Below, one piece after another: positions 1 through 64,000 of a stretch of 64,000 bases of DNA (position 1 is the stretch's first letter; every line of letters begins with the position of its first letter). Position numbers and translations under genes: made by a program. This DNA is from Prevotella sp. (lineage in GTDB: Bacteria > Bacteroidota > Bacteroidia > Bacteroidales > Bacteroidaceae). A model generated the notes under the pieces. That model was not told the origin of the DNA. It saw nothing but the letters and a program-made list of their open reading frames with translations, and ran no database searches. The stretch covers positions 62,001 through 126,000 of the forward strand of contig JAFZAP010000054.1 of the NCBI GenBank assembly GCA_017557185.1, written 5' to 3'.

Positions 1-569
1 GCCATCTGCACCTGGGCAGGCAGCTTCAGCAATCGCAGGTAGTTGGCGACGGCGGTGCGACTCTTACCCACGCGCTTTGCCACTTTGTCCTGTGTCATAC
101 CTTCGCCTTCCAGCAGGTGCTGATAGGCCAGAGCGATCTCGATGTCGTTCAGGTCCTCGCGCTGAATATTCTCGACAAGCGCCATTTCCATGACGTTCTC
201 ATCGGCGATGGTACGGATGTAGGCGGGGATGGTGGAGAGCCCAGCCAGCTGCGATGCCCTCCAGCGTCGTTCGCCAGCCACAATCTGATAGCGTCCGCCA
301 GGTACCTGACGTAGCGTGATGGGCTGTATGATGCCTATCTGCAGGATGCTGTCGGCAAGTTCCTGCAAGGCTACGGCATCGAATTCGCGGCGCGGCTGAT
401 TGGGGTTTGCATCGATGTCGCTGAGTGCTATCTCGTTGATGGTCGACGACCCCTGTGTCTTCACGCCAGTGGTATCGATGAGTGCATCGAGACCGCGACC
501 GCCTTCTATCTCGTCGAGACCTCTGCCAAGTGCACTTTTTGTATTTGCGTATTTCTTCTTAACAGCCAT
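1..569 (-). CDS. parB: ParB-like chromosome partitioning protein (3' end cut by window)
   Basis: Binds parS sites and, with ParA, segregates the replication-origin region. The minus-strand frame begins with ATG at 569 and runs off the window edge, leaving about 189 residues. Visible family motifs, in order, are the NPNQPRR segment near residue 57, GERRWRAS (ParB/Srx CTP-binding region) and ALVENIQREDLN. A helix-turn-helix with VAKRVGKSRTAVANYLRLL follows before the cut. The start lies 6 nt after the parA stop, so the two are co-transcribed. No parS palindrome was noticed nearby. The family call is secure; the missing C-terminal dimerisation domain simply lies outside the window. Confidence 0.95.
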   Translation of the reverse strand, partial: MAVKKKYANTKSALGRGLDEIEGGRGLDALIDTTGVKTQGSSTINEIALSDIDANPNQPRREFDAVALQELADSILQIGIIQPITLRQVPGGRYQIVAGERRWRASQLAGLSTIPAYIRTIADENVMEMALVENIQREDLNDIEIALAYQHLLEGEGMTQDKVAKRVGKSRTAVANYLRLLKLPAQVQM

Positions 570-575
570 TGATTC

Positions 576-1337
576 TTAATTTTTACTAATGATTTCCTTG
601 GCAAGTGCCAGATGGTTCTTGGCACCTGTAGAGTCGGCATCATAAAGGATGGCGGGCAGACCGTGTGAGGGTGCCTCGCTGAGTTTCACATTGCGCTGGA
701 TGACAGTCTTGAACACCAGTTCCTGGAAGTGGCGCTTCACCTCGTCGTAAATCTGATTGGCCAGACGCAGGCGCGAGTCGTACATCGTCAGCAGGAATCC
801 CTCGATTTCGAGTTTCGTGTTCAGCTTCGACTTAATGATGCGGATGGTGTTGAGCAGCTTTGAGATGCCTTCTAATGCAAAATACTCACACTGTACGGGA
901 ATGATGACCGAGTCGGCGGCTGTCAGCGCGTTCACGGTGATGAGACCCAGCGACGGAGCACAGTCGATAAGTATGTAGTCGTACTCGGGACGCAACGGGT
1001 CGAGGATGTTCTTCAGCACGCGCTCGCGGTTGTCGAGGTTCAGCATCTCGATCTCAGCACCCACCAGGTCGATGTGGCTGGGAATGATGTCGAGGCCGTC
1101 GATATCGGTCGTATAGATGGCATCGCGTACGTCGGCATGATCGATGATGCACTCATAGAGTGAGCAGTCCACCTCCTGGATGTTCACACCCAGTCCGCTT
1201 GAGGCGTTGGCCTGCGGATCGGCATCGATGACGAGCACCGATTTCTCCAGTGTGGCCAGTGAGGCTGCCAGATTCATCGTGGTTGTCGTCTTGCCGACGC
1301 CACCTTTCTGATTTGCTAATGCTATGATTTTTGCCAT
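576..1337 (-). CDS. parA: ParA/Soj ATPase for chromosome partitioning
   Basis: A 253-residue ParA-type ATPase that binds DNA non-specifically and moves ParB-parS complexes. The deviant Walker A motif KGGVGKTTTT lies near residues 11-20. DADPQANAS follows near 40, and a Walker B-like strand ending LIDCAPSLG lies near 125. Full length and ATP-site motifs match chromosomal Soj proteins. It is first in a parA-parB operon, with parB 6 nt downstream. A TAACTTTG -7 element on the minus strand (1404-1411) lies upstream, divergent from surE. Such pairs are usually close to the replication origin, but no dnaA or origin is visible here. Confidence 0.96.
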   Translation of the reverse strand: MAKIIALANQKGGVGKTTTTMNLAASLATLEKSVLVIDADPQANASSGLGVNIQEVDCSLYECIIDHADVRDAIYTTDIDGLDIIPSHIDLVGAEIEMLNLDNRERVLKNILDPLRPEYDYILIDCAPSLGLITVNALTAADSVIIPVQCEYFALEGISKLLNTIRIIKSKLNTKLEIEGFLLTMYDSRLRLANQIYDEVKRHFQELVFKTVIQRNVKLSEAPSHGLPAILYDADSTGAKNHLALAKEIISKN

Positions 1338-1403
1338 TGTATTCTTTCTTTGTTCCTATTCTTTTTTATATCTGGTTCGGTCTTTTTGAACCTTATTAAG
1401 GTG

Positions 1404-1411
1404 CAAAGTTA
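1404..1411 (-). promoter_or_regulatory. Promoter -7 element for parA-parB
   Basis: On the minus strand this reads TAACTTTG, matching the Bacteroidota TAnnTTTG -7 box. Transcription would start near 1397, giving a leader of about 60 nt before parA. No clear -33 TTTG is seen. Confidence 0.5.
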
Positions 1412-1431
1412 CGAATTTTATGCGAAGATTC

Positions 1432-1461
1432 TTGTAATTTAAACCTTTTTTCGTACTTTTG
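1432..1461 (+). promoter_or_regulatory. Promoter of surE-lpxB
   Basis: TTG at 1432-1434, a 19-nt spacer, then TACTTTTG at 1454-1461, the Bacteroidota -33/-7 arrangement. The predicted transcription start near 1468 is 16 nt before the surE ATG. Confidence 0.65.
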
Positions 1462-1483
1462 CAGTCAAAATTATACTTTTTAT

Positions 1484-2332
1484 ATGAATTCAACTCCTAA
1501 CAACATGTCTGGTCGACGACCTCTGATTCTTATTTCCAACGATGACGGCTTCGATGCCAACGGCATCCGCGCCCTTGCCGATATGGTGCGGCCGATAGGC
1601 GATGTGCTCGTTTGTGCTCCCGACGGACCGCGTTCTGGATTCTCGTGTGCTTTCTCAGCAACGAAATATCTCACGCTGCAACGGCAACACAACATGGGTG
1701 ACGACATTGAGGTGTGGTCGTGTAGTGGAACACCCGTCGACTGCGTGAAGTTGGCCATCGACCAGTTTTGTCTCGAACACGAAGATCCCTCGCATTGCAC
1801 CTACCCCGAGGCGCATCGCCACCGCATGCCCGACCTCATCCTTGGCGGCATCAATCACGGCGATAACTCCACGGTGAACAACCACTATTCCGGCACGATG
1901 GGTGTGGCCAAGGAGGGTTGTCTGAAATACATTCCTTCAATTGCGTTCTCTACATGCTTCTACAACGAAGATGCTAACCTAGAGCCGCTACGGCCCTACG
2001 TGCAACAAATCGTGCGCCGCGTGCTCGCCGAAGGTCTGCCGAAGGGTATCTGTCTGAATGTGAACTTCCCTGCCCGTGAGGTGTTCGAGGGCGTGCGTGT
2101 GTGCCGTATGACCTACGGACAGTGGGTCAATGAGGTCGTGCGCCGTCCGCATCCCCGCGGCTACGACTATTATTGGATGGTAGGCCACTATCGCAACGAC
2201 GAACCCGAAGCCAAAGACTCCGACCAGTGGGCTCTTAACAACGGCTTTGTGGCCATTACCCCCACACAGATTGATGTCACCGCTTATGCCTACATGGAGC
2301 ATTTGCGTGACTGGGAAATGGATAATGGATAA
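1484..2332 (+). CDS. surE: 5'/3'-nucleotidase SurE
   Basis: SurE family nucleotidase, a metal-dependent phosphatase acting on nucleoside monophosphates. The N-terminal motif ILISNDDGFDANGI (residues 14-27) carries the Asp pair that binds metal. The segment APDGPRSGFSCAFS and a conserved Asn in GGINHGDNS follow. The length of 282 residues is slightly long for the family (about 250). ATG 1505 is an alternative start that would remove a non-conserved heptapeptide. The next gene, lpxB, starts 16 nt after the stop codon, so the two form an operon, an arrangement common in Bacteroidota. Confidence 0.95.
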   Translation: MNSTPNNMSGRRPLILISNDDGFDANGIRALADMVRPIGDVLVCAPDGPRSGFSCAFSATKYLTLQRQHNMGDDIEVWSCSGTPVDCVKLAIDQFCLEHEDPSHCTYPEAHRHRMPDLILGGINHGDNSTVNNHYSGTMGVAKEGCLKYIPSIAFSTCFYNEDANLEPLRPYVQQIVRRVLAEGLPKGICLNVNFPAREVFEGVRVCRMTYGQWVNEVVRRPHPRGYDYYWMVGHYRNDEPEAKDSDQWALNNGFVAITPTQIDVTAYAYMEHLRDWEMDNG

Positions 2333-2347
2333 GAATCTCACAACCTC

Positions 2348-3574
2348 ATGAAATACTACCTGATAGTTGGCGAAGCCTCTGGCGACCTGCATGCCTCACA
2401 TCTGATGCGGTCGCTGCAGCAGGAAGACCCCGAGGCACAGTTCCGTTTCTTCGGCGGCGACCTGATGTCGGCTGTCGGCGGTATCCGTGTGCGACACTAT
2501 AAGGAACTGGCCTACATGGGATTCATTCCTGTGCTCATGCATCTGCCAACAATCTTCCGCAATCTGAAATTCTGCAAGCAGGACATCACACAATGGCGAC
2601 CCGATGCCGTAATCCTCGTCGACTATCCTGGCTTCAATCTGAAGATTGCAAAATATCTGCACAAGGAAAGAATCAAGGCGCAAAAGGCTTCCTCCCTGCA
2701 GGGAAGGGCTGGGGTGGGGTTCCCTCAGATTTACTACTACATCTCGCCGAAGATTTGGGCTTGGAAAGAATGGCGTATCCGCAACATCAAACGTGACATC
2801 GATCAACTGTTTTCCATCCTTCCTTTTGAAGTGGATTTCTTCGAGCATAAGCACCATTACCCCATCCATTACGTCGGCAACCCCACTGCTCACGAGGTGC
2901 GCGAGTTTCGAAAGAAGGCTTACTCTTCCCTCCTTACGGGGGAGGGTTCTTTCTCCGCTGTCGCTATGAAAGCGGCGGAGCCGAGCGGGGGTGGGGCTCC
3001 CCTCATCGCCCTTCTGGCAGGCTCGCGCAAACAAGAAATCAAAGACAACCTGCCGGCGATGATAGAGGCTGCTACTCCTTATGCTTCAGATTATCAGCTC
3101 GTTGTAGCGGGTGCACCTTCTATCGATGAAGAATACTATGCCCCGTTCATCGAAGGAAAGCCCGTCACGCTGGTCATGAATAAGACCTACGAACTGCTCT
3201 CGCAGGCTACGGCAGCCCTTGTCACCAGTGGGACGGCAACACTCGAGACCGCACTCTTCGAGGTGCCACAGGCGGTGTGCTACAAGACGCCTGTGCCGCG
3301 TCTCATCCGCTTCGCCTTCAATCACATCATCAAGTGCCGCTATATCTCGCTCGTCAACCTTATTGCTGATCGCGAAGTGGTGCCTGAATTGTTGGCCGAC
3401 CGTTTTTCAGTTGAAAACATCCGAAACGAACTGCGACGCCTGTTGCCTGGACATGATGCCCGCACGGCCATGCTTTTCGATTATCGCATCGTCCAGAAAA
3501 AACTAGGTGGCGACATTGCACCTGACAATGCCGCCCGCCTGATGGTTCACTACTTACGTTGCCCGAAAGGATAA
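2348..3574 (+). CDS. lpxB: Lipid-A-disaccharide synthase LpxB with two in-frame repeat insertions
   Basis: GT19 glycosyltransferase that joins UDP-diacylglucosamine and lipid X to form the lipid A disaccharide at the inner membrane. GEASGDLHASHLM at the N-terminus, VDYPGFN, YYYISPKIWAWK and LLAGSRKQEI are all recognisable. The protein is 408 residues against a usual 375-385. The excess is explained by two low-complexity segments encoded by G/C-rich palindromic repeats. One interrupts the link between IAKYLHKE and YYYISP (about residues 112-130). The other precedes IALLAGSR (about 193-218). Both keep the frame and fall in loops between conserved blocks. Activity is probably retained because lipid A synthesis is normally essential. 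Confidence 0.95.
   Translation: MKYYLIVGEASGDLHASHLMRSLQQEDPEAQFRFFGGDLMSAVGGIRVRHYKELAYMGFIPVLMHLPTIFRNLKFCKQDITQWRPDAVILVDYPGFNLKIAKYLHKERIKAQKASSLQGRAGVGFPQIYYYISPKIWAWKEWRIRNIKRDIDQLFSILPFEVDFFEHKHHYPIHYVGNPTAHEVREFRKKAYSSLLTGEGSFSAVAMKAAEPSGGGAPLIALLAGSRKQEIKDNLPAMIEAATPYASDYQLVVAGAPSIDEEYYAPFIEGKPVTLVMNKTYELLSQATAALVTSGTATLETALFEVPQAVCYKTPVPRLIRFAFNHIIKCRYISLVNLIADREVVPELLADRFSVENIRNELRRLLPGHDARTAMLFDYRIVQKKLGGDIAPDNAARLMVHYLRCPKG
2685..2724 (+). repeat. G/C-rich palindromic repeat inside lpxB (copy 1)
   Basis: CTTCCTCCCTGCAGGGAAGG, then CTGGGGTGGGG. The same layout (palindrome plus GGGGTGGGG tail) recurs between genes at 15957 and 19694. It is translated in frame as a Ser/Gly-rich loop. 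Confidence 0.75.
2925..3001 (+). repeat. G/C-rich palindromic repeat inside lpxB (copy 2)
   Basis: CCCTCCTTACGGGGGAGGG at the left end and GGGGGTGGGGCT at the right end enclose a second inverted repeat (CTCCGC ... GCGGCGGAG). It is translated in frame just before the conserved LLAGSRKQEI block. Confidence 0.75.
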
Positions 3575-3624
3575 GAAGGTTAGAGCTATTGTATTCTTAT
3601 AAGCGTAACTTTCGTACTTGCCGT

Positions 3625-6600
3625 CTATAGCTTTGGTTTCAGCTCATCGGGCGACTCGTTGGTGAACATATCTACCTTTGAAGATTCGCGTTCGAAGAAA
3701 TGTCGGATGACTTCCTCGTCAACCGTGATAGTCGGCTGGAAGTCTGCCGACTGCATATACTGCAGGATGGCATGACGCAGTTGGCGGGCAACGGGTCGGT
3801 CCTCGAGACGGTTCGTGATGTCGATAGTGGTCATAAGCAAGCATCCTTTGCCAACCCGGGCTTCAATCAGCATGCCGAGCTTACGCGAGATGTGCCATGT
3901 GTCGATGGGCTGTACTACCGGTTGGTAGTCGGCAGGCAGCTCGGAAAGATTCAATACTTGCGTACGGTTGACGAGTTCCCACCAGTTCAGGTTTTGCCAG
4001 TCGTCGGTTGGGAAGTCGTATTTGAACAGCGGGTGCTCTTTGTCGATGTATGCTCCGGTGGTATGAGGCGGGCGCATCTTGAACCACGATGTATTCCAGA
4101 AAACGGGCAGGTAGTTGTGCACAACGTCATTGCCATACCGCACGCGTCCGGCGGCACAGAGCAGGACGGTTCCACCTCGTCGCAGGATTTTCAATGCCTT
4201 TGCATCCAAGGTGTCGGTTTCATAGATGTTCTTGCTTTTTTCCTCTGTAATGATCGCTGGGTAGACCCAGAATTCCCATTGGTTGCTTTCTCTACCATTT
4301 ATCTTCACTTGGAGCGTCAACTTCCGAGGCTGCTGGAACTGTGCCAATGGGAGAGTGACGGTTCCTGCCGAATGGTTTTTGCCCAACGGAATCGTTGCAG
4401 TAGGCAGAATGCCGGCAGCTACCTCGCGTTGTTGGTCATCGCTGATTTGCCAGGCGATAGAGGCATCGGTCAACGCATCGGCAGAGGCATTATAAACCTC
4501 TAGTGGAATGGAGAGTTGTTCGTTGTTAGTGTACACAAACTTGGGGAAACGTGCCAGTGCCACCACCGGCGAACAGAACTGCGTCCAATCATGGGCGTTG
4601 CAATAACCTTTCTCGCGCCAATGTACGTTGAGTGGACCGACGAGGGCGGTGCCTTGGCCAGAATAATCGTTAAGGCTCAATAGTTGGAAACCAGCATAAT
4701 CGGGAGTGCGCAGGTTGCGTTCTATCTCATATTTATAGCAGAGCACTTGCAGCCGACCGCTGGCCATGAGGAACTTCTGACTTTGCGATGCCATTCCGTG
4801 ATCGCGCAGCAGGTCTTGGAACAGTTCGAAATTGCGAGCTTTGTAAACGCCCGTATACTGCGTGATCTCCCTGAAGTCGGGGAAGGCACACCACTGGCCT
4901 TGCTCATGGGCGACGATGGGCGACTGGTTGGGCTGTGAGTCTTTGTAATTGCGTGGAAACTCAATGCCGCTCAAGTAGTCATTGTCGCTCGACGGAGCAC
5001 GGCGGTTCCACTCGTCCAATCCTCGGGCACCGCCTTTGACGTGATATTCAGAACCGCCGTCCCAAGCCCAGCCGCCGCCGACCGAGGCGCCGGCATAGAT
5101 TTTCGTGGGGTCGTACTGTTTCATTTGGGCTACCCACTCGTTGCAATAGGGAACCCAGTTACCAGCTGGTTCATTGCCGGCAGCCATCATCACGAACGAC
5201 GGATGGTGACCATATTCGTCAACAATGCGTTTCGACTCTTCAAGCAAGTATTGATCGATCTTCTGACCGCTGGAAAGTCGAACGCCATGATTGGGCCACG
5301 AGGGTCCTTCCACTTGCAGATAGATGCCAACCTCGTCGGCAGCACAGAAGGCTGCCTCGGGCGGACAGTACGAGTGGAAGCGCATGTGGTTCAGACCGTA
5401 CTCCTTGCATTTTCGCAGCAGGCGCAACCACTCTTGCTTTTCGGTAGGTGGAAAGCCCGTTTCGGGAAAGCAACAGTTTTCCACCGTACCTCGCAGGAAC
5501 AACGGCCGGCCGTTGATATACAGTTGTCGTCCCTTGATGCTGATTTCTCGCAATCCGAATGTTACCTCTATTTTCTGCCCTTGGTATTCTACCGTGTGAC
5601 TATAGAGGCGCGGATGGAATTCGTCCCACAGCTCGGCATCATCGCCTAACGGGAAATGGTATGTTTCCTCATTGATGACGATATCTACCGAACGATCGGC
5701 CAGATGAGGTATGACGCGTTTTCGCCAGATAATAGGCTTTGCCTGTAGTTCCAGTCGTCCTGCGATGCCGTTCCAGTTTCCCTGTGTCTGATCGGTCACG
5801 CTGTGCGAGTCCTGTCCCACACAGACATTCTCGATGCCGTTATACACACGGAGGGCAATCTCGTTGTTGGCTCCGGGTCGGATGTATGGTGTCACATCAT
5901 AGCGATGTGGCGTGGAAAGCGACATCTGGTACCCTACTTCCTGACCGTTGATGAACAGGGTGGTTTCGATATGCGGGCGTTCCAGGAGTAGTGTCAGTTG
6001 TTGACCGTCGAACGTCTTTGGCACTTTGACCGTGCGTCTATACCACGATGTTCCGACATAGTGGCGTTCAGGAGTCAGGAAGAAGGGGAATTTGATGCTG
6101 TCCTCAACGCGGTATTTCTCCATATAAGGATTGAAATAAAAACTGGAATCGTAGAGTGACCCTGTCCATTGCGTGTGAATACTGACCTTCTCGCCTTTGC
6201 CGTTGGTGAGCATGGAGCCTGGCAGAACGACTTTGTCGTTATAGTCGGGAGAGTCGCCCATAGAGAAATCCCATTGGCCGGCCAGTGAGATGGTCTGCTT
6301 CGCTTCACCCTTCATTTGGATGATTTCCACGCTTTTCACCTGTTCGCCTTCTGCTCTGTCGGCCTCACGAGGCAGGTAGATGGGGGCGTTTTTCTGTAAG
6401 GGGAGGACTCGCAGTTCCAATTCGCTGATGTTGTCAGGCATGCGCCACAGACCATAGAGGAATGGCCGGCCATAGTAGAAATTGTCGGCTACCAAAGTGC
6501 CTTGGGCATATAGGCGGGCACAGTCGCCTTGGTAGTTGATGCTGAGTAGATGGTGTTGACCTTGCGTGGCCGACTCGTCCCAGCTGATCTTGTAGACGGC

Positions 6601-8403
6601 CGCCTGTTCCCAGTCGCTCTCCGATGGAGCCTCGGCAACCTTGGCCTTCCCTTTCACAATCTGGCGGAGCGGACCCGCCTCCTTCACCTTGATGCAAGTG
6701 GTACGAATGGAAGTCTTGGCCGAGATGTCGGGATTATCCAGAAACAGTTTTTCTGCCTCGGTGCGCGAAAGCAGGTAGATGTCCTCTTGAGCCTTGCCGG
6801 ACGTTGAACGTCGACAGACAGGTTTCTTCGTGCCAAGCGGTTTCACGTTCCGCAGTGTCTTACCGTTTTGTAGGCAAATAGTGGTGGAAATGCCCGGCAC
6901 CTGCATCATATAGATTTTCCCGTTGCGCTTGGCGACTAATTGCGCGGTGGCATACCGGATACCATCAATATTCACAGGGAAGATGGCCATTGTACCTGAG
7001 GGGATGGTCAGTTCCGGTAAGGTCACGCCGCACGCCGACAACCTGACGTTCTTCTTGGTCGATAGCGTTTGTAGCCGTTCGTAATTATTGATGAAGATGA
7101 AACCTCTCTCCGTTTTTTCGCCCTCCGTCAGGGAGAGGCTTCTTGTTGCCCATTGCAATTCGTTGTCCTGACCTTGCTTCAGGTCTTGCGATGCCGGGAA
7201 TGCAGCCTGCATTGGAGCCAACAGTTCGCCAAAGTCCTGCATGAAGAGATGCAGGGGACGCAGCATGTAATACTGAGGATAGGGCTGGCCGAACTCGCCC
7301 AGCGGTGCCTGAAAGTCATAGGTACACACGGGCAAATCGTTGTTGGCTGTGCCGGGCGACGTTTGGCATTCGTTCAAAGTGTGTAGACGACCTTCGGGAT
7401 TGGTGCCACCATGATACATGTAGTACCCTAGGAGGTTAGAGCCGCTACCCAATTTGACCAATGCCATCGAATAGGCATCTTCGGGGTAGATATAAGGCCG
7501 GCGATGATATGCTGTGGCCATTCCGCCACCTAGTTCGCAGGTGAAGTATGGGTACGATTTGTCTTCCTGTCCGCTCTTTGCTTCCTGTCGGCCCAGCATA
7601 TCGGTGCCGATGGCAGTAGAAGAACGGAACGCTTTGAAGTTGAAGGCCTTATAGTAGCTTCCGCAGCCCTCGGTAGTCGCTTTGTCCCAGAAGCCGTCGG
7701 CATAGTCGCCATACAAGGGAATCATCTCGCCGAAGGGTACGGGTGTAGCCAGTTCGGGCCATCCTGTGCGAGTATAGAAAGGCAAGTCGAAGCCTGCATC
7801 GAGGGCAGTCTGCTTCAGTGCCATGAGGTACTCGCCACGTCCGCGATATTCGTTGTCGAACTGTGCAGCGATGACTGGGCCGCCATCTTTCCACTGCAAA
7901 CCCTCTACCTGTTCGAAAATCTGACGGTACAGCTGTTGACAGTAATGCATGAAGGTGGGATTCGCCTCTCTGAGCCTACATCCTTTGCTGAACATCCAGT
8001 CGGGAATGCCGCCGTTGCGCACTTCACCGTGGCAGAAGGGGCCGAGTCGCAGTACAACCGGCATCTGTTCCTGTTTGCAAACTTCGAGAAACCGACGCAG
8101 ATTGCGACAGCCGTCCCAGCGGAACACGCCCTCTTCTTCCTCGATATGGTTCCAGAAGATATAGGTGGCGATGATGGTCACGCCGCCGTCTTTCATCTTT
8201 CTCACCTCTGCCACCCATTCGTCGGCAGGAACGCGGGAGTAGTGAATCTCGCCCATCACGGGACACACACGCCGACCGTTGATGATCAGGCTGTGCTGAT
8301 CCCACGTCACAGGTTTGCTGAAGTCGGCTGCCATCGTTGCCACACTGCCGAAGACCATCAGCCATGTGAGCGCGAGGAAGTGTTTGAATAGTCTGTATGT
8401 CAT
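3625..8403 (-). CDS. Secreted two-domain glycosidase: GH35 followed by GH2
   Basis: A 1592-residue exported protein whose signal peptide ends near MAA (residues 24-26). Residues about 30-400 form a GH35 beta-galactosidase-like barrel, with QFDNEY (acid/base Glu185) and YFTCELGGG (nucleophile Glu290). Residues about 690-1270 form GH2: a sugar-binding domain (GTSWYRRTVKVP, LFINGQEVGY), then a barrel with GNEPAGNW (Glu1078) and HEQGQW (Glu1167). Both catalytic pairs are present, so both halves may be active. The exact substrate cannot be read from sequence; a beta-galactoside or related beta-linked glycan is likely. A short palindromic repeat (7109-7143) is translated in frame between the two halves. 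It is the last gene of a four-gene operon, 25 nt after the DUF5107 gene. Confidence 0.88.
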   Translation of the reverse strand: MTYRLFKHFLALTWLMVFGSVATMAADFSKPVTWDQHSLIINGRRVCPVMGEIHYSRVPADEWVAEVRKMKDGGVTIIATYIFWNHIEEEEGVFRWDGCRNLRRFLEVCKQEQMPVVLRLGPFCHGEVRNGGIPDWMFSKGCRLREANPTFMHYCQQLYRQIFEQVEGLQWKDGGPVIAAQFDNEYRGRGEYLMALKQTALDAGFDLPFYTRTGWPELATPVPFGEMIPLYGDYADGFWDKATTEGCGSYYKAFNFKAFRSSTAIGTDMLGRQEAKSGQEDKSYPYFTCELGGGMATAYHRRPYIYPEDAYSMALVKLGSGSNLLGYYMYHGGTNPEGRLHTLNECQTSPGTANNDLPVCTYDFQAPLGEFGQPYPQYYMLRPLHLFMQDFGELLAPMQAAFPASQDLKQGQDNELQWATRSLSLTEGEKTERGFIFINNYERLQTLSTKKNVRLSACGVTLPELTIPSGTMAIFPVNIDGIRYATAQLVAKRNGKIYMMQVPGISTTICLQNGKTLRNVKPLGTKKPVCRRSTSGKAQEDIYLLSRTEAEKLFLDNPDISAKTSIRTTCIKVKEAGPLRQIVKGKAKVAEAPSESDWEQAAVYKISWDESATQGQHHLLSINYQGDCARLYAQGTLVADNFYYGRPFLYGLWRMPDNISELELRVLPLQKNAPIYLPREADRAEGEQVKSVEIIQMKGEAKQTISLAGQWDFSMGDSPDYNDKVVLPGSMLTNGKGEKVSIHTQWTGSLYDSSFYFNPYMEKYRVEDSIKFPFFLTPERHYVGTSWYRRTVKVPKTFDGQQLTLLLERPHIETTLFINGQEVGYQMSLSTPHRYDVTPYIRPGANNEIALRVYNGIENVCVGQDSHSVTDQTQGNWNGIAGRLELQAKPIIWRKRVIPHLADRSVDIVINEETYHFPLGDDAELWDEFHPRLYSHTVEYQGQKIEVTFGLREISIKGRQLYINGRPLFLRGTVENCCFPETGFPPTEKQEWLRLLRKCKEYGLNHMRFHSYCPPEAAFCAADEVGIYLQVEGPSWPNHGVRLSSGQKIDQYLLEESKRIVDEYGHHPSFVMMAAGNEPAGNWVPYCNEWVAQMKQYDPTKIYAGASVGGGWAWDGGSEYHVKGGARGLDEWNRRAPSSDNDYLSGIEFPRNYKDSQPNQSPIVAHEQGQWCAFPDFREITQYTGVYKARNFELFQDLLRDHGMASQSQKFLMASGRLQVLCYKYEIERNLRTPDYAGFQLLSLNDYSGQGTALVGPLNVHWREKGYCNAHDWTQFCSPVVALARFPKFVYTNNEQLSIPLEVYNASADALTDASIAWQISDDQQREVAAGILPTATIPLGKNHSAGTVTLPLAQFQQPRKLTLQVKINGRESNQWEFWVYPAIITEEKSKNIYETDTLDAKALKILRRGGTVLLCAAGRVRYGNDVVHNYLPVFWNTSWFKMRPPHTTGAYIDKEHPLFKYDFPTDDWQNLNWWELVNRTQVLNLSELPADYQPVVQPIDTWHISRKLGMLIEARVGKGCLLMTTIDITNRLEDRPVARQLRHAILQYMQSADFQPTITVDEEVIRHFFERESSKVDMFTNESPDELKPKL
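7109..7143 (-). repeat. G/C-rich repeat fragment inside the GH35-GH2 gene
   Basis: The plus strand reads CGCCCTCCGTCAGGGAGAGG then CTTC, half of the palindrome family. It is translated in frame as a short Ser/Leu/Glu-rich stretch just before the FIFINNYERL segment. Confidence 0.6.
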
Positions 8404-8428
8404 GGTTGGTTTGATGACCTGTCGATGA

Positions 8429-11400
8429 TTATTGTATGTTCATTTCGATGAACGAACGCAGTTGCTGAGCTCCCTGATGGTTGATGTCCAAGGCTTCCAC
8501 CTCAGCCAAATACTTCAGGGCATGCTCTGTGTCGCCCATGCCGTAATAGCCGAGGGCAAGCATATACTTGCAATGGATTATGTTCTTGACATCGAGTTCA
8601 GAAAGCTGATGCTCGCCACTGCCTTCCCAGATGAGCAGATCGGGCAGTGATACGGCGAAATAGTCCATGACCTGCTTTTCGAAGAGGTGCTGCTTGCCGT
8701 AGTTGAGCAGGCGGAAGAAGCGCCCGCGGGCTTCGTCCTCGCGTCCTAATCGGCGAAGGGCCATACCCTGATAGAAGATCTTGTCGGGCTTTGCGTCGTT
8801 GTAATACATGGCGGCAGCTGGCTCCTGTGGACCAACGGTAGCCTTCTCCCAGCATTCGCGGGCTTTCTCTGTGTTACCCTGAGCCTCATAGGCGAGCCCG
8901 AGGAAGTAATAGAAGTCGTTCTCTTGAGCACCAAAGAGCTTGCCTTCACCCAGATGAGGAGGATACTCCAGACATTCGCTGAGAAGGCGGATAGCCTTTT
9001 CAATTCCAGTTATTTCGTTGAGGCTTCTTTTCGCTAACTCCACCCTGCAAATCTGATACTGTGCCGAAACCTTACCTTCGCCACCTTCCCACGGGTGGAA
9101 CGTGTGGGCGTCGAGTTCCTTCATGGCCTCTTCGTAATGGCCCGTCTGGTTGAGCAGGGTGATCACCTCCAACACAAGATCGTCGCGCTGCTGTATCAGT
9201 TTCGGATATTTCTGCAGGAAGTCCAAACGTTCCTGATGTGGATGGTGCAAACGTTTGCACAGCTGGTCGAGCTCCATCAGCACACGTGCGTCTTTCTTGT
9301 CGAGACTAAAGGCGCGCTCCATGTCTTCAAGAGCGCGGACGCTGTCGCCCTGTTTGTTGAATCGTGCAAGGGCGATGTTGCGCCAGACCGTTGGGAAAGT
9401 CGGGTCGAGTTGTGCCGACTGTTCCCAGTTCTCAATGGCGAGGTCGTACTGGCGCTTGTCGTAATAGAGACAGCCCAGATAGTAAGGAGCCTTGCTGCCT
9501 TTCGGGTTTGTGGCTTTAGCCGATTCCAATACCAACACATCCTCCAATCGGTTGGGGAAGCAACAGTAGCTGTCAGCTTCCTCGGCCTCCTCGAAGAGAG
9601 CTTTCGCCTCGTCGGGCTTCCCTTGATGAAGCTTGAAATAGCCCAGATAATACGATGTGAGCGGCGAGTCCTTCTTCAGCTTCTTTGCCACTGCAGGGAT
9701 TGTCAGCACTTGTTCCGCCTCTTCCCACAAGCCGGCTTGTGCATAGTCGAGGGCCAACTCGTGATAGTTATAAACGTTGCCATGCATCATCTCCACGATT
9801 TCCTTCAGCACGTCCTTGTCTTTGGTGAGCAGATATTGTTCGTAGAGAATACCATAGTTGAAGCGATCCAGCCGTAGCGACTCTTTGATGAGCGTCAGCC
9901 GTTCGTTCAAATCCTGCGAACTGCCCATCTGCAGGGTTCCCTTCTGTTTGCTTTCCTGTATTTTCCGCAGCACGACGGCCTTTAGCGCACGGGCCTTGTG
10001 GTTGCAGGTGTTGAATATAAGACAGCGGTTCAGTTCGTCGAGGGCATCGGCAAATCGTTTTTGTGCCACGCTGATGCAGGCTGCCTCGAAGTAGCCGGCA
10101 TCGGCCCACGCCTTGTTCCATGTCGATTTCCAGAAGAGTTCGTAGGCCTGCTGTGGCTGGTGCAGGTATTTCAGCGTGAGAGCGAGGTTGAAGATGGCTT
10201 CGCCATCGTAGGGATTCGGGTTCCGTCTCTGCCAGATCCTGACGGCACTGCGCAGATAGCCTTCCGCCTTGTCGAAGCGTCCTCGGCGAAGATACCACAG
10301 ACCCGTCTGGTTCAGGCAGCGCACGTCGTCGGGGTCGCGGCGCAGAGCTTCTTCATAATAGTCGAGAGCCGACCACGTGGCGTGGCGGTATTGTTCCAAG
10401 TGCAGACCCGTAAGAAATAGCTGGTCGTTGGTCTTCGTCTCCGTTGGCGGCAGTGCGGCCTCGGCGGCATCGGGAATGGGACGGATTTCGTCGGGTTCGG
10501 CCATCCATATGAAGCCCCGCCCCGACCCTCCCCCGTTGGAAGGGAGGATAGTGAAACTCAGCTCACTCATTTCTGCCTCTTTTACGTCCACAGTTTGTTC
10601 GAATACTTCCTCTGGCGAGAGCGTCACCAATTGTTCATAATATGTTTCTCCCTTCTTGCCGCACAACTTCATCTGCACCGTCTGCTTCGATGTCGCCAAC
10701 ACCTTGAAGGTCACCAACTTTCCCCTCTCTGCGGAAGAGGCCGGGGCGAGGCTCTCAATATTAAAGATGAAATCCTTCGATGCCTGTTTCACGATGCCGA
10801 TTTCCCTATACGGCATGAAATACTGCACGAACTGCTTCTCCTCATAGGGCATGAGCCAAGCGAAGTCGGGCTGGTTCTCTGTGTACACACCCGCCATCAG
10901 CTCGATATAGGGGCGGAAAATCCCTTCCCGACCTCCCTCCGTAGGGGAGGTATCCATCACTCCCCCTTCGGGGGGGAGGTGGAGGGGGGCTTTGTCCGTT
11001 AGATTCCTGTCCCAGGCCCGTCCGAAGTCGCCGTTGCCCCATGTCCATTGCTTCTTGCCAGGCGAGTAGTGATGGCTGGCCACGTGAAGCATGCCGCCAT
11101 GAGTGTCGTTCTCATAGCCGCCTTCGAAGTCGTACTTTGAGTTCACCGCCATATAGCTCGTCGGCACGGGGATATTCTTGTAGTTCGAGATGTCAACGCC
11201 TGCCGAATAGTCCATCTTGTAATAGGTGCCTGTGGCGATGGGAAATGTCGAGACGGCACGCTTGCCGTGGTCAAAGACCGCATTCACGTCGGGTGGAAAC
11301 ACACTCTGGTATTCGTCGTTCACCTCGACAGCAGGGTTCGCCCACCAGAGGAACGTCTGTGGCAGCGGCGTGCGGTTCGACACGCGACCCTGAATCTCTA

Positions 11401-11905
11401 GATAGGCACAGCCCGGGCGTAGCGTGAAGCCAGCGGCACCTTTCTGGTGGAACATTCTCTCCATCTCGTTCATCCATACCGTCACACTTCTGTCCTCGTT
11501 CTCCACAATAGTCGTATCGACAGGTATGAAGGTCGACGGACGGTGGTGCTGTGGCCAGTTGAACTCGATACCACCGCTAATCCACGGGCCGCACAACCCA
11601 ACGAGAGCCGGTTTGATGACGTGGTTGTAGTACACGAAGTGGCGTTGCTTCACCTTGTCGTATGCCATCTGTATGCGCCCCCCAAGCTCGGGAAGCACCA
11701 TTACCTTGATATATTCGTTCTCCAGCCAAATGGCGTGATAATCCTTGTCCACCTTCTCATTGCTGATTGACTCGATGACGGGGTAAGGATATACCACGCC
11801 ACTCGAGCCCTGATAGACTCGCTTCTCGAGGAACATCGGGTTCTTCTCTGCCTTTCCCACCTCGTAGGTCGGAATCGTAACGATTTCTCTCCAGGCTTTT
11901 ACCAT
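8429..11905 (-). CDS. DUF5107 domain protein with C-terminal TPR array
   Basis: A 1158-residue cytoplasmic-looking protein without a signal peptide. Residues about 1-400 are the DUF5107 beta-rich domain, recognisable by VMVLPELGGRI, GGIEFNWPQHH and the Asn/Trp-rich NPAVEVNDEYQSVFP region. From about residue 480 come many tetratricopeptide repeats (for example WSALDYYEEALRRDPDDVRC). Such proteins commonly sit beside glycosidases in gut Bacteroidota; the molecular role is not established. Three stretches of translated palindromic repeat are present (about residues 303-330, 383-396 and 452-466). The stop is followed after 25 nt by the GH35-GH2 gene, and the start lies 4 nt after the nhaC-like stop, so this is an operon member. 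Confidence 0.85.
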   Translation of the reverse strand: MVKAWREIVTIPTYEVGKAEKNPMFLEKRVYQGSSGVVYPYPVIESISNEKVDKDYHAIWLENEYIKVMVLPELGGRIQMAYDKVKQRHFVYYNHVIKPALVGLCGPWISGGIEFNWPQHHRPSTFIPVDTTIVENEDRSVTVWMNEMERMFHQKGAAGFTLRPGCAYLEIQGRVSNRTPLPQTFLWWANPAVEVNDEYQSVFPPDVNAVFDHGKRAVSTFPIATGTYYKMDYSAGVDISNYKNIPVPTSYMAVNSKYDFEGGYENDTHGGMLHVASHHYSPGKKQWTWGNGDFGRAWDRNLTDKAPLHLPPEGGVMDTSPTEGGREGIFRPYIELMAGVYTENQPDFAWLMPYEEKQFVQYFMPYREIGIVKQASKDFIFNIESLAPASSAERGKLVTFKVLATSKQTVQMKLCGKKGETYYEQLVTLSPEEVFEQTVDVKEAEMSELSFTILPSNGGGSGRGFIWMAEPDEIRPIPDAAEAALPPTETKTNDQLFLTGLHLEQYRHATWSALDYYEEALRRDPDDVRCLNQTGLWYLRRGRFDKAEGYLRSAVRIWQRRNPNPYDGEAIFNLALTLKYLHQPQQAYELFWKSTWNKAWADAGYFEAACISVAQKRFADALDELNRCLIFNTCNHKARALKAVVLRKIQESKQKGTLQMGSSQDLNERLTLIKESLRLDRFNYGILYEQYLLTKDKDVLKEIVEMMHGNVYNYHELALDYAQAGLWEEAEQVLTIPAVAKKLKKDSPLTSYYLGYFKLHQGKPDEAKALFEEAEEADSYCCFPNRLEDVLVLESAKATNPKGSKAPYYLGCLYYDKRQYDLAIENWEQSAQLDPTFPTVWRNIALARFNKQGDSVRALEDMERAFSLDKKDARVLMELDQLCKRLHHPHQERLDFLQKYPKLIQQRDDLVLEVITLLNQTGHYEEAMKELDAHTFHPWEGGEGKVSAQYQICRVELAKRSLNEITGIEKAIRLLSECLEYPPHLGEGKLFGAQENDFYYFLGLAYEAQGNTEKARECWEKATVGPQEPAAAMYYNDAKPDKIFYQGMALRRLGREDEARGRFFRLLNYGKQHLFEKQVMDYFAVSLPDLLIWEGSGEHQLSELDVKNIIHCKYMLALGYYGMGDTEHALKYLAEVEALDINHQGAQQLRSFIEMNIQ
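10509..10552 (-). repeat. Palindromic repeat inside the DUF5107 gene (copy 1)
   Basis: The plus strand reads GAAGCCCCGCCCCGACC then CTCCCCCGTTGGAAGGGAGG. On the coding strand this gives an in-frame Gly/Ser-rich loop near residues 452-466. Confidence 0.65.
10719..10756 (-). repeat. Palindromic repeat inside the DUF5107 gene (copy 2)
   Basis: CCCCTCTCTGCGGAAGAGG then CCGGGGCGAGGCTCTC. It is a diverged member of the G/C-rich palindrome family, translated in frame as an Ala/Ser-rich linker. Confidence 0.55.
10918..10999 (-). repeat. Double palindromic repeat inside the DUF5107 gene (copy 3)
   Basis: Two palindromes in a row: CCTCCCTCCGTAGGGGAGG and CTCCCCCTTCGGGGGGGAGG, then a GGAGGGGGG tail. 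They are translated in frame as about 27 residues rich in Pro, Gly and Glu, just before the conserved PYIELMAGVYT segment. Confidence 0.75.
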
Positions 11906-11909
11906 TTTC

Positions 11910-13355
11910 TTATCTTGTTACCTTGTTAGTTTGTTTTATTTTCCAGCCGATAGCGGCGACAACGATGGTCATCACAGGGCTGAGGATGTTGAAGAAGCAG
12001 TAGGGCAGGTAGGCGATGGTAGGTACGCCAAGAACGGTGCTCTGCGTCATACCGCAGGTGTTCCAAGGAACCAGTACGCTGGTCACGGTGGCAGAGTCCT
12101 CTGCCGTGCGGCTCAGCAGACGCGCTTCGTAGCCCTGCTGCTCATAGACATTCTGAAACATATTGGCTGTGAGGACGATACTGATGAACTGATCGCCCGT
12201 AGTGATGTTGAGGAAAAGGCCTGTGCTGGCCGTGGATGCCACCAGACCGACACGGCTGCGCACCCAGCTGATGACCACGCGGGTGATACTCTCAATCATC
12301 CCACTGGCTACCATCACGGCACCGAAGCACATGGCGCAGATGATGAGCCAAATGGTGTTGAGCATTCCCGTCATGCCGCCTGTTGACACCAACTCGTTCA
12401 GCTCGGCATAGCCCGTGTCGATAGATGTCGCACCGTAGAAGGTGATGGCCAGTCCCTTGATGAGCGCTGCCGTCTTCCCCAGTTGGGGGGCGTCGCCTCC
12501 AATCTGCATCAAAATGTGCGGCTGAAGGATCAGCGCCATGATGCCTGCCATCACAGCCGACAAGAAGAGCACGATGAGCGATGGTACGCGTCGTGCTATT
12601 AGTACCGCTGTGAGCACGGGCACTAACAGCGTCCAGAGCGAGATGTTGTAGGTGGCCGACAGCCCGTCTGTGTATTGGTGGACGTGCACCTCGCAGTTAC
12701 TGGTCTGCCCAAGTCCCATCGCGGTAAAGATAACTAGAGTGATGGTGAAGGCCGGCATCGTGGTGAGCATCATGTAACGAATATGTGTGAAGAGGTCGAC
12801 GCCAGTGGTCGAGGAGGCGAGAATGGTGGTATCGCTCAAGGGTGACATCTTGTCGCCGAAGTATGCACCAGAGATGATGGCACCCGCTGCCACGGCCTCG
12901 TTGATGCCTAATGCGTGGCTGATTCCCAACAGGGCTACGCCGATGGTTGCAATGGTCGTCCACGAGCTGCCTGAGAGTAGTGACACCAATGCACAGATGA
13001 TGCAGGCACACAGCAGGAACAGCTGAGGCGACAACAGCTGGACACCATAATAAATTAAGGTGGGAACGATGCCACTCACCATCCACGAACCAGCCAACAT
13101 ACCCACGGCGAAGAGAATGAGAATCGTCACCGCCACACCGCCCAGCGTCTTCGCTATCTGCTGCTCGAACGCCTGCCACGGAACGCGGTAGAAAACCATC
13201 GAGATGAATACACATACAGCCAGCCCCATGAGCAACGCCACCTGGCTGCCGCCGCTAAGGGCGTCGCTGCCGAACAGCGAAATCACGATGCCTAACAGAC
13301 CGATGAGCACTACAATCGGAATGATAGCGACGAGAGGATGTGGAAGACGTTTCAA
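11910..13355 (-). CDS. nhaC: NhaC-type Na+/H+ antiporter
   Basis: A 481-residue inner-membrane protein with about a dozen hydrophobic segments. Family signatures are LLSGSSWTTIATIGVAL (about 127-143), the GAYFGDKMSPLSDTTILASS block (about 163-182) and a C-terminal VPWNTCGMTQSTVLGVP. It exchanges sodium for protons; some relatives exchange organic solutes such as malate or lactate. Here it stands in an operon between a sugar MFS porter and glycosidase-linked genes, so a link to sodium or pH balance during sugar uptake is an inference. It starts 37 nt downstream of the MFS gene and ends 4 nt before the DUF5107 gene. Confidence 0.88.
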   Translation of the reverse strand: MKRLPHPLVAIIPIVVLIGLLGIVISLFGSDALSGGSQVALLMGLAVCVFISMVFYRVPWQAFEQQIAKTLGGVAVTILILFAVGMLAGSWMVSGIVPTLIYYGVQLLSPQLFLLCACIICALVSLLSGSSWTTIATIGVALLGISHALGINEAVAAGAIISGAYFGDKMSPLSDTTILASSTTGVDLFTHIRYMMLTTMPAFTITLVIFTAMGLGQTSNCEVHVHQYTDGLSATYNISLWTLLVPVLTAVLIARRVPSLIVLFLSAVMAGIMALILQPHILMQIGGDAPQLGKTAALIKGLAITFYGATSIDTGYAELNELVSTGGMTGMLNTIWLIICAMCFGAVMVASGMIESITRVVISWVRSRVGLVASTASTGLFLNITTGDQFISIVLTANMFQNVYEQQGYEARLLSRTAEDSATVTSVLVPWNTCGMTQSTVLGVPTIAYLPYCFFNILSPVMTIVVAAIGWKIKQTNKVTR

Positions 13356-13392
13356 ATCTTTACCTTTTATCTTATAACATATATCATCAATC

Positions 13393-14667
13393 TCACAGCT
13401 CCAGTTCTAATTGCTCCAACGACTTACCCTTCGTCTCAGGACAGCGGTTCCACAGGAATACGAAAGCGCAGAGGCAGATAGCACTATAGATCCAGAACGA
13501 GCCACTGCTGCCCATGGCTGCATTCATCGAGGGGAATGAGAACGTCAGCGTGCAACAGCCCACCCACAGCGCAAACGTACAAGTGGCCATTGCCACGCCT
13601 CTGATGCGATGGGGGAAGATCTCAGCCAGCAGCGTCCACGTGACGGGGCCGAGGGTCATGGCATAGACCGAGATGGCCGTCACCACCAGCACCACCATCA
13701 TCACGCCCTTTACTTCCAGGAAGTAGCAAGTGCCAAGCGTCAGGTAGATCAGTCCGAGACCACCGGCACCGATGAGCATCAGCGTACGGCGTCCCCACTT
13801 CTCAATGGTGTAGAGCGCTACAAACGTGAACACCACATTCGCTATGCCTGTGATGACGATGTTGATGAACATGCCGTCGACGTCGAAGCCTGCTCCGACG
13901 AAGATTTCCTGGGCATAGTTGAAGATGACATTCGTACCGCACCACTGCTGGAATACGGCAATCACCAAACCCAGCAACAACACGCGGCGATACTTCGGCT
14001 GCAGCAACTCCTGCCATCTGCTCTCCTGCCTCCTACACTCCTGCTTCAAGAACACCGGACTCTCAGGAATGAAGAAACTCATGACCAGGAACAACGCTGC
14101 CGGCAGCGTCTCTGCCCAGAACATCCAACGCCAGCCCCACTCGCGGTCCCATGCCAAGTTGTCGGCAATGCTCGTGTCGCGCGCCAGCAGCATGTTCACG
14201 ATCTGCGCACTCAAGATGCCCAGCACAATGGTCATCTGGTTCAGGCTGACCATGCGACCTCGAATCCTGGCAGGGCTCACCTCGGCAATATACATCGGCG
14301 ACAAGGCCGATGCCACGCCGATGCCCATACCGCCTACAAAGCGCGAGATGTTGAATAACGTGAAATCGTTGAACAAGCCCGTACCGATGGCCGATACCGT
14401 GAAGAGCACGGCAGCTGTCGTCAGCAACGGCTTGCGGCCAAAGCGGTCGGCAAGGGCACCTGCCACCATCGCTCCCACCAGACACCCCACAAGGGCAGTG
14501 GTCATGGCGACACCCTGCATCAGCGGATTGTCGCCAATGCCGAAGTACATTTCATAGAATGGCTTCGCACCGCCGATGACTACCCAGTCGTAGCCGAAAA
14601 GCAGGCCGCCCATCGCTGAGACGAGGCAGATGAAGTAGAGGAAAGCTTTGTTTTCTTTCATCATCAT
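13393..14667 (-). CDS. Sugar porter of the major facilitator superfamily
   Basis: A 424-residue MFS sugar:H+ symporter-like protein (XylE/GLUT group) with 12 predicted membrane segments. Motifs are GGLLFGYDWVVIGGA at the N-terminus, ADRFGRKPLL between segments 2 and 3, PMYIAEVSPARIRGR, and the C-terminal PETKGKSLEQLE. Three ATG codons in a row make the exact start uncertain by two residues. It is first in the operon that continues with the antiporter, the DUF5107-TPR protein and the GH35-GH2 enzyme, suggesting import of a monosaccharide released by the glycosidase. The substrate is not determined by the sequence. A minus-strand TAACTTTG element (14773-14780) lies upstream. Confidence 0.9.
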   Translation of the reverse strand: MMMKENKAFLYFICLVSAMGGLLFGYDWVVIGGAKPFYEMYFGIGDNPLMQGVAMTTALVGCLVGAMVAGALADRFGRKPLLTTAAVLFTVSAIGTGLFNDFTLFNISRFVGGMGIGVASALSPMYIAEVSPARIRGRMVSLNQMTIVLGILSAQIVNMLLARDTSIADNLAWDREWGWRWMFWAETLPAALFLVMSFFIPESPVFLKQECRRQESRWQELLQPKYRRVLLLGLVIAVFQQWCGTNVIFNYAQEIFVGAGFDVDGMFINIVITGIANVVFTFVALYTIEKWGRRTLMLIGAGGLGLIYLTLGTCYFLEVKGVMMVVLVVTAISVYAMTLGPVTWTLLAEIFPHRIRGVAMATCTFALWVGCCTLTFSFPSMNAAMGSSGSFWIYSAICLCAFVFLWNRCPETKGKSLEQLELEL

Positions 14668-14772
14668 TTTTCTTTCTATTTGATTCTTTCAGCTGCAAAG
14701 ATGCGATCAAAAGAGTGCAAAAGAGCTTGCTCATTTTGCCGAGCGCGAGCATCTTCGCGAAGTTTCACGGCG

Positions 14773-14780
14773 CAAAGTTA
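14773..14780 (-). promoter_or_regulatory. Promoter -7 element of the sugar porter-GH operon
   Basis: The minus strand reads TAACTTTG. The predicted start near 14766 leaves a leader of about 100 nt before the MFS gene. The -33 box is weak. Confidence 0.45.
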
Positions 14781-14833
14781 CGAAAAAAAGTTGATTACGT
14801 GTATGAAAATTTGGAAGTAAAGAAATAAATAAC

Positions 14834-14841
14834 TATATTTG
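14834..14841 (+). promoter_or_regulatory. Promoter -7 element of the serine hydrolase gene
   Basis: TATATTTG matches TAnnTTTG. Transcription from about 14848 excludes an upstream ATG at 14839 and fixes the gene start at 14884. Confidence 0.55.
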
Positions 14842-14883
14842 TACGAAAATTTCAATGAATTATTAACTATCAATTACAACCTT

Positions 14884-15948
14884 ATGAAGAAAGCATTGTT
14901 ATTGTGCGCTCTGGCAACATTGTTTTTGTCAGGCTGCAGACAGAAGAAAGAGGTAATCGACCTGCCCAGGACACAGGCTTCGGCAGAAGTGGTGGCAGCA
15001 GTCGATTCGTTCGTTAATGCCACGCAGACACGACCCGTCGCACCCGACTCTATCACCCTCCACAGCATCATGATCCTAAAGCACGGGCAGGTGGTTCTCG
15101 AAAAGTGGTTCAACGGGCAGACGGCAGAGACACCGCATCCGATGTTCTCGGTCAGCAAGACCTTCACAGCAACGGCTGTCGGACTCGCCATCAGCGAAGG
15201 GAAGCTCAACCTCACCGACCCCGTTGTTAGCTTCTTCCCCGACAAACTGCCGGCTGAGCAGAGCGAAAACCTCAAGGCGATGACCGTTCGCGACCTGCTC
15301 ACGATGACCTGCGGACATGATGAAGAACCACACAATCAGAGAATAGATACCGTCGACTGGGTTCAGGGATTCCTCTCATGGCCTGTCAAGCACAAGCCGG
15401 GCGAGTACTATCTGTACAACTCCATTGGAACCTACATGCTCTCCGCCATCCTCCAGAAGGTGACAGGCGAGAAACTCCTCGACTACCTCGACACCCGCCT
15501 GTTCCAGCCTTTGCACATCAACCGCCCGGAGTGGGAAGAGAGTCCGCAGGGAATCAACTGCGGCGGATGGGGACTCTCGCTGAAGACCGAGGATATGGCG
15601 AAGATGGGACAGCTGTTTCTGCAGGAAGGAAAGTGGAACGGCAAGCAGATCGTACCTGCCGAATGGCTGAAGGAGATGTCGAGCTATCAGGTGGCGTCGG
15701 CCCCCTCCGGCACTCGCTTCGAAGACCTCGAGAAGGCTGGACTCAACAAAGATAACAACGATTGGGTGCAGGGCTACGGATACCAGATGTGGATATGCCG
15801 CCATAACGCATTCCGCGCCGACGGCTTCGCAGGACAATATATCATGGTGTTCCCCGACCGCGACGCCGTCCTCGTGCTCACCACGTCGTCCTCCCTCTAT
15901 CAGCCCTATATCGACCTCATCTGGGAATACCTCCTGCCAGTCCTGTAA
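14884..15948 (+). CDS. Beta-lactamase-like serine hydrolase lipoprotein
   Basis: A 354-residue lipoprotein of the class C beta-lactamase/penicillin-binding superfamily. The N-terminus has a lipoprotein signal ending LSGC. The catalytic SxxK is FSVSKTF (about residues 97-103), and the YxN motif is in YLYNSIGTYML. The third motif is DGFAGQ, a variant of the usual HTG/KTG. Typical members are esterases or D-amino-acid or peptidoglycan peptidases; the substrate here is unknown. ATG 14884 is preferred over 14839 because it lies downstream of the -7 box and begins the signal peptide directly. A strong terminator follows at 16070. Confidence 0.85.
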   Translation: MKKALLLCALATLFLSGCRQKKEVIDLPRTQASAEVVAAVDSFVNATQTRPVAPDSITLHSIMILKHGQVVLEKWFNGQTAETPHPMFSVSKTFTATAVGLAISEGKLNLTDPVVSFFPDKLPAEQSENLKAMTVRDLLTMTCGHDEEPHNQRIDTVDWVQGFLSWPVKHKPGEYYLYNSIGTYMLSAILQKVTGEKLLDYLDTRLFQPLHINRPEWEESPQGINCGGWGLSLKTEDMAKMGQLFLQEGKWNGKQIVPAEWLKEMSSYQVASAPSGTRFEDLEKAGLNKDNNDWVQGYGYQMWICRHNAFRADGFAGQYIMVFPDRDAVLVLTTSSSLYQPYIDLIWEYLLPVL

Positions 15949-15956
15949 GAAACTTT

Positions 15957-15995
15957 CTCCCTCCCGGGGGAGGGTTGGGGTGGGGCTCTCTTCTC
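15957..15995 (+). repeat. G/C-rich palindromic repeat, intergenic
   Basis: CTCCCTCCCGGGGGAGGG followed by TTGGGGTGGGGCTC, a near-consensus copy of the family that also interrupts lpxB. It lies just after the serine hydrolase stop. Confidence 0.8.
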
Positions 15996-16069
15996 CCCCT
16001 AAGAAATCTGACCGCAGGCCAAGCAGCTGTAGAGGATCTCAAGTAATCAAAACTAATTATCATAGGTTT

Positions 16070-16105
16070 CCCCCGTCGTCGATTTCCGATGGCGGGGGAT
16101 TTTTG
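16070..16105 (+). terminator. Rho-independent terminator
   Basis: CCCCCGTCGTC pairs with GATGGCGGGGG across a 7-nt loop and is followed by ATTTTT. It ends the serine hydrolase transcript. Confidence 0.8.
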
Positions 16106-16196
16106 TACATTTATGCATATTTAGCCAGTTAAAAGTTGGGATACGACGTTTTGTCAACGAAAAACGTCGCAAATTTTGCGTTATTTCCTTAGAAAA

Positions 16197-16228
16197 TTTG
16201 GTTGTTTGGCAATTTCTTCGTATTTTTG
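16197..16228 (+). promoter_or_regulatory. Promoter of the fic gene
   Basis: TTTG at 16197-16200, a 20-nt spacer, then TATTTTTG at 16221-16228. The start near 16235 places ATG 16285 as the first usable start codon. Confidence 0.65.
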
Positions 16229-16284
16229 CCGCAGAATTTGCGACGATACAAATAGTATTTCGTTGCACAAAGGTCAAAAGCGTT

Positions 16285-17580
16285 ATGTATATACACGAAA
16301 GAGACAATTGGACAAACTTCCGTTGGGATACTTCACAAGTGTCACTTCTTCAGGAGAAAGTATTCCGTAAACAGGGGTTACTTTATGGGAGGTTGAGTAC
16401 GCTGGGCTTTGATAGCAAACTACGAGCTATGGCAGAGAATTTGACTTATGACGTTGTGTATTCTTCGGAGATAGAAGGCATCCAGCTAAACGTGGACCAG
16501 GTTCGTTCCTCAATTGCCAGAAAGCTCGGGATTGAGAATGTGAAATATTCTGCACCTTCGCATTATGTCGATTCTGTTGTGGGTATAATGCTTGAAGCGA
16601 TTCAACATTATGATTTGCCCCTTAATAAAGAGAAACTGTGCGCTTGGCAGGCCGCTTTCTTTCCATTAGGCTATAGCGAAGGCAGTCAGATAGAAATCGG
16701 TCAGTACCGTACAAATGAGGAGCACATTATCAGTGGAATGTTCGGACGCGAGAAAATTCACTATATTGCTCCATCTCCTGACCGTGTGGAAGTTGAGATG
16801 CAAAAGTTCCTCACCTGGTTCGATAGCAAAGAGCCGGTGAGCAGTGTCATTCGTTCTGCCATCGCTCATTTCTGGTTTGTGAGCATTCATCCTTTCGAGG
16901 ATGGCAATGGTCGTTTGGCTCGTATTCTGTCTGACATGCTCTTGGCGCGTGGAGAGAAGAGCGAGTTCCGTTTTTACAATGTCTCATCACAGATTAACAA
17001 GGACAAAAAACACTACTACGATATTTTGGAGCGGATGCAGCATGGCGATGGTGACATTACAGAATGGTTAGTATGGTACATGCAGAAATTGGTAGAGGCT
17101 CTCGACGAGTCCGAAACCATAGTCACAACAATACTGAATAAGAGCTTCTTCTGGCAGAAGGCATCTAATGTTCCAATGACTGAGCGTCAGACACAGATGC
17201 TCAATCTCTTCCTTGACGGCTATGAGGCAAAGATAACGTCAAAGACATGGGCGACATTGGCTAAGTGTTCGAAGGACACCGCCATACGTGACATACAGGA
17301 TTTGGTTGATAAGAATATCCTGATAGAGGACATTCCTGGAGCCAAGCGTCCAAGTTATTCCATCATCTATGATGCAGAGGACTTGACGCAGTTCTTCACC
17401 GAGGTAAGCGTTAACGAGGAGGATGGCATTCCGTATCTCAAGGCCATGTTCAAAGGAAGAAAACCTGTGCGCGAAAGAATCCTAAAGCTCGATGCTGAAC
17501 GGTACCAGAAAGGTGATTTGCCTTTGTCTAATCTACTCAGTAAATATTGTTCGTATATAGTTGCAAACAATAAAGAATAG
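16285..17580 (+). CDS. Fic family protein (AMP transferase) with N-terminal inhibitory motif
   Basis: A 431-residue Fic protein that probably transfers AMP from ATP to a target hydroxyl. The active-site motif HPFEDGNGRLAR lies near residues 202-213. Upstream, SSEIEG near residue 59 fits the class II inhibitory helix [S/T]xxxE[G/N], so self-inhibition is expected. The N-terminal segment resembles DUF4172. The C-terminal region (WATLAKCSKDTAIRDIQDLV) is a winged helix that could bind DNA. It is preceded by a clear promoter. A putative exported protein follows after 45 nt. The partner and target are unknown. Confidence 0.9.
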   Translation: MYIHERDNWTNFRWDTSQVSLLQEKVFRKQGLLYGRLSTLGFDSKLRAMAENLTYDVVYSSEIEGIQLNVDQVRSSIARKLGIENVKYSAPSHYVDSVVGIMLEAIQHYDLPLNKEKLCAWQAAFFPLGYSEGSQIEIGQYRTNEEHIISGMFGREKIHYIAPSPDRVEVEMQKFLTWFDSKEPVSSVIRSAIAHFWFVSIHPFEDGNGRLARILSDMLLARGEKSEFRFYNVSSQINKDKKHYYDILERMQHGDGDITEWLVWYMQKLVEALDESETIVTTILNKSFFWQKASNVPMTERQTQMLNLFLDGYEAKITSKTWATLAKCSKDTAIRDIQDLVDKNILIEDIPGAKRPSYSIIYDAEDLTQFFTEVSVNEEDGIPYLKAMFKGRKPVRERILKLDAERYQKGDLPLSNLLSKYCSYIVANNKE

Positions 17581-17625
17581 CAAAATAAACAGATAAATCG
17601 GGATTTTAATAAAGAAGATTTACGT

Positions 17626-18792
17626 ATGAAACAAGTATTAATTGCAGCGTTGTTAATTATATCATCAGTTGTGCAAGCACAAAATTGGGAATGGACTTCT
17701 AATCAAGTAGATGTGGAGAACAATGCCGACCCCGATAAGGCGGTGGTTTATGACTTGTGGAAATCATTTGTTGAGGCACATGATGACACTACGACATGCT
17801 TCCCTCAATGGAATGAAGAGGATAGACTCAAATGGAAACAGGCCGATTTGATTAGTTGTGAAGGCTTTCTGAATGCAAATCTTTATGCTTATCTTAATAA
17901 GGTTTTGGAGATACGCCCTGAAAACGGTGCGTATGTCATCCGATCCATGTTTTATACACCTTACAATGACGACAAAGCGATATTTGTGCTTGCCATTACC
18001 AATCATATCGTAAAAAAGGACAAGAACGGTGCATTCAAGATTCATAATTGGATTGATTATTACACGCGCAAATGGCAGCACAAAACAATAGGATTGATAG
18101 ACTACTGCTTTTACCCGGATTTTCAATTTAACGAGAAGAATGCCCATGCTGCCAATGAACTGATCAGATTGCTGCATGAGAAGTTAGGCGTGAATCTTCC
18201 CGAACATATCACGCAGTATATCGCCCCTAATGTCTATGAGCAACAAAAGATGAAAGGCTTTGACTATCTCATCGGAATGGGCAATGAACAAGGCAATTCC
18301 GGTGGCACCTTCGACAGGAGGAATTACATCATATATGGTGATTCCGTTCACGGAGAGAACTACCAGCACGAAATTGCACGGCTCATCAATCCGACATATC
18401 CAAATGCGCATTTTCTTTTAATACAAGGAATAGCAGAATATGTGAATACAACACAAAAACAATTCGGTTTGTCTCACCGCACACATTACGGACGAATGAA
18501 AGCATGGCTGGATGCTCACCCTGATTCTGACTTGACAGATATGGATGATAAATTCTACACAATGGACAATCAGACGTCTCCATCGTATCTGGTTGGAAAG
18601 ATTGTGTGCCATGAACTATTCAGAAGAGGTGGCTATCAAGCACTGAAACGAGCATTGGCTACTGATGAAAATGATGTGGATCTTTATAGATTTCTTCAAA
18701 ATGAGATAGGTATCGGCAAAGGACAATTCAGCCAATGGATGCGTGAAAAGATAGGCATCTATTCTATGGAGGATATCCCGCCTTTGCAATAA
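17626..18792 (+). CDS. Exported protein resembling a degenerate MA-like metallopeptidase
   Basis: A 388-residue protein with a clear signal peptide ending VQAQ (residues 16-19). I do not recognise a named family. The C-terminal half resembles gluzincin peptidases: YQHEIARLI near 247 sits where HExxH is expected but lacks the second His. QGIAEYVN near 268 sits where the third-ligand E-G-x-A-x-Y is expected but begins with Gln. It may therefore have lost its metal site. It lies 45 nt after fic without an obvious promoter, so the two may be co-transcribed. Codon use is more A/T-rich than in the upstream operon. Confidence 0.7.
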   Translation: MKQVLIAALLIISSVVQAQNWEWTSNQVDVENNADPDKAVVYDLWKSFVEAHDDTTTCFPQWNEEDRLKWKQADLISCEGFLNANLYAYLNKVLEIRPENGAYVIRSMFYTPYNDDKAIFVLAITNHIVKKDKNGAFKIHNWIDYYTRKWQHKTIGLIDYCFYPDFQFNEKNAHAANELIRLLHEKLGVNLPEHITQYIAPNVYEQQKMKGFDYLIGMGNEQGNSGGTFDRRNYIIYGDSVHGENYQHEIARLINPTYPNAHFLLIQGIAEYVNTTQKQFGLSHRTHYGRMKAWLDAHPDSDLTDMDDKFYTMDNQTSPSYLVGKIVCHELFRRGGYQALKRALATDENDVDLYRFLQNEIGIGKGQFSQWMREKIGIYSMEDIPPLQ

Positions 18793-19016
18793 TATTCCAA
18801 ATTCCAATTTACCGAAAACAAGAAAATGACATAGTAATATATTATTCTGCCATCAAGCACGTTTTTCGTTACCAAGAGCGTGCAGAATGGGCAGAATGAG
18901 TCTAAAAAGAGATGCCAGTACTTTACACTAACTCTGTAAGTAGCTGATAATCAACATCCGTTAGCCTCCGCACAGTTATCAATAATCAATCTTCAATTAG
19001 CTATTGGTAGGGTACC

Positions 19017-19049
19017 AAAAGAGAAGCCATCTTGCGATGACTTCTCTTT
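19017..19049 (-). terminator. Terminator of the tRNA-Val gene
   Basis: On the minus strand AAGAGAAG-t-CATC-gcaa-GATG-g-CTTCTCTT forms a long hairpin ending in TTTT, directly after the tRNA 3' end. Confidence 0.85.
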
Positions 19050-19053
19050 CTGT

Positions 19054-19127
19054 AGGGACGCCCGGGCTCGAACCGGGGACCTCTGCAATGTGACTGCAGC
19101 GCTCTAAACCAACTGGGCTACGCCCCT
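19054..19127 (-). tRNA. tRNA-Val (anticodon CAC)
   Basis: A 74-nt cloverleaf on the minus strand. The acceptor stem AGGGGCG/CGTCCCT has one G-U pair, and the D arm holds AGTTGGTT. The anticodon stem CTGCA/TGCAG encloses loop GTCACAT, so the anticodon is CAC (reads GUG). The T arm is CCGGTTCGAGCCCGG. CCA is not encoded. A promoter and a terminator flank it closely, so it is a single-gene unit. Confidence 0.95.
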
Positions 19128-19145
19128 ATTTTTCAAATGCGTTTG

Positions 19146-19177
19146 CAAAGGTACGACATTTTTCCGATACCACCAAA
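19146..19177 (-). promoter_or_regulatory. Promoter of tRNA-Val
   Basis: On the minus strand TTTG (19177-19174), a 20-nt spacer, then TACCTTTG (19153-19146), an almost perfect Bacteroidota promoter. Confidence 0.75.
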
Positions 19178-19456
19178 TTTTTCTGCAATTTTCATTCCTT
19201 ATCGTCTAAAAAAGTCAAAGATAACCCAGAATTCGTACAACCATCATAGTTCATAAAACAAGAAAAGGCAATAATATATGAGGTGCGGCCACATCATCCG
19301 GCTGTACCTCATGCTTTATATGATGCGAAGCGGTGTTTGAACCCCCGTTAGCAATGCTTTTGTGTGGCTGGAGCGATGTGATTGAAGAGCCAAAGCATTA
19401 CTCTAGTTTTGCAAATGAATTGAGCCTATTTTGTAATTTAACTTGTTTTGTTCAGT
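19178..19456. other. Intergenic stretch with one imperfect inverted repeat, no gene seen
   Basis: No credible reading frame was found. An imperfect inverted repeat at about 19278-19315 pairs ATGAGGT with ACCTCAT and GGC with GCT on either side of a short loop. No T-run follows. Its role is unknown. Confidence 0.4.
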
Positions 19457-19566
19457 AAATTAAGTTATTTTACCGTGCAAATTAAGTTAATTTACTTAGC
19501 AAATTAAGTTAATTTACTTAGCAAATTAAGTTATTTTACTCATCAAATTAAGTTAATTTACTGAAC
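19457..19566 (+). repeat. Tandem array, five units of exactly 22 bp (A/T-rich)
   Basis: Five head-to-tail 22-bp units. Each begins AAATTAAGTTA and contains the core AAATTAA-G-TTAATTT, a palindrome with one central base, followed by a variable end such as CTTAGC or CTCATC. A degenerate sixth unit may precede it. The 22-bp period is not a multiple of three, so the array is not coding. Confidence 0.85.
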
Positions 19567-19590
19567 TAGGTCAATACTATAGATATACAA

Positions 19591-19700
19591 AGGCATGTTT
19601 CCTGTTGAACGGGAGCATGTTTCCTGTTGAACGAAAGCATGCTTCCTGATGAACGGGGGCATGCCTTTAGCCGAACTGGAGCGTGTCTTTTTGAGACCCC
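19591..19700 (+). repeat. Tandem array, five units of 22 bp with GCATGC-like core
   Basis: Units start at 19591, 19613, 19635, 19657 and 19679. Each has a palindromic core (AGGCATGTTT, AAGCATGCTT, GGGCATGCCT) and a linker like CCTGTTGAACGG. Outer core bases change together so that pairing is largely kept. It has the same period as the preceding A/T-rich array but an unrelated sequence. Confidence 0.8.
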
Positions 19701-19729
19701 GAGGAGGGCTGGGGTGGGGCTTCCCTACT
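19694..19729 (+). repeat. G/C-rich palindromic repeat, intergenic
   Basis: GACCCCGAGGAGGG then CTGGGGTGGGGCTTCCC, a half copy with the conserved GGGGTGGGGCTT tail, abutting the 22-bp array and the stop of the metallopeptidase gene. Confidence 0.6.
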
Positions 19730-20291
19730 AAGAATGAGTGTGTTTGGATTTGCAGAGGCGGCGGGTCTCGGCACGGGCTTCGCGCCAACGGGGGAAGTGG
19801 CGGTCCATGACGGCATAGAAAGCGGGGCCGTGGTTGGGCACGAGCAGATGGGCGAGTTCATGAACGACCACGTGTTCGATGCACCAGTCGGGCAGCAGCA
19901 GGAGGTAGATGGAGAGGGAGATGCGGCGTGTGCGGTGGTTGCAGGAACCCCACCTGGAAATGGTTTTGCGATAGGTGACGGCGGCTGGCTGTACGCCCAT
20001 CTCGCTGGCATATCGTTGCAACAATGGGGCAACGATGGTCTGCAAACGCTGGGTGGCGTCGCGTCGCTGGGCTGAGGTGTCGAGTGGCAGCTGGGCATAG
20101 AAGTCATGGCGCTGCTGTTGGCGACTGGCGACTTTCTTGCGGGCCGCTTCCATCCACTCGCGGTTCTTCTCGATGAATGCTTCCACCTCACGTTTCGCCA
20201 TGCCGAGAGGGGCAGAAACGCGCACGTCGCCATTCTGTGCTATACGCATGGAAAGGCGACGTGTACGGCGATAGGTGATGATAATGGCCAT
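19728..20291 (-). CDS. YgjP/SprT-like metal-dependent hydrolase
   Basis: A 187-residue cytoplasmic protein of the YgjP-like metallopeptidase (DUF45) group. The zinc motif is VVVHELAHLLVPNHG near residues 138-152, with HELAH as HExxH. It is followed by FYAVMDRHFPRW, as usual in the group. The KTISRWGSC segment before it is also characteristic. The biological substrate of the family is not well defined. The ATG overlaps the cdsA stop by one base, so translation is probably coupled to the rsfS-ftsH-cdsA operon. The last residues lie next to a palindromic repeat. Confidence 0.88.
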   Translation of the reverse strand: MAIIITYRRTRRLSMRIAQNGDVRVSAPLGMAKREVEAFIEKNREWMEAARKKVASRQQQRHDFYAQLPLDTSAQRRDATQRLQTIVAPLLQRYASEMGVQPAAVTYRKTISRWGSCNHRTRRISLSIYLLLLPDWCIEHVVVHELAHLLVPNHGPAFYAVMDRHFPRWREARAETRRLCKSKHTHS

Positions 20292-21166
20292 TATCCCAGG
20301 AACTGCAGGGTGTAGAGATAGACGACAGCGGCAGGGATGGCCATGAGGGAGGAGTCGAAGCGGTCGAGCATACCTCCGTGTCCGGGCAGGATGTTGCCGG
20401 AGTCCTTGATGCCGAGTGTGCGCTTGAAGAGGCTTTCCACAAGGTCACCCCATGTGCCGAAGAACACCACGACGAGGCCGAGACCGAGCCATTCGATAGT
20501 TGATAGTTGGTAGTTGATAGTTGATAGTTCGGAGGGGGATTCGGTTGTGAGTCGGCCGATCACGGCAGCGATGATGAGGACGATGATGGCACCGCCGATG
20601 GAACCTTCCCATGTCTTTCCGGGAGAGATGCGGGGGATCAGCTTGTGGCGGCCGAAGAGCGAGCCGGCGCAATAGGCTCCCGTGTCGTTGGCCCAGAGGA
20701 AGATGAACACGCTCATGGGTAGCAGCCAGTGGTAGGCCACCTGTCCTGTCTGCGGGTCGGCCTGGAAGCTGAGTACGTTGATCATGGAGAAGGGTAGGGC
20801 GATGTAGAGCTGTGAGAGCATGGTGTAGGCCCAGTCCTGAATGGGGTTCTTCTGCTTGAGGTATAGCTCGCTGATGAATAGGTAGATGAGCGTGAGCAGA
20901 TAGGGGATGAAGACCGCTGGCGGCACGATGCCTGTGCAGTAGCCGGCGAAGGCGAGGAACAGGTAGACACCTGCCGCTGTGGTGATGAAGCGGTTGACGG
21001 TGGTGTCGGCGACGTGCTCGTTGACGAGTCCCGTGAACTCCCACAGGGTGAGTCCCGTGATGAGGGCAAACAGCAGAATCATGGCATCGCCACGCAGGCA
21101 GATGCCGGTAACCATAATGGCAACGAAGAGGATGCCGGTGATGGTGCGGATGATGAAGTTCTTCAT
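20291..21166 (-). CDS. cdsA: Phosphatidate cytidylyltransferase with a 7-bp repeat tract in the gene
   Basis: CTP:phosphatidate cytidylyltransferase, making CDP-diacylglycerol for membrane phospholipids. The 291-residue multi-pass protein carries the family signature near its C-terminus (SLFKRTLGIKDSGNILPGHG, then GMLDRFDS). ATG 21166 is chosen over 21196 because the upstream codons lie in a hairpin-repeat array and MKNFIIRTITG is the normal N-terminus. Near residue 218 the protein contains a Ser/Thr/Ile/Asn/Gln stretch encoded by five 7-bp repeats (20495-20529), inserted in frame before the signature. It is an operon member between ftsH and the metallopeptidase gene. Confidence 0.92.
   Translation of the reverse strand: MKNFIIRTITGILFVAIMVTGICLRGDAMILLFALITGLTLWEFTGLVNEHVADTTVNRFITTAAGVYLFLAFAGYCTGIVPPAVFIPYLLTLIYLFISELYLKQKNPIQDWAYTMLSQLYIALPFSMINVLSFQADPQTGQVAYHWLLPMSVFIFLWANDTGAYCAGSLFGRHKLIPRISPGKTWEGSIGGAIIVLIIAAVIGRLTTESPSELSTINYQLSTIEWLGLGLVVVFFGTWGDLVESLFKRTLGIKDSGNILPGHGGMLDRFDSSLMAIPAAVVYLYTLQFLG
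20495..20529 (-). repeat. Five tandem 7-bp repeats inside cdsA
   Basis: The plus strand reads GATAGTT GATAGTT GGTAGTT, then GATAGTT twice more. Loss or gain of one 7-bp unit would shift the reading frame ahead of the conserved CdsA signature. Confidence 0.85.
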
Positions 21167-21169
21167 AAA

Positions 21170-21217
21170 GTTCAAAGCGCCTGCGGCGCGGTTCAATGTC
21201 GCTACGCGACGTTCAAA
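21170..21217 (-). repeat. Two hairpin units between ftsH and cdsA
   Basis: On the plus strand GTTCAAA, stem GCGCC-tgc-GGCGC, GGTTCAAT, stem GTCGC-tac-GCGAC, GTTCAAA. The constant linker (TTGAAC on the minus strand) alternates with two different perfectly paired hairpins, with a period of 21 bp. It starts 2 nt past the ftsH stop and ends 3 nt before the cdsA start. Confidence 0.85.
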
Positions 21218-21219
21218 GA

Positions 21220-23313
<2,094 letters not shown>

Positions 23314-23320
23314 ATCTGTG

Positions 23321-23710
23321 TCAGTCTAAATTCGGAATATCGGTTTGGACAGCATCCTGCCACAAGTTTTCTATGTTGTAGTAGCTGCGCATGTCAGGCA
23401 CGAAGATGTGTACGATGACATCGGTGAAGTCCATCGCTACCCAGTGGGCGAGTTCAAGTCCCACCACGTGTGCAGGCTTCTCGCCCGCGTCGATACGGGC
23501 AGTCTCAGCCACGGAGTCGGTGATGGCTTCCACCTGTGTGGGCGTGTTTCCCTGGCAGATCACAAAGTATTGTGCGATGGCACCGTCGATGCCACGCAGG
23601 TCGACCACTGTGATGTCTTGTCCTTTTTTCTCTTGTATACCTTTAATGATAGTGTTTACCAGTTTTTCGGCTGGTGATACGGCCGTTGCGGCGGTTTTTG
23701 TTTGTTCCAT
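23321..23710 (-). CDS. rsfS: Ribosome silencing factor RsfS
   Basis: A 129-residue protein of the RsfS/Iojap family, which binds ribosomal protein L14 and blocks subunit joining during slow growth. Recognised by the conserved DITVVDLRGIDGAIAQYFVICQG strand-turn region, and by HVVGLELAHWVAMDFTDVIVHIF, where E. coli has a similar W-x-L-x-D-x-G-D-V block. It is first in the rsfS-ftsH-cdsA-metallopeptidase operon, with a good promoter just upstream (23767-23796). Confidence 0.93.
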   Translation of the reverse strand: MEQTKTAATAVSPAEKLVNTIIKGIQEKKGQDITVVDLRGIDGAIAQYFVICQGNTPTQVEAITDSVAETARIDAGEKPAHVVGLELAHWVAMDFTDVIVHIFVPDMRSYYNIENLWQDAVQTDIPNLD

Positions 23711-23766
23711 TCAGTATGTTGTTCTGTTTTTATTCTTTTTCGCTTGGGTGTTTATGATATTCCCTG

Positions 23767-23796
23767 CAAAGATAATGCCTTTTTGCCGAATAACAA
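23767..23796 (-). promoter_or_regulatory. Promoter of rsfS-ftsH-cdsA operon
   Basis: On the minus strand TTG (23796-23794), a 19-nt spacer, then TATCTTTG (23774-23767). The start near 23760 lies 50 nt before rsfS. Confidence 0.6.
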
Positions 23797-23847
23797 GTAG
23801 AAATAGGTGTATTTTCGTTTTTTTTATAAAAAAAGTTGCGAAAACGC

Positions 23848-23877
23848 TTGGTAATTCAAAAAAAAGCAGTACCTTTG
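23848..23877 (+). promoter_or_regulatory. Promoter of tRNA-Gln
   Basis: TTG at 23848-23850, a 19-nt spacer, then TACCTTTG at 23870-23877. Confidence 0.7.
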
Positions 23878-23920
23878 CATCCGCAATTCAGTTCCAAGGG
23901 TGGAACGATGGCAAAAAGAT

Positions 23921-23990
23921 TGGGGTATGGTGTAATGGTAACACTGCAGATTCTGGTCCTGCCTTTCCTGGTTCGAGTCCGGGTACCCCA
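23921..23990 (+). tRNA. tRNA-Gln (anticodon CTG)
   Basis: A 70-nt tRNA. The acceptor stem is TGGGGTA/TACCCCA, the usual Gln type starting with U, and the D arm is GTGTAATGGTAACAC. The anticodon arm is GCAGA-TTCTGGT-CCTGC with a mismatch at the loop-closing pair, giving anticodon CTG. The T arm is CCTGGTTCGAGTCCGGG. CCA is not encoded. Confidence 0.92.
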
Positions 23991-23996
23991 ACGCAA

Positions 23997-24025
23997 AACT
24001 TCCTCTTTTCGGAGGAAGTTTTTTT
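23997..24025 (+). terminator. Terminator of tRNA-Gln
   Basis: AACTTCCTC pairs with GAGGAAGTT around a 6-nt loop and runs into seven T residues. Confidence 0.88.
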
Positions 24026-24028
24026 GTG

Positions 24029-24065
24029 GCCTCACCCCAGCCCTCCCCAATAGGGAGGGAGCCAT
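24029..24065 (+). repeat. G/C-rich palindromic repeat, intergenic (reverse orientation)
   Basis: CCTCACCCCAGCCCTCCCC followed by AATAGGGAGGGAGCC. It is a reverse-oriented copy compared with those at 15957 and 19694, and faces the copy at 24251. Confidence 0.75.
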
Positions 24066-24130
24066 GAAACCCCCAGAAATAAGAACAGAGACGGGAGCGA
24101 AACCACCAGCATAAGACAGAATAACAAAAA

Positions 24131-24185
24131 AGTGCCGAAAGTATGACAGAATTGAATCTGGTAGTTCTGTCGTACTTTCGGCACT
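24131..24185. terminator. Long inverted repeat, likely bidirectional terminator
   Basis: Arms 24131-24151 and 24165-24185 are complementary over 21 positions with one G-U pair; the loop is 13 nt. Runs of A before and TTT after allow termination in both directions, between tRNA-Gln (plus) and the DUF349 gene (minus). It could also be a small mobile hairpin element. Confidence 0.65.
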
Positions 24186-24250
24186 TTAATAACTAAAAAA
24201 CGACCTTCCAAACCGGGGGTTCACACCCCCGTCTGTGTATTCCGTTTATT

Positions 24251-24284
24251 GACCCTCCCTATTGGGGAGGGCAGGGTGGGACTT
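24251..24284 (+). repeat. G/C-rich palindromic repeat at the 3' end of the DUF349 gene
   Basis: CCCTCCCTATTGGGGAGGG then CAGGGTGGGACTT, directly after the minus-strand stop codon of the DUF349 gene. Confidence 0.75.
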
Positions 24285-26398
24285 TATGCCTCGGCATTCT
24301 CTTCGGCCTCCTCGGCGGCGTTGGCGTCGTCGATGGCCTTGATCTTGTCGTAGGTGAGCTTCAGGTCTTCCTTCAGCTTTTCAACCTTGCGGTTCATCTC
24401 GTCGATGAGTGAGCTGCCCTTCTTGGAAGCGGCATTCAGGAAGCCGAGGTTGTTCTCATAGGTCTGGATTTCCTGCTTCATCTGTTCGTAGCGGCGCATC
24501 AGACGTGTGCGCTCGTTGTCGAGGGCGTCTTCGCCACGGCGTGCCATATTCTTCAGGTTGCTCTTGAAGCTGTCCAGGCGGCGACGGGCTGTCGATATGT
24601 TCAGTTCCTTGTAGATCTTGTCCACTACCTCGCGATACTCCTTGTAGAGCTTGTCTTTCTCGCGGTAGGGCACGTGGCCAACCTGCTGGTACTGGTCGAG
24701 GAGCTCGTGCACCTTCTCCTGGGCATCGTCGGAAGCATTTTCAAGGATTTCACGCAGTTGGGCAATGATGCCGCGCTTGGCCTCGAGGTTAGCACGCTCT
24801 TCGTTGCGGGTGCCGGCAGTAGCGGCATTGCGAGCCTCGAAGAACTTGTTGCAGGCAGCAAGGAATTCGTTCCACAGCTGGTCGCCTATCTTCTTGGGCA
24901 CCATGCCGATGGTCTTCCACTCCTTCTGCAGAGCGATGAGCTTGTCGCTCGTCGACTTCCAGTCGGTGCTGTCCTGCAGGGCCTGTGCCTTCTCGACGAG
25001 GGCACGCTTCTTCTCGGTATTCTCGGCGAAACGCTCCTTCATGCCACGGAAGAATTCGGTCTTGCGGGAGAAGAAGTCGTCGCAGGCAGCACGGAAGCGT
25101 TCGAAGATCTTCACATTCATCTTCTGCGGTGCAAAGCCGATGGTCTTCCATTCGTTCTGCAGCTCGATGATCTGCTTAGTGTGCTTCTCCCAGTCGCTGG
25201 CGCCCTTGTTCTCTTCCTTGGCAATAGCCTCCACCTTTTCGCAGAGCTCTGTTTTCTTCTTCAGGTTCTCTTCCTCGCGGGCACGCAGAGCCTCGAAATG
25301 CTGCTGGTGGCGCTTGTTGACGGTGGTAGAGGCGGCTTTGAAGCGTGCCCATACCTCCTCGCGCAGGTCCTTCGACACAGGACCGATCTCGCGGTACTGA
25401 GCATGGAGCTCCTGCAACTGGTGGAAGGCGCTGATGACGTCGTTCTCCTCGGCGAGCTTCTCGGCTGCCTCACAGAGCTTCGTCTTTAGTTCGAGATTCT
25501 TCTTGAAGTCGTACTCACGAGCCTCGTTGTTCAACTTCAGCAGGTCGTAGAACTGCTCCACGTAGAGCTGGTAGTTGCGCCAGAGTTCGTTGGCACGCTC
25601 GGCGGGCACGGCCTTGATGTCGCGCCACTGCTGCTGCAGCTCCTTGAATTGCTGGTAGGAGCGGTTGGCCTCGTCGGGCGAGGTTGCCATCGACTTTATC
25701 TTCTCGATGATCTCAAGTTTCTTCTTCAGGTTCTCCTGCTTCTCAGCTTCCTGAGCCTGGAACACCTTGGCGCGCTTCTCCTTGATGACGTTCATCTCGG
25801 CCTTGAACATTTCTTCAAGGTCGTCGGGGCGCACGACATAGTTGTCGGGATCGCCACCGCCGTCGATGTATTCCTTCAGTTGCTGCTCGCGCTCGGCGAT
25901 ATGCAACTTGTAGAACACCGTCTTCAACAGATCTACTTCGTCTTTTTGAGGGTTCTCGTCACTGTGAGCAATTTCCTTCACGCGGTCAAGCACCTCCTGC
26001 TTTGTGGAATAGACCTTCTTTTCAGCCTCGGCCTCTTCCGATTCCTCCGAAAGGAGGGGAGCCACATCTTCTGCAGGAACTTCCTCGGCTGCGGGTTCCT
26101 CTGCGGGTGCTTCCTCAGCTGTAGGCTCCTCAGCAGGTGCTTCCTCAGCTACGGGTTCCTCGGCAGGTGCTTCCTCAACTGCGGGCTCCTCGGCAGCAGG
26201 TGCTTCCTCAACTGCAGGCTCCTCAGCAGGAACTTCTTCAACCACAGGCTCCTCTGCGGGTACTTCCTCAACTGCGGGCTCCTCGGCGGGTGCAACGGCT
26301 TCTTCTACCACGTTCTGTACTTCAGCTGCAGCCTCTGCTGCAACTTGCTCTTCTGCTAACTGTCCCTGTTCCAGGGCATTCTCTTGAGAGTTCATCAT
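24284..26398 (-). CDS. DUF349 repeat protein with acidic N-terminal repeat region
   Basis: A 704-residue, largely helical, strongly charged protein. Residues about 30-110 consist of a dozen near-identical repeats of the pattern A-E-E-P-x-x-E-E-x-P, extremely acidic and probably disordered. From about residue 200 come several DUF349 repeats with the recurrent pattern LQxEWKTIGxxPxK (for example near 418 and 496), separated by coiled coils. The molecular function in Bacteroidota is not established. There is no signal peptide. The gene is monocistronic, with a good promoter overlapping the corA terminator upstream. The acidic repeats are near-identical in DNA too, so their number may vary between strains. 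Confidence 0.85.
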   Translation of the reverse strand: MMNSQENALEQGQLAEEQVAAEAAAEVQNVVEEAVAPAEEPAVEEVPAEEPVVEEVPAEEPAVEEAPAAEEPAVEEAPAEEPVAEEAPAEEPTAEEAPAEEPAAEEVPAEDVAPLLSEESEEAEAEKKVYSTKQEVLDRVKEIAHSDENPQKDEVDLLKTVFYKLHIAEREQQLKEYIDGGGDPDNYVVRPDDLEEMFKAEMNVIKEKRAKVFQAQEAEKQENLKKKLEIIEKIKSMATSPDEANRSYQQFKELQQQWRDIKAVPAERANELWRNYQLYVEQFYDLLKLNNEAREYDFKKNLELKTKLCEAAEKLAEENDVISAFHQLQELHAQYREIGPVSKDLREEVWARFKAASTTVNKRHQQHFEALRAREEENLKKKTELCEKVEAIAKEENKGASDWEKHTKQIIELQNEWKTIGFAPQKMNVKIFERFRAACDDFFSRKTEFFRGMKERFAENTEKKRALVEKAQALQDSTDWKSTSDKLIALQKEWKTIGMVPKKIGDQLWNEFLAACNKFFEARNAATAGTRNEERANLEAKRGIIAQLREILENASDDAQEKVHELLDQYQQVGHVPYREKDKLYKEYREVVDKIYKELNISTARRRLDSFKSNLKNMARRGEDALDNERTRLMRRYEQMKQEIQTYENNLGFLNAASKKGSSLIDEMNRKVEKLKEDLKLTYDKIKAIDDANAAEEAEENAEA

Positions 26399-26492
26399 TT
26401 CACTGGTTTAAGTTGATGATTCGGTTTTATTTTACACACTTCTAAACTATGGGAAAGGGCACATAATCCCTTACCCATACTTCTTCAACCTG

Positions 26493-26524
26493 CAAACTTA
26501 ATCAAAAAAAATGGAATCTCCAAA
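26493..26524 (-). promoter_or_regulatory. Promoter of the DUF349 gene
   Basis: On the minus strand TTTG (26524-26521), a 20-nt spacer, then TAAGTTTG (26500-26493). The -33 box lies in the loop of the corA terminator hairpin. Confidence 0.7.
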
Positions 26525-26534
26525 AGAAATTCCA
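26503..26534 (-). terminator. Terminator of corA
   Basis: On the minus strand TGGAAT and ATTCCA pair around an 11-nt loop, followed by about eight T residues. Confidence 0.75.
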
Positions 26535-26575
26535 CTTTTTCAACAATTTTCCTTGATAATGTCTGCTTTTTCGGC

Positions 26576-27502
26576 TTATAACAGTCGTTTGTAGCGCAGG
26601 ATGGCCCACGTAAGTCCCGAAACGACGATGGAGATGACCAGTGCGATCATAAAGCCGAACCGCGAATCTTCCATGCCGTTGACAAGGTTCATACCGAACA
26701 GCGAGGCGATGAGCGTGGGGAACATCATGATGATCGAGACTGATGTCAGCGTACGCATCACGGTGTTCATGTTGTTGTTGATGATGCTGGAGTAGGTGTC
26801 CATCGTCGACTCGAGGATGTTCGAGTAGATGGCAGTGGTCTCGCGAGCCTGCGTCATCTCAATGTTTACGTCCTCGATGAGGTCATCGTCAAGCTCGTCG
26901 ACCTGCAGTTTGAACTTCAACTTCTGCAGCAGGTTCTCGTTACCGCGAATGGATGTGTTGAAGTAGGTGAGCGAGTCCTGCAGACGGGAGAGTCCGATCA
27001 GGCTCTCATTGTTCACGCTATGGTCCAGATTGTGCTTGGCCTTGTCGATTAGAGTGTTGATCTGTTTCAGGCGCTTCAGGTACCACACCGCCGACGACAG
27101 GAACAGTCGGAAAGTCAGGTCGACATGATCGATGAAGCCCACGCCGCGCTTCTGATGGAAGCTGACGAAGTCGAGCATCATATTGGTTTCATAGAAACAC
27201 ACGGTGATGGTCACGTCGCGCTTGTGGATGATACCCAGCGGTACGGTGGTATAGGGTGTGCGCGAGCGTATCTCCTTCACATAGGGTATGCGAAGGATGA
27301 TGAGCATCCAACCGTCGTCGTACTCGTAGCGGGCACGCTCGTCGGTATCGCTGATGTCACTGATGAAATAGTCGGGAATGTTGAAGCGCTCTTCGAGTTC
27401 GCGCTGATCTTCCTCGGTTGGACACGTCACCTGTATCCAACAATTCGGTTCCCACTCTGCCAGATGGGAAAGGTTACCTGTAGTATTCCAGTATGTCTTC
27501 AT
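26576..27502 (-). CDS. corA: CorA-type divalent cation transporter
   Basis: A 308-residue inner-membrane Mg2+ (possibly Co2+/Ni2+) channel of the CorA family. The N-terminal domain is soluble. A long helix follows, then two C-terminal membrane segments, the first ending in the signature FGMN (residues 275-278). The tail ends KRLL after the second segment. The divergent GH92 gene lies upstream. The gene is preceded by a leader of about 185 nt (27503-27688) that can fold into at least two hairpins, which may carry a control element. A terminator follows 42 nt downstream. Confidence 0.92.
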   Translation of the reverse strand: MKTYWNTTGNLSHLAEWEPNCWIQVTCPTEEDQRELEERFNIPDYFISDISDTDERARYEYDDGWMLIILRIPYVKEIRSRTPYTTVPLGIIHKRDVTITVCFYETNMMLDFVSFHQKRGVGFIDHVDLTFRLFLSSAVWYLKRLKQINTLIDKAKHNLDHSVNNESLIGLSRLQDSLTYFNTSIRGNENLLQKLKFKLQVDELDDDLIEDVNIEMTQARETTAIYSNILESTMDTYSSIINNNMNTVMRTLTSVSIIMMFPTLIASLFGMNLVNGMEDSRFGFMIALVISIVVSGLTWAILRYKRLL

Positions 27503-27688
27503 TGTGCTAATCCTCTTTTAAATTGAAAATTGCTCATTGACAATTGATAATTATCGCCCAGAGGATTAGCCGCTGTGGGCATTATCCTCGGGCCTGACGT
27601 TTATAACTGTCCGCCGGATAATCGTCCATAATTGTTGTGGTTTTAATTCATACTATGTCATCCGTGTTTCGGGTGACCTTATCTAAAT
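27503..27688 (-). other. Long structured 5' leader of corA
   Basis: Between the predicted start of transcription (about 27688) and the corA ATG lie about 185 nt. A strong hairpin at 27557-27592 pairs CCC/GGG, GAGGAT/ATCCTC and GCC/GGC in one stack. A smaller one at 27657-27677 pairs GTCA-CCG with CGG-TGAC around TGTTT. I see no match to the M-box or to another riboswitch I can recall. A regulatory role is an inference. Confidence 0.5.
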
Positions 27689-27694
27689 CGTGTG

Positions 27695-27702
27695 CAAAGG
27701 TA
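27695..27702 (-). promoter_or_regulatory. Promoter -7 element of corA
   Basis: The minus strand reads TACCTTTG, the preferred form of the TAnnTTTG box. Confidence 0.6.
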
Positions 27703-27809
27703 CAATAAAAAGTTAAAAGTTCCAAGTTTAATGTTCAAAAAGTTATAAAGTTTTCTTTCTTTTTGAAAAAACTATCATCATATATCTCTCTTCTTTCATC
27801 TTTTTTTTG

Positions 27810-27817
27810 TACATTTG
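27810..27817 (+). promoter_or_regulatory. Promoter -7 element of the GH92 gene
   Basis: TACATTTG. Transcription from about 27824 makes ATG 27844 the first start with a leader; ATG 27826 would be essentially leaderless. Confidence 0.55.
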
Positions 27818-27843
27818 CAGAAATAATGCAACCTGTCATCAAT

Positions 27844-30174
27844 ATGAGCATCACAAAATCATCCCTCGTCACCATTTTGGTGATCATGCTGGCAGCACCT
27901 GTGCGTGCCCAGCAACTGGCCGACTACGTCAATCCACTCGTTGGCACTATGTCAACCTATGCTATTTCCACGGGCAATACCTACCCCGCCATCGCTATGC
28001 CATGGGGCATGAATTTCTGGGTTCCGCAGACTGGAAAGATGGGCGACGGGTGGCAGTACACCTACACCGCAAACAAGATACGCGGCTTCAAGCAGACACA
28101 CCAGCCGTCGCCTTGGATCAACGACTATGGACAGTTCTCCATCATGCCGGAAGTGGACAGGGTGTCTGGTCCCACGGCCAAGATGATTTATGACGAGGAG
28201 GAACGGGCCAGTTGGTTCTCGCACAAGACCGAGGACGCGCGCCCGTATTATTATAAGGTGTATCTGGCCGACTATGACATCTGGGCAGAGATTGCTCCTA
28301 CCGAGCGAGCAGCCATCATGCGATTCACGTTCCCTGAAACCAGCATGGATAAGGGCATCGCCCGCATTGTCGTCGATGCCTTTGACAAGGGCTCGGCCAT
28401 CAAGTACGATGTGAACAAACACACCATCACAGGTTATACCACGCGCAACAGTGGCGGTGTGCCAAAGAGTTTCCGCAATTATTTCATCGTGCAGTTCGAT
28501 ACCCCCTTTGAGTTCTGGGGCATTCAAAAGGACGGTGACATAACGGTTGTCAATAATGAGGCCGAGGGCAATCATGTGATGGCGATGGCTGGCTTTATAA
28601 CGAAGAAAGGCCAGCAGGTCACCATTCGTGTGGCTTCATCATTTATCTCTCCTGAACAAGCTGAGCGCAATCTGCAGGAAGTCGGCAACCGCTCGTTCGA
28701 CGAAGTGAAGGAGGCAGGATGCCAGCGCTGGAACAATGTGCTGGGGCGTATTGAAATAGAAGATGAAAACATTGAACATCTTCGTACGTTCTACTCCTGT
28801 CTCTACCGCGCCACACTCTTCCCGCGCATGTTCTACGAATACGATGCTCAGGGTAATGTAGTTCACTACAGTCCTTACAATGGTGAGGTACGCCCGGGAT
28901 ATATGTTTACCGACACGGGCTTCTGGGATACATTCCGCTCGCTATTCCCTCTGGTCAACCTGCTGTATCCATCGATGGGTGAAAGGATGCTGGAAGGCCT
29001 CGCTAACGCATATCTCGAGAGCGGTTTCCTGCCCGAATGGGCTAGCCCCGGTCATCGTAACTGCATGGTGGGCAACAACTCGGCTGCCGTCGTCGCCGAC
29101 GGCTTGCTCAATTCTCTACAACATCTCAACACTTCAACTCCTCAGCTCAAAGAAACTCTTTGGCAAGCACTTGTCCACGGAGCAAATGCCGTGCATCCCG
29201 ATATTGCGTCGACAGGCCGTCTGGGCTTCGACTATTACAATAAGCTCGGTTATGTACCTTGCGATGTGAAGATCAATGAGAGTGCTGCCCGCACGTTGGA
29301 GTATGCCTATGATGACTGGTGTATTTGGCAGGTGGGCAAGGCATTGGGAAAGTCGAAGAAGGAGATTGACGTCTATGCCCGTCGTGCCATGAACTACCGC
29401 AATCTGTTCAATCCGAAGTATAACCTCATGCAGGGACGCAAGGAAAACGGGGAGTTCTCGGAACCTTTCAGCCCGTTTAAGTGGGGCGGCGACTTCACCG
29501 AGGGCAATTCTTGGCACTACACTTGGTCGGTGTTCCACGATCCTGCCGGACTCATCAGCCTCATGGGCGGAGACAATGTGTTCGCCCAGATGCTCGACTC
29601 GGTGTTCGTCGTTCCACCCGTCTTCGACGATAGCTATTACGGTGGTGTCATCCACGAGATTCGAGAGATGCAGATTGCCGGTATGGGCAACTATGCCCAT
29701 GGTAACCAGCCCATCCAACACATGATATACCTCTACGATTATGCTGGCCAGCCATGGAAGGCACAGCATTGGGTGCGCGAGACCATGGACCGTCTCTATT
29801 CCGCACGGCCCGACGGCTACTGTGGCGATGAGGACAACGGACAGACATCGGCGTGGTATGTGTTCTCGGCACTGGGCTTCTATCCCGTCTGCCCCGCGTC
29901 TGGCGAATATATCGTGGGTACACCTTATTTTAATAAAGCCACCGTGCACCTCGAGAATGGACGCACATTGACCTTCAGGGCTGAGAATAACTCTGGGCAG
30001 AACTGCTATATCGACCGCATGACGTTCAACGGCAGCAACTATACTCGCAACTTCCTGAAGCGCAGCGATTTGCAACAGGGCGGGGAGGTGGTTTACACCA
30101 TGTCGCCCAAACCCAACCTTCAGCGCGGTACTGGCCTGCAGGATCGGCCTTATTCATTCTCTACCAGCAAATAA
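27844..30174 (+). CDS. GH92 alpha-mannosidase, exported
   Basis: A 776-residue enzyme of glycoside hydrolase family 92, calcium-dependent exo-alpha-mannosidases acting on N-glycans or mannans. A signal peptide ends VRAQQ (about residues 20-24). The mature start DYVNPLVGT is the classic GH92 opening. Later signatures are GHRNCMVGNNSAAVVADG, GGDFTEGNSWHYTWSVFHD, and GYCGDEDNGQTSAWYVFSAL followed by GFYPVCP. Length and order match the family. The preferred start is 27844 by promoter position and signal peptide. A HAD phosphatase gene begins 12 nt after the stop, so the two may be co-transcribed, although the functional link is unclear. Confidence 0.93.
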   Translation: MSITKSSLVTILVIMLAAPVRAQQLADYVNPLVGTMSTYAISTGNTYPAIAMPWGMNFWVPQTGKMGDGWQYTYTANKIRGFKQTHQPSPWINDYGQFSIMPEVDRVSGPTAKMIYDEEERASWFSHKTEDARPYYYKVYLADYDIWAEIAPTERAAIMRFTFPETSMDKGIARIVVDAFDKGSAIKYDVNKHTITGYTTRNSGGVPKSFRNYFIVQFDTPFEFWGIQKDGDITVVNNEAEGNHVMAMAGFITKKGQQVTIRVASSFISPEQAERNLQEVGNRSFDEVKEAGCQRWNNVLGRIEIEDENIEHLRTFYSCLYRATLFPRMFYEYDAQGNVVHYSPYNGEVRPGYMFTDTGFWDTFRSLFPLVNLLYPSMGERMLEGLANAYLESGFLPEWASPGHRNCMVGNNSAAVVADGLLNSLQHLNTSTPQLKETLWQALVHGANAVHPDIASTGRLGFDYYNKLGYVPCDVKINESAARTLEYAYDDWCIWQVGKALGKSKKEIDVYARRAMNYRNLFNPKYNLMQGRKENGEFSEPFSPFKWGGDFTEGNSWHYTWSVFHDPAGLISLMGGDNVFAQMLDSVFVVPPVFDDSYYGGVIHEIREMQIAGMGNYAHGNQPIQHMIYLYDYAGQPWKAQHWVRETMDRLYSARPDGYCGDEDNGQTSAWYVFSALGFYPVCPASGEYIVGTPYFNKATVHLENGRTLTFRAENNSGQNCYIDRMTFNGSNYTRNFLKRSDLQQGGEVVYTMSPKPNLQRGTGLQDRPYSFSTSK

Positions 30175-30186
30175 TGGTCAAGACTA

Positions 30187-30837
30187 ATGAAGAATATCCG
30201 ATTGATTATCTTTGACTTCGACGGGACACTTGGAGATACTCGTCGCAATATTCTGCTGACCATGCGGCAGACCATGGAGGAACTGTCCCTACCAGTGGCT
30301 GATGACGAGGCATGTGCCGCCACCATCGGGCTGCCGTTGCGCGACTGTTTCGTACAACTCTATCCCGACATCTCTGATGAGATGGCCGACCAATGTGCCG
30401 CCACGTATCGCCGCATCTTCGATATCAACAAAAAACGGTTCGTGCCGGCCTTGTTCCCGCATGTCAGAACGACGTTGCAGCAGTTGCATGCACAGGGTTT
30501 TAAGTTAACGGTGGCTTCATCACGGTCCTCGGCCTCGTTGCGGGAATTCCTTAGTGACATGGATGTCATCGACTATATCTCGTTTATTCTCGGAGCTGAT
30601 GATGTCAGACATGCCAAACCTGACCCTGAGCCTGTCTTGCTGACGCTTAGCGCCTGCGGCGTCCCTGCTGCTGAGGCTCTCGTTGTGGGTGACATGCCGG
30701 TCGATATTCTCATGGGAGCGCGAGCTGGTGCCAAGACTTGCGGCGTCACCTATGGCAATGCCTCTGCCGACGACCTCCGTGCAGCCGGTGCCGATGTCCT
30801 CATCGACGATTTCGCAGAACTGCTGTCTTTGGTATAG
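30187..30837 (+). CDS. HAD family phosphatase (phosphoglycolate phosphatase-like)
   Basis: A 216-residue HAD hydrolase with a C1-type helical cap. Motif I is IFDFDGTLGDT (residues 8-18), with the nucleophile Asp. Motif II is around VASSRSS, motif III includes HAKPDPEP, and motif IV is VVGDMPVDILMGARAG. It is close in pattern to phosphoglycolate phosphatase or beta-phosphoglucomutase; the motifs do not decide the substrate. It begins 12 nt after the GH92 gene. A strong terminator follows at 30879. Confidence 0.88.
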   Translation: MKNIRLIIFDFDGTLGDTRRNILLTMRQTMEELSLPVADDEACAATIGLPLRDCFVQLYPDISDEMADQCAATYRRIFDINKKRFVPALFPHVRTTLQQLHAQGFKLTVASSRSSASLREFLSDMDVIDYISFILGADDVRHAKPDPEPVLLTLSACGVPAAEALVVGDMPVDILMGARAGAKTCGVTYGNASADDLRAAGADVLIDDFAELLSLV

Positions 30838-30878
30838 TCGTAAATGTTTTTGGGGAAAACTCAGATTGTAAGAGACAG

Positions 30879-30910
30879 AACGGCCTGCGCTTTTCGACGC
30901 AGGCCGTTTT
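30879..30910 (+). terminator. Terminator after the HAD phosphatase gene
   Basis: AACGGCCTGCG pairs with CGCAGGCCGTT around an 8-nt loop, followed by TTTT. Confidence 0.8.
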
Positions 30911-30949
30911 AAATAGACGATTCTTCTCTTAACCCTTCTGAACCGTTCT

Positions 30950-30996
30950 TACCCCCCTCCCGGAAGGGGGGCTTCTCCCCTACGGGGAAAGGGTAG
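30950..30996. repeat. Two G/C-rich palindromic repeats, intergenic
   Basis: ACCCCCCTCCCGGAAGGGGGG and then TTCTCCCCTACGGGGAAAGG, two short palindromes in series between the converging HAD and pepD genes. Confidence 0.65.
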
Positions 30997-31001
30997 TGCT
31001 C

Positions 31002-32459
31002 TTACTTCACAGGGATCTCCTCCAGTGCCTTCTTCAACAACTGCCAGAAGGGTTCTACTGTTGCAATCAGTGCACGCTCTGTGGTGGTGTGAGGACTCTT
31101 CATAGTAGGACCGAGGCTTACCACATCGAGGTGAGGATACTTGCCGAGGATGACTGAACACTCCAGACCGGCATGGTCCACCTGGATGATGCCTACTTCG
31201 TTATTCAGCTCCTTGTAGATCTTCAGCAGCAGGTGCAACATCTCACTGTTAGGATTCGGATCCCAGCCGCCATATGAGCCAGCCGTCTCCACCTTCATGC
31301 CTGCCATGTTGAAGCAGCTCTGCAGCGTGTTTACGATTACGGCCTTCATATCCTCGCGGCTTGAGCGAGCCAACACCTTCAGCGAAGCCTTGCCGTCCTC
31401 GATGTCGATGATGGCGAGGTTGCTCGATGTCTCAACAACATCAGGATAGCTCGGAATCATGCGCAGCACACCGTTGTGACAGCCATAAATGGCATTGATG
31501 ATGTTGTCCTGAATCTCCACGGGTACTTCCATCTTCGGAGTTTCTACATCGTCGACTATCAGTTCGATGCCACTCTCGATGTTCTTGTACTGGTCGGTGA
31601 AATCTTCCAGATAGTCCTGGACAAGTTCCTTCAGGGCTGCGACATTCTCTTTCGGTAGTGTGAGTACCACTTCGGCCTTAAACGGAATGGCATTGCGCAT
31701 GTTGCCGCCATGCCAGCTGGCCAGACGGGCCTCGCACTCCTCAACAGCCTCACGCACGATCTGCACCATCATCTTATTGGCATTGCCGCGACCCTCGTGG
31801 ATCTCCAATCCTGAGTGACCACCGCGCAGTCCCTTCAGTGTCACGCGTACGGCAGCGTCTTGCGGGTCGGTCTCTACCTCCTTATAGTCGAGTGTGGCGG
31901 TGACGTCGATGCCGCCGGCCGAGCCAATCACGAACTTGCCCCAAGTCTCGGAGTCCAGGTTTAACAGTATATCGCCCTTCAGCATGTTCTCCGGCAGGTC
32001 GTTTGCACCATACATACCTGTCTCTTCATCGGCAGTGATCAATGCTTCCACCGGACCATGCTTCAGGTCCTTAGCCTCCATCACTGAGAGGATGGCAGCT
32101 ACGCCGAGACCGTTGTCGGCACCCAGAGTGGTACCCTTTGCCTTCACCCATTCGCCATCAATCCAAGGTTGGATGGGATCGGTCACAAAGTCATGTGTCG
32201 ACTCAGGAGTCTTCTGAGGCACCATGTCCATGTGGGCCTGTAGAATCACACCCTTGCGGTTCTCCATGCCTGGTGTGGCAGGCTTGCGCATTACCACGTT
32301 ACGGCCTTCGTCAATGAAGGCTTCCACACCGGCCTGCTTGGCAAAATCAAGCAGGAATTGTTGTACTTTCTCTAGGTGTCCACTTGGACGCGGCACCTGA
32401 GTCAGGTTGTAAAAGTTGCGCCAGATGCATTCCGGCTTTAAGTTACAAATTTCGTTCAT
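31002..32459 (-). CDS. pepD: Aminoacyl-histidine dipeptidase (Xaa-His dipeptidase, M20)
   Basis: A 485-residue zinc dipeptidase of family M20 that splits dipeptides such as carnosine-like Xaa-His in the cytoplasm. Metal and catalytic motifs are ILQAHMDMVPQ (His/Asp near residue 80), LGADNGLGVAAIL (Asp near 118), TADEETGMYGAND (Glu pair near 148), LNLDSETWG and the C-terminal MKSPHTTTE His. Length and order fit the PepD subgroup, which carries a lid domain between the metal-binding parts. It is transcribed toward the HAD gene. A TAACTTTG box lies at 32530-32537 on the minus strand. Confidence 0.94.
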   Translation of the reverse strand: MNEICNLKPECIWRNFYNLTQVPRPSGHLEKVQQFLLDFAKQAGVEAFIDEGRNVVMRKPATPGMENRKGVILQAHMDMVPQKTPESTHDFVTDPIQPWIDGEWVKAKGTTLGADNGLGVAAILSVMEAKDLKHGPVEALITADEETGMYGANDLPENMLKGDILLNLDSETWGKFVIGSAGGIDVTATLDYKEVETDPQDAAVRVTLKGLRGGHSGLEIHEGRGNANKMMVQIVREAVEECEARLASWHGGNMRNAIPFKAEVVLTLPKENVAALKELVQDYLEDFTDQYKNIESGIELIVDDVETPKMEVPVEIQDNIINAIYGCHNGVLRMIPSYPDVVETSSNLAIIDIEDGKASLKVLARSSREDMKAVIVNTLQSCFNMAGMKVETAGSYGGWDPNPNSEMLHLLLKIYKELNNEVGIIQVDHAGLECSVILGKYPHLDVVSLGPTMKSPHTTTERALIATVEPFWQLLKKALEEIPVK

Positions 32460-32529
32460 AGGTTAAGTTTTTTAGGGGAGAGAGGAGAGGGGAGAGAGAT
32501 TACATCTCCAGTTTGCCACTCGTTCTCTC

Positions 32530-32537
32530 CAAAGTTA
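32530..32537 (-). promoter_or_regulatory. Promoter -7 element of pepD
   Basis: The minus strand reads TAACTTTG. It overlaps the stop codon of the four-helix-bundle gene upstream. Confidence 0.5.
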
Positions 32538-32915
32538 ATGATTATCGTTATTTAATTTCTCCATGAAGGTTGTACGTAGACCAGATGCGGTCTTTGCTAT
32601 TTCTATTATTTCACATTCGAACGTCTCGAATTGATGACCGTCTATATAGTGTCTTCTTTTTGCGATTTCTAATTGGCATAATGTTTCCATGAGTGAACCA
32701 TATGCAATCTCAATGAAATGAATTCTCTCTTTGATAGAAAACCGTCCCATTCCTTCTGCAATGTTAGAGGGAACAGAAATAGCAGCCCTGCGTAATTGGG
32801 ATGAGAGGGCGTTTTGTTCGAAAGCTGGAAATGAATTCAAAATGTCATATATTTGATCTACCATGTCCATCGCTTTCTGGTATACAAATAGTTTCCTAAA
32901 ATAAAAGTCGTCCAT
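32535..32915 (-). CDS. Four-helix-bundle protein (S23/IVP-like family)
   Basis: A 126-residue helical protein of the family first met in 23S rRNA intervening sequences and common as free-standing genes in Bacteroidota. Diagnostic segments are LFVYQKAMDMVDQIY at the start, QLRRAAISVPSNIAEGMGR (residues 41-59) and FIEIAYGSLMETLCQLEIA. The function is unknown. A second paralogue is at 61046-61432. Here it lies between pepD and the flippase-like gene on the same strand, flanked by CTCTCCACT-type repeats. Confidence 0.85.
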   Translation of the reverse strand: MDDFYFRKLFVYQKAMDMVDQIYDILNSFPAFEQNALSSQLRRAAISVPSNIAEGMGRFSIKERIHFIEIAYGSLMETLCQLEIAKRRHYIDGHQFETFECEIIEIAKTASGLRTTFMEKLNNDNH

Positions 32916-32942
32916 TATATCGATAATAATTTGGGTTAAGAA

Positions 32943-34088
32943 TTATAGCCTCTCTCCACTCTCCTCTCTCCACTCTCCTCTCTCCACTCTCCTCTTTATA
33001 CTCAGGGCCACCCACGCATACACTCCCAGTGCCACCACCAGCAGCGTCTGCACGGAGTGTACGATGAGCACGAAGTACAGAGCGTCAGTCTCGCCGACGC
33101 CATAAAGGATGAGCATAGTCTTCACAGCGAAGTGCCACGGCCCGGCACCATTGGGAGTTGGCACGATCACGGCGATGCTTCCCACGATGAACGTCACCAG
33201 CGCACACGACATCCCTAGTCCTGCCGTAGCATCGAAACAGAAGAATGTCAGGTAGTAGTGCAGGAAATAGCATCCCCAGATGGCGAGTGTGTAGAAGATG
33301 AACAGCGGGATGTTCTTCACATTCTTCAACGACATCACACCCTGCCAAATGCCTGCCAATGATTCTTTCACCTTATTATATATGAGGGAGGTGTGGGAAC
33401 TATGATGTTTTGATGCAGTTTCCTCAACAACGGAATGAGTGGAGGGATGGGGTGGTAATATAGCCTCTCGCCCCCATTTGGGGGGATAGGGGGGCTCGGG
33501 AGGTGTGGAGGGGGCCTTCTTAATCAGAAACCATCCTACTCCCACGATGGCAACAAGGCAAACGATGGTTACCACCCAGCCGGTGGTGGTGAAACGATGA
33601 AAGATGGCATCAAGGCTTGTGCCCGTCTCCTCGAAAAAAGTCATGAACACGCGGAACTGTGTTACAAACGTCAGTGCCGCTATCGCCAACACCAACAGCG
33701 AGTCGATGGCACGCTCGGTGACCACAGTTCCTAAAGCCTTCGGAAACGACACTCCGTCTTTCTGGTGCAGAACACCGCAGCGAGCAAACTCACCTATACG
33801 CGGAATCACCAGACTCGCCGCGTAGCTCAGGAAGATGCTATGCACGCGCACCGATGCCCGCGATTGCTCACCCAGCGGCTCTAGAGTCTGTCGCCAGCGC
33901 CAACCGCGGAAGGCCTGTGCAAGCACACCGAACGGAAACGATAGCAGCATCCATGTCCAAGACATCTCATGGAGTAGCACCTCGCGAACACGTCCGAAGT
34001 CGAAACCACGGTACATCCAGTACAGGATGGCACCGCCCAGCACGAGCGACGCCACCACGTTCAGTGTGTTCTTGCCTTGTTTCGTCAC
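32943..34088 (-). CDS. Membrane protein of the LPG synthase/flippase-like (UPF0104) family
   Basis: A 381-residue polytopic protein resembling the transmembrane half of lysylphosphatidylglycerol synthase. Recognisable blocks are RGWRWRQTLEPLG, YAASLVIPRIGEFARC and ALGTVVTERAIDSL, and near the end the PTPNGAGPWHFAVKTML segment. Function in lipid translocation is inferred from the family only. GTG 34088 is preferred over the upstream ATG (34496) because a promoter (34116-34146) lies between them and homology begins here. Residues about 190-235 are a Pro/Ser/His-rich stretch encoded by palindromic repeats. The last dozen residues derive from a 14-bp tandem repeat. Confidence 0.82.
   Translation of the reverse strand: MTKQGKNTLNVVASLVLGGAILYWMYRGFDFGRVREVLLHEMSWTWMLLSFPFGVLAQAFRGWRWRQTLEPLGEQSRASVRVHSIFLSYAASLVIPRIGEFARCGVLHQKDGVSFPKALGTVVTERAIDSLLVLAIAALTFVTQFRVFMTFFEETGTSLDAIFHRFTTTGWVVTIVCLVAIVGVGWFLIKKAPSTPPEPPYPPKWGREAILPPHPSTHSVVEETASKHHSSHTSLIYNKVKESLAGIWQGVMSLKNVKNIPLFIFYTLAIWGCYFLHYYLTFFCFDATAGLGMSCALVTFIVGSIAVIVPTPNGAGPWHFAVKTMLILYGVGETDALYFVLIVHSVQTLLVVALGVYAWVALSIKRRVERGEWREESGERL
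32950..32991 (-). repeat. Three tandem 14-bp repeats at the 3' end of the flippase-like gene
   Basis: The plus strand has TCTCTCCACTCTCC three times, covering the last codons of the gene. A change in copy number would alter the C-terminal tail and the stop. Confidence 0.8.
33466..33520 (-). repeat. G/C-rich palindromic repeat inside the flippase-like gene
   Basis: CTCTCGCCCCCATTTGGGGG followed by GATAGGGGGGCTCGGGAGG. It is translated in frame as a Pro-rich loop between two membrane segments. Confidence 0.75.
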
Positions 34089-34115
34089 GTTTGTTTCCTT
34101 TGCGATTATTCTGAG

Positions 34116-34146
34116 CAAAATTACTGAATATCGGTCAAAACACAAA
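34116..34146 (-). promoter_or_regulatory. Promoter of the flippase-like gene
   Basis: On the minus strand TTTG (34146-34143), a 19-nt spacer, then TAATTTTG (34123-34116). It supports the GTG start at 34088. Confidence 0.6.
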
Positions 34147-34208
34147 AAGATTCGCACTTTTTTTTTATTACTTAACACTCTGTGCCCTCTGTATTGAAAA
34201 AAAAGTAG

Positions 34209-34216
34209 TACCTTTG
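34209..34216 (+). promoter_or_regulatory. Promoter -7 element of rsmA
   Basis: TACCTTTG. Predicted transcription from about 34223 gives a leader of about 74 nt before ATG 34297. Confidence 0.6.
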
Positions 34217-34296
34217 CACCCACAGGCACAGCGAAAACAGTCCCCAGTCCTGTCCCGTAAGTTGTGACTTTGTCGCAACACTCTCTAAGAAAAGGT

Positions 34297-35247
34297 ATGA
34301 AGCAAGTAAAGCCTAAGAAAAGCCTCGGCCAGCACTTCTTGACCGATCTCACCATCGCCCGCCGCATCGCCGACACGGTCGATGCATGTCCCGATATCCC
34401 TGTTCTTGAGATAGGCCCTGGCATGGGTGTGTTAACCCAGTTCCTCATCACAAAGCCCCGTAAGGTGGCTGCTGTCGAGATCGACCGCGAGTCCATTGCT
34501 TATCTCCGTCAGCACTTCCCGGTATTCTCTTTGCAACCAGTTTCCACCCTTCCCAATAGGAGTGGGGTCGGGGGAGAGGCTCCTATGGGAGAGGGGCCGG
34601 GGGAGAGGCTTCTCATCTCTGGCGACTTCCTTCGTATGGATCTCCACAATCTTTTTGGTGGAAAGGAGTTCGTGCTCACTGGAAACTACCCTTACGACAT
34701 CTCCTCGCAGATATTCTTCAAGATGCTTGACAACCGCGACCTCATCCCTTGTTGTACGGGCATGATCCAGCGAGAGGTAGCCCTTCGTATGGCGGCGCAG
34801 CCAGGATCCAAAACCTACGGCATCCTCTCCGTTCTTATCCAGGCATGGTACGATGTTGAATATCTCTTTACTGTCGAGCCATCTGTCTTCAATCCGCCAC
34901 CCAAGGTGCAGTCAGCCGTTATCCGCATGACGCGCAACGATGTTACCTTCCTCGGCTGCGACGAACAACTCTTCCGCCGTATCGTGAAGACCGTTTTCAA
35001 CCAGCGTAGAAAGATGCTGCGTGTCTCCCTGCGCCAGATTCTCAGTGCCGATGCAATAAACGCACTCCAAACTTCACTTACAATTCCCCTCCCTACGGGG
35101 GAGGGGTCGGGGGTAGGGTTTACTTCCCTTCCTAAAGGAGAGGGGGCACTCTCCACTCTCCACTCTCCACTTTACTCACCCTCCGTCCCGAGCAGCTCTC
35201 CATTCCTCAGTTTGTCGACCTCACCAACCATATTGCTCCCCTTCTAA
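34297..35247 (+). CDS. rsmA: 16S rRNA dimethyladenosine transferase RsmA/KsgA, repeat-invaded, C-terminus out of frame
   Basis: SAM-dependent enzyme that dimethylates two adenines in helix 45 of 16S rRNA. Motifs are SLGQHFL at residues 8-14, VLEIGPGMGVLTQFL, TGNYPYDISSQIF (active site) and FNPPPKVQSAVIRM. ATG 34297 follows an AAAAGG ribosome site and gives the standard N-terminus. Two repeat insertions are translated: residues about 82-106, and a C-terminal one from about 263. After the second, the frame ends in a Ser/Pro-rich tail. The family's conserved C-terminus (RPEQLSIPQFVDLTN) is intact in another frame at 35184-35255. The protein is 316 residues against a usual 260-270. Confidence 0.93.
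   Translation: MKQVKPKKSLGQHFLTDLTIARRIADTVDACPDIPVLEIGPGMGVLTQFLITKPRKVAAVEIDRESIAYLRQHFPVFSLQPVSTLPNRSGVGGEAPMGEGPGERLLISGDFLRMDLHNLFGGKEFVLTGNYPYDISSQIFFKMLDNRDLIPCCTGMIQREVALRMAAQPGSKTYGILSVLIQAWYDVEYLFTVEPSVFNPPPKVQSAVIRMTRNDVTFLGCDEQLFRRIVKTVFNQRRKMLRVSLRQILSADAINALQTSLTIPLPTGEGSGVGFTSLPKGEGALSTLHSPLYSPSVPSSSPFLSLSTSPTILLPF
34545..34613 (+). repeat. Tandem G/C-rich repeat inside rsmA (first insertion)
   Basis: Two related copies: AGGAGTGGGGTCGGGGGAGA and then GGGAGAGGGGCCGGGGGAGA, both followed by GGCT. They are translated in frame just before LISGDFLRMDL. Confidence 0.75.
35083..35172 (+). repeat. Composite repeat inside rsmA (second insertion) with 7-bp tandem units
   Basis: CCCCTCCCTACGGGGGAGGG then GTCGGGGGTAGGG, a second short palindrome (CTTCCTAAAGGAGAGG), then three copies of CACTCTC (35148-35168). 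The last stretch can shift frame by slippage. Confidence 0.75.
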
Positions 35248-35255
35248 CCCCTTAA
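35184..35255 (+). pseudogene. rsmA: Out-of-frame remnant of the rsmA C-terminus
   Basis: This frame reads RPEQLSIPQFVDLTN and continues to NHIAPLLTP and a stop at 35253-35255, the conserved C-terminal block of RsmA. Its codon phase is offset by two bases from the upstream gene. It would be joined to the gene by a net length change of plus one modulo three, for example one extra CACTCTC unit. Confidence 0.8.
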
Positions 35256-35733
35256 TGTTCAACTCCCTGCATAGCAACCGAGTAGTCTTTCTGATTTTGT
35301 AATGTAAATATATTTCACAATTTTTCTTATATTGTCGTCAAACATCTTTATCTTTTTCTTGGAGGTTAAGAGTCATTTGATCTTGGCATGCATGAAATGA
35401 AAACAGATAGTTGTTATTATACTGCCCAGAGTGCTGGTATCATGAGTTGAATATATTAAAAACACTATGTTAGACACGTCGGTGTCGTTATTTTTCCCGT
35501 GTGTCAAACCATAGGCCATAGGCCGAATTCTAAGGATGCTTGACCCCTTCGAAAACCTGGTGTTCCTGTTAAATCATTCCCGTTCTTTTTCTGTGTCATT
35601 CTCTTTGTGAGATGTGTATTTTGTAAAAACGTTTTAGAACCATTGCTCTTTTCGGAAATCGTCTCTCTCACTTTTTCACACACGCGCGAGCGAAAAAACA
35701 CTTAAAAAGTGTCGCTCATACCATTTTTTTTTG
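35256..35733. other. Gene-free A/T-rich stretch
   Basis: No credible coding frame. A small hairpin GACAC-gtcg-GTGTC near 35476-35489 is followed by TTATTTTT and could act as a weak terminator for rsmA. Nothing else is recognised. Confidence 0.4.
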
Positions 35734-35741
35734 TACCTTTG
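35734..35741 (+). promoter_or_regulatory. Promoter -7 element of the structured RNA at 35747
   Basis: TACCTTTG, with the predicted start at about 35747, exactly where the outer stem of the RNA begins. Confidence 0.65.
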
Positions 35742-35746
35742 CACCC

Positions 35747-35918
35747 GTAATGAAATAGAAGTAGGATTCTGCGAGATTCCACACAGGCTCTCTAAGGCGG
35801 TTTTCCGGCTGTGCTGCCTGTTACGTTGTTAACCGGTAGCAACTTCCGTGTTTATCAAAAAATGCGGGGAGGGAATGCTATTGCCTCAATCCAAATTCCT
35901 TTTCATTACACATTTTTT
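35747..35918 (+). ncRNA. ssrS: Structured small RNA, candidate 6S RNA
   Basis: About 172 nt without an open frame. The ends pair: GTAATGAAA (35747-35755) with TTTCATTAC (35901-35909), extended by AGGA/TCCT and, as an alternative, GGATT/AATCC. GATTCC (35774-35779) can pair with GGGAAT (35867-35872). Inside are ACAGGC/GCCTGT and GTTG...CAAC hairpins. A run of seven T follows the closing stem. A rod closed by its two ends, a promoter at its exact start and this length fit 6S RNA (in Bacteroidales described as the Bacteroidales-1 motif). The identification is tentative; another housekeeping or regulatory RNA is possible. Confidence 0.5.
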
Positions 35919-36076
35919 TCGTTCGCACCCTATTTCATTTCATTACACTTTTTTATCTTAAAGAAACACGGCAGCGATATCTGAACCAAAGGCGTTTTCC
36001 AGTATCTTCATGTCGTCTGCATGTTCATACTCGGCCTAATGTTATCGATCGCAGCCTTATCTTAAACGCTGTTGCA

Positions 36077-36245
36077 TTGAACCGCCCATAGGGCATTGAA
36101 CAGAAGGTCATCGACCGAAGCAGCGCTGATTTTTTTAAACTGCCCGTTTGCGCAATTGAACCCTTTGAACGTGCGAAGTACCTTGAACTTTTGAACCGCG
36201 CCTCTGCGCTCTAGTGTGGTGCACGAAAAAGCGAGGGAGATAACT
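36077..36245 (+). repeat. Hairpin-unit array, copy 1 of a long direct repeat
   Basis: Linker TTGAAC alternates with short paired cores (CCGCCC-ata-GGGC, GTGC-gaa-GTAC, CGCGC-ctct-GCGCT). It also contains GGTCATCGACC and a TTTTTTT run. The whole segment recurs at 37990-38177 with inserted extra units. Confidence 0.8.
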
Positions 36246-36329
36246 GCAGCTCCGCTGCCATGCATAGCTCCGCGACTTTAGAAACATAGTTCTATATCTG
36301 ACAAAAGTGTTAAATCGCTAAGCAACGGG

Positions 36330-36359
36330 TTTGCATATGAGATAAAAATAGTATTTTTG
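36330..36359 (+). promoter_or_regulatory. Promoter of the toxin-antitoxin pair
   Basis: TTTG at 36330-36333, an 18-nt spacer, then TATTTTTG at 36352-36359. Confidence 0.6.
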
Positions 36360-36385
36360 CAAAATAATAACCAATAATATAGACA

Positions 36386-36661
36386 ATGAGTAAAACGTAT
36401 CAAAACGTGCAAGAAAAGCCTGTTGTGGCAGCAGAACCAACACCGAGCCGAGTGGAGATAGGAGTTTGCTCCAGCTATCCCGAGGGGCAAAGGAGGTCGA
36501 CCGAAGGTCAACCTGTTGCCTCCTATGGCGTGCGCAGCACTCATACAACACCCCAAAAGGCTGTTTCCACTCGAGAGAGAATAATGTCAAGTACAATGTC
36601 AGTTGACGATTATTTCAACGAACTGATAGACCAAGTACGCGAGGATTATGCAAATCTATGA
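36386..36661 (+). CDS. Putative antitoxin with a repeat-derived middle segment
   Basis: A 91-residue protein placed as antitoxin of the ParE/RelE-like gene that overlaps its end by 14 nt. The C-terminal part (STMSVDDYFNELIDQVREDYANL region) is acidic and helical, as expected for the toxin-binding tail. The middle (about residues 18-55) is low in hydrophobic residues. It is encoded by nested inverted repeats, including AGGAGG...CCTCCT and GGTCGACC-gaa-GGTCAACC, and looks like an in-frame repeat insertion. The DNA-binding family could not be named. The gene has its own promoter. Confidence 0.65.
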   Translation: MSKTYQNVQEKPVVAAEPTPSRVEIGVCSSYPEGQRRSTEGQPVASYGVRSTHTTPQKAVSTRERIMSSTMSVDDYFNELIDQVREDYANL

Positions 36662-36956
36662 GGTTCGTATCAGTCATGGGGCTCGCATAGACATGGCCGA
36701 TTTGCGCAAGTTCCTCAAGGCTATGATGACCGTGGAAGGTGCTATTCGCTATGCCAACAATATGCGTGAAGAGATAAAAATGCTGGCTCTTTATGCAGAT
36801 CTCTATGGCAAATCCACATCACAGACTTTACGACAGATCCACCCCGAGGCACGTCGAATGGTGTCGCATAATCGCCGTTGGATATACGTCTATCACATAG
36901 AAGAGAACTTCGTGGTAATAGATCGTATCCTTCCAGCCAAGATGAACAAAGGCTGA
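36648..36956 (+). CDS. ParE/RelE-superfamily toxin
   Basis: A 102-residue basic protein with the ParE/RelE fold pattern. It has the N-terminal strand YEVRISHGARIDMADL and two helices. The C-terminal strands include RRMVSHNRRWIYVYHIEENFVVIDRILPA. Such toxins inhibit gyrase or cut mRNA on ribosomes; which of these applies here cannot be told. It overlaps the antitoxin gene by 14 nt, the typical translational coupling. Immediately downstream lies a remnant of another gene. Confidence 0.8.
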   Translation: MQIYEVRISHGARIDMADLRKFLKAMMTVEGAIRYANNMREEIKMLALYADLYGKSTSQTLRQIHPEARRMVSHNRRWIYVYHIEENFVVIDRILPAKMNKG

Positions 36957-37155
36957 TTTCTCGGCTTTAACAAATCGTCAGCAGGATGTTGACGAATTCG
37001 GTACGCGCGCGTTCCAAATCTTACCTGGAAACAACCAACTTTTCCAGGCCAAATATATGATGAACTATCTCCCATCCAAAGAAGAGTTGAGACGTGAGAT
37101 AGAGACGCAAAAGCATATCTTTGAGTTGCAGCATGGTGATGAAGAGGACCTATGA
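36957..37155 (+). pseudogene. Remnant of a gene C-terminus (perhaps DUF1016/YhcG-like)
   Basis: The frame ending at TGA 37153-37155 reads, among others, RAFQILPGNNQLFQAKYMMN and YLPSKEELRREIETQKHIF, a well-formed protein C-terminus without its own start. It recalls the tails of DUF1016-type nuclease-like proteins, whose usual form has LP(S/T)EEEL. The upstream 200-300 codons are missing; the DNA before it belongs to the toxin gene in another frame. The family assignment is from memory and weak; that it is a gene fragment is more certain. Confidence 0.5.
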
Positions 37156-37375
37156 TGCATAGCACTCGAAACCCGAAACTGCGACATTGTCGCTTTGAAC
37201 CGCCCTTTGGCATTGGACCATTCTGAACCATTCAAAACTATTCTAAACAGTATCCCATTGGAGTGGGGATCCTCTTACTCGCCCCTCTACTGCATTGAAC
37301 AGGATAAGGTTTTTTACCCAAACCCCATAATAATACACTAAAGGAAGGTGTATAACATATTAACTAAGTATTCAG
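37156..37375. repeat. Short hairpin-unit stretch before the ORF6N gene
   Basis: Contains stem GCGAC-att-GTCGC (about 37180-37192), then TTTGAACCGCCC and several TTC(T)GAACCATT-like repeats, relatives of the arrays at 36077 and 37990. Confidence 0.55.
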
Positions 37376-37969
37376 ATGGCGGATAATAAGAAAACCGAGA
37401 TAGCAAAGGAAATGAATACAGAATTGATGCCTGTAACCACTAAAGATGTGGAGCGACGTATGATTGTTTTGAGGAATCAGCCAGTGTTAATTGATGCTGA
37501 TGTGGCGGAGCTTTATGGTGTTCAGACTAAAGAGGTCAACCAAGCCGTGAAGAACAATCCGAATAAGTTTCCATTTGGTTACCTCTTCGAACTTGACAAA
37601 TATGAGAAAGCTGAGCTGGTCAAAAATTTTGACCACCTTAACAAACTCAAGTTCAGTAAGGTGGCGCCTACTGCATTTACTGAGCGTGGTCTTTACATGT
37701 TAGCTACGATTCTTAAAGGAAAACGTGCAGTCGAGACAACACTTGCGATTGTGGACACTTTCGTTCAGGTGCGAGAACTTGCCAGGACGATGGAAGCCTT
37801 GCAGAATGTGGAAGATGGTGGAACCCAGCAGCGTACACTGCTTCAGCGTACTGGCGACCTGCTTGCTGAAGTAGTGGGACACAATCTTAGTACGACAACT
37901 ACCGAGACAGAAATAGAACTAAATTTTGCAGTTGTAAAAATTAAACATAAGATAGTTCGTAAAGAATAG
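37376..37969 (+). CDS. ORF6N domain protein
   Basis: A 197-residue protein whose residues about 20-110 form an ORF6N domain (MIVLRNQPVLIDADVAELYG, FPFGYLFEL, AFTERGLYMLATILKG). This is a DNA-binding domain found in phage antirepressors and in many free-standing Bacteroidota genes. The C-terminal part is helical and carries no recognised catalytic domain. Function is unknown; phage-derived or defence-related roles are common guesses. It stands alone between two hairpin-unit arrays. Confidence 0.85.
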   Translation: MADNKKTEIAKEMNTELMPVTTKDVERRMIVLRNQPVLIDADVAELYGVQTKEVNQAVKNNPNKFPFGYLFELDKYEKAELVKNFDHLNKLKFSKVAPTAFTERGLYMLATILKGKRAVETTLAIVDTFVQVRELARTMEALQNVEDGGTQQRTLLQRTGDLLAEVVGHNLSTTTTETEIELNFAVVKIKHKIVRKE

Positions 37970-37989
37970 CATTTACGTGAGCTTACGCT

Positions 37990-38177
37990 TTGAACCGCCC
38001 GTAGGGCATTGAACTCTTGAACCGAAGGTCATCGACCGAAGCAGCGCTGATTTTTTTTAACTGCCCGTTTGCGCAATTGAACCCTTTGAACGTGCAAAGC
38101 ACATTGAACTGCGCATTGCGCATTGAACTGCGCCTCTGCGCTCTGGTGTGGTGCACGATAAAGCGAGAGAGATAACT
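37990..38177 (+). repeat. Hairpin-unit array, copy 2 of the long direct repeat
   Basis: Colinear with 36077-36245 through the landmarks TTGAACCGCCC, GGTCATCGACCGAAGCAGCG, CTGCCCGTTTGCGC and GTGTGGTGCACGA. It differs by an added linker and an added unit with core TGCGC-at-TGCGCA, showing that units can be gained or lost. Confidence 0.85.
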
Positions 38178-38308
38178 CTTGAACAGGCCGCAGGCCTATT
38201 TGAACTGCTGCTCCGCAGCCTTACACTTTTGAACTGTGCGAAGCACATTGAACTATTTGAACTGCAGCTTTGCTGCATTGATCCGCCAGCGTTGGGGGCT
38301 CTTATATA
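38178..38308 (+). repeat. Hairpin units with TTGAAC linker
   Basis: Continues the array with cores GGCC-gca-GGCC, TGCTGC-tcc-GCAGC, TGTGC-gaa-GCACA and CTGCAG-cttt-GCTGCA, each after a TTTGAAC-like linker. Confidence 0.75.
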
Positions 38309-38507
38309 GAGCACTGCTCCGTACCTTACAGAGCATAGCTCCATACCTCTATAGAGCACTGCTCTGTAACCTCTAGAGCATAGCTCCGTAACCTCCAGAG
38401 CACTGCTCCACAAGGTCTAAAGCATTGCTTTCCAACCTCAAAAGCATAGCTTTTCAACTCCGAAAGCATAGCTTTACGATTTCAAAAGGATAGCTCTCGA
38501 ACACTTG
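38309..38507 (+). repeat. Tandem array of nine 22-bp hairpin units
   Basis: Nine units start at 38309, 38331, 38354, 38376, 38398, 38420, 38442, 38464 and 38486. Eight are 22 bp and one is 23 bp. Cores go from GAGCA-c-TGCTC and GAGC-ata-GCTC to AAGCA-t-TGCTT and AAGC-ata-GCTT: the outer base changes on both sides together. Linkers (such as CGTAACCTCTA) are less conserved. Confidence 0.88.
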
Positions 38508-38570
38508 AACGGCCGAAGAACCTTGAACTGAAGGTCATCGACCGAAGTAGTGCTGTCACGCAGCGTGGTA

Positions 38571-38578
38571 TATCTTTG
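38571..38578 (+). promoter_or_regulatory. Promoter -7 element of the truncated RhuM-like gene
   Basis: TATCTTTG, with a start near 38585 and 38 nt of leader. Confidence 0.5.
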
Positions 38579-38622
38579 CAATCGCATAAATTTGGATAAC
38601 GTAAACGTGTAATTTCTCATTC

Positions 38623-38892
38623 ATGGAAGAGAACAAAATAATACTTTACGAGGACGAAGAGGGCAAGATAAACGTGAACGTGCGCTTTGCCGATGAAGAT
38701 GTTTGGCTGACACGCGAGCATCTTGCCGAGATTTATGCTACTACTCCTCAGAACATCAGTCTTCATGTCGGAAACATATACCAAGACAAAGAGCTGGATG
38801 AAGAAGGAACTCGAAAGAAATTCTTTCTTGTTCGCAAAGAGGGCAGTCGACAGGTACATAGAGGGATTGACCACCAGGGTTTAACTCTCTGA
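38623..38892 (+). pseudogene. Truncated RhuM-like gene
   Basis: An 89-residue reading frame matching only the N-terminus of RhuM family proteins, usually about 330 residues: EDVWLTREHLAEIYATTPQNI and KEGSRQVHRGIDH. Homology ends where family members continue with the conserved core, and the frame closes four residues later. The following 290 nt hold no continuation in any frame. A promoter is still present. It is most likely a decayed gene; a short functional protein cannot be excluded. Confidence 0.7.
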
Positions 38893-39156
38893 AAATCAGA
38901 TGGAAGACGATTTCGAAAGTCAATTTTCCCCAAACATATCCCAAACAACTGATATTAGATATTAGATGGGAAATCCAGTGGGAATCAGGTCTTTAAAGAC
39001 TTTCATACATGATGTCAAAATTTCTTATTCTGTCAACCAGTAATAACTCACTTAGTCGATGCAAATATACAAAGATAATTTGAAATATACAAAGGACATA
39101 GTATTAAATAAATAGAAAAATTCGTGCAATATATGGTAAGTCTCGTAAACTTTTTG
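38893..39156. other. Gene-free stretch after the RhuM remnant
   Basis: A/T-rich, without a credible frame or recognised hairpin. A short direct repeat GATATTAGATATTAGATG is at about 38950-38968. Confidence 0.4.
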
Positions 39157-39164
39157 TATTTTTG
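39157..39164 (+). promoter_or_regulatory. Promoter -7 element of the mntA-hepT pair
   Basis: TATTTTTG; start near 39171 makes ATG 39186 the first codon. Confidence 0.55.
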
Positions 39165-39185
39165 CACCAATCAAATATTTGGGAT

Positions 39186-39479
39186 ATGAACAAGAAGTCA
39201 GTATTAAACCGCCTTTCGTCATTAAAGGCTCCCCTGATGGCAGTGGGAGTATCGCAACTGGGCTTGTTTGGCTCGACGGTACGTGGTGAGAACACCCGTA
39301 AGAGTGATATTGACATTCTGATTGACTTCAATGCCGATCAAGAGACATATCTGAATTTCATCAATGCTTGTAGCATACTCCAGTCAGCCTTCGGCAAGAC
39401 CAAACTTGATGTTGTTACCAAGAAGGGACTAAGCCCCTATATAGGTGAGACTATTCTAAAAGAAGTTGAATATGTATAA
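39186..39479 (+). CDS. mntA: MntA-type minimal nucleotidyltransferase (antitoxin)
   Basis: A 97-residue nucleotidyltransferase with the motif GLFGSTVRGENTRKSDIDILIDF: GS and DxD are the metal- and nucleotide-binding residues. In MNT-HEPN systems it adds AMP to the HEPN partner and neutralises it. ATG 39186 is preferred over the TTG at 39162, which lies inside the promoter. The hepT gene overlaps its end by 8 nt, the usual arrangement. Confidence 0.88.
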   Translation: MNKKSVLNRLSSLKAPLMAVGVSQLGLFGSTVRGENTRKSDIDILIDFNADQETYLNFINACSILQSAFGKTKLDVVTKKGLSPYIGETILKEVEYV

Positions 39480-39837
39480 GTCTTACGTCCCATATCTTCT
39501 GCACATCCTTGACGAGTGCCTTTATGTGCGTTCTGTTATTAAGGAAGATATGCAGAAAGAAGAGTTCCTGCGTGATGAGACGCTGAAGCGGGCAGTAACC
39601 CGTAGTCTTTCCATCATAGGAGAGGCAAGTAAGAAGATACCTGCCGATGTGAAGTATGCCTGGCAGAGTATATCATGGCGTGAGATGGCTGGTATGCGGG
39701 ATAAACTCGTTCATGACTATATGGGAGTCAACTACCACATCGTCTGGGATGTAGCTAAGAATATCATCCCTACACTCACAGGGCAGATACAAGCTATAAT
39801 CGAAACTTATAAGGAAACGGAATCCCAAAGCTCATGA
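39472..39837 (+). CDS. hepT: HepT-type HEPN ribonuclease (toxin)
   Basis: A 121-residue helical HEPN protein with the active-site motif RDKLVHDY (RX4HXY) near residues 82-89, followed by GVNYHIVWDVAKNIIP. It is a toxin RNase that MntA modifies at the Tyr. SLSIIGEASKKIP is another typical segment. ATG 39472 is chosen instead of TTG 39466. The pair looks intact, in contrast to its neighbours on both sides. Confidence 0.88.
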   Translation: MYKSYVPYLLHILDECLYVRSVIKEDMQKEEFLRDETLKRAVTRSLSIIGEASKKIPADVKYAWQSISWREMAGMRDKLVHDYMGVNYHIVWDVAKNIIPTLTGQIQAIIETYKETESQSS

Positions 39838-39998
39838 TAATGAAGCGATAACGAAAGAAGATGCCCTTAGGAAACTGGTAACGATAAGCATTTTGATGTT
39901 TAAAATAGAGAAGCGATTCATTGCTGAATAGTTTATCTATACTCCTAAGGTGTCAAGAAATAGGATGACACAGAAATAGAAGAGATCAAATTTGAGTT

Positions 39999-40235
39999 AT
40001 GAATAAGAAGGATAATCTTTGTTGTTTGTCACTCATTATCAGCCCAATAGCTTTAATACTGAGTATTATTTCTACAAGGGGCTTGCCGGAGAAGAAAGTG
40101 GTATCATGGGTTCTAAACCGCACTATCATTATCTTTCGGACAAGTTAGGGATTACATGGGATGACCTGATGAAACGGATAAAAATTGTGACATGCCTACA
40201 TCCAAGGTGCATATAGTCATTGACAGAAGTTAATG
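39999..40235 (+). pseudogene. Frameshifted small gene of unknown family
   Basis: Three overlapping frames together give one protein-like sequence. It starts MNKKDNL in the frame of ATG 39999 and continues FVTHYQPNSFNTEYYFYKG to WDDLMKRIK in the frame open from 40019 to 40216. It then runs DMPTSKVHIVIDRS in a third frame ending at 40233-40235. The natural gene would encode about 75 residues. The family is not recognised. Two shifts in so short a gene suggest decay, though the central frame could still be made from a TTG start. Confidence 0.5.
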
Positions 40236-40261
40236 TTTTAGGGTATATTCTTTTAACTATT

Positions 40262-40358
40262 ATCATTACCTTGAACTTTTGAACGTGCGAAGTACATTGA
40301 ACTTTTGAACCGCGACTCTGTCGCCTTTGAAACTCGAAACCAGAAACTCGAAACGGCC
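40262..40358 (+). repeat. Hairpin units with TTGAAC linker
   Basis: ACCTTGAACTTTTGAAC, core GTGC-gaa-GTAC, ATTGAACTTTTGAAC, core CGCGAC-tct-GTCGC, then CTTTGAAACTCGAAAC. Nearly the same opening as 36180-36205. Confidence 0.75.
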
Positions 40359-40507
40359 TTACACCTTACATGTTGCATCGCAGCTTTACACCTTTACACG
40401 AGCCAAGGCTCCTTCCCCGCAGCTTCGCTGCTTTACACGAACCGCAGGTACTTTACCCGCAGCTCCGCTGCTTTACACACCTTACACGCCCCTTGGGGGC
40501 CTTACCC
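40359..40507 (+). repeat. Hairpin-unit array with TTTACAC linker
   Basis: About seven units of 20 bp with linker TTTACAC or TTTACCC and perfectly paired cores: GAGCC-aa-GGCTC (40400), GCAGC-ttc-GCTGC (40419), GAACC-gca-GGTAC, GCAGC-tcc-GCTGC (40459), GCCCC-tt-GGGGC (40488). It ends 47 nt before the first gene of the polysaccharide locus. Confidence 0.85.
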
Positions 40508-40553
40508 TGCAAAATCTGCTACAGATTAAATGATTTCTTTTCCGACTTAAATA

Positions 40554-41669
40554 ATGAAAATGAATAAAAAGATAACAGTGACTTCCCCCCTTCTTCCTGA
40601 CCTAGATGAGTTTCATGGTCTGTTGAAGGAGATCTGGGATAGCAAATGGATAACCAACAACGGTTCGTTTCATAAGCGATTAGAGGCTGCTTTGGCAGAA
40701 TACTTGAAGGTGCCATATGTCAGCCTTTTCACTAATGGTACGCTGCCATTGATTACTGCCTTGCAGGCACTTCGTATCACAGGCGAAGTCATCACTACCC
40801 CATATAGTTTCGTGGCTACTACCCACGCTCTTTGGTGGAATGGTATCAAGCCCGTCTTTGTTGATATTGATTGGAAGACTGGCTGCATTGATCCCAACAA
40901 GATAGAGGCCGCTATCACCCCGAAAACCACAGCCATCATGCCTGTGCATGTCTATGGAAAGCCATGTGATATGAAGGCAATTCAGGACATAGCAGATAAA
41001 TACGGTCTGAAGGTTATCTACGATGCTGCTCATGCTTTTGGAGTTGAGGTCAATGGCGAAAGCGTGTTGAATGCTGGTGATTTGAGTACATTAAGTTTCC
41101 ATGCAACCAAGGTTTACAATACTGTCGAGGGTGGAGCTATGATCATGCATGATGCAAAGACGAAACAGCGCATTGACTACTTGAAGAACTTCGGTTTTGC
41201 GGGAGAAACTGAAGTTGTCGGTCCTGGCATCAACTCAAAGATGGATGAGATGCGCAGTGCTTACGGCCTATTGAACCTAAAGCAGGTTGATGCCGCCATC
41301 GAGGCACGTCACCAAGTCGCCATAAAATATCGGGAAGCATTAAAGGATGTAGAAGGCATCGAGTATTGGGACGACCTCCCTGGTGTGAAGCACAATTACA
41401 GTTATTTTCCAATCTTTGTTCATGAAAAGGAATATGGAATGACCCGTGATGAGCTCTATTTCAAGATGAAGGAACAGGACATTCTTGGTCGTCGTTACTT
41501 CTATCCCCTTATCAGTGAGTTCTCCACCTATCGAGGCTTAGAGAGTTCACGGCCGGAAAATCTCCCCGTGGCTCACAAGATGGCCAATAGTGTCATTTGT
41601 CTGCCCATGCATCATGCTTTGAGTGAGACAGACATTGAGCGAATTCTTAATTGCATCACGAAGAAATGA
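40554..41669 (+). CDS. DegT/DnrJ/EryC1 aminotransferase of the polysaccharide locus
   Basis: A 371-residue PLP-dependent sugar aminotransferase. It has the family pattern FTNGTLPLITALQAL, IYDAAHAFGVEV and STLSFHATKVYNTVEGG, in which the Lys binds PLP. Members aminate 3- or 4-keto-6-deoxy sugar nucleotides; with the GNAT gene nearby an N-acylated amino-deoxyhexose is likely. A second ATG lies two codons downstream. It is first gene of the locus, with no recognised promoter in the repeat array before it. The stop overlaps the next start (ATGA), so translation is coupled. Confidence 0.88.
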   Translation: MKMNKKITVTSPLLPDLDEFHGLLKEIWDSKWITNNGSFHKRLEAALAEYLKVPYVSLFTNGTLPLITALQALRITGEVITTPYSFVATTHALWWNGIKPVFVDIDWKTGCIDPNKIEAAITPKTTAIMPVHVYGKPCDMKAIQDIADKYGLKVIYDAAHAFGVEVNGESVLNAGDLSTLSFHATKVYNTVEGGAMIMHDAKTKQRIDYLKNFGFAGETEVVGPGINSKMDEMRSAYGLLNLKQVDAAIEARHQVAIKYREALKDVEGIEYWDDLPGVKHNYSYFPIFVHEKEYGMTRDELYFKMKEQDILGRRYFYPLISEFSTYRGLESSRPENLPVAHKMANSVICLPMHHALSETDIERILNCITKK

Positions 41670-42874
41670 AGCAAAAGAAACTGATGCTCCTTGGTGGAAT
41701 ACGCTACTTGTTGCCAGCCATTGAAGCGGCTCACAAGCATGGGTGTCATGTCATCACTGTTGACTATCTTCCCGATAACATTGCCCATCAGTATTCTGAT
41801 GAATACCATAATGTAAGCATCATTGATAAAGAGGCGGTTTTAAAATTGGCACAATCCCTCCAGATTGATGGAATCCTTTCTTATGCTGTAGACCCGGGAG
41901 TTGTAACAGCAGCTTTTGTGGCCGAGCAGATGGAATTACCTTTTACCTGTTCTTATGAAGCAGCCTGCATTCTTCAAGACAAGGCTCATTTTCGTGAATT
42001 CTTGTCAGAAAACGGATTTAACGTTCCCAAAGCCAGAGGTTATTCCAATGCAGAAGAGGCATTGAAAGATGTTGGCTATTTCAACTGGCCCGTTATAGTG
42101 AAACCTGTTGATTCGGCTGGTAGCAAGGGCGTAACACGAGTTGATCTCCCTCGGGACTTGCCGCAAGCAATTGGCATTGCCTTAGCAGAGTCACATAATG
42201 GACATTTCATCATAGAAGATTTCTTGGAGTTGGATGGCTATCAGTCGAGTGCAGATTGTTTTAGTGTAGACGGGAGATTATTGTATTCCGACTATTCTGA
42301 CCAACTTTTTGATAAGTATGCAGCCAATCCATTTACACCGTCCATAGAAATTTGGCCATCTTCTATGCCCCAGTTGAGACAAAATGAACTGACGCAAGAA
42401 CTCCAGCGACTGATTACTCTTCTAGGATGTGGTACAGGTCTTTATAACGTTGAAAGTCGTGTAGGCAAGAATGGCAAGTCATATCTTATGGAAGTCTCTC
42501 CGAGAGCTGGTGGTAATAGGATAGCAGAACTACAGCGTATTGGAACGGGTATTGACTTAATAGAAGCCGAAGTATTAAAAGCTATTGGTGAAAAAATTCT
42601 TGTCATCGAACAGCCGAAGTACAATGGTTTTTATGTTAACGACATTATTCATTCCAATCGAGCGGGACAATTCTTAAAGGTCGAATATAATGATATCATT
42701 AAGTTGGAGCATTATATCAGTGATGCTATTTATCTAGAAGAAGGAGATTATGTGGAAACTTTTAGTGGAGCAAACAATGCTGTAGGTTCACTATTCCTTC
42801 GATTCAATAGAAGAGAAGAAGTTGAACAGTTTGTTTTGGATCACGATAAATATATCAAAATAATTGTTGAGTAG
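41666..42874 (+). CDS. ATP-grasp ligase (first of three)
   Basis: A 402-residue ATP-grasp family protein: N-terminal Rossmann-like preATP domain (LMLLGGIRYLLPAIEAAHKHG), then ATP-binding KPVDSAGSKGVTRV near 152-165 and the metal-binding EVSPRAGGN near 274-282. This group joins a carboxylate to an amine or thiol through an acyl phosphate. The closest general resemblance is to carbamoyl-phosphate synthase-like and amino acid ligases. In a polysaccharide locus it may attach an amino acid or other acyl group to a sugar. It starts in the ATGA overlap with the aminotransferase gene and abuts the next gene. Confidence 0.82.
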   Translation: MKQKKLMLLGGIRYLLPAIEAAHKHGCHVITVDYLPDNIAHQYSDEYHNVSIIDKEAVLKLAQSLQIDGILSYAVDPGVVTAAFVAEQMELPFTCSYEAACILQDKAHFREFLSENGFNVPKARGYSNAEEALKDVGYFNWPVIVKPVDSAGSKGVTRVDLPRDLPQAIGIALAESHNGHFIIEDFLELDGYQSSADCFSVDGRLLYSDYSDQLFDKYAANPFTPSIEIWPSSMPQLRQNELTQELQRLITLLGCGTGLYNVESRVGKNGKSYLMEVSPRAGGNRIAELQRIGTGIDLIEAEVLKAIGEKILVIEQPKYNGFYVNDIIHSNRAGQFLKVEYNDIIKLEHYISDAIYLEEGDYVETFSGANNAVGSLFLRFNRREEVEQFVLDHDKYIKIIVE

Positions 42875-43825
42875 ATGAACCCAATAGGCGGATATTTTTC
42901 TTTGGAACTTCCTCTCCATGAGGAATATCATAAGGAGGCAATCAAACTCAATACTGGGCGTAATTGCTTGGAGTACATTCTGAGAAGTCGAAAGTACTCA
43001 AAGGTATATATTCCCTATTATTCGTGTGATGTGTTACTTGAGCCCTTCCGCAAACTTGGAATAGAATACACTTTTTACCGCATTAATATAGAATTTGAAA
43101 TAGCAGAGGTTATAGCCCTAAAAGAAAACGAAGCCCTTCTGTATATCAATTATTTCGGACTTAAGCAGAACTACGTCAGTTCTCTGGCAGGAGAGTATAG
43201 TAGTCAATTAATCGTTGACAATACCCAAGCATTTTATGCTAAGCCCATCGAGGGTATTGATACCTTCTATACCTGCCGGAAGTTCTTTGGAGTTCCTGAT
43301 GGCGCTTATCTCTATACAGACCATCCTTTAGATGACGACATTGAGCAAGATGTTTCTTGGGAGCGTATGGATTTCCTCACCAAGCGCATTGACTTGTCAC
43401 CAGAGGATGGCTACTCTGATTTCAGGCAGCAAAGCCACGATCTGATAGGACAACGTATCAAGCGCATGTCAAGATTGACAGAACGATTCATGCAGTCTAT
43501 TGGTTATGATGCTGTAGCAGCAAGAAGGCGTGATAATTTCAATTGTTTACATAAGCATTTATCAGAAAGTAACCAACTCCATCTGTCTTTTAACGATGAT
43601 GCAGTTCCTATGATTTATCCATACCTGACCAGTAAAGAAGGATTACGCGAATACCTTATTCAAAACAAGGTATTTGTGGCAAAGTATTGGCCTAATGTTC
43701 TAGAATTGAGTAACTTCAAGACAGAGTACGAACTAGCAAACAAAGTAGTGGCAATTCCTTGTGACCAAAGGTATGAGAAAGATGAGATGCTGTTCATATT
43801 GAAAACGATAGATTTATGGAAATAA
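42875..43825 (+). CDS. Putative DegT-like aminotransferase-fold protein
   Basis: A 316-residue protein, not assigned with certainty. The order of segments recalls DegT aminotransferases but shortened: NTGRNCLEYILRSRKYSKVYIPYYSCD at the N-terminus, LIVDNTQAFYA in the place of the Asp-containing strand, and TCRKFFGVPDGAYLYTD in the place of the PLP-Lys loop (Lys in RKFFG). It begins immediately after the ATP-grasp stop and overlaps the GNAT gene by 10 nt, so it belongs to the same transcript. It may be a diverged or inactive aminotransferase. Confidence 0.55.
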   Translation: MNPIGGYFSLELPLHEEYHKEAIKLNTGRNCLEYILRSRKYSKVYIPYYSCDVLLEPFRKLGIEYTFYRINIEFEIAEVIALKENEALLYINYFGLKQNYVSSLAGEYSSQLIVDNTQAFYAKPIEGIDTFYTCRKFFGVPDGAYLYTDHPLDDDIEQDVSWERMDFLTKRIDLSPEDGYSDFRQQSHDLIGQRIKRMSRLTERFMQSIGYDAVAARRRDNFNCLHKHLSESNQLHLSFNDDAVPMIYPYLTSKEGLREYLIQNKVFVAKYWPNVLELSNFKTEYELANKVVAIPCDQRYEKDEMLFILKTIDLWK

Positions 43826-44322
43826 AAATACGTCCATTAGTTGAAGAAGATGCATATACTTCAGTAAAATGGAGGAATGATCCTGAGATTTTTAGATTTA
43901 CGGGCAATACTTATGATCATGAAATAACAATAGAATCAGAATTAAACTGGATTCGTAGAGTTATTCGCAATCAAGATGAGTATCGTTGTGCGATTCTTGT
44001 CGATAGTATTTACGTGGGTAATATATACCTTACAGATATTGATAGAATTTCAGCTCATTATCATATCTTTATTGGAAATAAGGATTATTGGGGTAGAGGA
44101 ATTGCCAAACAAGCGTCGCAATTAATCTTACATTATGCTTTTCATACATTAGGACTTCAATTTGTTCAATTAAGAGTGCATAAAGAAAATATAAGCGCAT
44201 TAGAATTATATAAGCAATTAGGCTTTAAAAAAATTAATGCAGATGAGATATGGTTGACGATGCGATTAAATAGTGTTATATCGTATACTGACCAATCTCT
44301 CAACCAGAAGAATACTATATAA
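43816..44322 (+). CDS. GNAT family N-acetyltransferase
   Basis: A 168-residue acetyltransferase of the RimJ-like GNAT group, with VKWRNDPEIFRFTG at the N-terminus, acetyl-CoA-binding YWGRGIAKQASQLIL near 93-107 and VHKENISALELYKQLGFKK at the end. In this setting it probably acetylates the amino group introduced by the aminotransferase. It overlaps the preceding gene by 10 nt. From here to about 53 kb the DNA is notably A/T-rich. Confidence 0.82.
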   Translation: MEIKIRPLVEEDAYTSVKWRNDPEIFRFTGNTYDHEITIESELNWIRRVIRNQDEYRCAILVDSIYVGNIYLTDIDRISAHYHIFIGNKDYWGRGIAKQASQLILHYAFHTLGLQFVQLRVHKENISALELYKQLGFKKINADEIWLTMRLNSVISYTDQSLNQKNTI

Positions 44323-44350
44323 ACAATGACATGATAAAAAGAAGAAATTT

Positions 44351-45805
44351 GTGTCTGAATCCTTAAAAAATAAAACAGTAAAAGGGGTAGCCTGGAGTGG
44401 TGTAGATAATGTCGCTCAGTTTGGTGTTTCTTTTGTAGTGAGCATAATCCTCGCTCGATTGCTGAGTCCTGATGATTATGGTCTATTAGGTATCATAGCT
44501 GTCTTTACTGCAGTATGTGCCGCTCTTATTAATGGTGGATTCACAAATGCTTTGATACGTAAAAAAGATCCAACGGATGATGATTATAATACAGCGTTTA
44601 TAGTTAATCTAGGAATGAGTCTTATTCTATATGCCATTATCTTTCTTTGTTCTCCATTTATTGCAGCCTTTTTCAACCGGCAGGAGCTAATAGCACTTAC
44701 TCGTGTTGCTTCTTTAGGAATAATAATAGGAGCACTTGCATTGGTGCAGCAGACTCGCTTAACCAAACGAATAGATTTTAAGACCCAAACAAAGATAACA
44801 ATCATTGCTTCTCTTTCGAGTGGCTTCATTGGAATCGGGATGGCGCTGATGGATTATGGCGTATGGGCTTTAGTGACGCAGACGCTTTCCTCCCAAGCCT
44901 TTCGAACAGTTTTTCTATGGTACTATAATAAATGGATACCACGACTACGCTTTTCCTCCGCGAGTTTTCAAGAGTTGTTTGGTTTTGGATGGAAGATGAT
45001 GGCGAGTGGTGTTCTTGATACTATATGGAAGGAACTTTATCAGGTTGTGGTTGGTAAGTTCTATAGTTCTGCAGCTCTTGGTCAATATACTCGTGCAAAG
45101 CAGTTCTCACAACTCTTATCCAGTAATCTGACATCTGTTGTGCAGCGTGTTACCTTTCCGGTTCTCAGCAACATTCAGGATGATAAGGTAAGGATGATTT
45201 CCGGATATCGGCGGATTATCAAGATGACAATGTTTATAACAGCAATCAGCATGTTTTTCCTTGGTGCCATAGCAGAACCTCTCTTGTATTGTCTGATTGG
45301 TCCTAAATGGAACGATGCAGCAACTTTTCTTCCCCTAATATGTATCAGCGGATCGCTATATCCACTTCATGCTATCAATTTAAACATGCTACAAGTGCAA
45401 GGACGAAGTGATCTTTTTCTCGGATTGGAGATTGTGAAGAAGATCATAGGGTTAGTACCATTGTTCGTATGCATCTTCTATGGCATCATGCCAATGCTAT
45501 ATGTTAACCTCATTACAAGTGGTATCAACTATCTTCTAAATTCCTATTTCCCAGGAAAGTTGCTTGGCTATAGTTCGTGGATGCAGATTAAAGATATTGC
45601 CCCATCTTTTTGTCTTGCCATTTTTGTTGCATTAGCAGTCTATTTTCTCAAATATCTTCCTTTTACCAACTGGCTGATTCTTCCTTTCCAACTTATTTTA
45701 GGAGCACTACTTTTCTTTATTGTCTGCAAAAAGACAAAGATGGAAGAATATGTAGAAATAAAGGCTATAATTCTGCCATATTTGAAGAAATTTATAAAGG
45801 AATAA
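44351..45805 (+). CDS. wzx: Wzx-type polysaccharide flippase
   Basis: A 484-residue membrane protein of the MATE/MOP superfamily (polysaccharide transport family). It has about 14 hydrophobic segments, an N-terminal VKGVAWSGVDNVAQFGVSFVVS amphipathic start, and FGFGWKMMASGVLDTIWKELYQ in the middle. It moves lipid-linked repeat units across the inner membrane. The start is GTG at 44351. The stop TAA shares its last base with the next ATG. Confidence 0.9.
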   Translation: MSESLKNKTVKGVAWSGVDNVAQFGVSFVVSIILARLLSPDDYGLLGIIAVFTAVCAALINGGFTNALIRKKDPTDDDYNTAFIVNLGMSLILYAIIFLCSPFIAAFFNRQELIALTRVASLGIIIGALALVQQTRLTKRIDFKTQTKITIIASLSSGFIGIGMALMDYGVWALVTQTLSSQAFRTVFLWYYNKWIPRLRFSSASFQELFGFGWKMMASGVLDTIWKELYQVVVGKFYSSAALGQYTRAKQFSQLLSSNLTSVVQRVTFPVLSNIQDDKVRMISGYRRIIKMTMFITAISMFFLGAIAEPLLYCLIGPKWNDAATFLPLICISGSLYPLHAINLNMLQVQGRSDLFLGLEIVKKIIGLVPLFVCIFYGIMPMLYVNLITSGINYLLNSYFPGKLLGYSSWMQIKDIAPSFCLAIFVALAVYFLKYLPFTNWLILPFQLILGALLFFIVCKKTKMEEYVEIKAIILPYLKKFIKE

Positions 45806-46914
45806 TGGATCATTACAATTATTTTGTCTGTGTGCGTTGCTACACTTACAACCATGCTCCTTACATCATTGATGCATTAAATGGATTCACGATGCAGGAA
45901 ACTTCCTTTCCTTTCGTTTGTGCCATTGTTGATGATGCTAGTACTGATGGTGAACAGGAGGTCATAGACCATTATCTTCAGGAACAATTTGATCTTAACA
46001 ATGAATCAATAGTTCGCCATGAGGAAACGAGTGATTATGTAATGACATTTGCAAGCCACAACAAGAATCCTCATTGTTTTTTTGTAGTTTATAGCCTCAA
46101 ATACAATCATTATTCCATTAAGAAATCCAAACACCCCTATCTGACAGAATGGACAGAAAAAGCCAATTATATTGCCGTATGTGAAGGTGATGATTATTGG
46201 ATAGACCCATTAAAGTTGCAAACTCAAGTGGATATAATGGAAAAAGATGAACAGGTGGGCTTAGTATATGGTCAAGCTGTACAGTTTTTTCAGGAGTCTC
46301 AAAAAAAAGGTTATATAATAGGAAAATATGCTTCTGGCATTGACGAATTAGTTTATTGCAATGTTATCCCAACGTTGACAGTTGTATATCGAAAAGAATT
46401 ATACGATGGTTTTGATGATCTATATGATGTCAATTGGAAAATGGGGGATTATCCTTTGTGGCTTTATTTATCTCATCAGGCAAGTATAAGATTTATAGAC
46501 AAACCTCTTGCAGTATATAGGATTCTTAAAAATTCAGCTTCACATTCAGCGAATTATAGAAAACAAGTAGAATTCCAAGAGTCCGCTAAAGAGATTCGTC
46601 TTTTTTTTTCTAAGAAGTATCACATAGGTAGCCAAGAGTTAATAGAGCAAGGGTATTATCTTAGGAGATTTCATTTGGCATTTAATAATTATAAAAGAGA
46701 AGATGTCGTTTTGTATTATAAGAAATTAAAAAGAGTATCATATAAAGATAATATTAGATATTTGTGTTCAAGATCAAGGAATGTTTATCGAATTTATAAA
46801 ACAATGTCCTTTCTTTTATTTAAATTTAAAGCATATTTCGTAAGATATATTACTTTTCTCAAGCAAAAAAGCAGTCTGTCCTATTATATGAATATTATGG
46901 AAAAGCGTTGCTGA
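45805..46914 (+). CDS. Family 2 glycosyltransferase
   Basis: A 369-residue GT-A fold transferase. CVRCYTYNHAPYIIDALNGF and AIVDDASTDG form the nucleotide-binding region, and CEGDDYWIDPLKLQ carries the DxD-like motif near residue 128. The A/T-rich C-terminus is basic and may touch the membrane. ATG 45805 overlaps the wzx stop by one base; a longer frame upstream is only the shadow of wzx. Its product is probably an addition to the lipid-linked repeat unit. Confidence 0.85.
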   Translation: MDHYNYFVCVRCYTYNHAPYIIDALNGFTMQETSFPFVCAIVDDASTDGEQEVIDHYLQEQFDLNNESIVRHEETSDYVMTFASHNKNPHCFFVVYSLKYNHYSIKKSKHPYLTEWTEKANYIAVCEGDDYWIDPLKLQTQVDIMEKDEQVGLVYGQAVQFFQESQKKGYIIGKYASGIDELVYCNVIPTLTVVYRKELYDGFDDLYDVNWKMGDYPLWLYLSHQASIRFIDKPLAVYRILKNSASHSANYRKQVEFQESAKEIRLFFSKKYHIGSQELIEQGYYLRRFHLAFNNYKREDVVLYYKKLKRVSYKDNIRYLCSRSRNVYRIYKTMSFLLFKFKAYFVRYITFLKQKSSLSYYMNIMEKRC

Positions 46915-46967
46915 TTATTTCATGTTTTGTATATTGTCTAAAAAAATCTCAGTCTAAAGGTTTTGTG

Positions 46968-48155
46968 ATGATTAATAAAATATTCTCATATATTGCCATC
47001 TTATTCTTATTGCTGTTTGCTCTTTTTAGTTTTAACTTCTCAGAAACAATAAGTCAACAAACAGCACTATATATATGCGTCCCTGGAGCATTTGTGCTTA
47101 CATTTTTTGCAACAAAGAATTATAAACCTTCGACATGTTTTAAGTTCTTGATGGCGGTTTATGTATGGGAATGCATAACATATTTGAGTGCAGAAGATCA
47201 ATCGGTTGCTCTTGATGAGTTGAAACGTTTATTGGCATGTTTTATGTTGGCATTTTCTTTCTTCTATCTTGGAAAGAAGAAAGAATTAGTTCCTTGGCTA
47301 TATTTAGTGTATATAGTGTATTATTTAGGTATTGTTTATTATGCTAATACCAGTATTTTAAATGAAGAATTTGACTACACAGAAGATCGCCTTGGGGATA
47401 GGATTCTTAATGCTAACTTGATTGCATATGTTACTTTTTTTGTTACATTTGTAATTTATGTTTTCCCCAACTTTTCAACAAGAGAATGGTTGAAACGGTT
47501 TTTTAGAATATTATTTATTCTCTCACCCGCTTGGTCCTTTGTTGTTGGTATTTTGACAGGTTCTCGACAGGTGCTGGTAATTCAATTCCCGTTTATCGCA
47601 TTATTGCTCTATCTACGCTATTTTAGGCATACCCGGGTATTTACACAAATCGTTTCATTGATTGTTGTTGTCGTCTTCGTGGCTGTTGTTTGGGATAAAG
47701 TTGATAGTATATATGAACAAAGCAATCTTAATACTCGAATGGAAATGGAGTTAGAGGAAGATGCGCGTATTATCCATTATCAACGAGCTGTGAAGATTGG
47801 ATTAGACAATCCGATAACAGGAGTTGGTCCTGGCAATTATAAACTCTATGCTCCTAATAGAATTTCTTTCTCGCACAGTTCTTATTCTGAGTTGTTTGCT
47901 AATAATGGTTTTCCGGGTTTGCTGTTGTTTTTGTTGATGTTTTATTATTTCTGTAAACAGCAATGGAGACGTTATCGAAAGACCCATGATGAGTTATTCT
48001 TATATTTCTTGGTTTTTGGTCTGTTCTTCACAATAGATAATGCCTTTTATGTGATGCATACAGCTCCGTGGTTGATATCTTTCTTTATCTTAGTTGATTC
48101 ACATAGCGCTACTTATTATAAAATATCTCGATATAAGTTAAAACCAAATGAATAA
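46968..48155 (+). CDS. wzy: O-antigen polymerase/ligase-like membrane protein (Wzy)
   Basis: A 395-residue protein with 10-12 hydrophobic segments and a central loop containing NLNTRMEMELEEDARI. It then has DNPITGVGPGNYKLYAPN and HSSYSELFANNGFPGLLLF, the H-x-x-(Y/E) region typical of the Wzy_C/O-antigen ligase domain. ATG 46968 is used because it follows an AAAGG site; the frame is open from TTG 46908. It polymerises the repeat units after export by Wzx. It overlaps the next gene by 8 nt. Confidence 0.82.
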   Translation: MINKIFSYIAILFLLLFALFSFNFSETISQQTALYICVPGAFVLTFFATKNYKPSTCFKFLMAVYVWECITYLSAEDQSVALDELKRLLACFMLAFSFFYLGKKKELVPWLYLVYIVYYLGIVYYANTSILNEEFDYTEDRLGDRILNANLIAYVTFFVTFVIYVFPNFSTREWLKRFFRILFILSPAWSFVVGILTGSRQVLVIQFPFIALLLYLRYFRHTRVFTQIVSLIVVVVFVAVVWDKVDSIYEQSNLNTRMEMELEEDARIIHYQRAVKIGLDNPITGVGPGNYKLYAPNRISFSHSSYSELFANNGFPGLLLFLLMFYYFCKQQWRRYRKTHDELFLYFLVFGLFFTIDNAFYVMHTAPWLISFFILVDSHSATYYKISRYKLKPNE

Positions 48156-49389
48156 GTTTTTAATCATATTGGATCATGAAAGCAGAATCCCTCCTTTCAT
48201 GATTGCTATATTATTGTATTCAAAAGATCAATACAAAAATGTGTATTATATTAATACGAGAAAGCCTTCAAATGAAGCGCTGTTTTCTGCATATCATAAT
48301 ATAGATATCATGCACCCTTCACGAAGGTGTAGATTTTGGTGCTCGGTATTGGCTTTTGTCAAATTGTTTTTTCCTCGAAACATTAAGCAATTATATAATT
48401 ATGTTTGTAGAGAAGGCTTTCATGTGTTTTTTTTAAAATCGCTATTGCTTACGTTGGTTGTAGAATCAATTCTGTGCGTTCAGGCATCAAGAATAATCAA
48501 GAAGCAAGGTGATAAATATGATTTGACAGTTTTGGCCACGTGGTTTTCTGCTGCGGCAGTTGCATCGGCAACATTAAAAAGGAATTATAAATCCATTAAG
48601 GCAGTTTCTTTGGCACATTCCTATGAAATCTTGGTTTCTCGCAATAAGAATGTTCCTTATTTGTTTGTTGATTACAAACATAAGTATCTGGACGGAGTTT
48701 TTTTTATAGCGCAGAAAATGCGCGAGTTATACATTGAAGGCATTGGCGGTCTTGCAAAAGAATACTTGAATAAAACCCACGTTTTCTATTTAGGAACTTA
48801 CAAGAACTCAGATGTACTGAATCTTACAAAAGAAAATGAGTTTCATATTTGTACCTGTTCTCGGACAATTCCTTTAAAACGTTTGGATGTATTAATAAAA
48901 GCTTTATCCTCATGGAAGGAATCTATTATATATTGGACGCATATTGGTGACGGCGAAATATTTGACAAATTGAAGAGTCAGTCAGAGGAATTGATGCGTA
49001 TAAACCCTTTTGTTCACATAGACTTTATCGGATATTTAACTAATGAACAAGTTAAAGATTATTATGCAAATAATTCCGTTGACCTTTTTGTGAACCTGTC
49101 ATCAATAGAAGGCTTACCCATCTCTATTATGGAAGCCATATCTTATGGAATTCCAGTAATGGCTACAGATGTGGGAGGGACGAATGAAGTTGTGAATTCT
49201 ACATTAGGTTATTTATTAAAAAGCGATATTTCTCCTCAATATGTCAAAGATAACATTATGATGTTCTTGAATCTTCCTGTGGAACAGAGATCTGAAATGC
49301 GAAATAATGCATACAATTATTGGAAATCTCATTTTAATGCTGAAGACAATCTTGTTACTTTGTTTAAATATATAGATTCTTTGAATTAA
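48148..49389 (+). CDS. Family 4 glycosyltransferase
   Basis: A 413-residue GT-B fold transferase. The C-terminal half has TCSRTIPLKRLDVLIKAL, HIGDGEIFDKLKSQ, and VNLSSIEGLPISIMEAISYG followed by VGGTNEV, the donor-binding E-x7-E region. The N-terminal half is unusually hydrophobic in places. It overlaps wzy by 8 nt and is followed 3 nt later by the next gene. Confidence 0.85.
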   Translation: MNKFLIILDHESRIPPFMIAILLYSKDQYKNVYYINTRKPSNEALFSAYHNIDIMHPSRRCRFWCSVLAFVKLFFPRNIKQLYNYVCREGFHVFFLKSLLLTLVVESILCVQASRIIKKQGDKYDLTVLATWFSAAAVASATLKRNYKSIKAVSLAHSYEILVSRNKNVPYLFVDYKHKYLDGVFFIAQKMRELYIEGIGGLAKEYLNKTHVFYLGTYKNSDVLNLTKENEFHICTCSRTIPLKRLDVLIKALSSWKESIIYWTHIGDGEIFDKLKSQSEELMRINPFVHIDFIGYLTNEQVKDYYANNSVDLFVNLSSIEGLPISIMEAISYGIPVMATDVGGTNEVVNSTLGYLLKSDISPQYVKDNIMMFLNLPVEQRSEMRNNAYNYWKSHFNAEDNLVTLFKYIDSLN

Positions 49390-49392
49390 ACG

Positions 49393-50319
49393 ATGAGTTA
49401 CGAAAAATCTTTTTATACAAAAATCGGATCAACAGCAAAGAATATACTTGGAATACGAGATATTTCTTTGTTTAAAAAAAAATTGCATAAGCAAATTGGT
49501 AAGCTTATCTATCACAAGAAGTACACGTCTAAGGATATTGTAAGAATGATGCAAGAAATGGGAATGAAAGAGGGAAGCTTTGTCTGCATCCATTCATCGA
49601 TGAAAGAGTTCTATAACTTTCGTGGTACTGCAGAAGAACTGATAGAAGAGATGATAAGTGTTTTGGGCAGTGAAGGAACTCTGATGATGCCTGCTTTCCC
49701 TGATAAAAAGTTGATTCATAAAGAAGGATATGTTTTTGACCCAATGAATGATAGAACAGGAGCTGGTTATCTTGCGGAGACGTTTAGAAAGTATCCCAAT
49801 GTTAAAAGAAGTATTAACATCCAACATTCAGCATGTGCTATAGGGAAATATGCTGATTATTTGACCAAAGACCACCAGTTTTCAAAAGATTGCTGGGATG
49901 AATATTCACCATGGCGACGAAGTCTGGAATTGGGCGTGCTTGTGTTTAACTTTGGTTTACCACGTAGTTACATGGGTACTTTTCATCATTGCGTTGAAAG
50001 CAAATTGCAAAGTGAATATCCGTATTATTCCCAATTTTTTACATCATTAGAATGTTTCAGGTATTATGGAAAAGATGGACACATTTACGAATATCTAAAT
50101 AAAGTGAGTAGATTGGATAGGAGAACAAGGAAAAAGAAAGTAACTAAATACTTTACTTCTGAAGATTGGTGCATTAAGAAAATATCAAATCTGGAGATAA
50201 AGGTGTTCTATACGGCTCATTGTTTTCCAAAAATGTTGGAATTAGGAAGAAAGGGTATATGCGTGTATTATGTACCATCTCCAAAGAAATATGAATTCGA
50301 AAGAAATAAGAATGTATAA
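49393..50319 (+). CDS. AAC(3)-type N-acetyltransferase
   Basis: A 308-residue protein of the aminoglycoside 3-N-acetyltransferase (Antibiotic_NAT/YokD) fold. Typical blocks are GSFVCIHSSMKEFYNFRGT, LGSEGTLMMPAFP and NIQHSACAIGKYADYLT. The spacing of the His and the polar residues is kept. In polysaccharide loci this fold acetylates amino sugars rather than antibiotics; that role is inferred from the context. It starts 3 nt after the GT4 gene and ends 2 nt before the dehydrogenase gene. Confidence 0.82.
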   Translation: MSYEKSFYTKIGSTAKNILGIRDISLFKKKLHKQIGKLIYHKKYTSKDIVRMMQEMGMKEGSFVCIHSSMKEFYNFRGTAEELIEEMISVLGSEGTLMMPAFPDKKLIHKEGYVFDPMNDRTGAGYLAETFRKYPNVKRSINIQHSACAIGKYADYLTKDHQFSKDCWDEYSPWRRSLELGVLVFNFGLPRSYMGTFHHCVESKLQSEYPYYSQFFTSLECFRYYGKDGHIYEYLNKVSRLDRRTRKKKVTKYFTSEDWCIKKISNLEIKVFYTAHCFPKMLELGRKGICVYYVPSPKKYEFERNKNV

Positions 50320-50321
50320 TA

Positions 50322-51590
50322 ATGAAAGACATTAGAATTTGTGTGATAGGTCTCGGATATGTAGGCCTTCCATTAGCACGATTGTTTTCAACGAAGTATC
50401 ATACGGTGGGATTCGATATGAACCAGAATCGTGTGGATGCATTGATGCAAGGCCATGATGCTACTTTTGAAGTAGCTGACGATCTTCTTCAAGATGCCAT
50501 TGACAATCATGGGTTTATATGTACTACAGACATCGAAGTTATCAAAGATTGTAATTTCTATGTGGTAGCCGTTCCCACACCTGTTGACGAAAACAATCGT
50601 CCAGATTTGAGGCCTCTTTGGGGTGCCAGTGAGACAGTTGGAAAAGTAATCTCAAAAGGTGATATTGTGGTTTATGAATCCACAGTTTATCCAGGCGTGA
50701 CTGAAGAAGAGTGCTTGCCAGTTGTTGAACGGGTGAGTGGCTTGAAGTTCAATGTTGATTTCTATGCAGGTTATTCACCTGAGCGAATCAATCCTGGTGA
50801 TAAGTTGCATACAGTCGAAAAGATTAAGAAAGTTACATCTGGCTCAACTCCTGAGATTGCTGACATCGTTGATGGTGTCTACAATTCAGTCCTTGTGAAT
50901 GGAACGCATAAGGCTCCAAACATCAAGGTGGCAGAAGCCTCGAAGATTATTGAAAATTCGCAGCGTGATGTAAATATTGCCTTTATGAATGAGCTAGCAA
51001 AGATTTTTAATGCGATGGGAATCGATACTCATGACGTAATAGAGGCTGCTGCAAGTAAATGGAATTTTATCAAGTTGAGTCCAGGTCTTGTTGGTGGTCA
51101 TTGCATCAGTGTTGATCCGTATTATCTTATCCAGAAAGCCCAAGTTTATGGGGTCTTACCTCGCGTGATGTCCAATGCCCGTCGTTTGAATGATGGCATG
51201 GGTGAATACGTAGCTAATCAGGTTATCAAATTGATGAATAAGAAGGGAGTATTGGTCAAAGATTCAAAGATTCTTATTTTGGGTATTACTTTCAAGGAGA
51301 ATTGTCCAGATATTAGAAACACAAAGGTTGTTGATATTTATCATACATTGCAGGAGTATACATCCAATATTACTATTTATGATCCATGGGCTAATGCGGA
51401 ACATGTGAGAGACGAATATGATATAGCCATTACAAATGAAGTACCTAGAGGAAAGTACGACGCTATTATTCACGCTGTCGCTCACAAGGAATTTCTGGAA
51501 ATGGATTTGCTTTCTTTGAAAAATGAAAAAGGTGTTATTTACGATGTGAAAGGAGTTCTCCCACGTGAAATAGTAGATGGACGACTATAA
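50322..51590 (+). CDS. Nucleotide sugar dehydrogenase (WbpA/TviB/WecC type)
   Basis: A 422-residue UDP-sugar 6-dehydrogenase that oxidises UDP-HexNAc to the uronic acid using two NAD+. Motifs are the Rossmann CVIGLGYVGLPLA (residues 6-18), YESTVYPGVTEEECLP, and GLVGGHCISVDPYYL with the catalytic Cys near 260. ILGITFKENCPDIRNTKV lies near 320-337. It groups by pattern with UDP-GalNAc/ManNAc dehydrogenases rather than UDP-glucose dehydrogenase, so the polymer probably contains an acidic HexNAc. Confidence 0.92.
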   Translation: MKDIRICVIGLGYVGLPLARLFSTKYHTVGFDMNQNRVDALMQGHDATFEVADDLLQDAIDNHGFICTTDIEVIKDCNFYVVAVPTPVDENNRPDLRPLWGASETVGKVISKGDIVVYESTVYPGVTEEECLPVVERVSGLKFNVDFYAGYSPERINPGDKLHTVEKIKKVTSGSTPEIADIVDGVYNSVLVNGTHKAPNIKVAEASKIIENSQRDVNIAFMNELAKIFNAMGIDTHDVIEAAASKWNFIKLSPGLVGGHCISVDPYYLIQKAQVYGVLPRVMSNARRLNDGMGEYVANQVIKLMNKKGVLVKDSKILILGITFKENCPDIRNTKVVDIYHTLQEYTSNITIYDPWANAEHVRDEYDIAITNEVPRGKYDAIIHAVAHKEFLEMDLLSLKNEKGVIYDVKGVLPREIVDGRL

Positions 51591-51592
51591 AA

Positions 51593-52759
51593 ATGAAAAT
51601 ACTTCACCTTTGTCTCGGCGCGTTCTTTGTTGACAATTTTTCTTATCAGGAGAATATTTTGACAAAATATCATGCTCGTATGGGGCATGATGTGTCAGTA
51701 ATTACTTCTCTTTTTACGTTTGGGAACAATGGTCAAGGAACATATTTTGAGCATCCAATTGAATATGACAATCCTGATGGAGTTCATGTATTCAGACTAG
51801 ACTATAGGAAACCACGAAAGATTTTTTCTACACTTAGACGGTTTGAGGGACTGTTTGACGTTATTAGTCGTGTAGAGCCAGATATTATCTTTTCACATAA
51901 TCTTTCGTATGCGGACACAACTGTGGTTAGGAAATATGTAAAACAACATCCGGCTGTATATGTATTCGCTGACAATCATGCAGATTATGTGAACAGCGCA
52001 AGAAATTGGTTGTCATATCATGTTAAACATGCTATTATGTGGCGACACTATGCTAAAGTCCTTGAACCTTATTTAGCAAAGTGTTATGGTGTAACGCCGA
52101 TGCGTTGTCGTTTTTTGAAAGAAATGTATCGAATTGCCCCCAATAAGGTGGAGTTTCTCCCTATGGGAGTAGATGATGATGCAATTCCTTCAAATCGTGA
52201 AGAGGTCAGGGCAATAGTCAGAAATGAACTTGGGATAAGCGAACATGATTTCGTGGTTTTTACTGGGGGCAAAATAGATCGTCTAAAGAATACTCATATA
52301 TTGATTTCTGCATTGGAGCAGATTGAAAATACCAATGTTCATTTGATAATTTGTGGAACTCTAACTCCGCAAATGGAATATCTTAGTTCTTCAATAGATT
52401 CTAATAGCAATATTCATTATCTTGGATGGTGTGATGCTCCCCGTGTAATAAACTGCATGATTGCTTCTGATTTGGCATGTTTCCCTGGTACCCATTCTAC
52501 ATTGTGGGAGCAAGCTGTCGGTGTCGGTTTACCTTCTGTTTTCAAGAGATGGGTCGAAATGGAGCATGTGAATATCAATGGGAATTGCGTGTTAGTTGAA
52601 GGAGACGATTCTAAAGAGCTATCAGTGATTTTGTCAAAGATTTTTAATTCTTCTGAGATTCTGTTGATGAAGGAGAAGGCAATGAAGGCTTCTCAGTTCT
52701 TTCTTTATTCTAAAATAGCAAAAGAAGCGATACAATTTGAAAAAACTAATGTCAGTTAA
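51593..52759 (+). CDS. Family 4 glycosyltransferase
   Basis: A 388-residue GT-B fold transferase, ATG directly after the dehydrogenase stop. Visible are KILHLCLGAFFVDNFSYQE, FTGGKIDRLKNTHILISALEQI and IICGTLTP. The carboxy part SDLACFPGTHSTLWEQAVGVGLP takes the place of the usual donor-binding E-x7-E. The histidine-rich HNLSYADTTVV segment is unusual. The acceptor is unknown. The end overlaps the possible start of the acyltransferase gene. Confidence 0.82.
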   Translation: MKILHLCLGAFFVDNFSYQENILTKYHARMGHDVSVITSLFTFGNNGQGTYFEHPIEYDNPDGVHVFRLDYRKPRKIFSTLRRFEGLFDVISRVEPDIIFSHNLSYADTTVVRKYVKQHPAVYVFADNHADYVNSARNWLSYHVKHAIMWRHYAKVLEPYLAKCYGVTPMRCRFLKEMYRIAPNKVEFLPMGVDDDAIPSNREEVRAIVRNELGISEHDFVVFTGGKIDRLKNTHILISALEQIENTNVHLIICGTLTPQMEYLSSSIDSNSNIHYLGWCDAPRVINCMIASDLACFPGTHSTLWEQAVGVGLPSVFKRWVEMEHVNINGNCVLVEGDDSKELSVILSKIFNSSEILLMKEKAMKASQFFLYSKIAKEAIQFEKTNVS

Positions 52760-52760
52760 T

Positions 52761-53408
52761 ATGATAGTAGTCAGCTATTTAACTAAAGCCATATGTCTAT
52801 TTCGTAGTGCATATGATAGATTTTTTCTTCAACCAATGTATAAAAGTATGTTGGGATATTGTGGAAAGAATGTGACGATGCGAAATTTAAGAACGACCCC
52901 TAGTAAGGCTCTTTCAAGAGTGTTTTTATATGACAATGTCGTGATGAAGAATTTTAGTATGATTAGTTATACGGGTAAATTCATTATGAAGAAAAATTCG
53001 GGAGCTTCATCAAACTTAGTCATTATAACAGGGAATCATCAACGAGAGAAAGGTCATTGGTTTATTACGGAAGCATTAAGTCATGAACATGATGTAGAGC
53101 AAGATGTTATCGTCGAGGAGGATGTGTGGCTTGGAGCGAATGTTATTCTTCTTCCTGGTATTAAGATAGGTCGCGGTGCAACAGTAGGAGCGGGTAGTGT
53201 TTGTATTAGAAATATTCCTCCATATGCTATAGTGATGGGGAATCCGGCTAAGGTGGTGGGGTTTAATTATACCCCAGAGGAGATAATAGAACATGAGAAA
53301 AAGTTATATCCAGAAGAAGAAAGAATTCCTATAAATATTCTCGAAAAGAATTATAACAAATACTATATAAATAAAGCATTAGAAATCAAACAATTTTTAA
53401 ATTATTAA
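52761..53408 (+). CDS. Left-handed beta-helix (hexapeptide) acyltransferase
   Basis: A 215-residue O- or N-acyltransferase of the LbH/maltose O-acetyltransferase-like group. The hexapeptide repeats run from about 110 to 170 (VIVEEDVWLGANVILLPGIK, IGRGATVGAGSV), and ITGNHQREKGHW contains the catalytic His. ATG 52761 follows the previous stop; 52749 is an alternative. It precedes an acyl carrier protein gene by 3 nt, which suggests that its donor could be acyl-ACP rather than acetyl-CoA; this is an inference. Confidence 0.82.
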   Translation: MIVVSYLTKAICLFRSAYDRFFLQPMYKSMLGYCGKNVTMRNLRTTPSKALSRVFLYDNVVMKNFSMISYTGKFIMKKNSGASSNLVIITGNHQREKGHWFITEALSHEHDVEQDVIVEEDVWLGANVILLPGIKIGRGATVGAGSVCIRNIPPYAIVMGNPAKVVGFNYTPEEIIEHEKKLYPEEERIPINILEKNYNKYYINKALEIKQFLNY

Positions 53409-53411
53409 GTT

Positions 53412-53639
53412 ATGAATAAAGAAGAGTTTTTGGAGAATTTTGCCAATCAGTTTGATGATACAGACCCATCTGAAATCACGTTTGACACTCGATTTCATGA
53501 ATTGGATGAATGGAGTTCGCTGATAGGAATGAGTATGATAGCAATGGTTAAGGTGTCTTACAACAAGACCATATCAGGGGCAGAACTAAGATCTTGTATT
53601 ACGGTGGAAGATGTATATAAACTAATATCTTTAAAATAG
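53412..53639 (+). CDS. Acyl carrier protein of the polysaccharide locus
   Basis: A 75-residue acidic helical protein. The motif ELDEWSSLIGMSMI near residues 28-41 is equivalent to the DSL motif, with the second Ser of WSSL as the phosphopantetheine site. It is not the housekeeping AcpP but one of the dedicated ACPs found in biosynthetic loci. Its stop shares a base with the GTG start of the ketoreductase gene. Together with the KAS III gene it forms a small acyl-building module. Confidence 0.82.
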   Translation: MNKEEFLENFANQFDDTDPSEITFDTRFHELDEWSSLIGMSMIAMVKVSYNKTISGAELRSCITVEDVYKLISLK

Positions 53640-54388
53640 TGCCTGAATTTAATCCATTTTCGTTAGAAGGGAAAACAATCCTTGTTACAGGTGCTTCCTC
53701 TGGGATTGGGCGTTCTGTAGCTATAACTATTTCAAAAATGGGAGGAATAGTTATTGCTAATGGTCGGAATAGGGAGAAACTGCAGCTAACAATTTCCCAG
53801 ATGGAGGGTAATAGCCACCAAATGATTAGTGGTGATTTACTATTACAAGATGATATAGAGAAAATAGTAGAGAGCACCCCCCTATTGGATGGAATAGTTC
53901 ATTGTGCTGGTATTGGGCACAGAATGCCGACAAAGATGATAACAGAAGAGGATGTGGAAATGGTAATGCGCACAAATTTTAGTGGAACAGTATTACTACA
54001 AGCTGCTTTACTTTCCAAGAAGAAAGTGAAGAAATCTTCTTCGATAGTTTTTATAACTTCTAAGGCAGCAGATTTCCCAAGTATTGGGAATGCTATTTAT
54101 AGTGCTTCCAAGGGTGCGCTTATTTCCTACGCAAAGTGTTTAGGTTTGGAATTGGCTCCGAGAGGTATACGCGTAAATTGTATTAGTCCTGCAATGGTTT
54201 GGACTGATTTGATCATGCAGGATGAAATAACAATAGAAGAGTTGAGAGATTCTGAAAAGGATTATCCCCTCAAACGTTATGGTAAACCTGAAGATATAGC
54301 CTATTTAGCCGTGTATTTGTTAAGCGATGCATCTTCGTGGATGACAAATAGTTGTATTGATATTACAGGAGGGGGGATGAAATTATGA
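53639..54388 (+). CDS. Short-chain dehydrogenase/reductase (3-oxoacyl-ACP reductase-like)
   Basis: A 249-residue classical SDR: cofactor motif TGASSGIGRSVA (residues 18-29), CAGIGHRMP in the NNAG position, catalytic Ser in VFITSKAAD and YSASKGALISYAK (YxxxK) near 155-167. It is FabG-like by pattern and by position between ACP and KAS III, so it probably reduces a beta-ketoacyl-ACP. The start is GTG at 53639, overlapping the ACP stop by one base. It overlaps the KAS III start by 4 nt. Confidence 0.87.
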   Translation: MPEFNPFSLEGKTILVTGASSGIGRSVAITISKMGGIVIANGRNREKLQLTISQMEGNSHQMISGDLLLQDDIEKIVESTPLLDGIVHCAGIGHRMPTKMITEEDVEMVMRTNFSGTVLLQAALLSKKKVKKSSSIVFITSKAADFPSIGNAIYSASKGALISYAKCLGLELAPRGIRVNCISPAMVWTDLIMQDEITIEELRDSEKDYPLKRYGKPEDIAYLAVYLLSDASSWMTNSCIDITGGGMKL

Positions 54389-55413
54389 TTCGATCATATA
54401 TTAAAGCATTGTCATATTACTTACCAGAGCGGGTTATAACTAATGAGGAACTGCTTAGGGAGTTCCCTGAATGGAGTGTGGATAAAGTTGCAGCCAAGGT
54501 TGGAGTTGACTCAAGACATCTGGCTGCCGAAGACGAAACCGCAGGTGATATGGCAGAGAAAGCTGCAAGGAAGTTGTTTGATGAATACAAAGTTAACCCT
54601 TCTGAGATTGATTTCATTATACTTTGCACTCAAAGCCCGGATTATTTTTTGCCATCAACTGCTTGTGTTTTGCAGGACCGATTAGGTATTCCTACAACAG
54701 CTGGAGCATTTGACTATAATCTTGGATGTTCAGGGTGTATTTATGGCTTGGCATTAGCTAAAGGGTTGATTTCAGCAGGTATAGCCCAAAACATTTTATT
54801 GCTTACAGCTGAAACCTATAACAAGTACCTTCATCCACTTGATAAAAGTAATCGAAGCATTTTTGGGGATGGTGCTGCCGCTTGTTTGATTTCAAATGTG
54901 GGTTTTGCAGAGATTGGAGATTTTATTCTCGGTACAGATGGAAGTGGGGCTAACAATTTGATTATTAAAACTGGAGCAGCTAAGTATAAAAAGCCAACAG
55001 AAAAGTACAGAGAAGATGATGAAGGTCATATATGGTACGATGATTATCTTTATATGAATGGGGGCGCAGTATTTAATTTTACTCTCGAGGTTGTTCCAAA
55101 TTTGATTAGTCAAATTCTGGAGAAGAACCAAATGAATAAAGAAAACGTTGACTATTATGTTTTCCATCAGGCTAATAAGTTTATGCTAAATACGATTCGC
55201 AAAGTTTGCGCTTTGCCTAAGGAAAGGTTTTATATTAATTTGGAGCGAGTGGGAAATACGGTGTCATCAACTATACTTATTGGGATAAAGGATTGTATTG
55301 ATAATGGGCTAATTAAATGTGATGATAAAGTGATGATTTCTGGTTTTGGCGTTGGGTTAAGCTGGGGAGGAACCATTTTGAAATTCTCTAATATGTCACA
55401 AGGAAAAGAGTGA
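54385..55413 (+). CDS. 3-oxoacyl-ACP synthase III (FabH-like)
   Basis: A 342-residue thiolase-fold condensing enzyme. The catalytic Cys is in DYNLGCSGCIYGLALAKG near 112-129. His is in YYVFHQANKFMLNT near 254-267, and Asn is in RVGNTVSSTIL. It condenses an acyl-CoA with malonyl-ACP. Dedicated copies in surface-polymer loci make a short acyl or hydroxyacyl group for sugar decoration. It overlaps the SDR gene by 4 nt and the following ATP-grasp gene by one base, so translation is tightly coupled. Confidence 0.88.
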   Translation: MIRSYIKALSYYLPERVITNEELLREFPEWSVDKVAAKVGVDSRHLAAEDETAGDMAEKAARKLFDEYKVNPSEIDFIILCTQSPDYFLPSTACVLQDRLGIPTTAGAFDYNLGCSGCIYGLALAKGLISAGIAQNILLLTAETYNKYLHPLDKSNRSIFGDGAAACLISNVGFAEIGDFILGTDGSGANNLIIKTGAAKYKKPTEKYREDDEGHIWYDDYLYMNGGAVFNFTLEVVPNLISQILEKNQMNKENVDYYVFHQANKFMLNTIRKVCALPKERFYINLERVGNTVSSTILIGIKDCIDNGLIKCDDKVMISGFGVGLSWGGTILKFSNMSQGKE

Positions 55414-56672
55414 TGAAAAAGCTCCTTGTTCTCGCAGCTGGTATTTTGCAGATTCCTGTGATAAAAAAAGCACGGGAGATGGGATATCATGTGATTGCGG
55501 CCGATGGCAATCCTGAGGCGATAGGATTGCCGTTGGCCGACAAGGCCATCGTGGCGAATATCATTGACGAGGAGGAGATGCTTCGCATTGCCCGTGAAGA
55601 GCAGATAGATGGTGTGATTCATCCTTGCTCAGAAGTGTCTATGAATGTGATGGGACGCATCAACAATGAATTGGGATTGTCGGGAATAACACGTGAAACA
55701 GCTATCCAGGCCACGAACAAGCATCTTATGCGTGAGGCATTTGAGCAGGGAGGGGCTCCGAGTCCAAAGAGTTGCTGTACGGCTGATGTGGATGAGGCTT
55801 GGGATTTATTCTGCGAAGAGTTTACAGGAAGTGCTATTTTGAAGCCGTCGAGGAATAGTGGAAGCAGGGGGGTGGCTAAGATACAGAAAAGTTCAAATGG
55901 TTCAATGTCCTTCGGACAGTTCAAGAGTGCTTCCCACGGTTCAAGTGGTTCAATTACGAAAGAAGAGTTTTTGCAGTTATACGATAGGGCTTTGGCAGAA
56001 AGTCGCGATCAAAGTGTGATGATAGAGCAGTTCATCGAGGGACCGGAGTTTTCTGTGGAGGTCATCGTTTGGCAGGGTGTTCCTCATGTACTTACGGTAA
56101 CGGATAAGAAGACAACGGAGGCTCCCTATTTTGTGGAGTTAGGGCATAATCAACCATCATTATATCCGGATGAGATTCAAAAGAAACTGAAGGAGGCGGC
56201 CGTAAAAGGCATCAAAGCCTTAGGGTTGAACAACTGTGCGGCTCATTGCGAGTTAAAGATACAGGATGGAGAACCCTATCTAATGGAGATTGGTGCCCGC
56301 TTAGGGGGTGACTTCATTTCTACTGAGTTGACACATTTGAGTACAGGTGTCGATATGGTGGCTGCAGCCATCAATGTGGCATTGGGCGAGGAGCCAGACC
56401 TCAATCCAAAAGATGCATCCAAAGGTGTTTGCATCCGCTATTTCACTCCTACGCCTGGCAAGTTAGTTGCTATCAAGAACGAAGATCTGCTGAACGACTC
56501 GCACGTCTACGATGCCGAAATCTATCACCAAGTTGGAGATGTGATACCGGAAGTCCGTTCCAGCCTCGACCGTAGCGGTCATGTTATCGTAACACATGAT
56601 ACCGTACAGCAGGCCATTGCTTTGGCTGATAAAATTGTAGAAGGTGTCGAGTTCGCCGTTGAAAAGAAATGA
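55413..56672 (+). CDS. ATP-grasp ligase (second of three) with hairpin-repeat insertion
   Basis: A 419-residue ATP-grasp protein: preATP domain (LLVLAAGILQIPVIKKAREMG), ATP-binding KPSRNSGSRGVAKIQ near 146-160 and metal-binding LMEIGARLGGDFIS near 290-303. It probably forms an amide or ester from an acyl phosphate. Directly after GVAKIQ, in the flexible glycine loop, 21 Ser/Gly/Phe-rich residues are encoded by a 63-bp hairpin repeat. Base composition is clearly more G/C-rich than in the genes before it. It overlaps the KAS III stop by one base, suggesting it uses the product of that module. Confidence 0.83.
   Translation: MKKLLVLAAGILQIPVIKKAREMGYHVIAADGNPEAIGLPLADKAIVANIIDEEEMLRIAREEQIDGVIHPCSEVSMNVMGRINNELGLSGITRETAIQATNKHLMREAFEQGGAPSPKSCCTADVDEAWDLFCEEFTGSAILKPSRNSGSRGVAKIQKSSNGSMSFGQFKSASHGSSGSITKEEFLQLYDRALAESRDQSVMIEQFIEGPEFSVEVIVWQGVPHVLTVTDKKTTEAPYFVELGHNQPSLYPDEIQKKLKEAAVKGIKALGLNNCAAHCELKIQDGEPYLMEIGARLGGDFISTELTHLSTGVDMVAAAINVALGEEPDLNPKDASKGVCIRYFTPTPGKLVAIKNEDLLNDSHVYDAEIYHQVGDVIPEVRSSLDRSGHVIVTHDTVQQAIALADKIVEGVEFAVEKK
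55891..55953 (+). repeat. Hairpin-unit insertion inside the second ATP-grasp gene
   Basis: Exactly 63 bp: GTTCAA linkers (reverse complement of TTGAAC) around the core TGTCC-ttc-GGACA (55906-55918) and a weaker GTGC-ttccc-ACGG core. It is in the opposite orientation to the arrays at 36-40 kb, and in frame. Confidence 0.8.
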
Positions 56673-56755
56673 ACTTTGCTATATTGATGAAGCTGACACT
56701 CTGAACTATACAACTATCCCTAAACTTTACACACTAAACACTACACTTTGAAAGC

Positions 56756-57346
56756 ATGTATAAGAACTTCTTCAAACCCCTTATCGATTTTTGCGGCGCA
56801 CTGCTGATGCTCCCATTTGTTTTACTGGTCATTATCATCTTTGCTCCTATCATCTATTTCACTGATCGTGGACCGGTTTTCTACAATGCTGAAAGGATGG
56901 GGAAAGATGGTCGTATCTTTAAAATGTTTAAATTGCGTTCGATGTATATGAATGCTCCCGATATCCGTAATGCAGATGGCTCTACATTCAATGCAGATAA
57001 AGATCCACGTGTGACTCCTATAGGCCATTTCATCAGAAAGACTAGTTTAGATGAATTTCCTCAATTCTTGAATGTATTGATTGGTGATATGAGTTTTGTA
57101 GGGCCTAGGCCTTCCTTGACAACAACTCCTTATTCTGAGTATAATGAGATTCGTCGTAAACGTGTATCCGTGAAGCCTGGTGTAACGGGCTATGCACAAG
57201 CTTATTTTAGAAATAGCATCTCTCAAGATGAGAAATTTCATTGGGATGCCTATTATGCTGATCATATCTCTTTCTGGTTAGATGCGAAAATAATACTCCA
57301 AACTATATTTAGTGTTATTATAAAAAAAAATATCAATACTTATTAG
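56756..57346 (+). CDS. Initiating sugar-phosphate transferase (PglC/WcaJ-like)
   Basis: A 196-residue bacterial sugar transferase that starts repeat-unit synthesis by moving a sugar phosphate onto undecaprenyl phosphate. One N-terminal hydrophobic segment is followed by FYNAERMGKDGRIFKMFKLRSM. RKTSLDEFPQFLNVLIGDMSFVGPRPSL and VKPGVTGYAQAYFRN carry the catalytic and substrate residues. It is the short, single-membrane-segment form, as in PglC. It is preceded by an 83-nt gap without a recognised promoter. Confidence 0.9.
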   Translation: MYKNFFKPLIDFCGALLMLPFVLLVIIIFAPIIYFTDRGPVFYNAERMGKDGRIFKMFKLRSMYMNAPDIRNADGSTFNADKDPRVTPIGHFIRKTSLDEFPQFLNVLIGDMSFVGPRPSLTTTPYSEYNEIRRKRVSVKPGVTGYAQAYFRNSISQDEKFHWDAYYADHISFWLDAKIILQTIFSVIIKKNINTY

Positions 57347-57388
57347 CCTTAATTTGATGGTGTAATGTATTAAATATTGCAATTTGAT

Positions 57389-58627
57389 ATGAAGAATATT
57401 TTAGTTATAGGGGCTGGCATAGGCCAGTTTTATCTATCTAAAAAAATAAAAGAGCGAGGGGATTATCTTATATGCATCACTCTTCCGGGCAAACAGCCTG
57501 TTATTGACATTGCAGATAAAGTTTATTATCATGATGTCTTTGATAAGGAAGGATGTCTGATAATTGCAAAAGAAGAAGGGATAGATGCTGTTGTTTCTGA
57601 CCAAAACGATATGATGATGCCCACTGTAGCTTATATTGCCGAGAAAATGGGCTTGCATGGATTAAGAACAGAACAAGTAAATGCATTTTGTAATAAGAAT
57701 GTCTTTAGGGACAATTGTGACAATCTAGGAATTCCAGTCCCGAAACACGCAAAGATAGTAGAATCTTCAATACCAGAACAGTTTAAGGATGTTCCTTATC
57801 CTTGGATTGTTAAGCCTGCGGATTCACAAAGTAGCGTTGGCGTTGAGAAAGTTTATGACGAAGTTGGTTGTATTGAGGCCATAAAAAAAGCCATGCAATT
57901 CTCAAAAACAGGTACAGCTATCTTGGAAGAGTTTTTTGACGGAAAAGAATTGGTTGCAGAAGGTTTTATCTACAAAGGAAAGTATTACAACTTAGGATTT
58001 GCTGATAGAAAGTATTTCAAACTTGAAAACATCTTTATCCCGTCTCAGACAGTTTTCCCTTCAAATGCTCCTCAAAGTCTTTTAGACGAAATAAGCTCGT
58101 GTGAACAGAAGATGGCAGAATATGTTAATCCTGAGTTTGCTATAGTTCATTCAGAATATTTGTATAATGAAGAGAATGATGAGTTTATGGTGGTAGAAAG
58201 TGCCCTACGAGGTGGCGGGGTATATATTTCTTCGCATCTCATACCACTTTATTGTGGAATAAATATTAATGAAGTTTTATTAGATTGCATAGTCGGAAAA
58301 CCTGTTGATATTGATAGCACGTTCTTATCCAGAGAACAAAAAGCGGCTGGATACATTTGTTTCTACCTACCAAAAGGAACGATTACTCAGGTAGAAGGCA
58401 TAGACATATTGAAGGAAAAAGAATATGTTAAAATGATGTGTGTTGATGATGTTAGAGTTGGTGAAGTAACTCAGACGTTGACACATAAAGGACAAAGATT
58501 AGGTCCTATTATTATTTCAGGGCAAGACAAAGATGATATAGTAAATAAAATTGAAGAAATACAGGAAATGCTCAAAGTTGTTGTTGAAGATGAGAATGGA
58601 GAAGAGTTTGGTGTAAGTTGGGAGTAA
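57389..58627 (+). CDS. ATP-grasp ligase (third of three)
   Basis: A 412-residue ATP-grasp protein with preATP domain (ILVIGAGIGQFYLSKKIKERG), ATP-binding KPADSQSSVGVEKVYDE near 140-156 and FMVVESALRGGGVYIS near 266-281. The latter differs from the usual E-x-x-x-R-x-G-G spacing only slightly. ATG 57389 replaces the TTG at 57377. The gene is A/T-rich, unlike the second ligase, so the three ligases do not look like recent duplicates of one another. Its substrate is unknown. Confidence 0.8.
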   Translation: MKNILVIGAGIGQFYLSKKIKERGDYLICITLPGKQPVIDIADKVYYHDVFDKEGCLIIAKEEGIDAVVSDQNDMMMPTVAYIAEKMGLHGLRTEQVNAFCNKNVFRDNCDNLGIPVPKHAKIVESSIPEQFKDVPYPWIVKPADSQSSVGVEKVYDEVGCIEAIKKAMQFSKTGTAILEEFFDGKELVAEGFIYKGKYYNLGFADRKYFKLENIFIPSQTVFPSNAPQSLLDEISSCEQKMAEYVNPEFAIVHSEYLYNEENDEFMVVESALRGGGVYISSHLIPLYCGININEVLLDCIVGKPVDIDSTFLSREQKAAGYICFYLPKGTITQVEGIDILKEKEYVKMMCVDDVRVGEVTQTLTHKGQRLGPIIISGQDKDDIVNKIEEIQEMLKVVVEDENGEEFGVSWE

Positions 58628-58691
58628 GAAAAATGATTTAAATAGAGAAGTTCATTTGCGTAATTGCTAGTAAGATTCATATTGGAATTAT

Positions 58692-59615
58692 ATGAAAAAG
58701 GTTCTTGTGTTAATGTCCACCTACAATGGTGAAAAGTATTTAGGCGATCAGCTAGATAGCTTATTGTCACAAAAAGGTGTAGAAGTAACGATAAGAATAA
58801 GGGACGATGGTTCTAAAGATAAAACTCGAAATATTGTGAAGAACTATCAACGGAACAATAGTAATATAGAATTAATAGAGGGAGAAAACCTTGGTTTTGC
58901 TCTAAGTTTCTTATCTTTAATCTATAGCATTGATAATCCTTCTCAATATGACTATTATGCTTTTTCAGATCAAGACGATGTTTGGCTGGCTGATAAATTG
59001 TTGTCTGCGGTAACAATGTTTGATGGATGTGATACTGATAATAGCCCTGTTTTGTATTTTTCAAATGCGCTTGCTGTTGACGAATCACTACATCCTTTAT
59101 TTAAGACAACATCAGACAAGCCATTGATTAGTAAGCCTACATGCTTGGTAAGGTATTTTATGTTGGGTTGCACGATGGTTTTTAATCCATTGGTAATAGA
59201 GTTCCTAAAAAGGTATCGTCCAGAAGGGCGTGTGACAATGCATGATTTGTGGCTTAACCAAACGTGTGTCTTTTTGGGACAAGTTGTTTATGATAAAACT
59301 CCTCATATATTGTATAGGCAACATGGAAATAATACGGCAGGAGTTGGTTCTTCGTGGTCTATTAGGTGGAAAAGACTCATGAAATCTTTCCAATCGTATG
59401 AGAGAAGACACTTTAGGGAGGTTAATGCGAAGAACTTATTATCTGCTTATGGTTCTATATTGTCAAAGGAAGATTATGAACTAATATCACTTGTCGCAGA
59501 TTATAGGGCAAGTATTCATAATCGATTGAGGCTTTTTCTTAGTAAAGAAATATACATGGGGGCATTTGTCTCTGATGTCGCAATTAAAATTAGAATTCTT
59601 TTTGGTTTGTTCTAA
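58692..59615 (+). CDS. Family 2 glycosyltransferase (rhamnosyltransferase-like)
   Basis: A 307-residue GT-A transferase: VLMSTYNGEKYLGDQLDSLL and IRIRDDGSKDKT at the N-terminus, YAFSDQDDVWLADKL (DxD region) near 93-107 and a LGCTMVFNPLVIEF segment. The pattern YAFSDQDDVW is common in WbbL/RfbF-like rhamnosyltransferases. It ends one nucleotide before the next ATG. Confidence 0.87.
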   Translation: MKKVLVLMSTYNGEKYLGDQLDSLLSQKGVEVTIRIRDDGSKDKTRNIVKNYQRNNSNIELIEGENLGFALSFLSLIYSIDNPSQYDYYAFSDQDDVWLADKLLSAVTMFDGCDTDNSPVLYFSNALAVDESLHPLFKTTSDKPLISKPTCLVRYFMLGCTMVFNPLVIEFLKRYRPEGRVTMHDLWLNQTCVFLGQVVYDKTPHILYRQHGNNTAGVGSSWSIRWKRLMKSFQSYERRHFREVNAKNLLSAYGSILSKEDYELISLVADYRASIHNRLRLFLSKEIYMGAFVSDVAIKIRILFGLF

Positions 59616-59616
59616 A

Positions 59617-61023
59617 ATGAAGGTTCTTGCCCTCGCTCCATATTGTTACCCAGAGTCTATTTCGAGTACGCATCTTGATGAGAATTTGAATGAAGCGTAT
59701 TCGCAGGCTGGTATTGTTCGCGAAATATATGCTCCATATCCATGTCGTGGAATTGACCAGGCAACTAGAGAAAAATACAAGAAAATAAGATATGAAGAGC
59801 GCTATAATGGCTATCAGCAAATTCACCGATTCCCTCTTTACAAGGAAGGTGTCGGGGTTTTTTCTAGGGCATTGCGCTATATTATTTGTATGTTTCTTCA
59901 TTTCTATTATGGAGTTAAGTCAAAAGATATAGATGTTATGCTCTCAGGAAGTACGCCTCCAACACAAGGATTGTTGTTTGGTGTACTTAAAGCAATAAAG
60001 AAAGTCCCTTTCGTTTATGCATTGCAAGATATCTTCCCAGACTCTCTCGTAAGTACTGGCATTACTCGTAGGGGGTCTGTTTTGTGGAAGATAGGAAGGG
60101 TGATAGAGAACTTCACTTACAGGAATGCAGACAAGATAATCGTAATCTCCGAGGACTTCAAGCGAAATATCATGGCGAAAGGGGTGCCTGAGGAGAAGAT
60201 AGAGGTTATCTACAACTGGGTAGACGAAGAGGCAGTGGTAGATGTACCACGGGCAGAAAATAAACTATTCGATAAATATGGACTGGACCGCAGCAAGTTC
60301 TACGTGACCTATAATGGCAACATCGGGCTGACACAGAACATGGATATGTTGCTGGAGGTGGCGAAGGAGCTAGGAAGCCCCACCCCTGCCCTCCCCCGTA
60401 GGGAGGGAGAAAGTAGCCCTACCCAGGGAATGAGTCATGCGGGCGGTTCAGAGGCTGCTTCGAAGCTGTTAGGAAAGGTTGAGATTAGTTCGAGTGGTTC
60501 AAATAGTTCGAACGATTCCGAACCATTCGTAACCGCTCATAACCGTTCAATTCACTTTGTGCTGGTGGGCGAGGGTGCCTATAAAGAACAGGTGGAACGG
60601 ATCATTAAGGAGCAGAATATCACGAATGTGACGATGTTGCCGTTCCAGCCGTATGAGGACATCTCGCATGTGTTCTCACTGGGTGATGTGAGTCTGGTGA
60701 TATCAAAGCCTGGGGTAGGGGCGAATAGTGTGCCGAGCAAGACGTGGAGCATTATGTCGGCATCGCGACCTGTGCTGGCGAACTTCGATGAGAATGAGTT
60801 GAAGACTATCATCGAAGAACACCAATGTGGAATCTTTACGAAGGCTGGAGATAAGGAAGCGTTTAAGGAGGCAATCTTGAAATTGTATAACAATCCCGAG
60901 CTATGTAAGGAATACGGCAAGAATGGCCGGCAGTTCGTGATAGATAACTTGACGAAGGATGTGGGGACGAGGAAGTATGTGGAGGTTATTAAGAGAGTGG
61001 CTCTTGAAGGTAAAGAGGGGTAA
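59617..61023 (+). CDS. Family 4 glycosyltransferase (WbuB-like) with a long repeat insertion
   Basis: A 468-residue GT-B transferase: APYCYPESISSTHLDENLNEA at the N-terminus, YALQDIFPDSLVSTGI and VISEDFKRNIMAKGVP in the middle, and VISKPGVGANSVPSKTWSIMS then VLANFDENEL near the end. The family usually has about 400 residues; here about 60 extra residues (about 253-312) come from repeats between LLEVAKEL and HFVLVGEGAYK. The first half of the gene is A/T-rich and the second half G/C-rich, with a change near 60.1 kb, suggesting a recombination join. It begins one base after the GT2 stop. Confidence 0.85.
   Translation: MKVLALAPYCYPESISSTHLDENLNEAYSQAGIVREIYAPYPCRGIDQATREKYKKIRYEERYNGYQQIHRFPLYKEGVGVFSRALRYIICMFLHFYYGVKSKDIDVMLSGSTPPTQGLLFGVLKAIKKVPFVYALQDIFPDSLVSTGITRRGSVLWKIGRVIENFTYRNADKIIVISEDFKRNIMAKGVPEEKIEVIYNWVDEEAVVDVPRAENKLFDKYGLDRSKFYVTYNGNIGLTQNMDMLLEVAKELGSPTPALPRREGESSPTQGMSHAGGSEAASKLLGKVEISSSGSNSSNDSEPFVTAHNRSIHFVLVGEGAYKEQVERIIKEQNITNVTMLPFQPYEDISHVFSLGDVSLVISKPGVGANSVPSKTWSIMSASRPVLANFDENELKTIIEEHQCGIFTKAGDKEAFKEAILKLYNNPELCKEYGKNGRQFVIDNLTKDVGTRKYVEVIKRVALEGKEG
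60377..60412 (+). repeat. G/C-rich palindromic repeat inside the GT4 gene
   Basis: GCCCCACCCCTGCCC, then CTCCCCCGTAGGGAGGGAG. It is followed up to about 60542 by a second repeat type rich in GTTCGA, GGTTCAAATAGTTCGAACG and AACCGTT. Confidence 0.8.
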
Positions 61024-61045
61024 AGAGAGGTGAAGAAGGGTTGAC

Positions 61046-61432
61046 ATGACTGTAACGGATTTTGAGGATTTAGTGATATATCAGAAATCCCGTGAATTAG
61101 TGAAAAAGGTTTATGGGATTACACGACAAGGAGAATTCAAATTCGATTCTCGTTTTGTCCAGCAGATTCGCTCTGCCGCAGGCTCTATAAGCGATAACAT
61201 AGCTGAGGGATTTGAACGGCAAGGAACCAAAGAGTTCAAGAATTTCCTGTATATTGCTAAAGGTTCTTGTGGTGAAGTGAGAAGTCAACTTAATAGAGCG
61301 TATGACGTTGGTTTCATTAACGATGAAGTGTATAAACAGATGTATGATGAATGCAAGAAACTGAGTGCGAGCATCCTCCATTTTATTCAAAGTCTAAAAT
61401 CATCAGATAACCCAGGGTCGAAGTACTTGTAG
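61046..61432 (+). CDS. Four-helix-bundle protein (S23/IVP-like family), second copy
   Basis: A 128-residue paralogue of the protein at 32535: VIYQKSRELVKKVYGIT, QQIRSAAGSISDNIAEGFER and FLYIAKGSCGEVRSQLNRAYDVG. It has no known enzymatic role and no obvious link to sugar chemistry, yet such genes are frequent passengers in Bacteroidota surface-polysaccharide loci. It lies 22 nt after the GT4 gene and is followed by AAAGAGAG-type repeats and TCTCAACC-type repeats up to 61550. Confidence 0.85.
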   Translation: MTVTDFEDLVIYQKSRELVKKVYGITRQGEFKFDSRFVQQIRSAAGSISDNIAEGFERQGTKEFKNFLYIAKGSCGEVRSQLNRAYDVGFINDEVYKQMYDECKKLSASILHFIQSLKSSDNPGSKYL

Positions 61433-61571
61433 AGGGCGTTTTGAAAGTAAAGAGAGATAAAGAGGGTTGAAGAACGACCTAAATACCTTCTCAACCTTTC
61501 TCAACATCAAGTGTCTCAACCCATCTCAACCTTTCTCAACAATTAAAAATGAAATCAAACCAATTATTTAT
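61433..61571. repeat. Low-complexity repeats before the second DegT gene
   Basis: AAGTAAAGAGAGATAAAGAGG, then CCTTCTCAACCTTTCTCAAC with four further TCTCAAC copies. These are simple direct repeats without a coding frame. Confidence 0.6.
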
Positions 61572-62966
61572 ATGAACATAAAGTTACGAAATATTCCGTT
61601 TTCACCTCCTGATATGACGGAGCAGGAGGCACAAGAAGTGAGGGAGGCGATACTTTCTGGATGGATCACGACCGGGCCGCGAACGAAGAAGCTGGAACGG
61701 CAAATATCGGAATTTGTTCACACTGAAAAGACAGTGTGCCTGAACTCTGCGACTGCATGCATGGAGATGGTGTTGCATTTGTTGGGAGTCGGACCGGGTG
61801 ATGAGGTTATCGTACCTGCCTATACCTATACGGCAACAGCTTCGGTGACGAAACATGTGGGTGCAAAGCTGGTGATGGTGGACAGCCAGAAGGATAGTGT
61901 GGAGATGGATTATGACCAGTTGGCGGATGCTATTACCGAACATACGAAGGTCATCGTGCCTGTGGATTTGGCTGGTATTGTGGCTGATTATGATCGTGTG
62001 TTTGAAATCGTTGAACAGAAGAGGCACTTGTTCCGACCATCTAATGCTTTACAGGCAAAGATAGGCAGAATCATCGTGTCGGCAGACTGTGCTCACTCTT
62101 TCGGTGCAAGCCGAAAAGGGAAGATGGCTGGGGAGATTGCTGACTTCAGTTCGTTCAGCTTTCATGCTGTGAAGAATTTCACTACCGCCGAAGGCGGAGC
62201 GATGACGTGGAACCTGCCTTTCGGGGATGAAAAAGTGGAGCCTACCCCTAACCTGCCCTCCGTCGCAAATGGGGAATTTGCTCCCCTTTGTGGAGCCGCA
62301 GCCACACCGGTGGCTACTCTGAAGACCCCAGTCGCCCTGAAGGGAAGAGATTCCGTGAAGGATGGATGGACGGTAAATGGATATTATGGTATTCCTTATA
62401 TTGAAGGGGAGACGTGGAATGAGTTCTTGTATAGATTATCGCAACTGTTCTCGCTCCATGGGCAGAACAAAGATGCACTTGCCAAGACGAAGTTGGGTTC
62501 TTGGGAATATGACATCATTGGTCCGTGGTATAAGTGTAACATGACTGATATCATGGCTGCGATGGGACTGGTGCAGTTGGAACGCTATCCGGAGTTGCTG
62601 AAACGTCGCCAATGGATAGTAGCAAAATATAATGAGGCTTTTGCAGAGTTGCCCGTTGCGGTTCTTGACCATAAGGGTGCCGATCATTGTTCTTCGCACC
62701 ACTTGTATTTGGTTCGTCTCTTAGGGAAAACCCGGGAGGAGACCAATCGTGTCATAGAACGGCTTGCAGTAAAAGGTGTTGCCGCAAACGTGCACTATAA
62801 GCCGCTGCCGATGATGACAGCATATAAAGCATTGGGGTTTGACATCGAGGATTATCCGAATGCTTACCATCTCTTCGAAAATGAGATTACGCTACCGCTG
62901 CATACGAAACTGACGGATGAGGATGTGGAATATGTCATCGCAAGCTTCAAAGAAGCAATAGAGTAG
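61572..62966 (+). CDS. DegT/DnrJ/EryC1 aminotransferase (PglE/WbpE-like) with repeat insertion
   Basis: A 464-residue PLP-dependent aminotransferase for 4-keto sugar nucleotides. RNIPFSPPDMTEQEAQEV at the start, NSATACMEMVLHLLGVG, VSADCAHSFGAS and FSSFSFHAVKNFTTAEGGAM (PLP-Lys in VKN) are typical. Length exceeds the usual 375-410 residues because of a translated repeat at about residues 223-260, directly after the PLP loop. ATG 61572 is the first start giving the conserved N-terminus. With the CapD/PglF-like gene downstream it could make a UDP-4-amino-4,6-dideoxy-HexNAc (bacillosamine-type) precursor. Confidence 0.88.
   Translation: MNIKLRNIPFSPPDMTEQEAQEVREAILSGWITTGPRTKKLERQISEFVHTEKTVCLNSATACMEMVLHLLGVGPGDEVIVPAYTYTATASVTKHVGAKLVMVDSQKDSVEMDYDQLADAITEHTKVIVPVDLAGIVADYDRVFEIVEQKRHLFRPSNALQAKIGRIIVSADCAHSFGASRKGKMAGEIADFSSFSFHAVKNFTTAEGGAMTWNLPFGDEKVEPTPNLPSVANGEFAPLCGAAATPVATLKTPVALKGRDSVKDGWTVNGYYGIPYIEGETWNEFLYRLSQLFSLHGQNKDALAKTKLGSWEYDIIGPWYKCNMTDIMAAMGLVQLERYPELLKRRQWIVAKYNEAFAELPVAVLDHKGADHCSSHHLYLVRLLGKTREETNRVIERLAVKGVAANVHYKPLPMMTAYKALGFDIEDYPNAYHLFENEITLPLHTKLTDEDVEYVIASFKEAIE
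62238..62345 (+). repeat. Composite repeat inside the second DegT gene
   Basis: AGCCTACCCCTAACCTGCCC then TCCGTCGCAAATGGGGAA, an inner inverted repeat AGCCGCAGCCACACCGGTGGCT-like (about 62294-62315), and a closing GAAGGGAAGAG. It is in frame and resembles the second lpxB insertion in layout. Confidence 0.65.
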
Positions 62967-63000
62967 CCCCACCTCTACCCTCCCCCGTAGGGAGGGTGAA
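62966..63000 (+). repeat. G/C-rich palindromic repeat, intergenic
   Basis: GCCCCACCTCTACCC then TCCCCCGTAGGGAGGGTG, right at the stop codon of the DegT gene and close in sequence to the copy inside the GT4 gene. Confidence 0.8.
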
Positions 63001-63032
63001 GAATGTAGATAGGGTATAGAGAGTAAAAGGAA

Positions 63033-63055
63033 TCCCCTCCCTAGGGGAGGCTAGA
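63033..63055 (+). repeat. Short G/C-rich palindrome, intergenic
   Basis: CCCCTCCCTAGGGGAGG, a perfect short palindrome of the same family. Confidence 0.75.
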
Positions 63056-63084
63056 AACTACAGAAAAGTGAGTAAAAGAAGATA

Positions 63085-63143
63085 AATTGAACTATTTGAA
63101 CGGGGACATAGTCGCATTGAACCCATTTAAACTTTTTGAATCA
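63085..63143 (+). repeat. Hairpin unit with TTGAAC linkers before the last gene
   Basis: TTGAACTATTTGAACGG, a core GGAC-at-AGTC, then GCATTGAACCC and TTTTTGAA. It is the same family as the arrays at 36-40 kb. Confidence 0.65.
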
Positions 63144-63154
63144 GATATTACGTT

Positions 63155-64000
63155 ATGAATATATTACAGAAACTGACTAACTGGTATTTCACAAAGGAAG
63201 CATTGCCTTACTGGTGTGTGTTTATTTTTGACTGCCTGATGACGTTCTTGGCAGGACTCATCGTGTTCTGGGCATATCATCGGGTTGGGTATAACATCTC
63301 ACACTTTTGGGGAATCATCCATTCAATCTTTATTTATGTGTTGATAGCGATGATCGGCTTCCGCGTGTACAAAACCTATACGGGGGTGATGCGCTATTCG
63401 TCGTTTGTGGACTTGCAACGTATTGCCTATGCCAATATGTTGTCAATGTTCATAGCAATAGGAGTGCATTATCCAATGTACAAGTTGCCGCAACCGCTGT
63501 TTGAGGCTTTCCACCTTCGCCATCTTGTTGTGATGTTCGCCGTAGCGACCATGCTGATGTGGGCTGGCCGTGTGCTGGTGAAGGAACTATATGAACTTTC
63601 CTCTCTAAATAAAAACGTGAAGAACGTATTGATATACGGGGTGAAAGAGGGAGGCATTGGTGTGGCGAAGTCGATACGTAATGAGCAGCCAGTGAAATTC
63701 AGACTTCGGGGATTTATCACGCATGACAAGAATTTCAAAGGCCATCTGCTGATGGGGGTGGGAGTGTATCAGACTGAGGAACTTGATGACGTATTGAAGC
63801 GGTTCCGAATACGTGCGGTATTAGTATCGCCTCAGCGGAACAATGATTTCCGCAATGATCAGGAACTGCAGAGCAAGCTCACGGAAGCTGGCGTGAAGAT
63901 ATACATGACAGAAGGGTATTCAGAAGATGCCGAGAATCAGAGACTGCATTTGAAGGAGGTGAGTATTGATGACTTGCTGCCACGAGACGAAATCAATGTG
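63155..64000 (+). CDS. Polysaccharide biosynthesis membrane protein, CapD/PglF/WbpM-like (3' end cut)
   Basis: The open frame from ATG 63155 runs through the window edge (282 codons). The N-terminus has four hydrophobic segments (CVFIFDCLMTFLAGLIVFWA, IFIYVLIAMIGF, MLSMFIAIG, LVVMFAVATMLMW). A Rossmann-like domain follows, with NVLIYGVKEGGIGVAKSI near 150-167, and the segment ends SIDDLLPRDEINV. That ending is typical just before the catalytic dehydratase domain of FlaA1/CapD/WbpM proteins. The full protein would be a membrane-bound UDP-GlcNAc 4,6-dehydratase supplying the DegT enzyme upstream. The catalytic domain itself is outside the window. Confidence 0.87.
   Translation, partial: MNILQKLTNWYFTKEALPYWCVFIFDCLMTFLAGLIVFWAYHRVGYNISHFWGIIHSIFIYVLIAMIGFRVYKTYTGVMRYSSFVDLQRIAYANMLSMFIAIGVHYPMYKLPQPLFEAFHLRHLVVMFAVATMLMWAGRVLVKELYELSSLNKNVKNVLIYGVKEGGIGVAKSIRNEQPVKFRLRGFITHDKNFKGHLLMGVGVYQTEELDDVLKRFRIRAVLVSPQRNNDFRNDQELQSKLTEAGVKIYMTEGYSEDAENQRLHLKEVSIDDLLPRDEINV

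What the first reader, a model, noticed from the sequence alone, without database searches (positions are those of the whole stretch)
2685..62345. One palindromic repeat family lies between genes and, in frame, inside at least seven conserved genes
The element has the layout CCCTCCCC-loop-GGGGAGGG plus a GGGGTGGGGCTT tail. Intergenic copies are at 15957, 19694, 24029, 24251, 30950, 62966 and 63033. Copies translated in frame are in lpxB (two), the GH35-GH2 gene, the DUF5107 gene (three), the flippase-like gene, rsmA (two), a GT4 gene and a DegT gene. In each gene the extra residues sit between conserved blocks. This resembles the protein-coding Rickettsia palindromic elements, which are established; I do not know of such a description for this group. 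The sequences are direct observation; mobility is inference.
Basis: partly seen in the sequence, partly recalled or inferred. Interest (0 to 1): 0.88.

Follow-up and report, generated by a model that had tools for sequence, protein, structure and literature searches.

The report
Gene-invading triplex palindromes with own nuclease
Short GC-rich palindromes scattered through this rumen Prevotella, many of them translated inside genes, look like the ends and leftovers of a small mobile DNA element that carries its own cutting enzyme (DUF559) and sits in frame inside genes, even important ones.

Summary
The repeat is real and genome-wide: 148 places against 2 in the control. In a 450-kb sample 36 of 77 good copies lie deep inside predicted genes. 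Against relatives, 59 of 64 non-zero length differences at sites inside genes are multiples of three.

It is not a RAYT/REP or Rickettsia-type element by its tags. Its tail mirrors the hairpin's purine arm with A or T opposite A, the layout of an intrastrand DNA triplex, a known bacterial motif whose spread was unexplained (PMC4666352).

New: DUF559 genes (homing-endonuclease/Vsr fold) have such hairpins on both sides in 22 of 27 genus and 22 of 26 phylum loci, Y1 transposase loci 0 of 22. DUF559 counts follow repeat counts (Spearman 0.53); Y1 counts do not. Whole units sit in frame inside genes: 468 bp in PriA, absent from the 24 relatives read. The window's copies are best read as derivatives. 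Transposition itself is inferred.

The parts
2685..2729 (+). Element (subfamily A, partly decayed) in frame in lpxB, loop 1
   Evidence: profile hit 2691-2722; 42 bp longer than G094 and G178 orthologues; alignment with 29 orthologues
2923..3001 (+). Composite element in frame in lpxB, loop 2: hairpin 2928-2946, an inner dispersed repeat about 2943-2988, tail 2988-2999
   Evidence: 51 bp longer than G178, 33 than G094, 24 than G231, 4 than G203
10509..10549 (-). Element in the DUF5107 gene; orthologues have a loop of equal length here
10931..10991 (+). Two neighbouring hairpins (10931-10951, 10960-10978 with tail) in the DUF5107 gene, adding residues against G199 and G203
   Evidence: (D10)
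15954..15990 (+). Intergenic element just after a beta-lactamase-like gene ending at 15948
19703..19725 (+). Half element (3' arm and tail), intergenic
24027..24061 (-). Intergenic element, one half of an inverted pair
   Evidence: (I4)
24253..24283 (+). Intergenic element, other half of the inverted pair
   Evidence: (I4)
30952..30971 (.). Degenerate intergenic hairpin without a canonical tail
33471..33500 (+). Hairpin and tail inside the 42-residue insert of the flippase-like gene (gene on the minus strand)
34543..34612 (+). Two tandem weak copies (subfamily B) in frame in rsmA; the G199 orthologue has a longer array at the same site
   Evidence: (D16)
35082..35119 (+). Copy near the 3' end of rsmA that, with the repeats after it, shifts the frame of the native C-terminus
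60372..60412 (-). Copy in frame in a GT4 glycosyltransferase gene, between two GT domains
62230..62352 (+). Separate ~105-bp composite repeat in frame in a DegT gene
62962..62999 (-). Element overlapping the end of the DegT gene
63032..63050 (+). Weak partial copy, intergenic
   Evidence: (E 2.5)

Best explanation
The repeats are intrastrand-triplex palindromes: a hairpin with a pyrimidine 5' arm and a purine 3' arm, a short linker, then a tail that mirrors the purine arm. They are the ends, and short derivatives, of a small mobile element: [palindrome, tail outward] - DUF559 endonuclease gene - [palindrome, tail outward], 468 bp in the PriA case. DUF559 has the fold of Vsr and of the homing endonuclease I-Bth0305I. 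The unit is found between genes and also inside them in the host reading frame, so that the host protein gains a nuclease domain, or (solo, paired or tandem copies) a Pro/Gly-rich linker. Frame-breaking insertions are mostly removed by selection; survivors sit in loops, near gene ends and beside stop codons. Shown: anatomy, flanking by hairpins, in-frame position with empty sites in relatives, length conservation, co-occurrence with DUF559. Inferred: that DUF559 nicks or cuts DNA to move or copy the unit, that the folded triplex is what it recognises, that short copies arise by internal deletion or move in trans, and that the fused proteins are made and work.
For: Genome-wide family with strong controls. 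Deep in predicted genes: 36 of 77 copies in the own sample, 30 of 44 in G199, 24 of 32 in G203. Frame: 38 of 41 gains of 18 bp or more and 59 of 64 non-zero differences of any size are multiples of three where the other species' site is inside a gene. Empty sites: 42 bp in the own MnmA-type gene, absent in G199 and G203; an inverted pair at another site of that gene in G199, absent in own and G203. Pfam names 19 of 19 own host proteins scanned outside the window, of 20. LpxB: elements in 8 loops of 7 of 81 entries, 0 in the first 300 or last 400 bp of 108. DUF559: elements in 27 of 30 genus loci, 17 of them as an outward inverted pair around the gene, against 4 of 32 Y1 loci with none flanking; Spearman 0.53, p=1.2e-5; 14 of 14 genomes with 10 or more copies have DUF559, 23 of the other 46. 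Hairpins on both sides: 22/27 genus, 22/26 phylum, far edges 0/27 and 1/26, Y1 0/22, LpxB 0/66. Full units in frame inside PriA, LeuRS, an ABC-F ATPase, a DegT gene and others. Own C2 ends match the inverted pair in Mfd at 97-100% over 31-35 bp. Same-site series full unit / short pair / solo. Mirror rule 0.955 against 0.832 for shuffled tails, maximum of 500 shuffles 0.866. Fold matches 3hrl, 3r3p, 1vsr.
Against: No movement was observed; the species compared are about 80% alike, so boundaries are good to a few bp. 7 of 32 genomes with an exact copy have no DUF559 hit (G022 with 7 and G032 with 8 copies), and G030 has 5 DUF559 hits with no exact copy. Both ends match in four of six own units (C2, C6, C115, C42), not in C62 and C113. 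Only 62 of 121 unique hairpins near DUF559 had a G-rich outward tail. The PriA-type ends have no solo copy in the 450-kb sample. On ten plasmid loci outside the phylum hairpins lie on both sides in 3. An exact B-type pattern is in only 10 of 296 phylum genomes while DUF559 is in 170. PF04480 does not ring in the E. coli control genome, though E. coli is known for such motifs. PMC4666352 saw no triplex by footprinting in vivo. The rsmA C-terminal copy breaks the frame. In N-terminal fusions the host may start translation inside the frame. Many genomes are MAGs, though G016 (one contig) also has DUF559 in a long frame.
Confidence: 0.78

Rival explanations
1. The repeats are ordinary REP elements moved by a RAYT (Y1 tyrosine transposase), and DUF559 is a bystander.
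For: The own genome has three Y1_Tnp hits, two over the cut-off; REPs inside ORFs are known (PMC3733652 section 15); inverted pairs resemble REPINs.
Against: Y1_Tnp counts do not follow element counts (Spearman 0.08, p=0.53); 0 of 22 Y1 loci have pyrimidine-arm hairpins on both sides; G047 (38 copies) and G046 (16) have no Y1_Tnp hit; no GTAG or CGTC end tag. Y1 loci do have inverted flanks of another type.
Confidence: 0.06
2. DUF559 genes are not mobile as units: the hairpins are terminators, or repeats that attract or tolerate the nuclease gene, and both gather in the same permissive places.
For: Intergenic copies abut stop codons (19 of 42 within 9 bp); two of six own units have non-matching ends.
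Against: The same pair of hairpins bounds DUF559 deep inside PriA, LeuRS and other frames where no terminator belongs, and relatives lack the whole stretch; hairpins are on both sides across the phylum.
Confidence: 0.1
3. The short copies spread without DUF559, by replication slippage or template switching at triplex or hairpin DNA (genomic instability as proposed in PMC4666352); DUF559 units are rare riders.
For: Tandem copy number varies between species (RsgA, rsmA); seven element-bearing genomes lack a DUF559 hit; E. coli keeps such motifs without PF04480 in the control genome.
Against: Counts follow DUF559; solo and paired copies match the ends of full units and sit at the same sites as full units in other species.
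Confidence: 0.14
4. The G-rich strand works as a G-quadruplex rather than a triplex; the mirror symmetry is a by-product.
For: Arm plus tail form four G runs.
Against: The A/T positions of the tail mirror those of the arm across arm families (96 of 104 arm A residues faced by A or T), which a quadruplex does not require. It bears on the fold, not on the DUF559 link.
Confidence: 0.15

Closest known systems
[quoted passage not shown] earlier PIT elements), PMC4666352
   Same: Same three-block layout; [quoted passage not shown] forms a triplex in vitro; inverted pairs occur.
   Different: There the E. coli motif is always intergenic and no mobility function was found near it; here about half the copies are inside genes, in frame, and the motif bounds DUF559 units. 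Seen: abstract and outline, passages, section 15, part 1 of the discussion.
REP/REPIN with RAYT (REPtron), PMC6006769 and PMC3733652
   Same: Short dispersed palindromes, single or as inverted pairs, flanking a nuclease gene; REPs inside ORFs are reported.
   Different: Other nuclease superfamily (DUF559, not HUH/Y1), no GTAG/CGTC tag, mirror-repeat tail, whole nuclease units in frame in host genes. Seen: outline, section 12 and passages; passages and section 15.
Rickettsia palindromic elements (RPE)
   Same: Palindromic repeats translated in frame inside conserved genes.
   Different: Other sequence and no CGTC tag (tag as given in PMC3733652). The original paper was not held; otherwise recalled.
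Homing endonucleases such as I-Bth0305I (3r3p)
   Same: Fold of the nuclease; presence/absence at a site inside important genes.
   Different: No intein domain in ten DUF559 fusions; the unit stays in the protein; it has palindromic ends and many short derivatives.
Vsr and Vsr-like DUF559 proteins (PMC12907096, passages)
   Same: PD-(D/E)XK fold and DUF559 domain.
   Different: There a mismatch-repair role linked to cytosine methylation is proposed, no flanking palindromes are described in the passages seen.

Membership tests
REP (GTAG/CGTC superfamilies) | GT[AG]G or CGTC tetranucleotide at one end of the palindrome | tested here: not met
   By inspection copies begin CTCC.. and end GGGGTGGGGCTT or like; GTAG occurs only in the loop on the other strand
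REPtron (RAYT + REP) | Y1/HUH transposase gene flanked by the repeat, co-occurring with it | tested here: not met
   4 of 32 Y1 loci with any element and none flanking, no correlation; hairpins on both sides 0 of 22
Intrastrand triplex motif (TM/PIT) | Hairpin plus third block following the antiparallel purine-motif rule | tested here: met
   62 G-tailed elements score 0.955 against 0.832 shuffled; 59 other hairpins lacked a G-rich tail and were not scored
Intrastrand triplex motif (TM/PIT) | Physical triplex formation | not testable with these tools
   No experiment here; PMC4666352 shows it in vitro for the E. coli motif
Intrastrand triplex motif (TM/PIT) | Intergenic position (as stated for E. 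coli) | tested here: not met
   36 of 77 own copies deep in predicted genes
Rickettsia palindromic element | In-frame insertion in genes with empty orthologues | tested here: met
Rickettsia palindromic element | CGTC end tag and RPE sequence | tested here: not met
   tag by inspection; RPE sequences not compared
Intein / intron homing endonuclease | Self-splicing intein domain or intron around the nuclease | tested here: not met
   No intein domain in 10 DUF559 fusions at E<=1e-6; intron RNA not tested
IS200/IS605 | HUH Y1 transposase inside the unit | tested here: not met
   Units read here encode DUF559
Transposable element in general | Observed movement or insertion polymorphism within a species | not tested
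   One genome per species was available

The most novel reading that the evidence does not exclude
A phylum-wide, perhaps bacteria-wide, class of mobile elements uses a Vsr-like DUF559 nuclease and triplex-folding ends, and sits in frame inside essential genes as a translated passenger (intein-like without splicing); the abundant bacterial triplex repeats, including those known from E. coli, cyanobacteria and Neisseria, are its non-autonomous relics.
Probability: 0.6. Interest if true: 0.95.

Novelty: categorically new. Interest (0 to 1): 0.9.

Why it matters
Triplex-forming repeats are widespread in bacteria, and the 2015 survey (PMC4666352, passages and discussion) found no mobility function near them. 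A cognate nuclease would give them an origin and a testable mechanism, suggest a role for the large DUF559 family, and reveal a mobile element that uses coding sequence as habitat. In-frame insertions in MnmA, Mfd, TopA, RsgA, LpxB and PriA are natural experiments on how proteins tolerate new loops and domains, and warn that such orthologues can be misread as fusions or errors.

Tried and rejected
RAYT as mobiliser: rejected on co-occurrence and flanks. The plain flank inverted-repeat score did not discriminate, because Y1 loci also exceed it (14 of 22, against 16 of 27 genus and 8 of 26 phylum DUF559 loci); the pyrimidine-hairpin test did. G-quadruplex reading: not excluded, see rivals. The pattern with 8-bp arms and a 5-nt loop found nothing in the window. 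HPWEGGEG and PHLGEG in DUF5107 looked like copies but are native. L281 was read on the wrong strand in alignment A2 and left out of A3.

What was dropped before counting: two loci without a readable LpxB and 27 of 108 entries in which both loops could not be delimited (94 of the 108 proteins are distinct), pairs with a gain under 18 bp, a target gap over 130 bp, flank matches under 60 bp or under 65% identity, and all but the best pair per cluster and species (191 raw pairs); one search repeats it without the gain limit, and then 5 of 64 are not multiples of three (98, 68, 35, 5 and 4 bp). One search left out loci shorter than 3.2 kb; the phylum loci are the best-scoring ones, one per genome, not a random draw. 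One search, five of 29 relatives where my motif did not match., 59 of 121 hairpins without a G-rich tail. One search listed 25 of 37 plasmid records and I read ten. The gene caller is my own small script and misses AT-rich genes at 41-60 kb.

Absence from print rests on ten searches of an open-access library; of the 14 papers that hold 'DUF559' I saw the listing and passages of one (PMC12907096). The biology of PIT elements, Vsr and I-Bth0305I beyond tool and paper texts is recalled.
Full report
WHERE IT IS. The window is contig C42:62001-126000 of a 3.35-Mb genome in 116 contigs. The closest named relatives of its LpxB are Prevotellaceae MAGs (RUG12665 82%, RUG12005 78%, RUG178 77%), so it is a Prevotella, by those names from the rumen.

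THE REPEAT. The main subfamily reads CTCCCTCCC-loop-GGGAGGG-NN-GGGGTGGGGCTT. Others have arms such as CCCCTCGCC/GGAGAGGGG with tail GGGGGTGAGG (B), CCCCTCCC/GGGAGGGG with GGGGGTGGG (C) and CCCTTCCC/GGGAGGG with GGGGGTAGGCT (D). The simple palindrome is at 148 places in the own genome against 2 for the reversed pattern; 99 exact against 0, and 32 of 60 genus genomes have it, with loops that differ by genome. In 450 kb of own sequence four profiles give 99 elements at E<=1 against 3 in the reversed control.

INSIDE GENES. At E<=0.01, 36 of 77 own copies, 30 of 44 in G199 and 24 of 32 in G203 lie at least 25 codons inside a predicted gene (gene calls by my own script). Pfam names 19 of 19 own host proteins scanned, of 20 outside the window: RsmD, pectinesterase, RsgA, MnmA, UDP-GlcNAc epimerase, fucosidase, XseA, TopA, an RsmF-type methyltransferase, PAD, histidine phosphatase, Mfd, DacB, GH43, a DAO/Pyr_redox oxidoreductase, a PrmC-like methyltransferase, GH130, pectate lyase and a BNR protein. 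The translated elements read mostly SPTPNPSPVGRGE, SPTPALPRREGE or SLPTGEGRGGAS.

EMPTY SITES AND FRAME. Own, G199, G203 and four more relatives were compared. Where one species has an element and the other species' site lies inside a predicted gene, 38 of 41 gains of 18 bp or more are multiples of three; by cluster, 23 of 26 show only multiples. Without the size limit 59 of 64 non-zero differences are multiples of three, the others being 98 (the real frame shift in rsmA), 68, 35, 5 and 4 bp. Outside genes 2 of 4 are multiples. Examples: 42 bp in the own MnmA gene, absent from both relatives; an inverted pair of 66-69 bp at another site of the same gene in G199; 120 bp of tandem copies in an AMP-binding protein. 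RsgA holds two, three and four tandem copies in own, G199 and G203. In LpxB, elements occur in 8 loops of 7 of the 81 entries in which both loops could be delimited, and nowhere in the ends of the 108 genes tested. In the AlphaFold model the second own insert has pLDDT below 50 and the first about 70-80. Intergenic copies abut stop codons (19 of 42 within 9 bp) and are rare between divergent genes (3 of 45; such gaps make up 21% of intergenic bases).

Of eleven in-gene copies, one (GH35-GH2) was not found, one (second rsmA) breaks the frame, one (DegT) is another repeat, and the DUF5107 and first rsmA copies are in frame but not clean insertions against the nearest relatives.

THE NUCLEASE. 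In G203 a WbpM-like gene contains, in frame, a DUF559 domain between arrays of these elements, where G199 has only a short pair. DUF559 (PF04480) is in 37 of 60 genus genomes and 170 of 296 phylum genomes. In the genus its counts follow exact element counts (Spearman 0.53, p=1.2e-5; 14 of 14 genomes with 10 or more copies have it, 23 of the other 46); Y1_Tnp counts do not (0.08). Profile elements occur in 27 of 30 DUF559 loci; in 17 of them a '-' copy lies just upstream and a '+' copy just downstream, tails outward; in Y1 loci 4 of 32 have one copy (the 17 counted from its list). A sequence-independent test, pyrimidine-arm hairpins within 350 bp on both sides, gives 22 of 27 genus and 22 of 26 phylum loci, against 0 and 1 at the far edges of the same loci, 0 of 22 Y1 loci and 0 of 66 LpxB loci. 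On ten chosen plasmid loci of cyanobacteria, Alphaproteobacteria and Deinococcus, hairpins lie on both sides in 3, and five show the canonical tail on at least one side.

UNIT ANATOMY. Read outward, the ends are hairpin, linker, G-rich tail; in four of six own units (C2, C6, C115, C42) both ends match each other, in C62 and C113 they do not. In PriA the unit is 468 bp, 156 codons, with inverted ends, and PriA domains lie on both sides. Of 120 genus genomes only the own one gave a full-length hit in the list shown; in relatives the two halves match separately, mostly abutting, and the 24 relatives whose site I read lack the unit. Pfam also shows DUF559 inside LeuRS, an AAA helicase, an ABC-F ATPase, after an epimerase domain and inside a DegT gene, and before IspF, RpiB and guanylate kinase; the helicase site recurs in two species and guanylate kinase in four. 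For the N-terminal cases translation might start inside. 31 of 70 full-length genus hits are in open frames of at least 250 aa. The ends of the own C2 unit are 97-100% identical over 31-35 bp to the two halves of the inverted pair in own Mfd, and the C42 ends recur elsewhere, as expected of deletion derivatives.

THE FOLD. DUF559 keeps D62, E73 and G76 in all 27 sequences and D75 and H79 in at least 90%. By sequence it matches 3hrl (2.9e-20) and 3r3p (6.4e-4); the model (mean pLDDT 87) matches 3hrl (4.7e-8), the homing endonuclease I-Bth0305I 3r3p (4.3e-5) and Vsr 1vsr (0.011).

THE TRIPLEX LAYOUT. In 62 terminal elements with G-rich tails the tail mirrors the purine arm, with A or T opposite 96 of 104 arm A residues; score 0.955 against 0.861 for the direct reading and 0.832 for shuffled tails (maximum of 500: 0.866). 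Arms and tails co-vary: GGGAGAAGGG with GGGTTGAGGG, GGAAGGG with GGGTTGG, AAAGGGGG with GGGGGATT. This is the rule for an antiparallel purine-motif third strand. PMC4666352 describes such motifs in more than 260 genomes, a triplex in vitro but not in vivo, a strictly intergenic E. coli motif, and no mobility function near it.

READING. The most economical account is a mobile unit with triplex-type ends and a DUF559 nuclease, whose full units, inverted pairs, tandem arrays and solo ends are spread through this genome and which persists in coding sequence because in-frame insertions survive. How DUF559 acts (nick, break and copy, or single-strand insertion) is inference. I call it categorically new because the nuclease family, the ends and the coding habitat together match no kind known to me; the searches behind that are listed in Tried and rejected.

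Noticed in passing
window 35140-35180: Tandem heptamers CTCTCCA just after the second rsmA element; a change in their number would switch the frame of the RsmA C-terminus, so it may be phase-variable or an assembly error.
   Followed up: partly
window 36074-40480: Another family of short palindromic units with TTGAAC or TTACAC spacers in long intergenic stretches; the same type fills the WbpM loop of the own genome (L022 about 490-620), where G203 carries a DUF559 unit and G199 a short pair.
   Followed up: partly
window 19408-19566: AT-rich 22-bp tandem repeat forming a long inverted repeat; it recurs many times in G199.
   Followed up: no
window 27801 and 35725: Repeated TTTTTTTTGTAC.TTTGCA stretches, like the Bacteroidetes promoter (recalled).
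   Followed up: no
L144, L061, L068, L055, L043 (LpxB loops): In other species the same LpxB loops hold low-complexity repeats such as HIPHSTPHSTFHIPHST, a second kind of coding repeat in these loops.
   Followed up: no
L323-L326; L308 and L322; L313 and L315: DUF559 units at apparently the same site in several species (guanylate kinase start, IspF start, an AAA helicase), suggesting preferred targets.
   Followed up: no
L278 and other phylum loci: Many phylum DUF559 hits lie in open frames of 1,000-1,480 aa; the hosts were not identified.
   Followed up: no
L221 (G559, another family): A frame that reads like leucyl-tRNA synthetase with an in-frame element TLSSGEGRGEA (identity by my reading).
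   Followed up: no
L016 (own C7:68887): A Y1 transposase gene beside a TrmB-like gene that carries the ~105-bp composite repeat in frame.
   Followed up: partly
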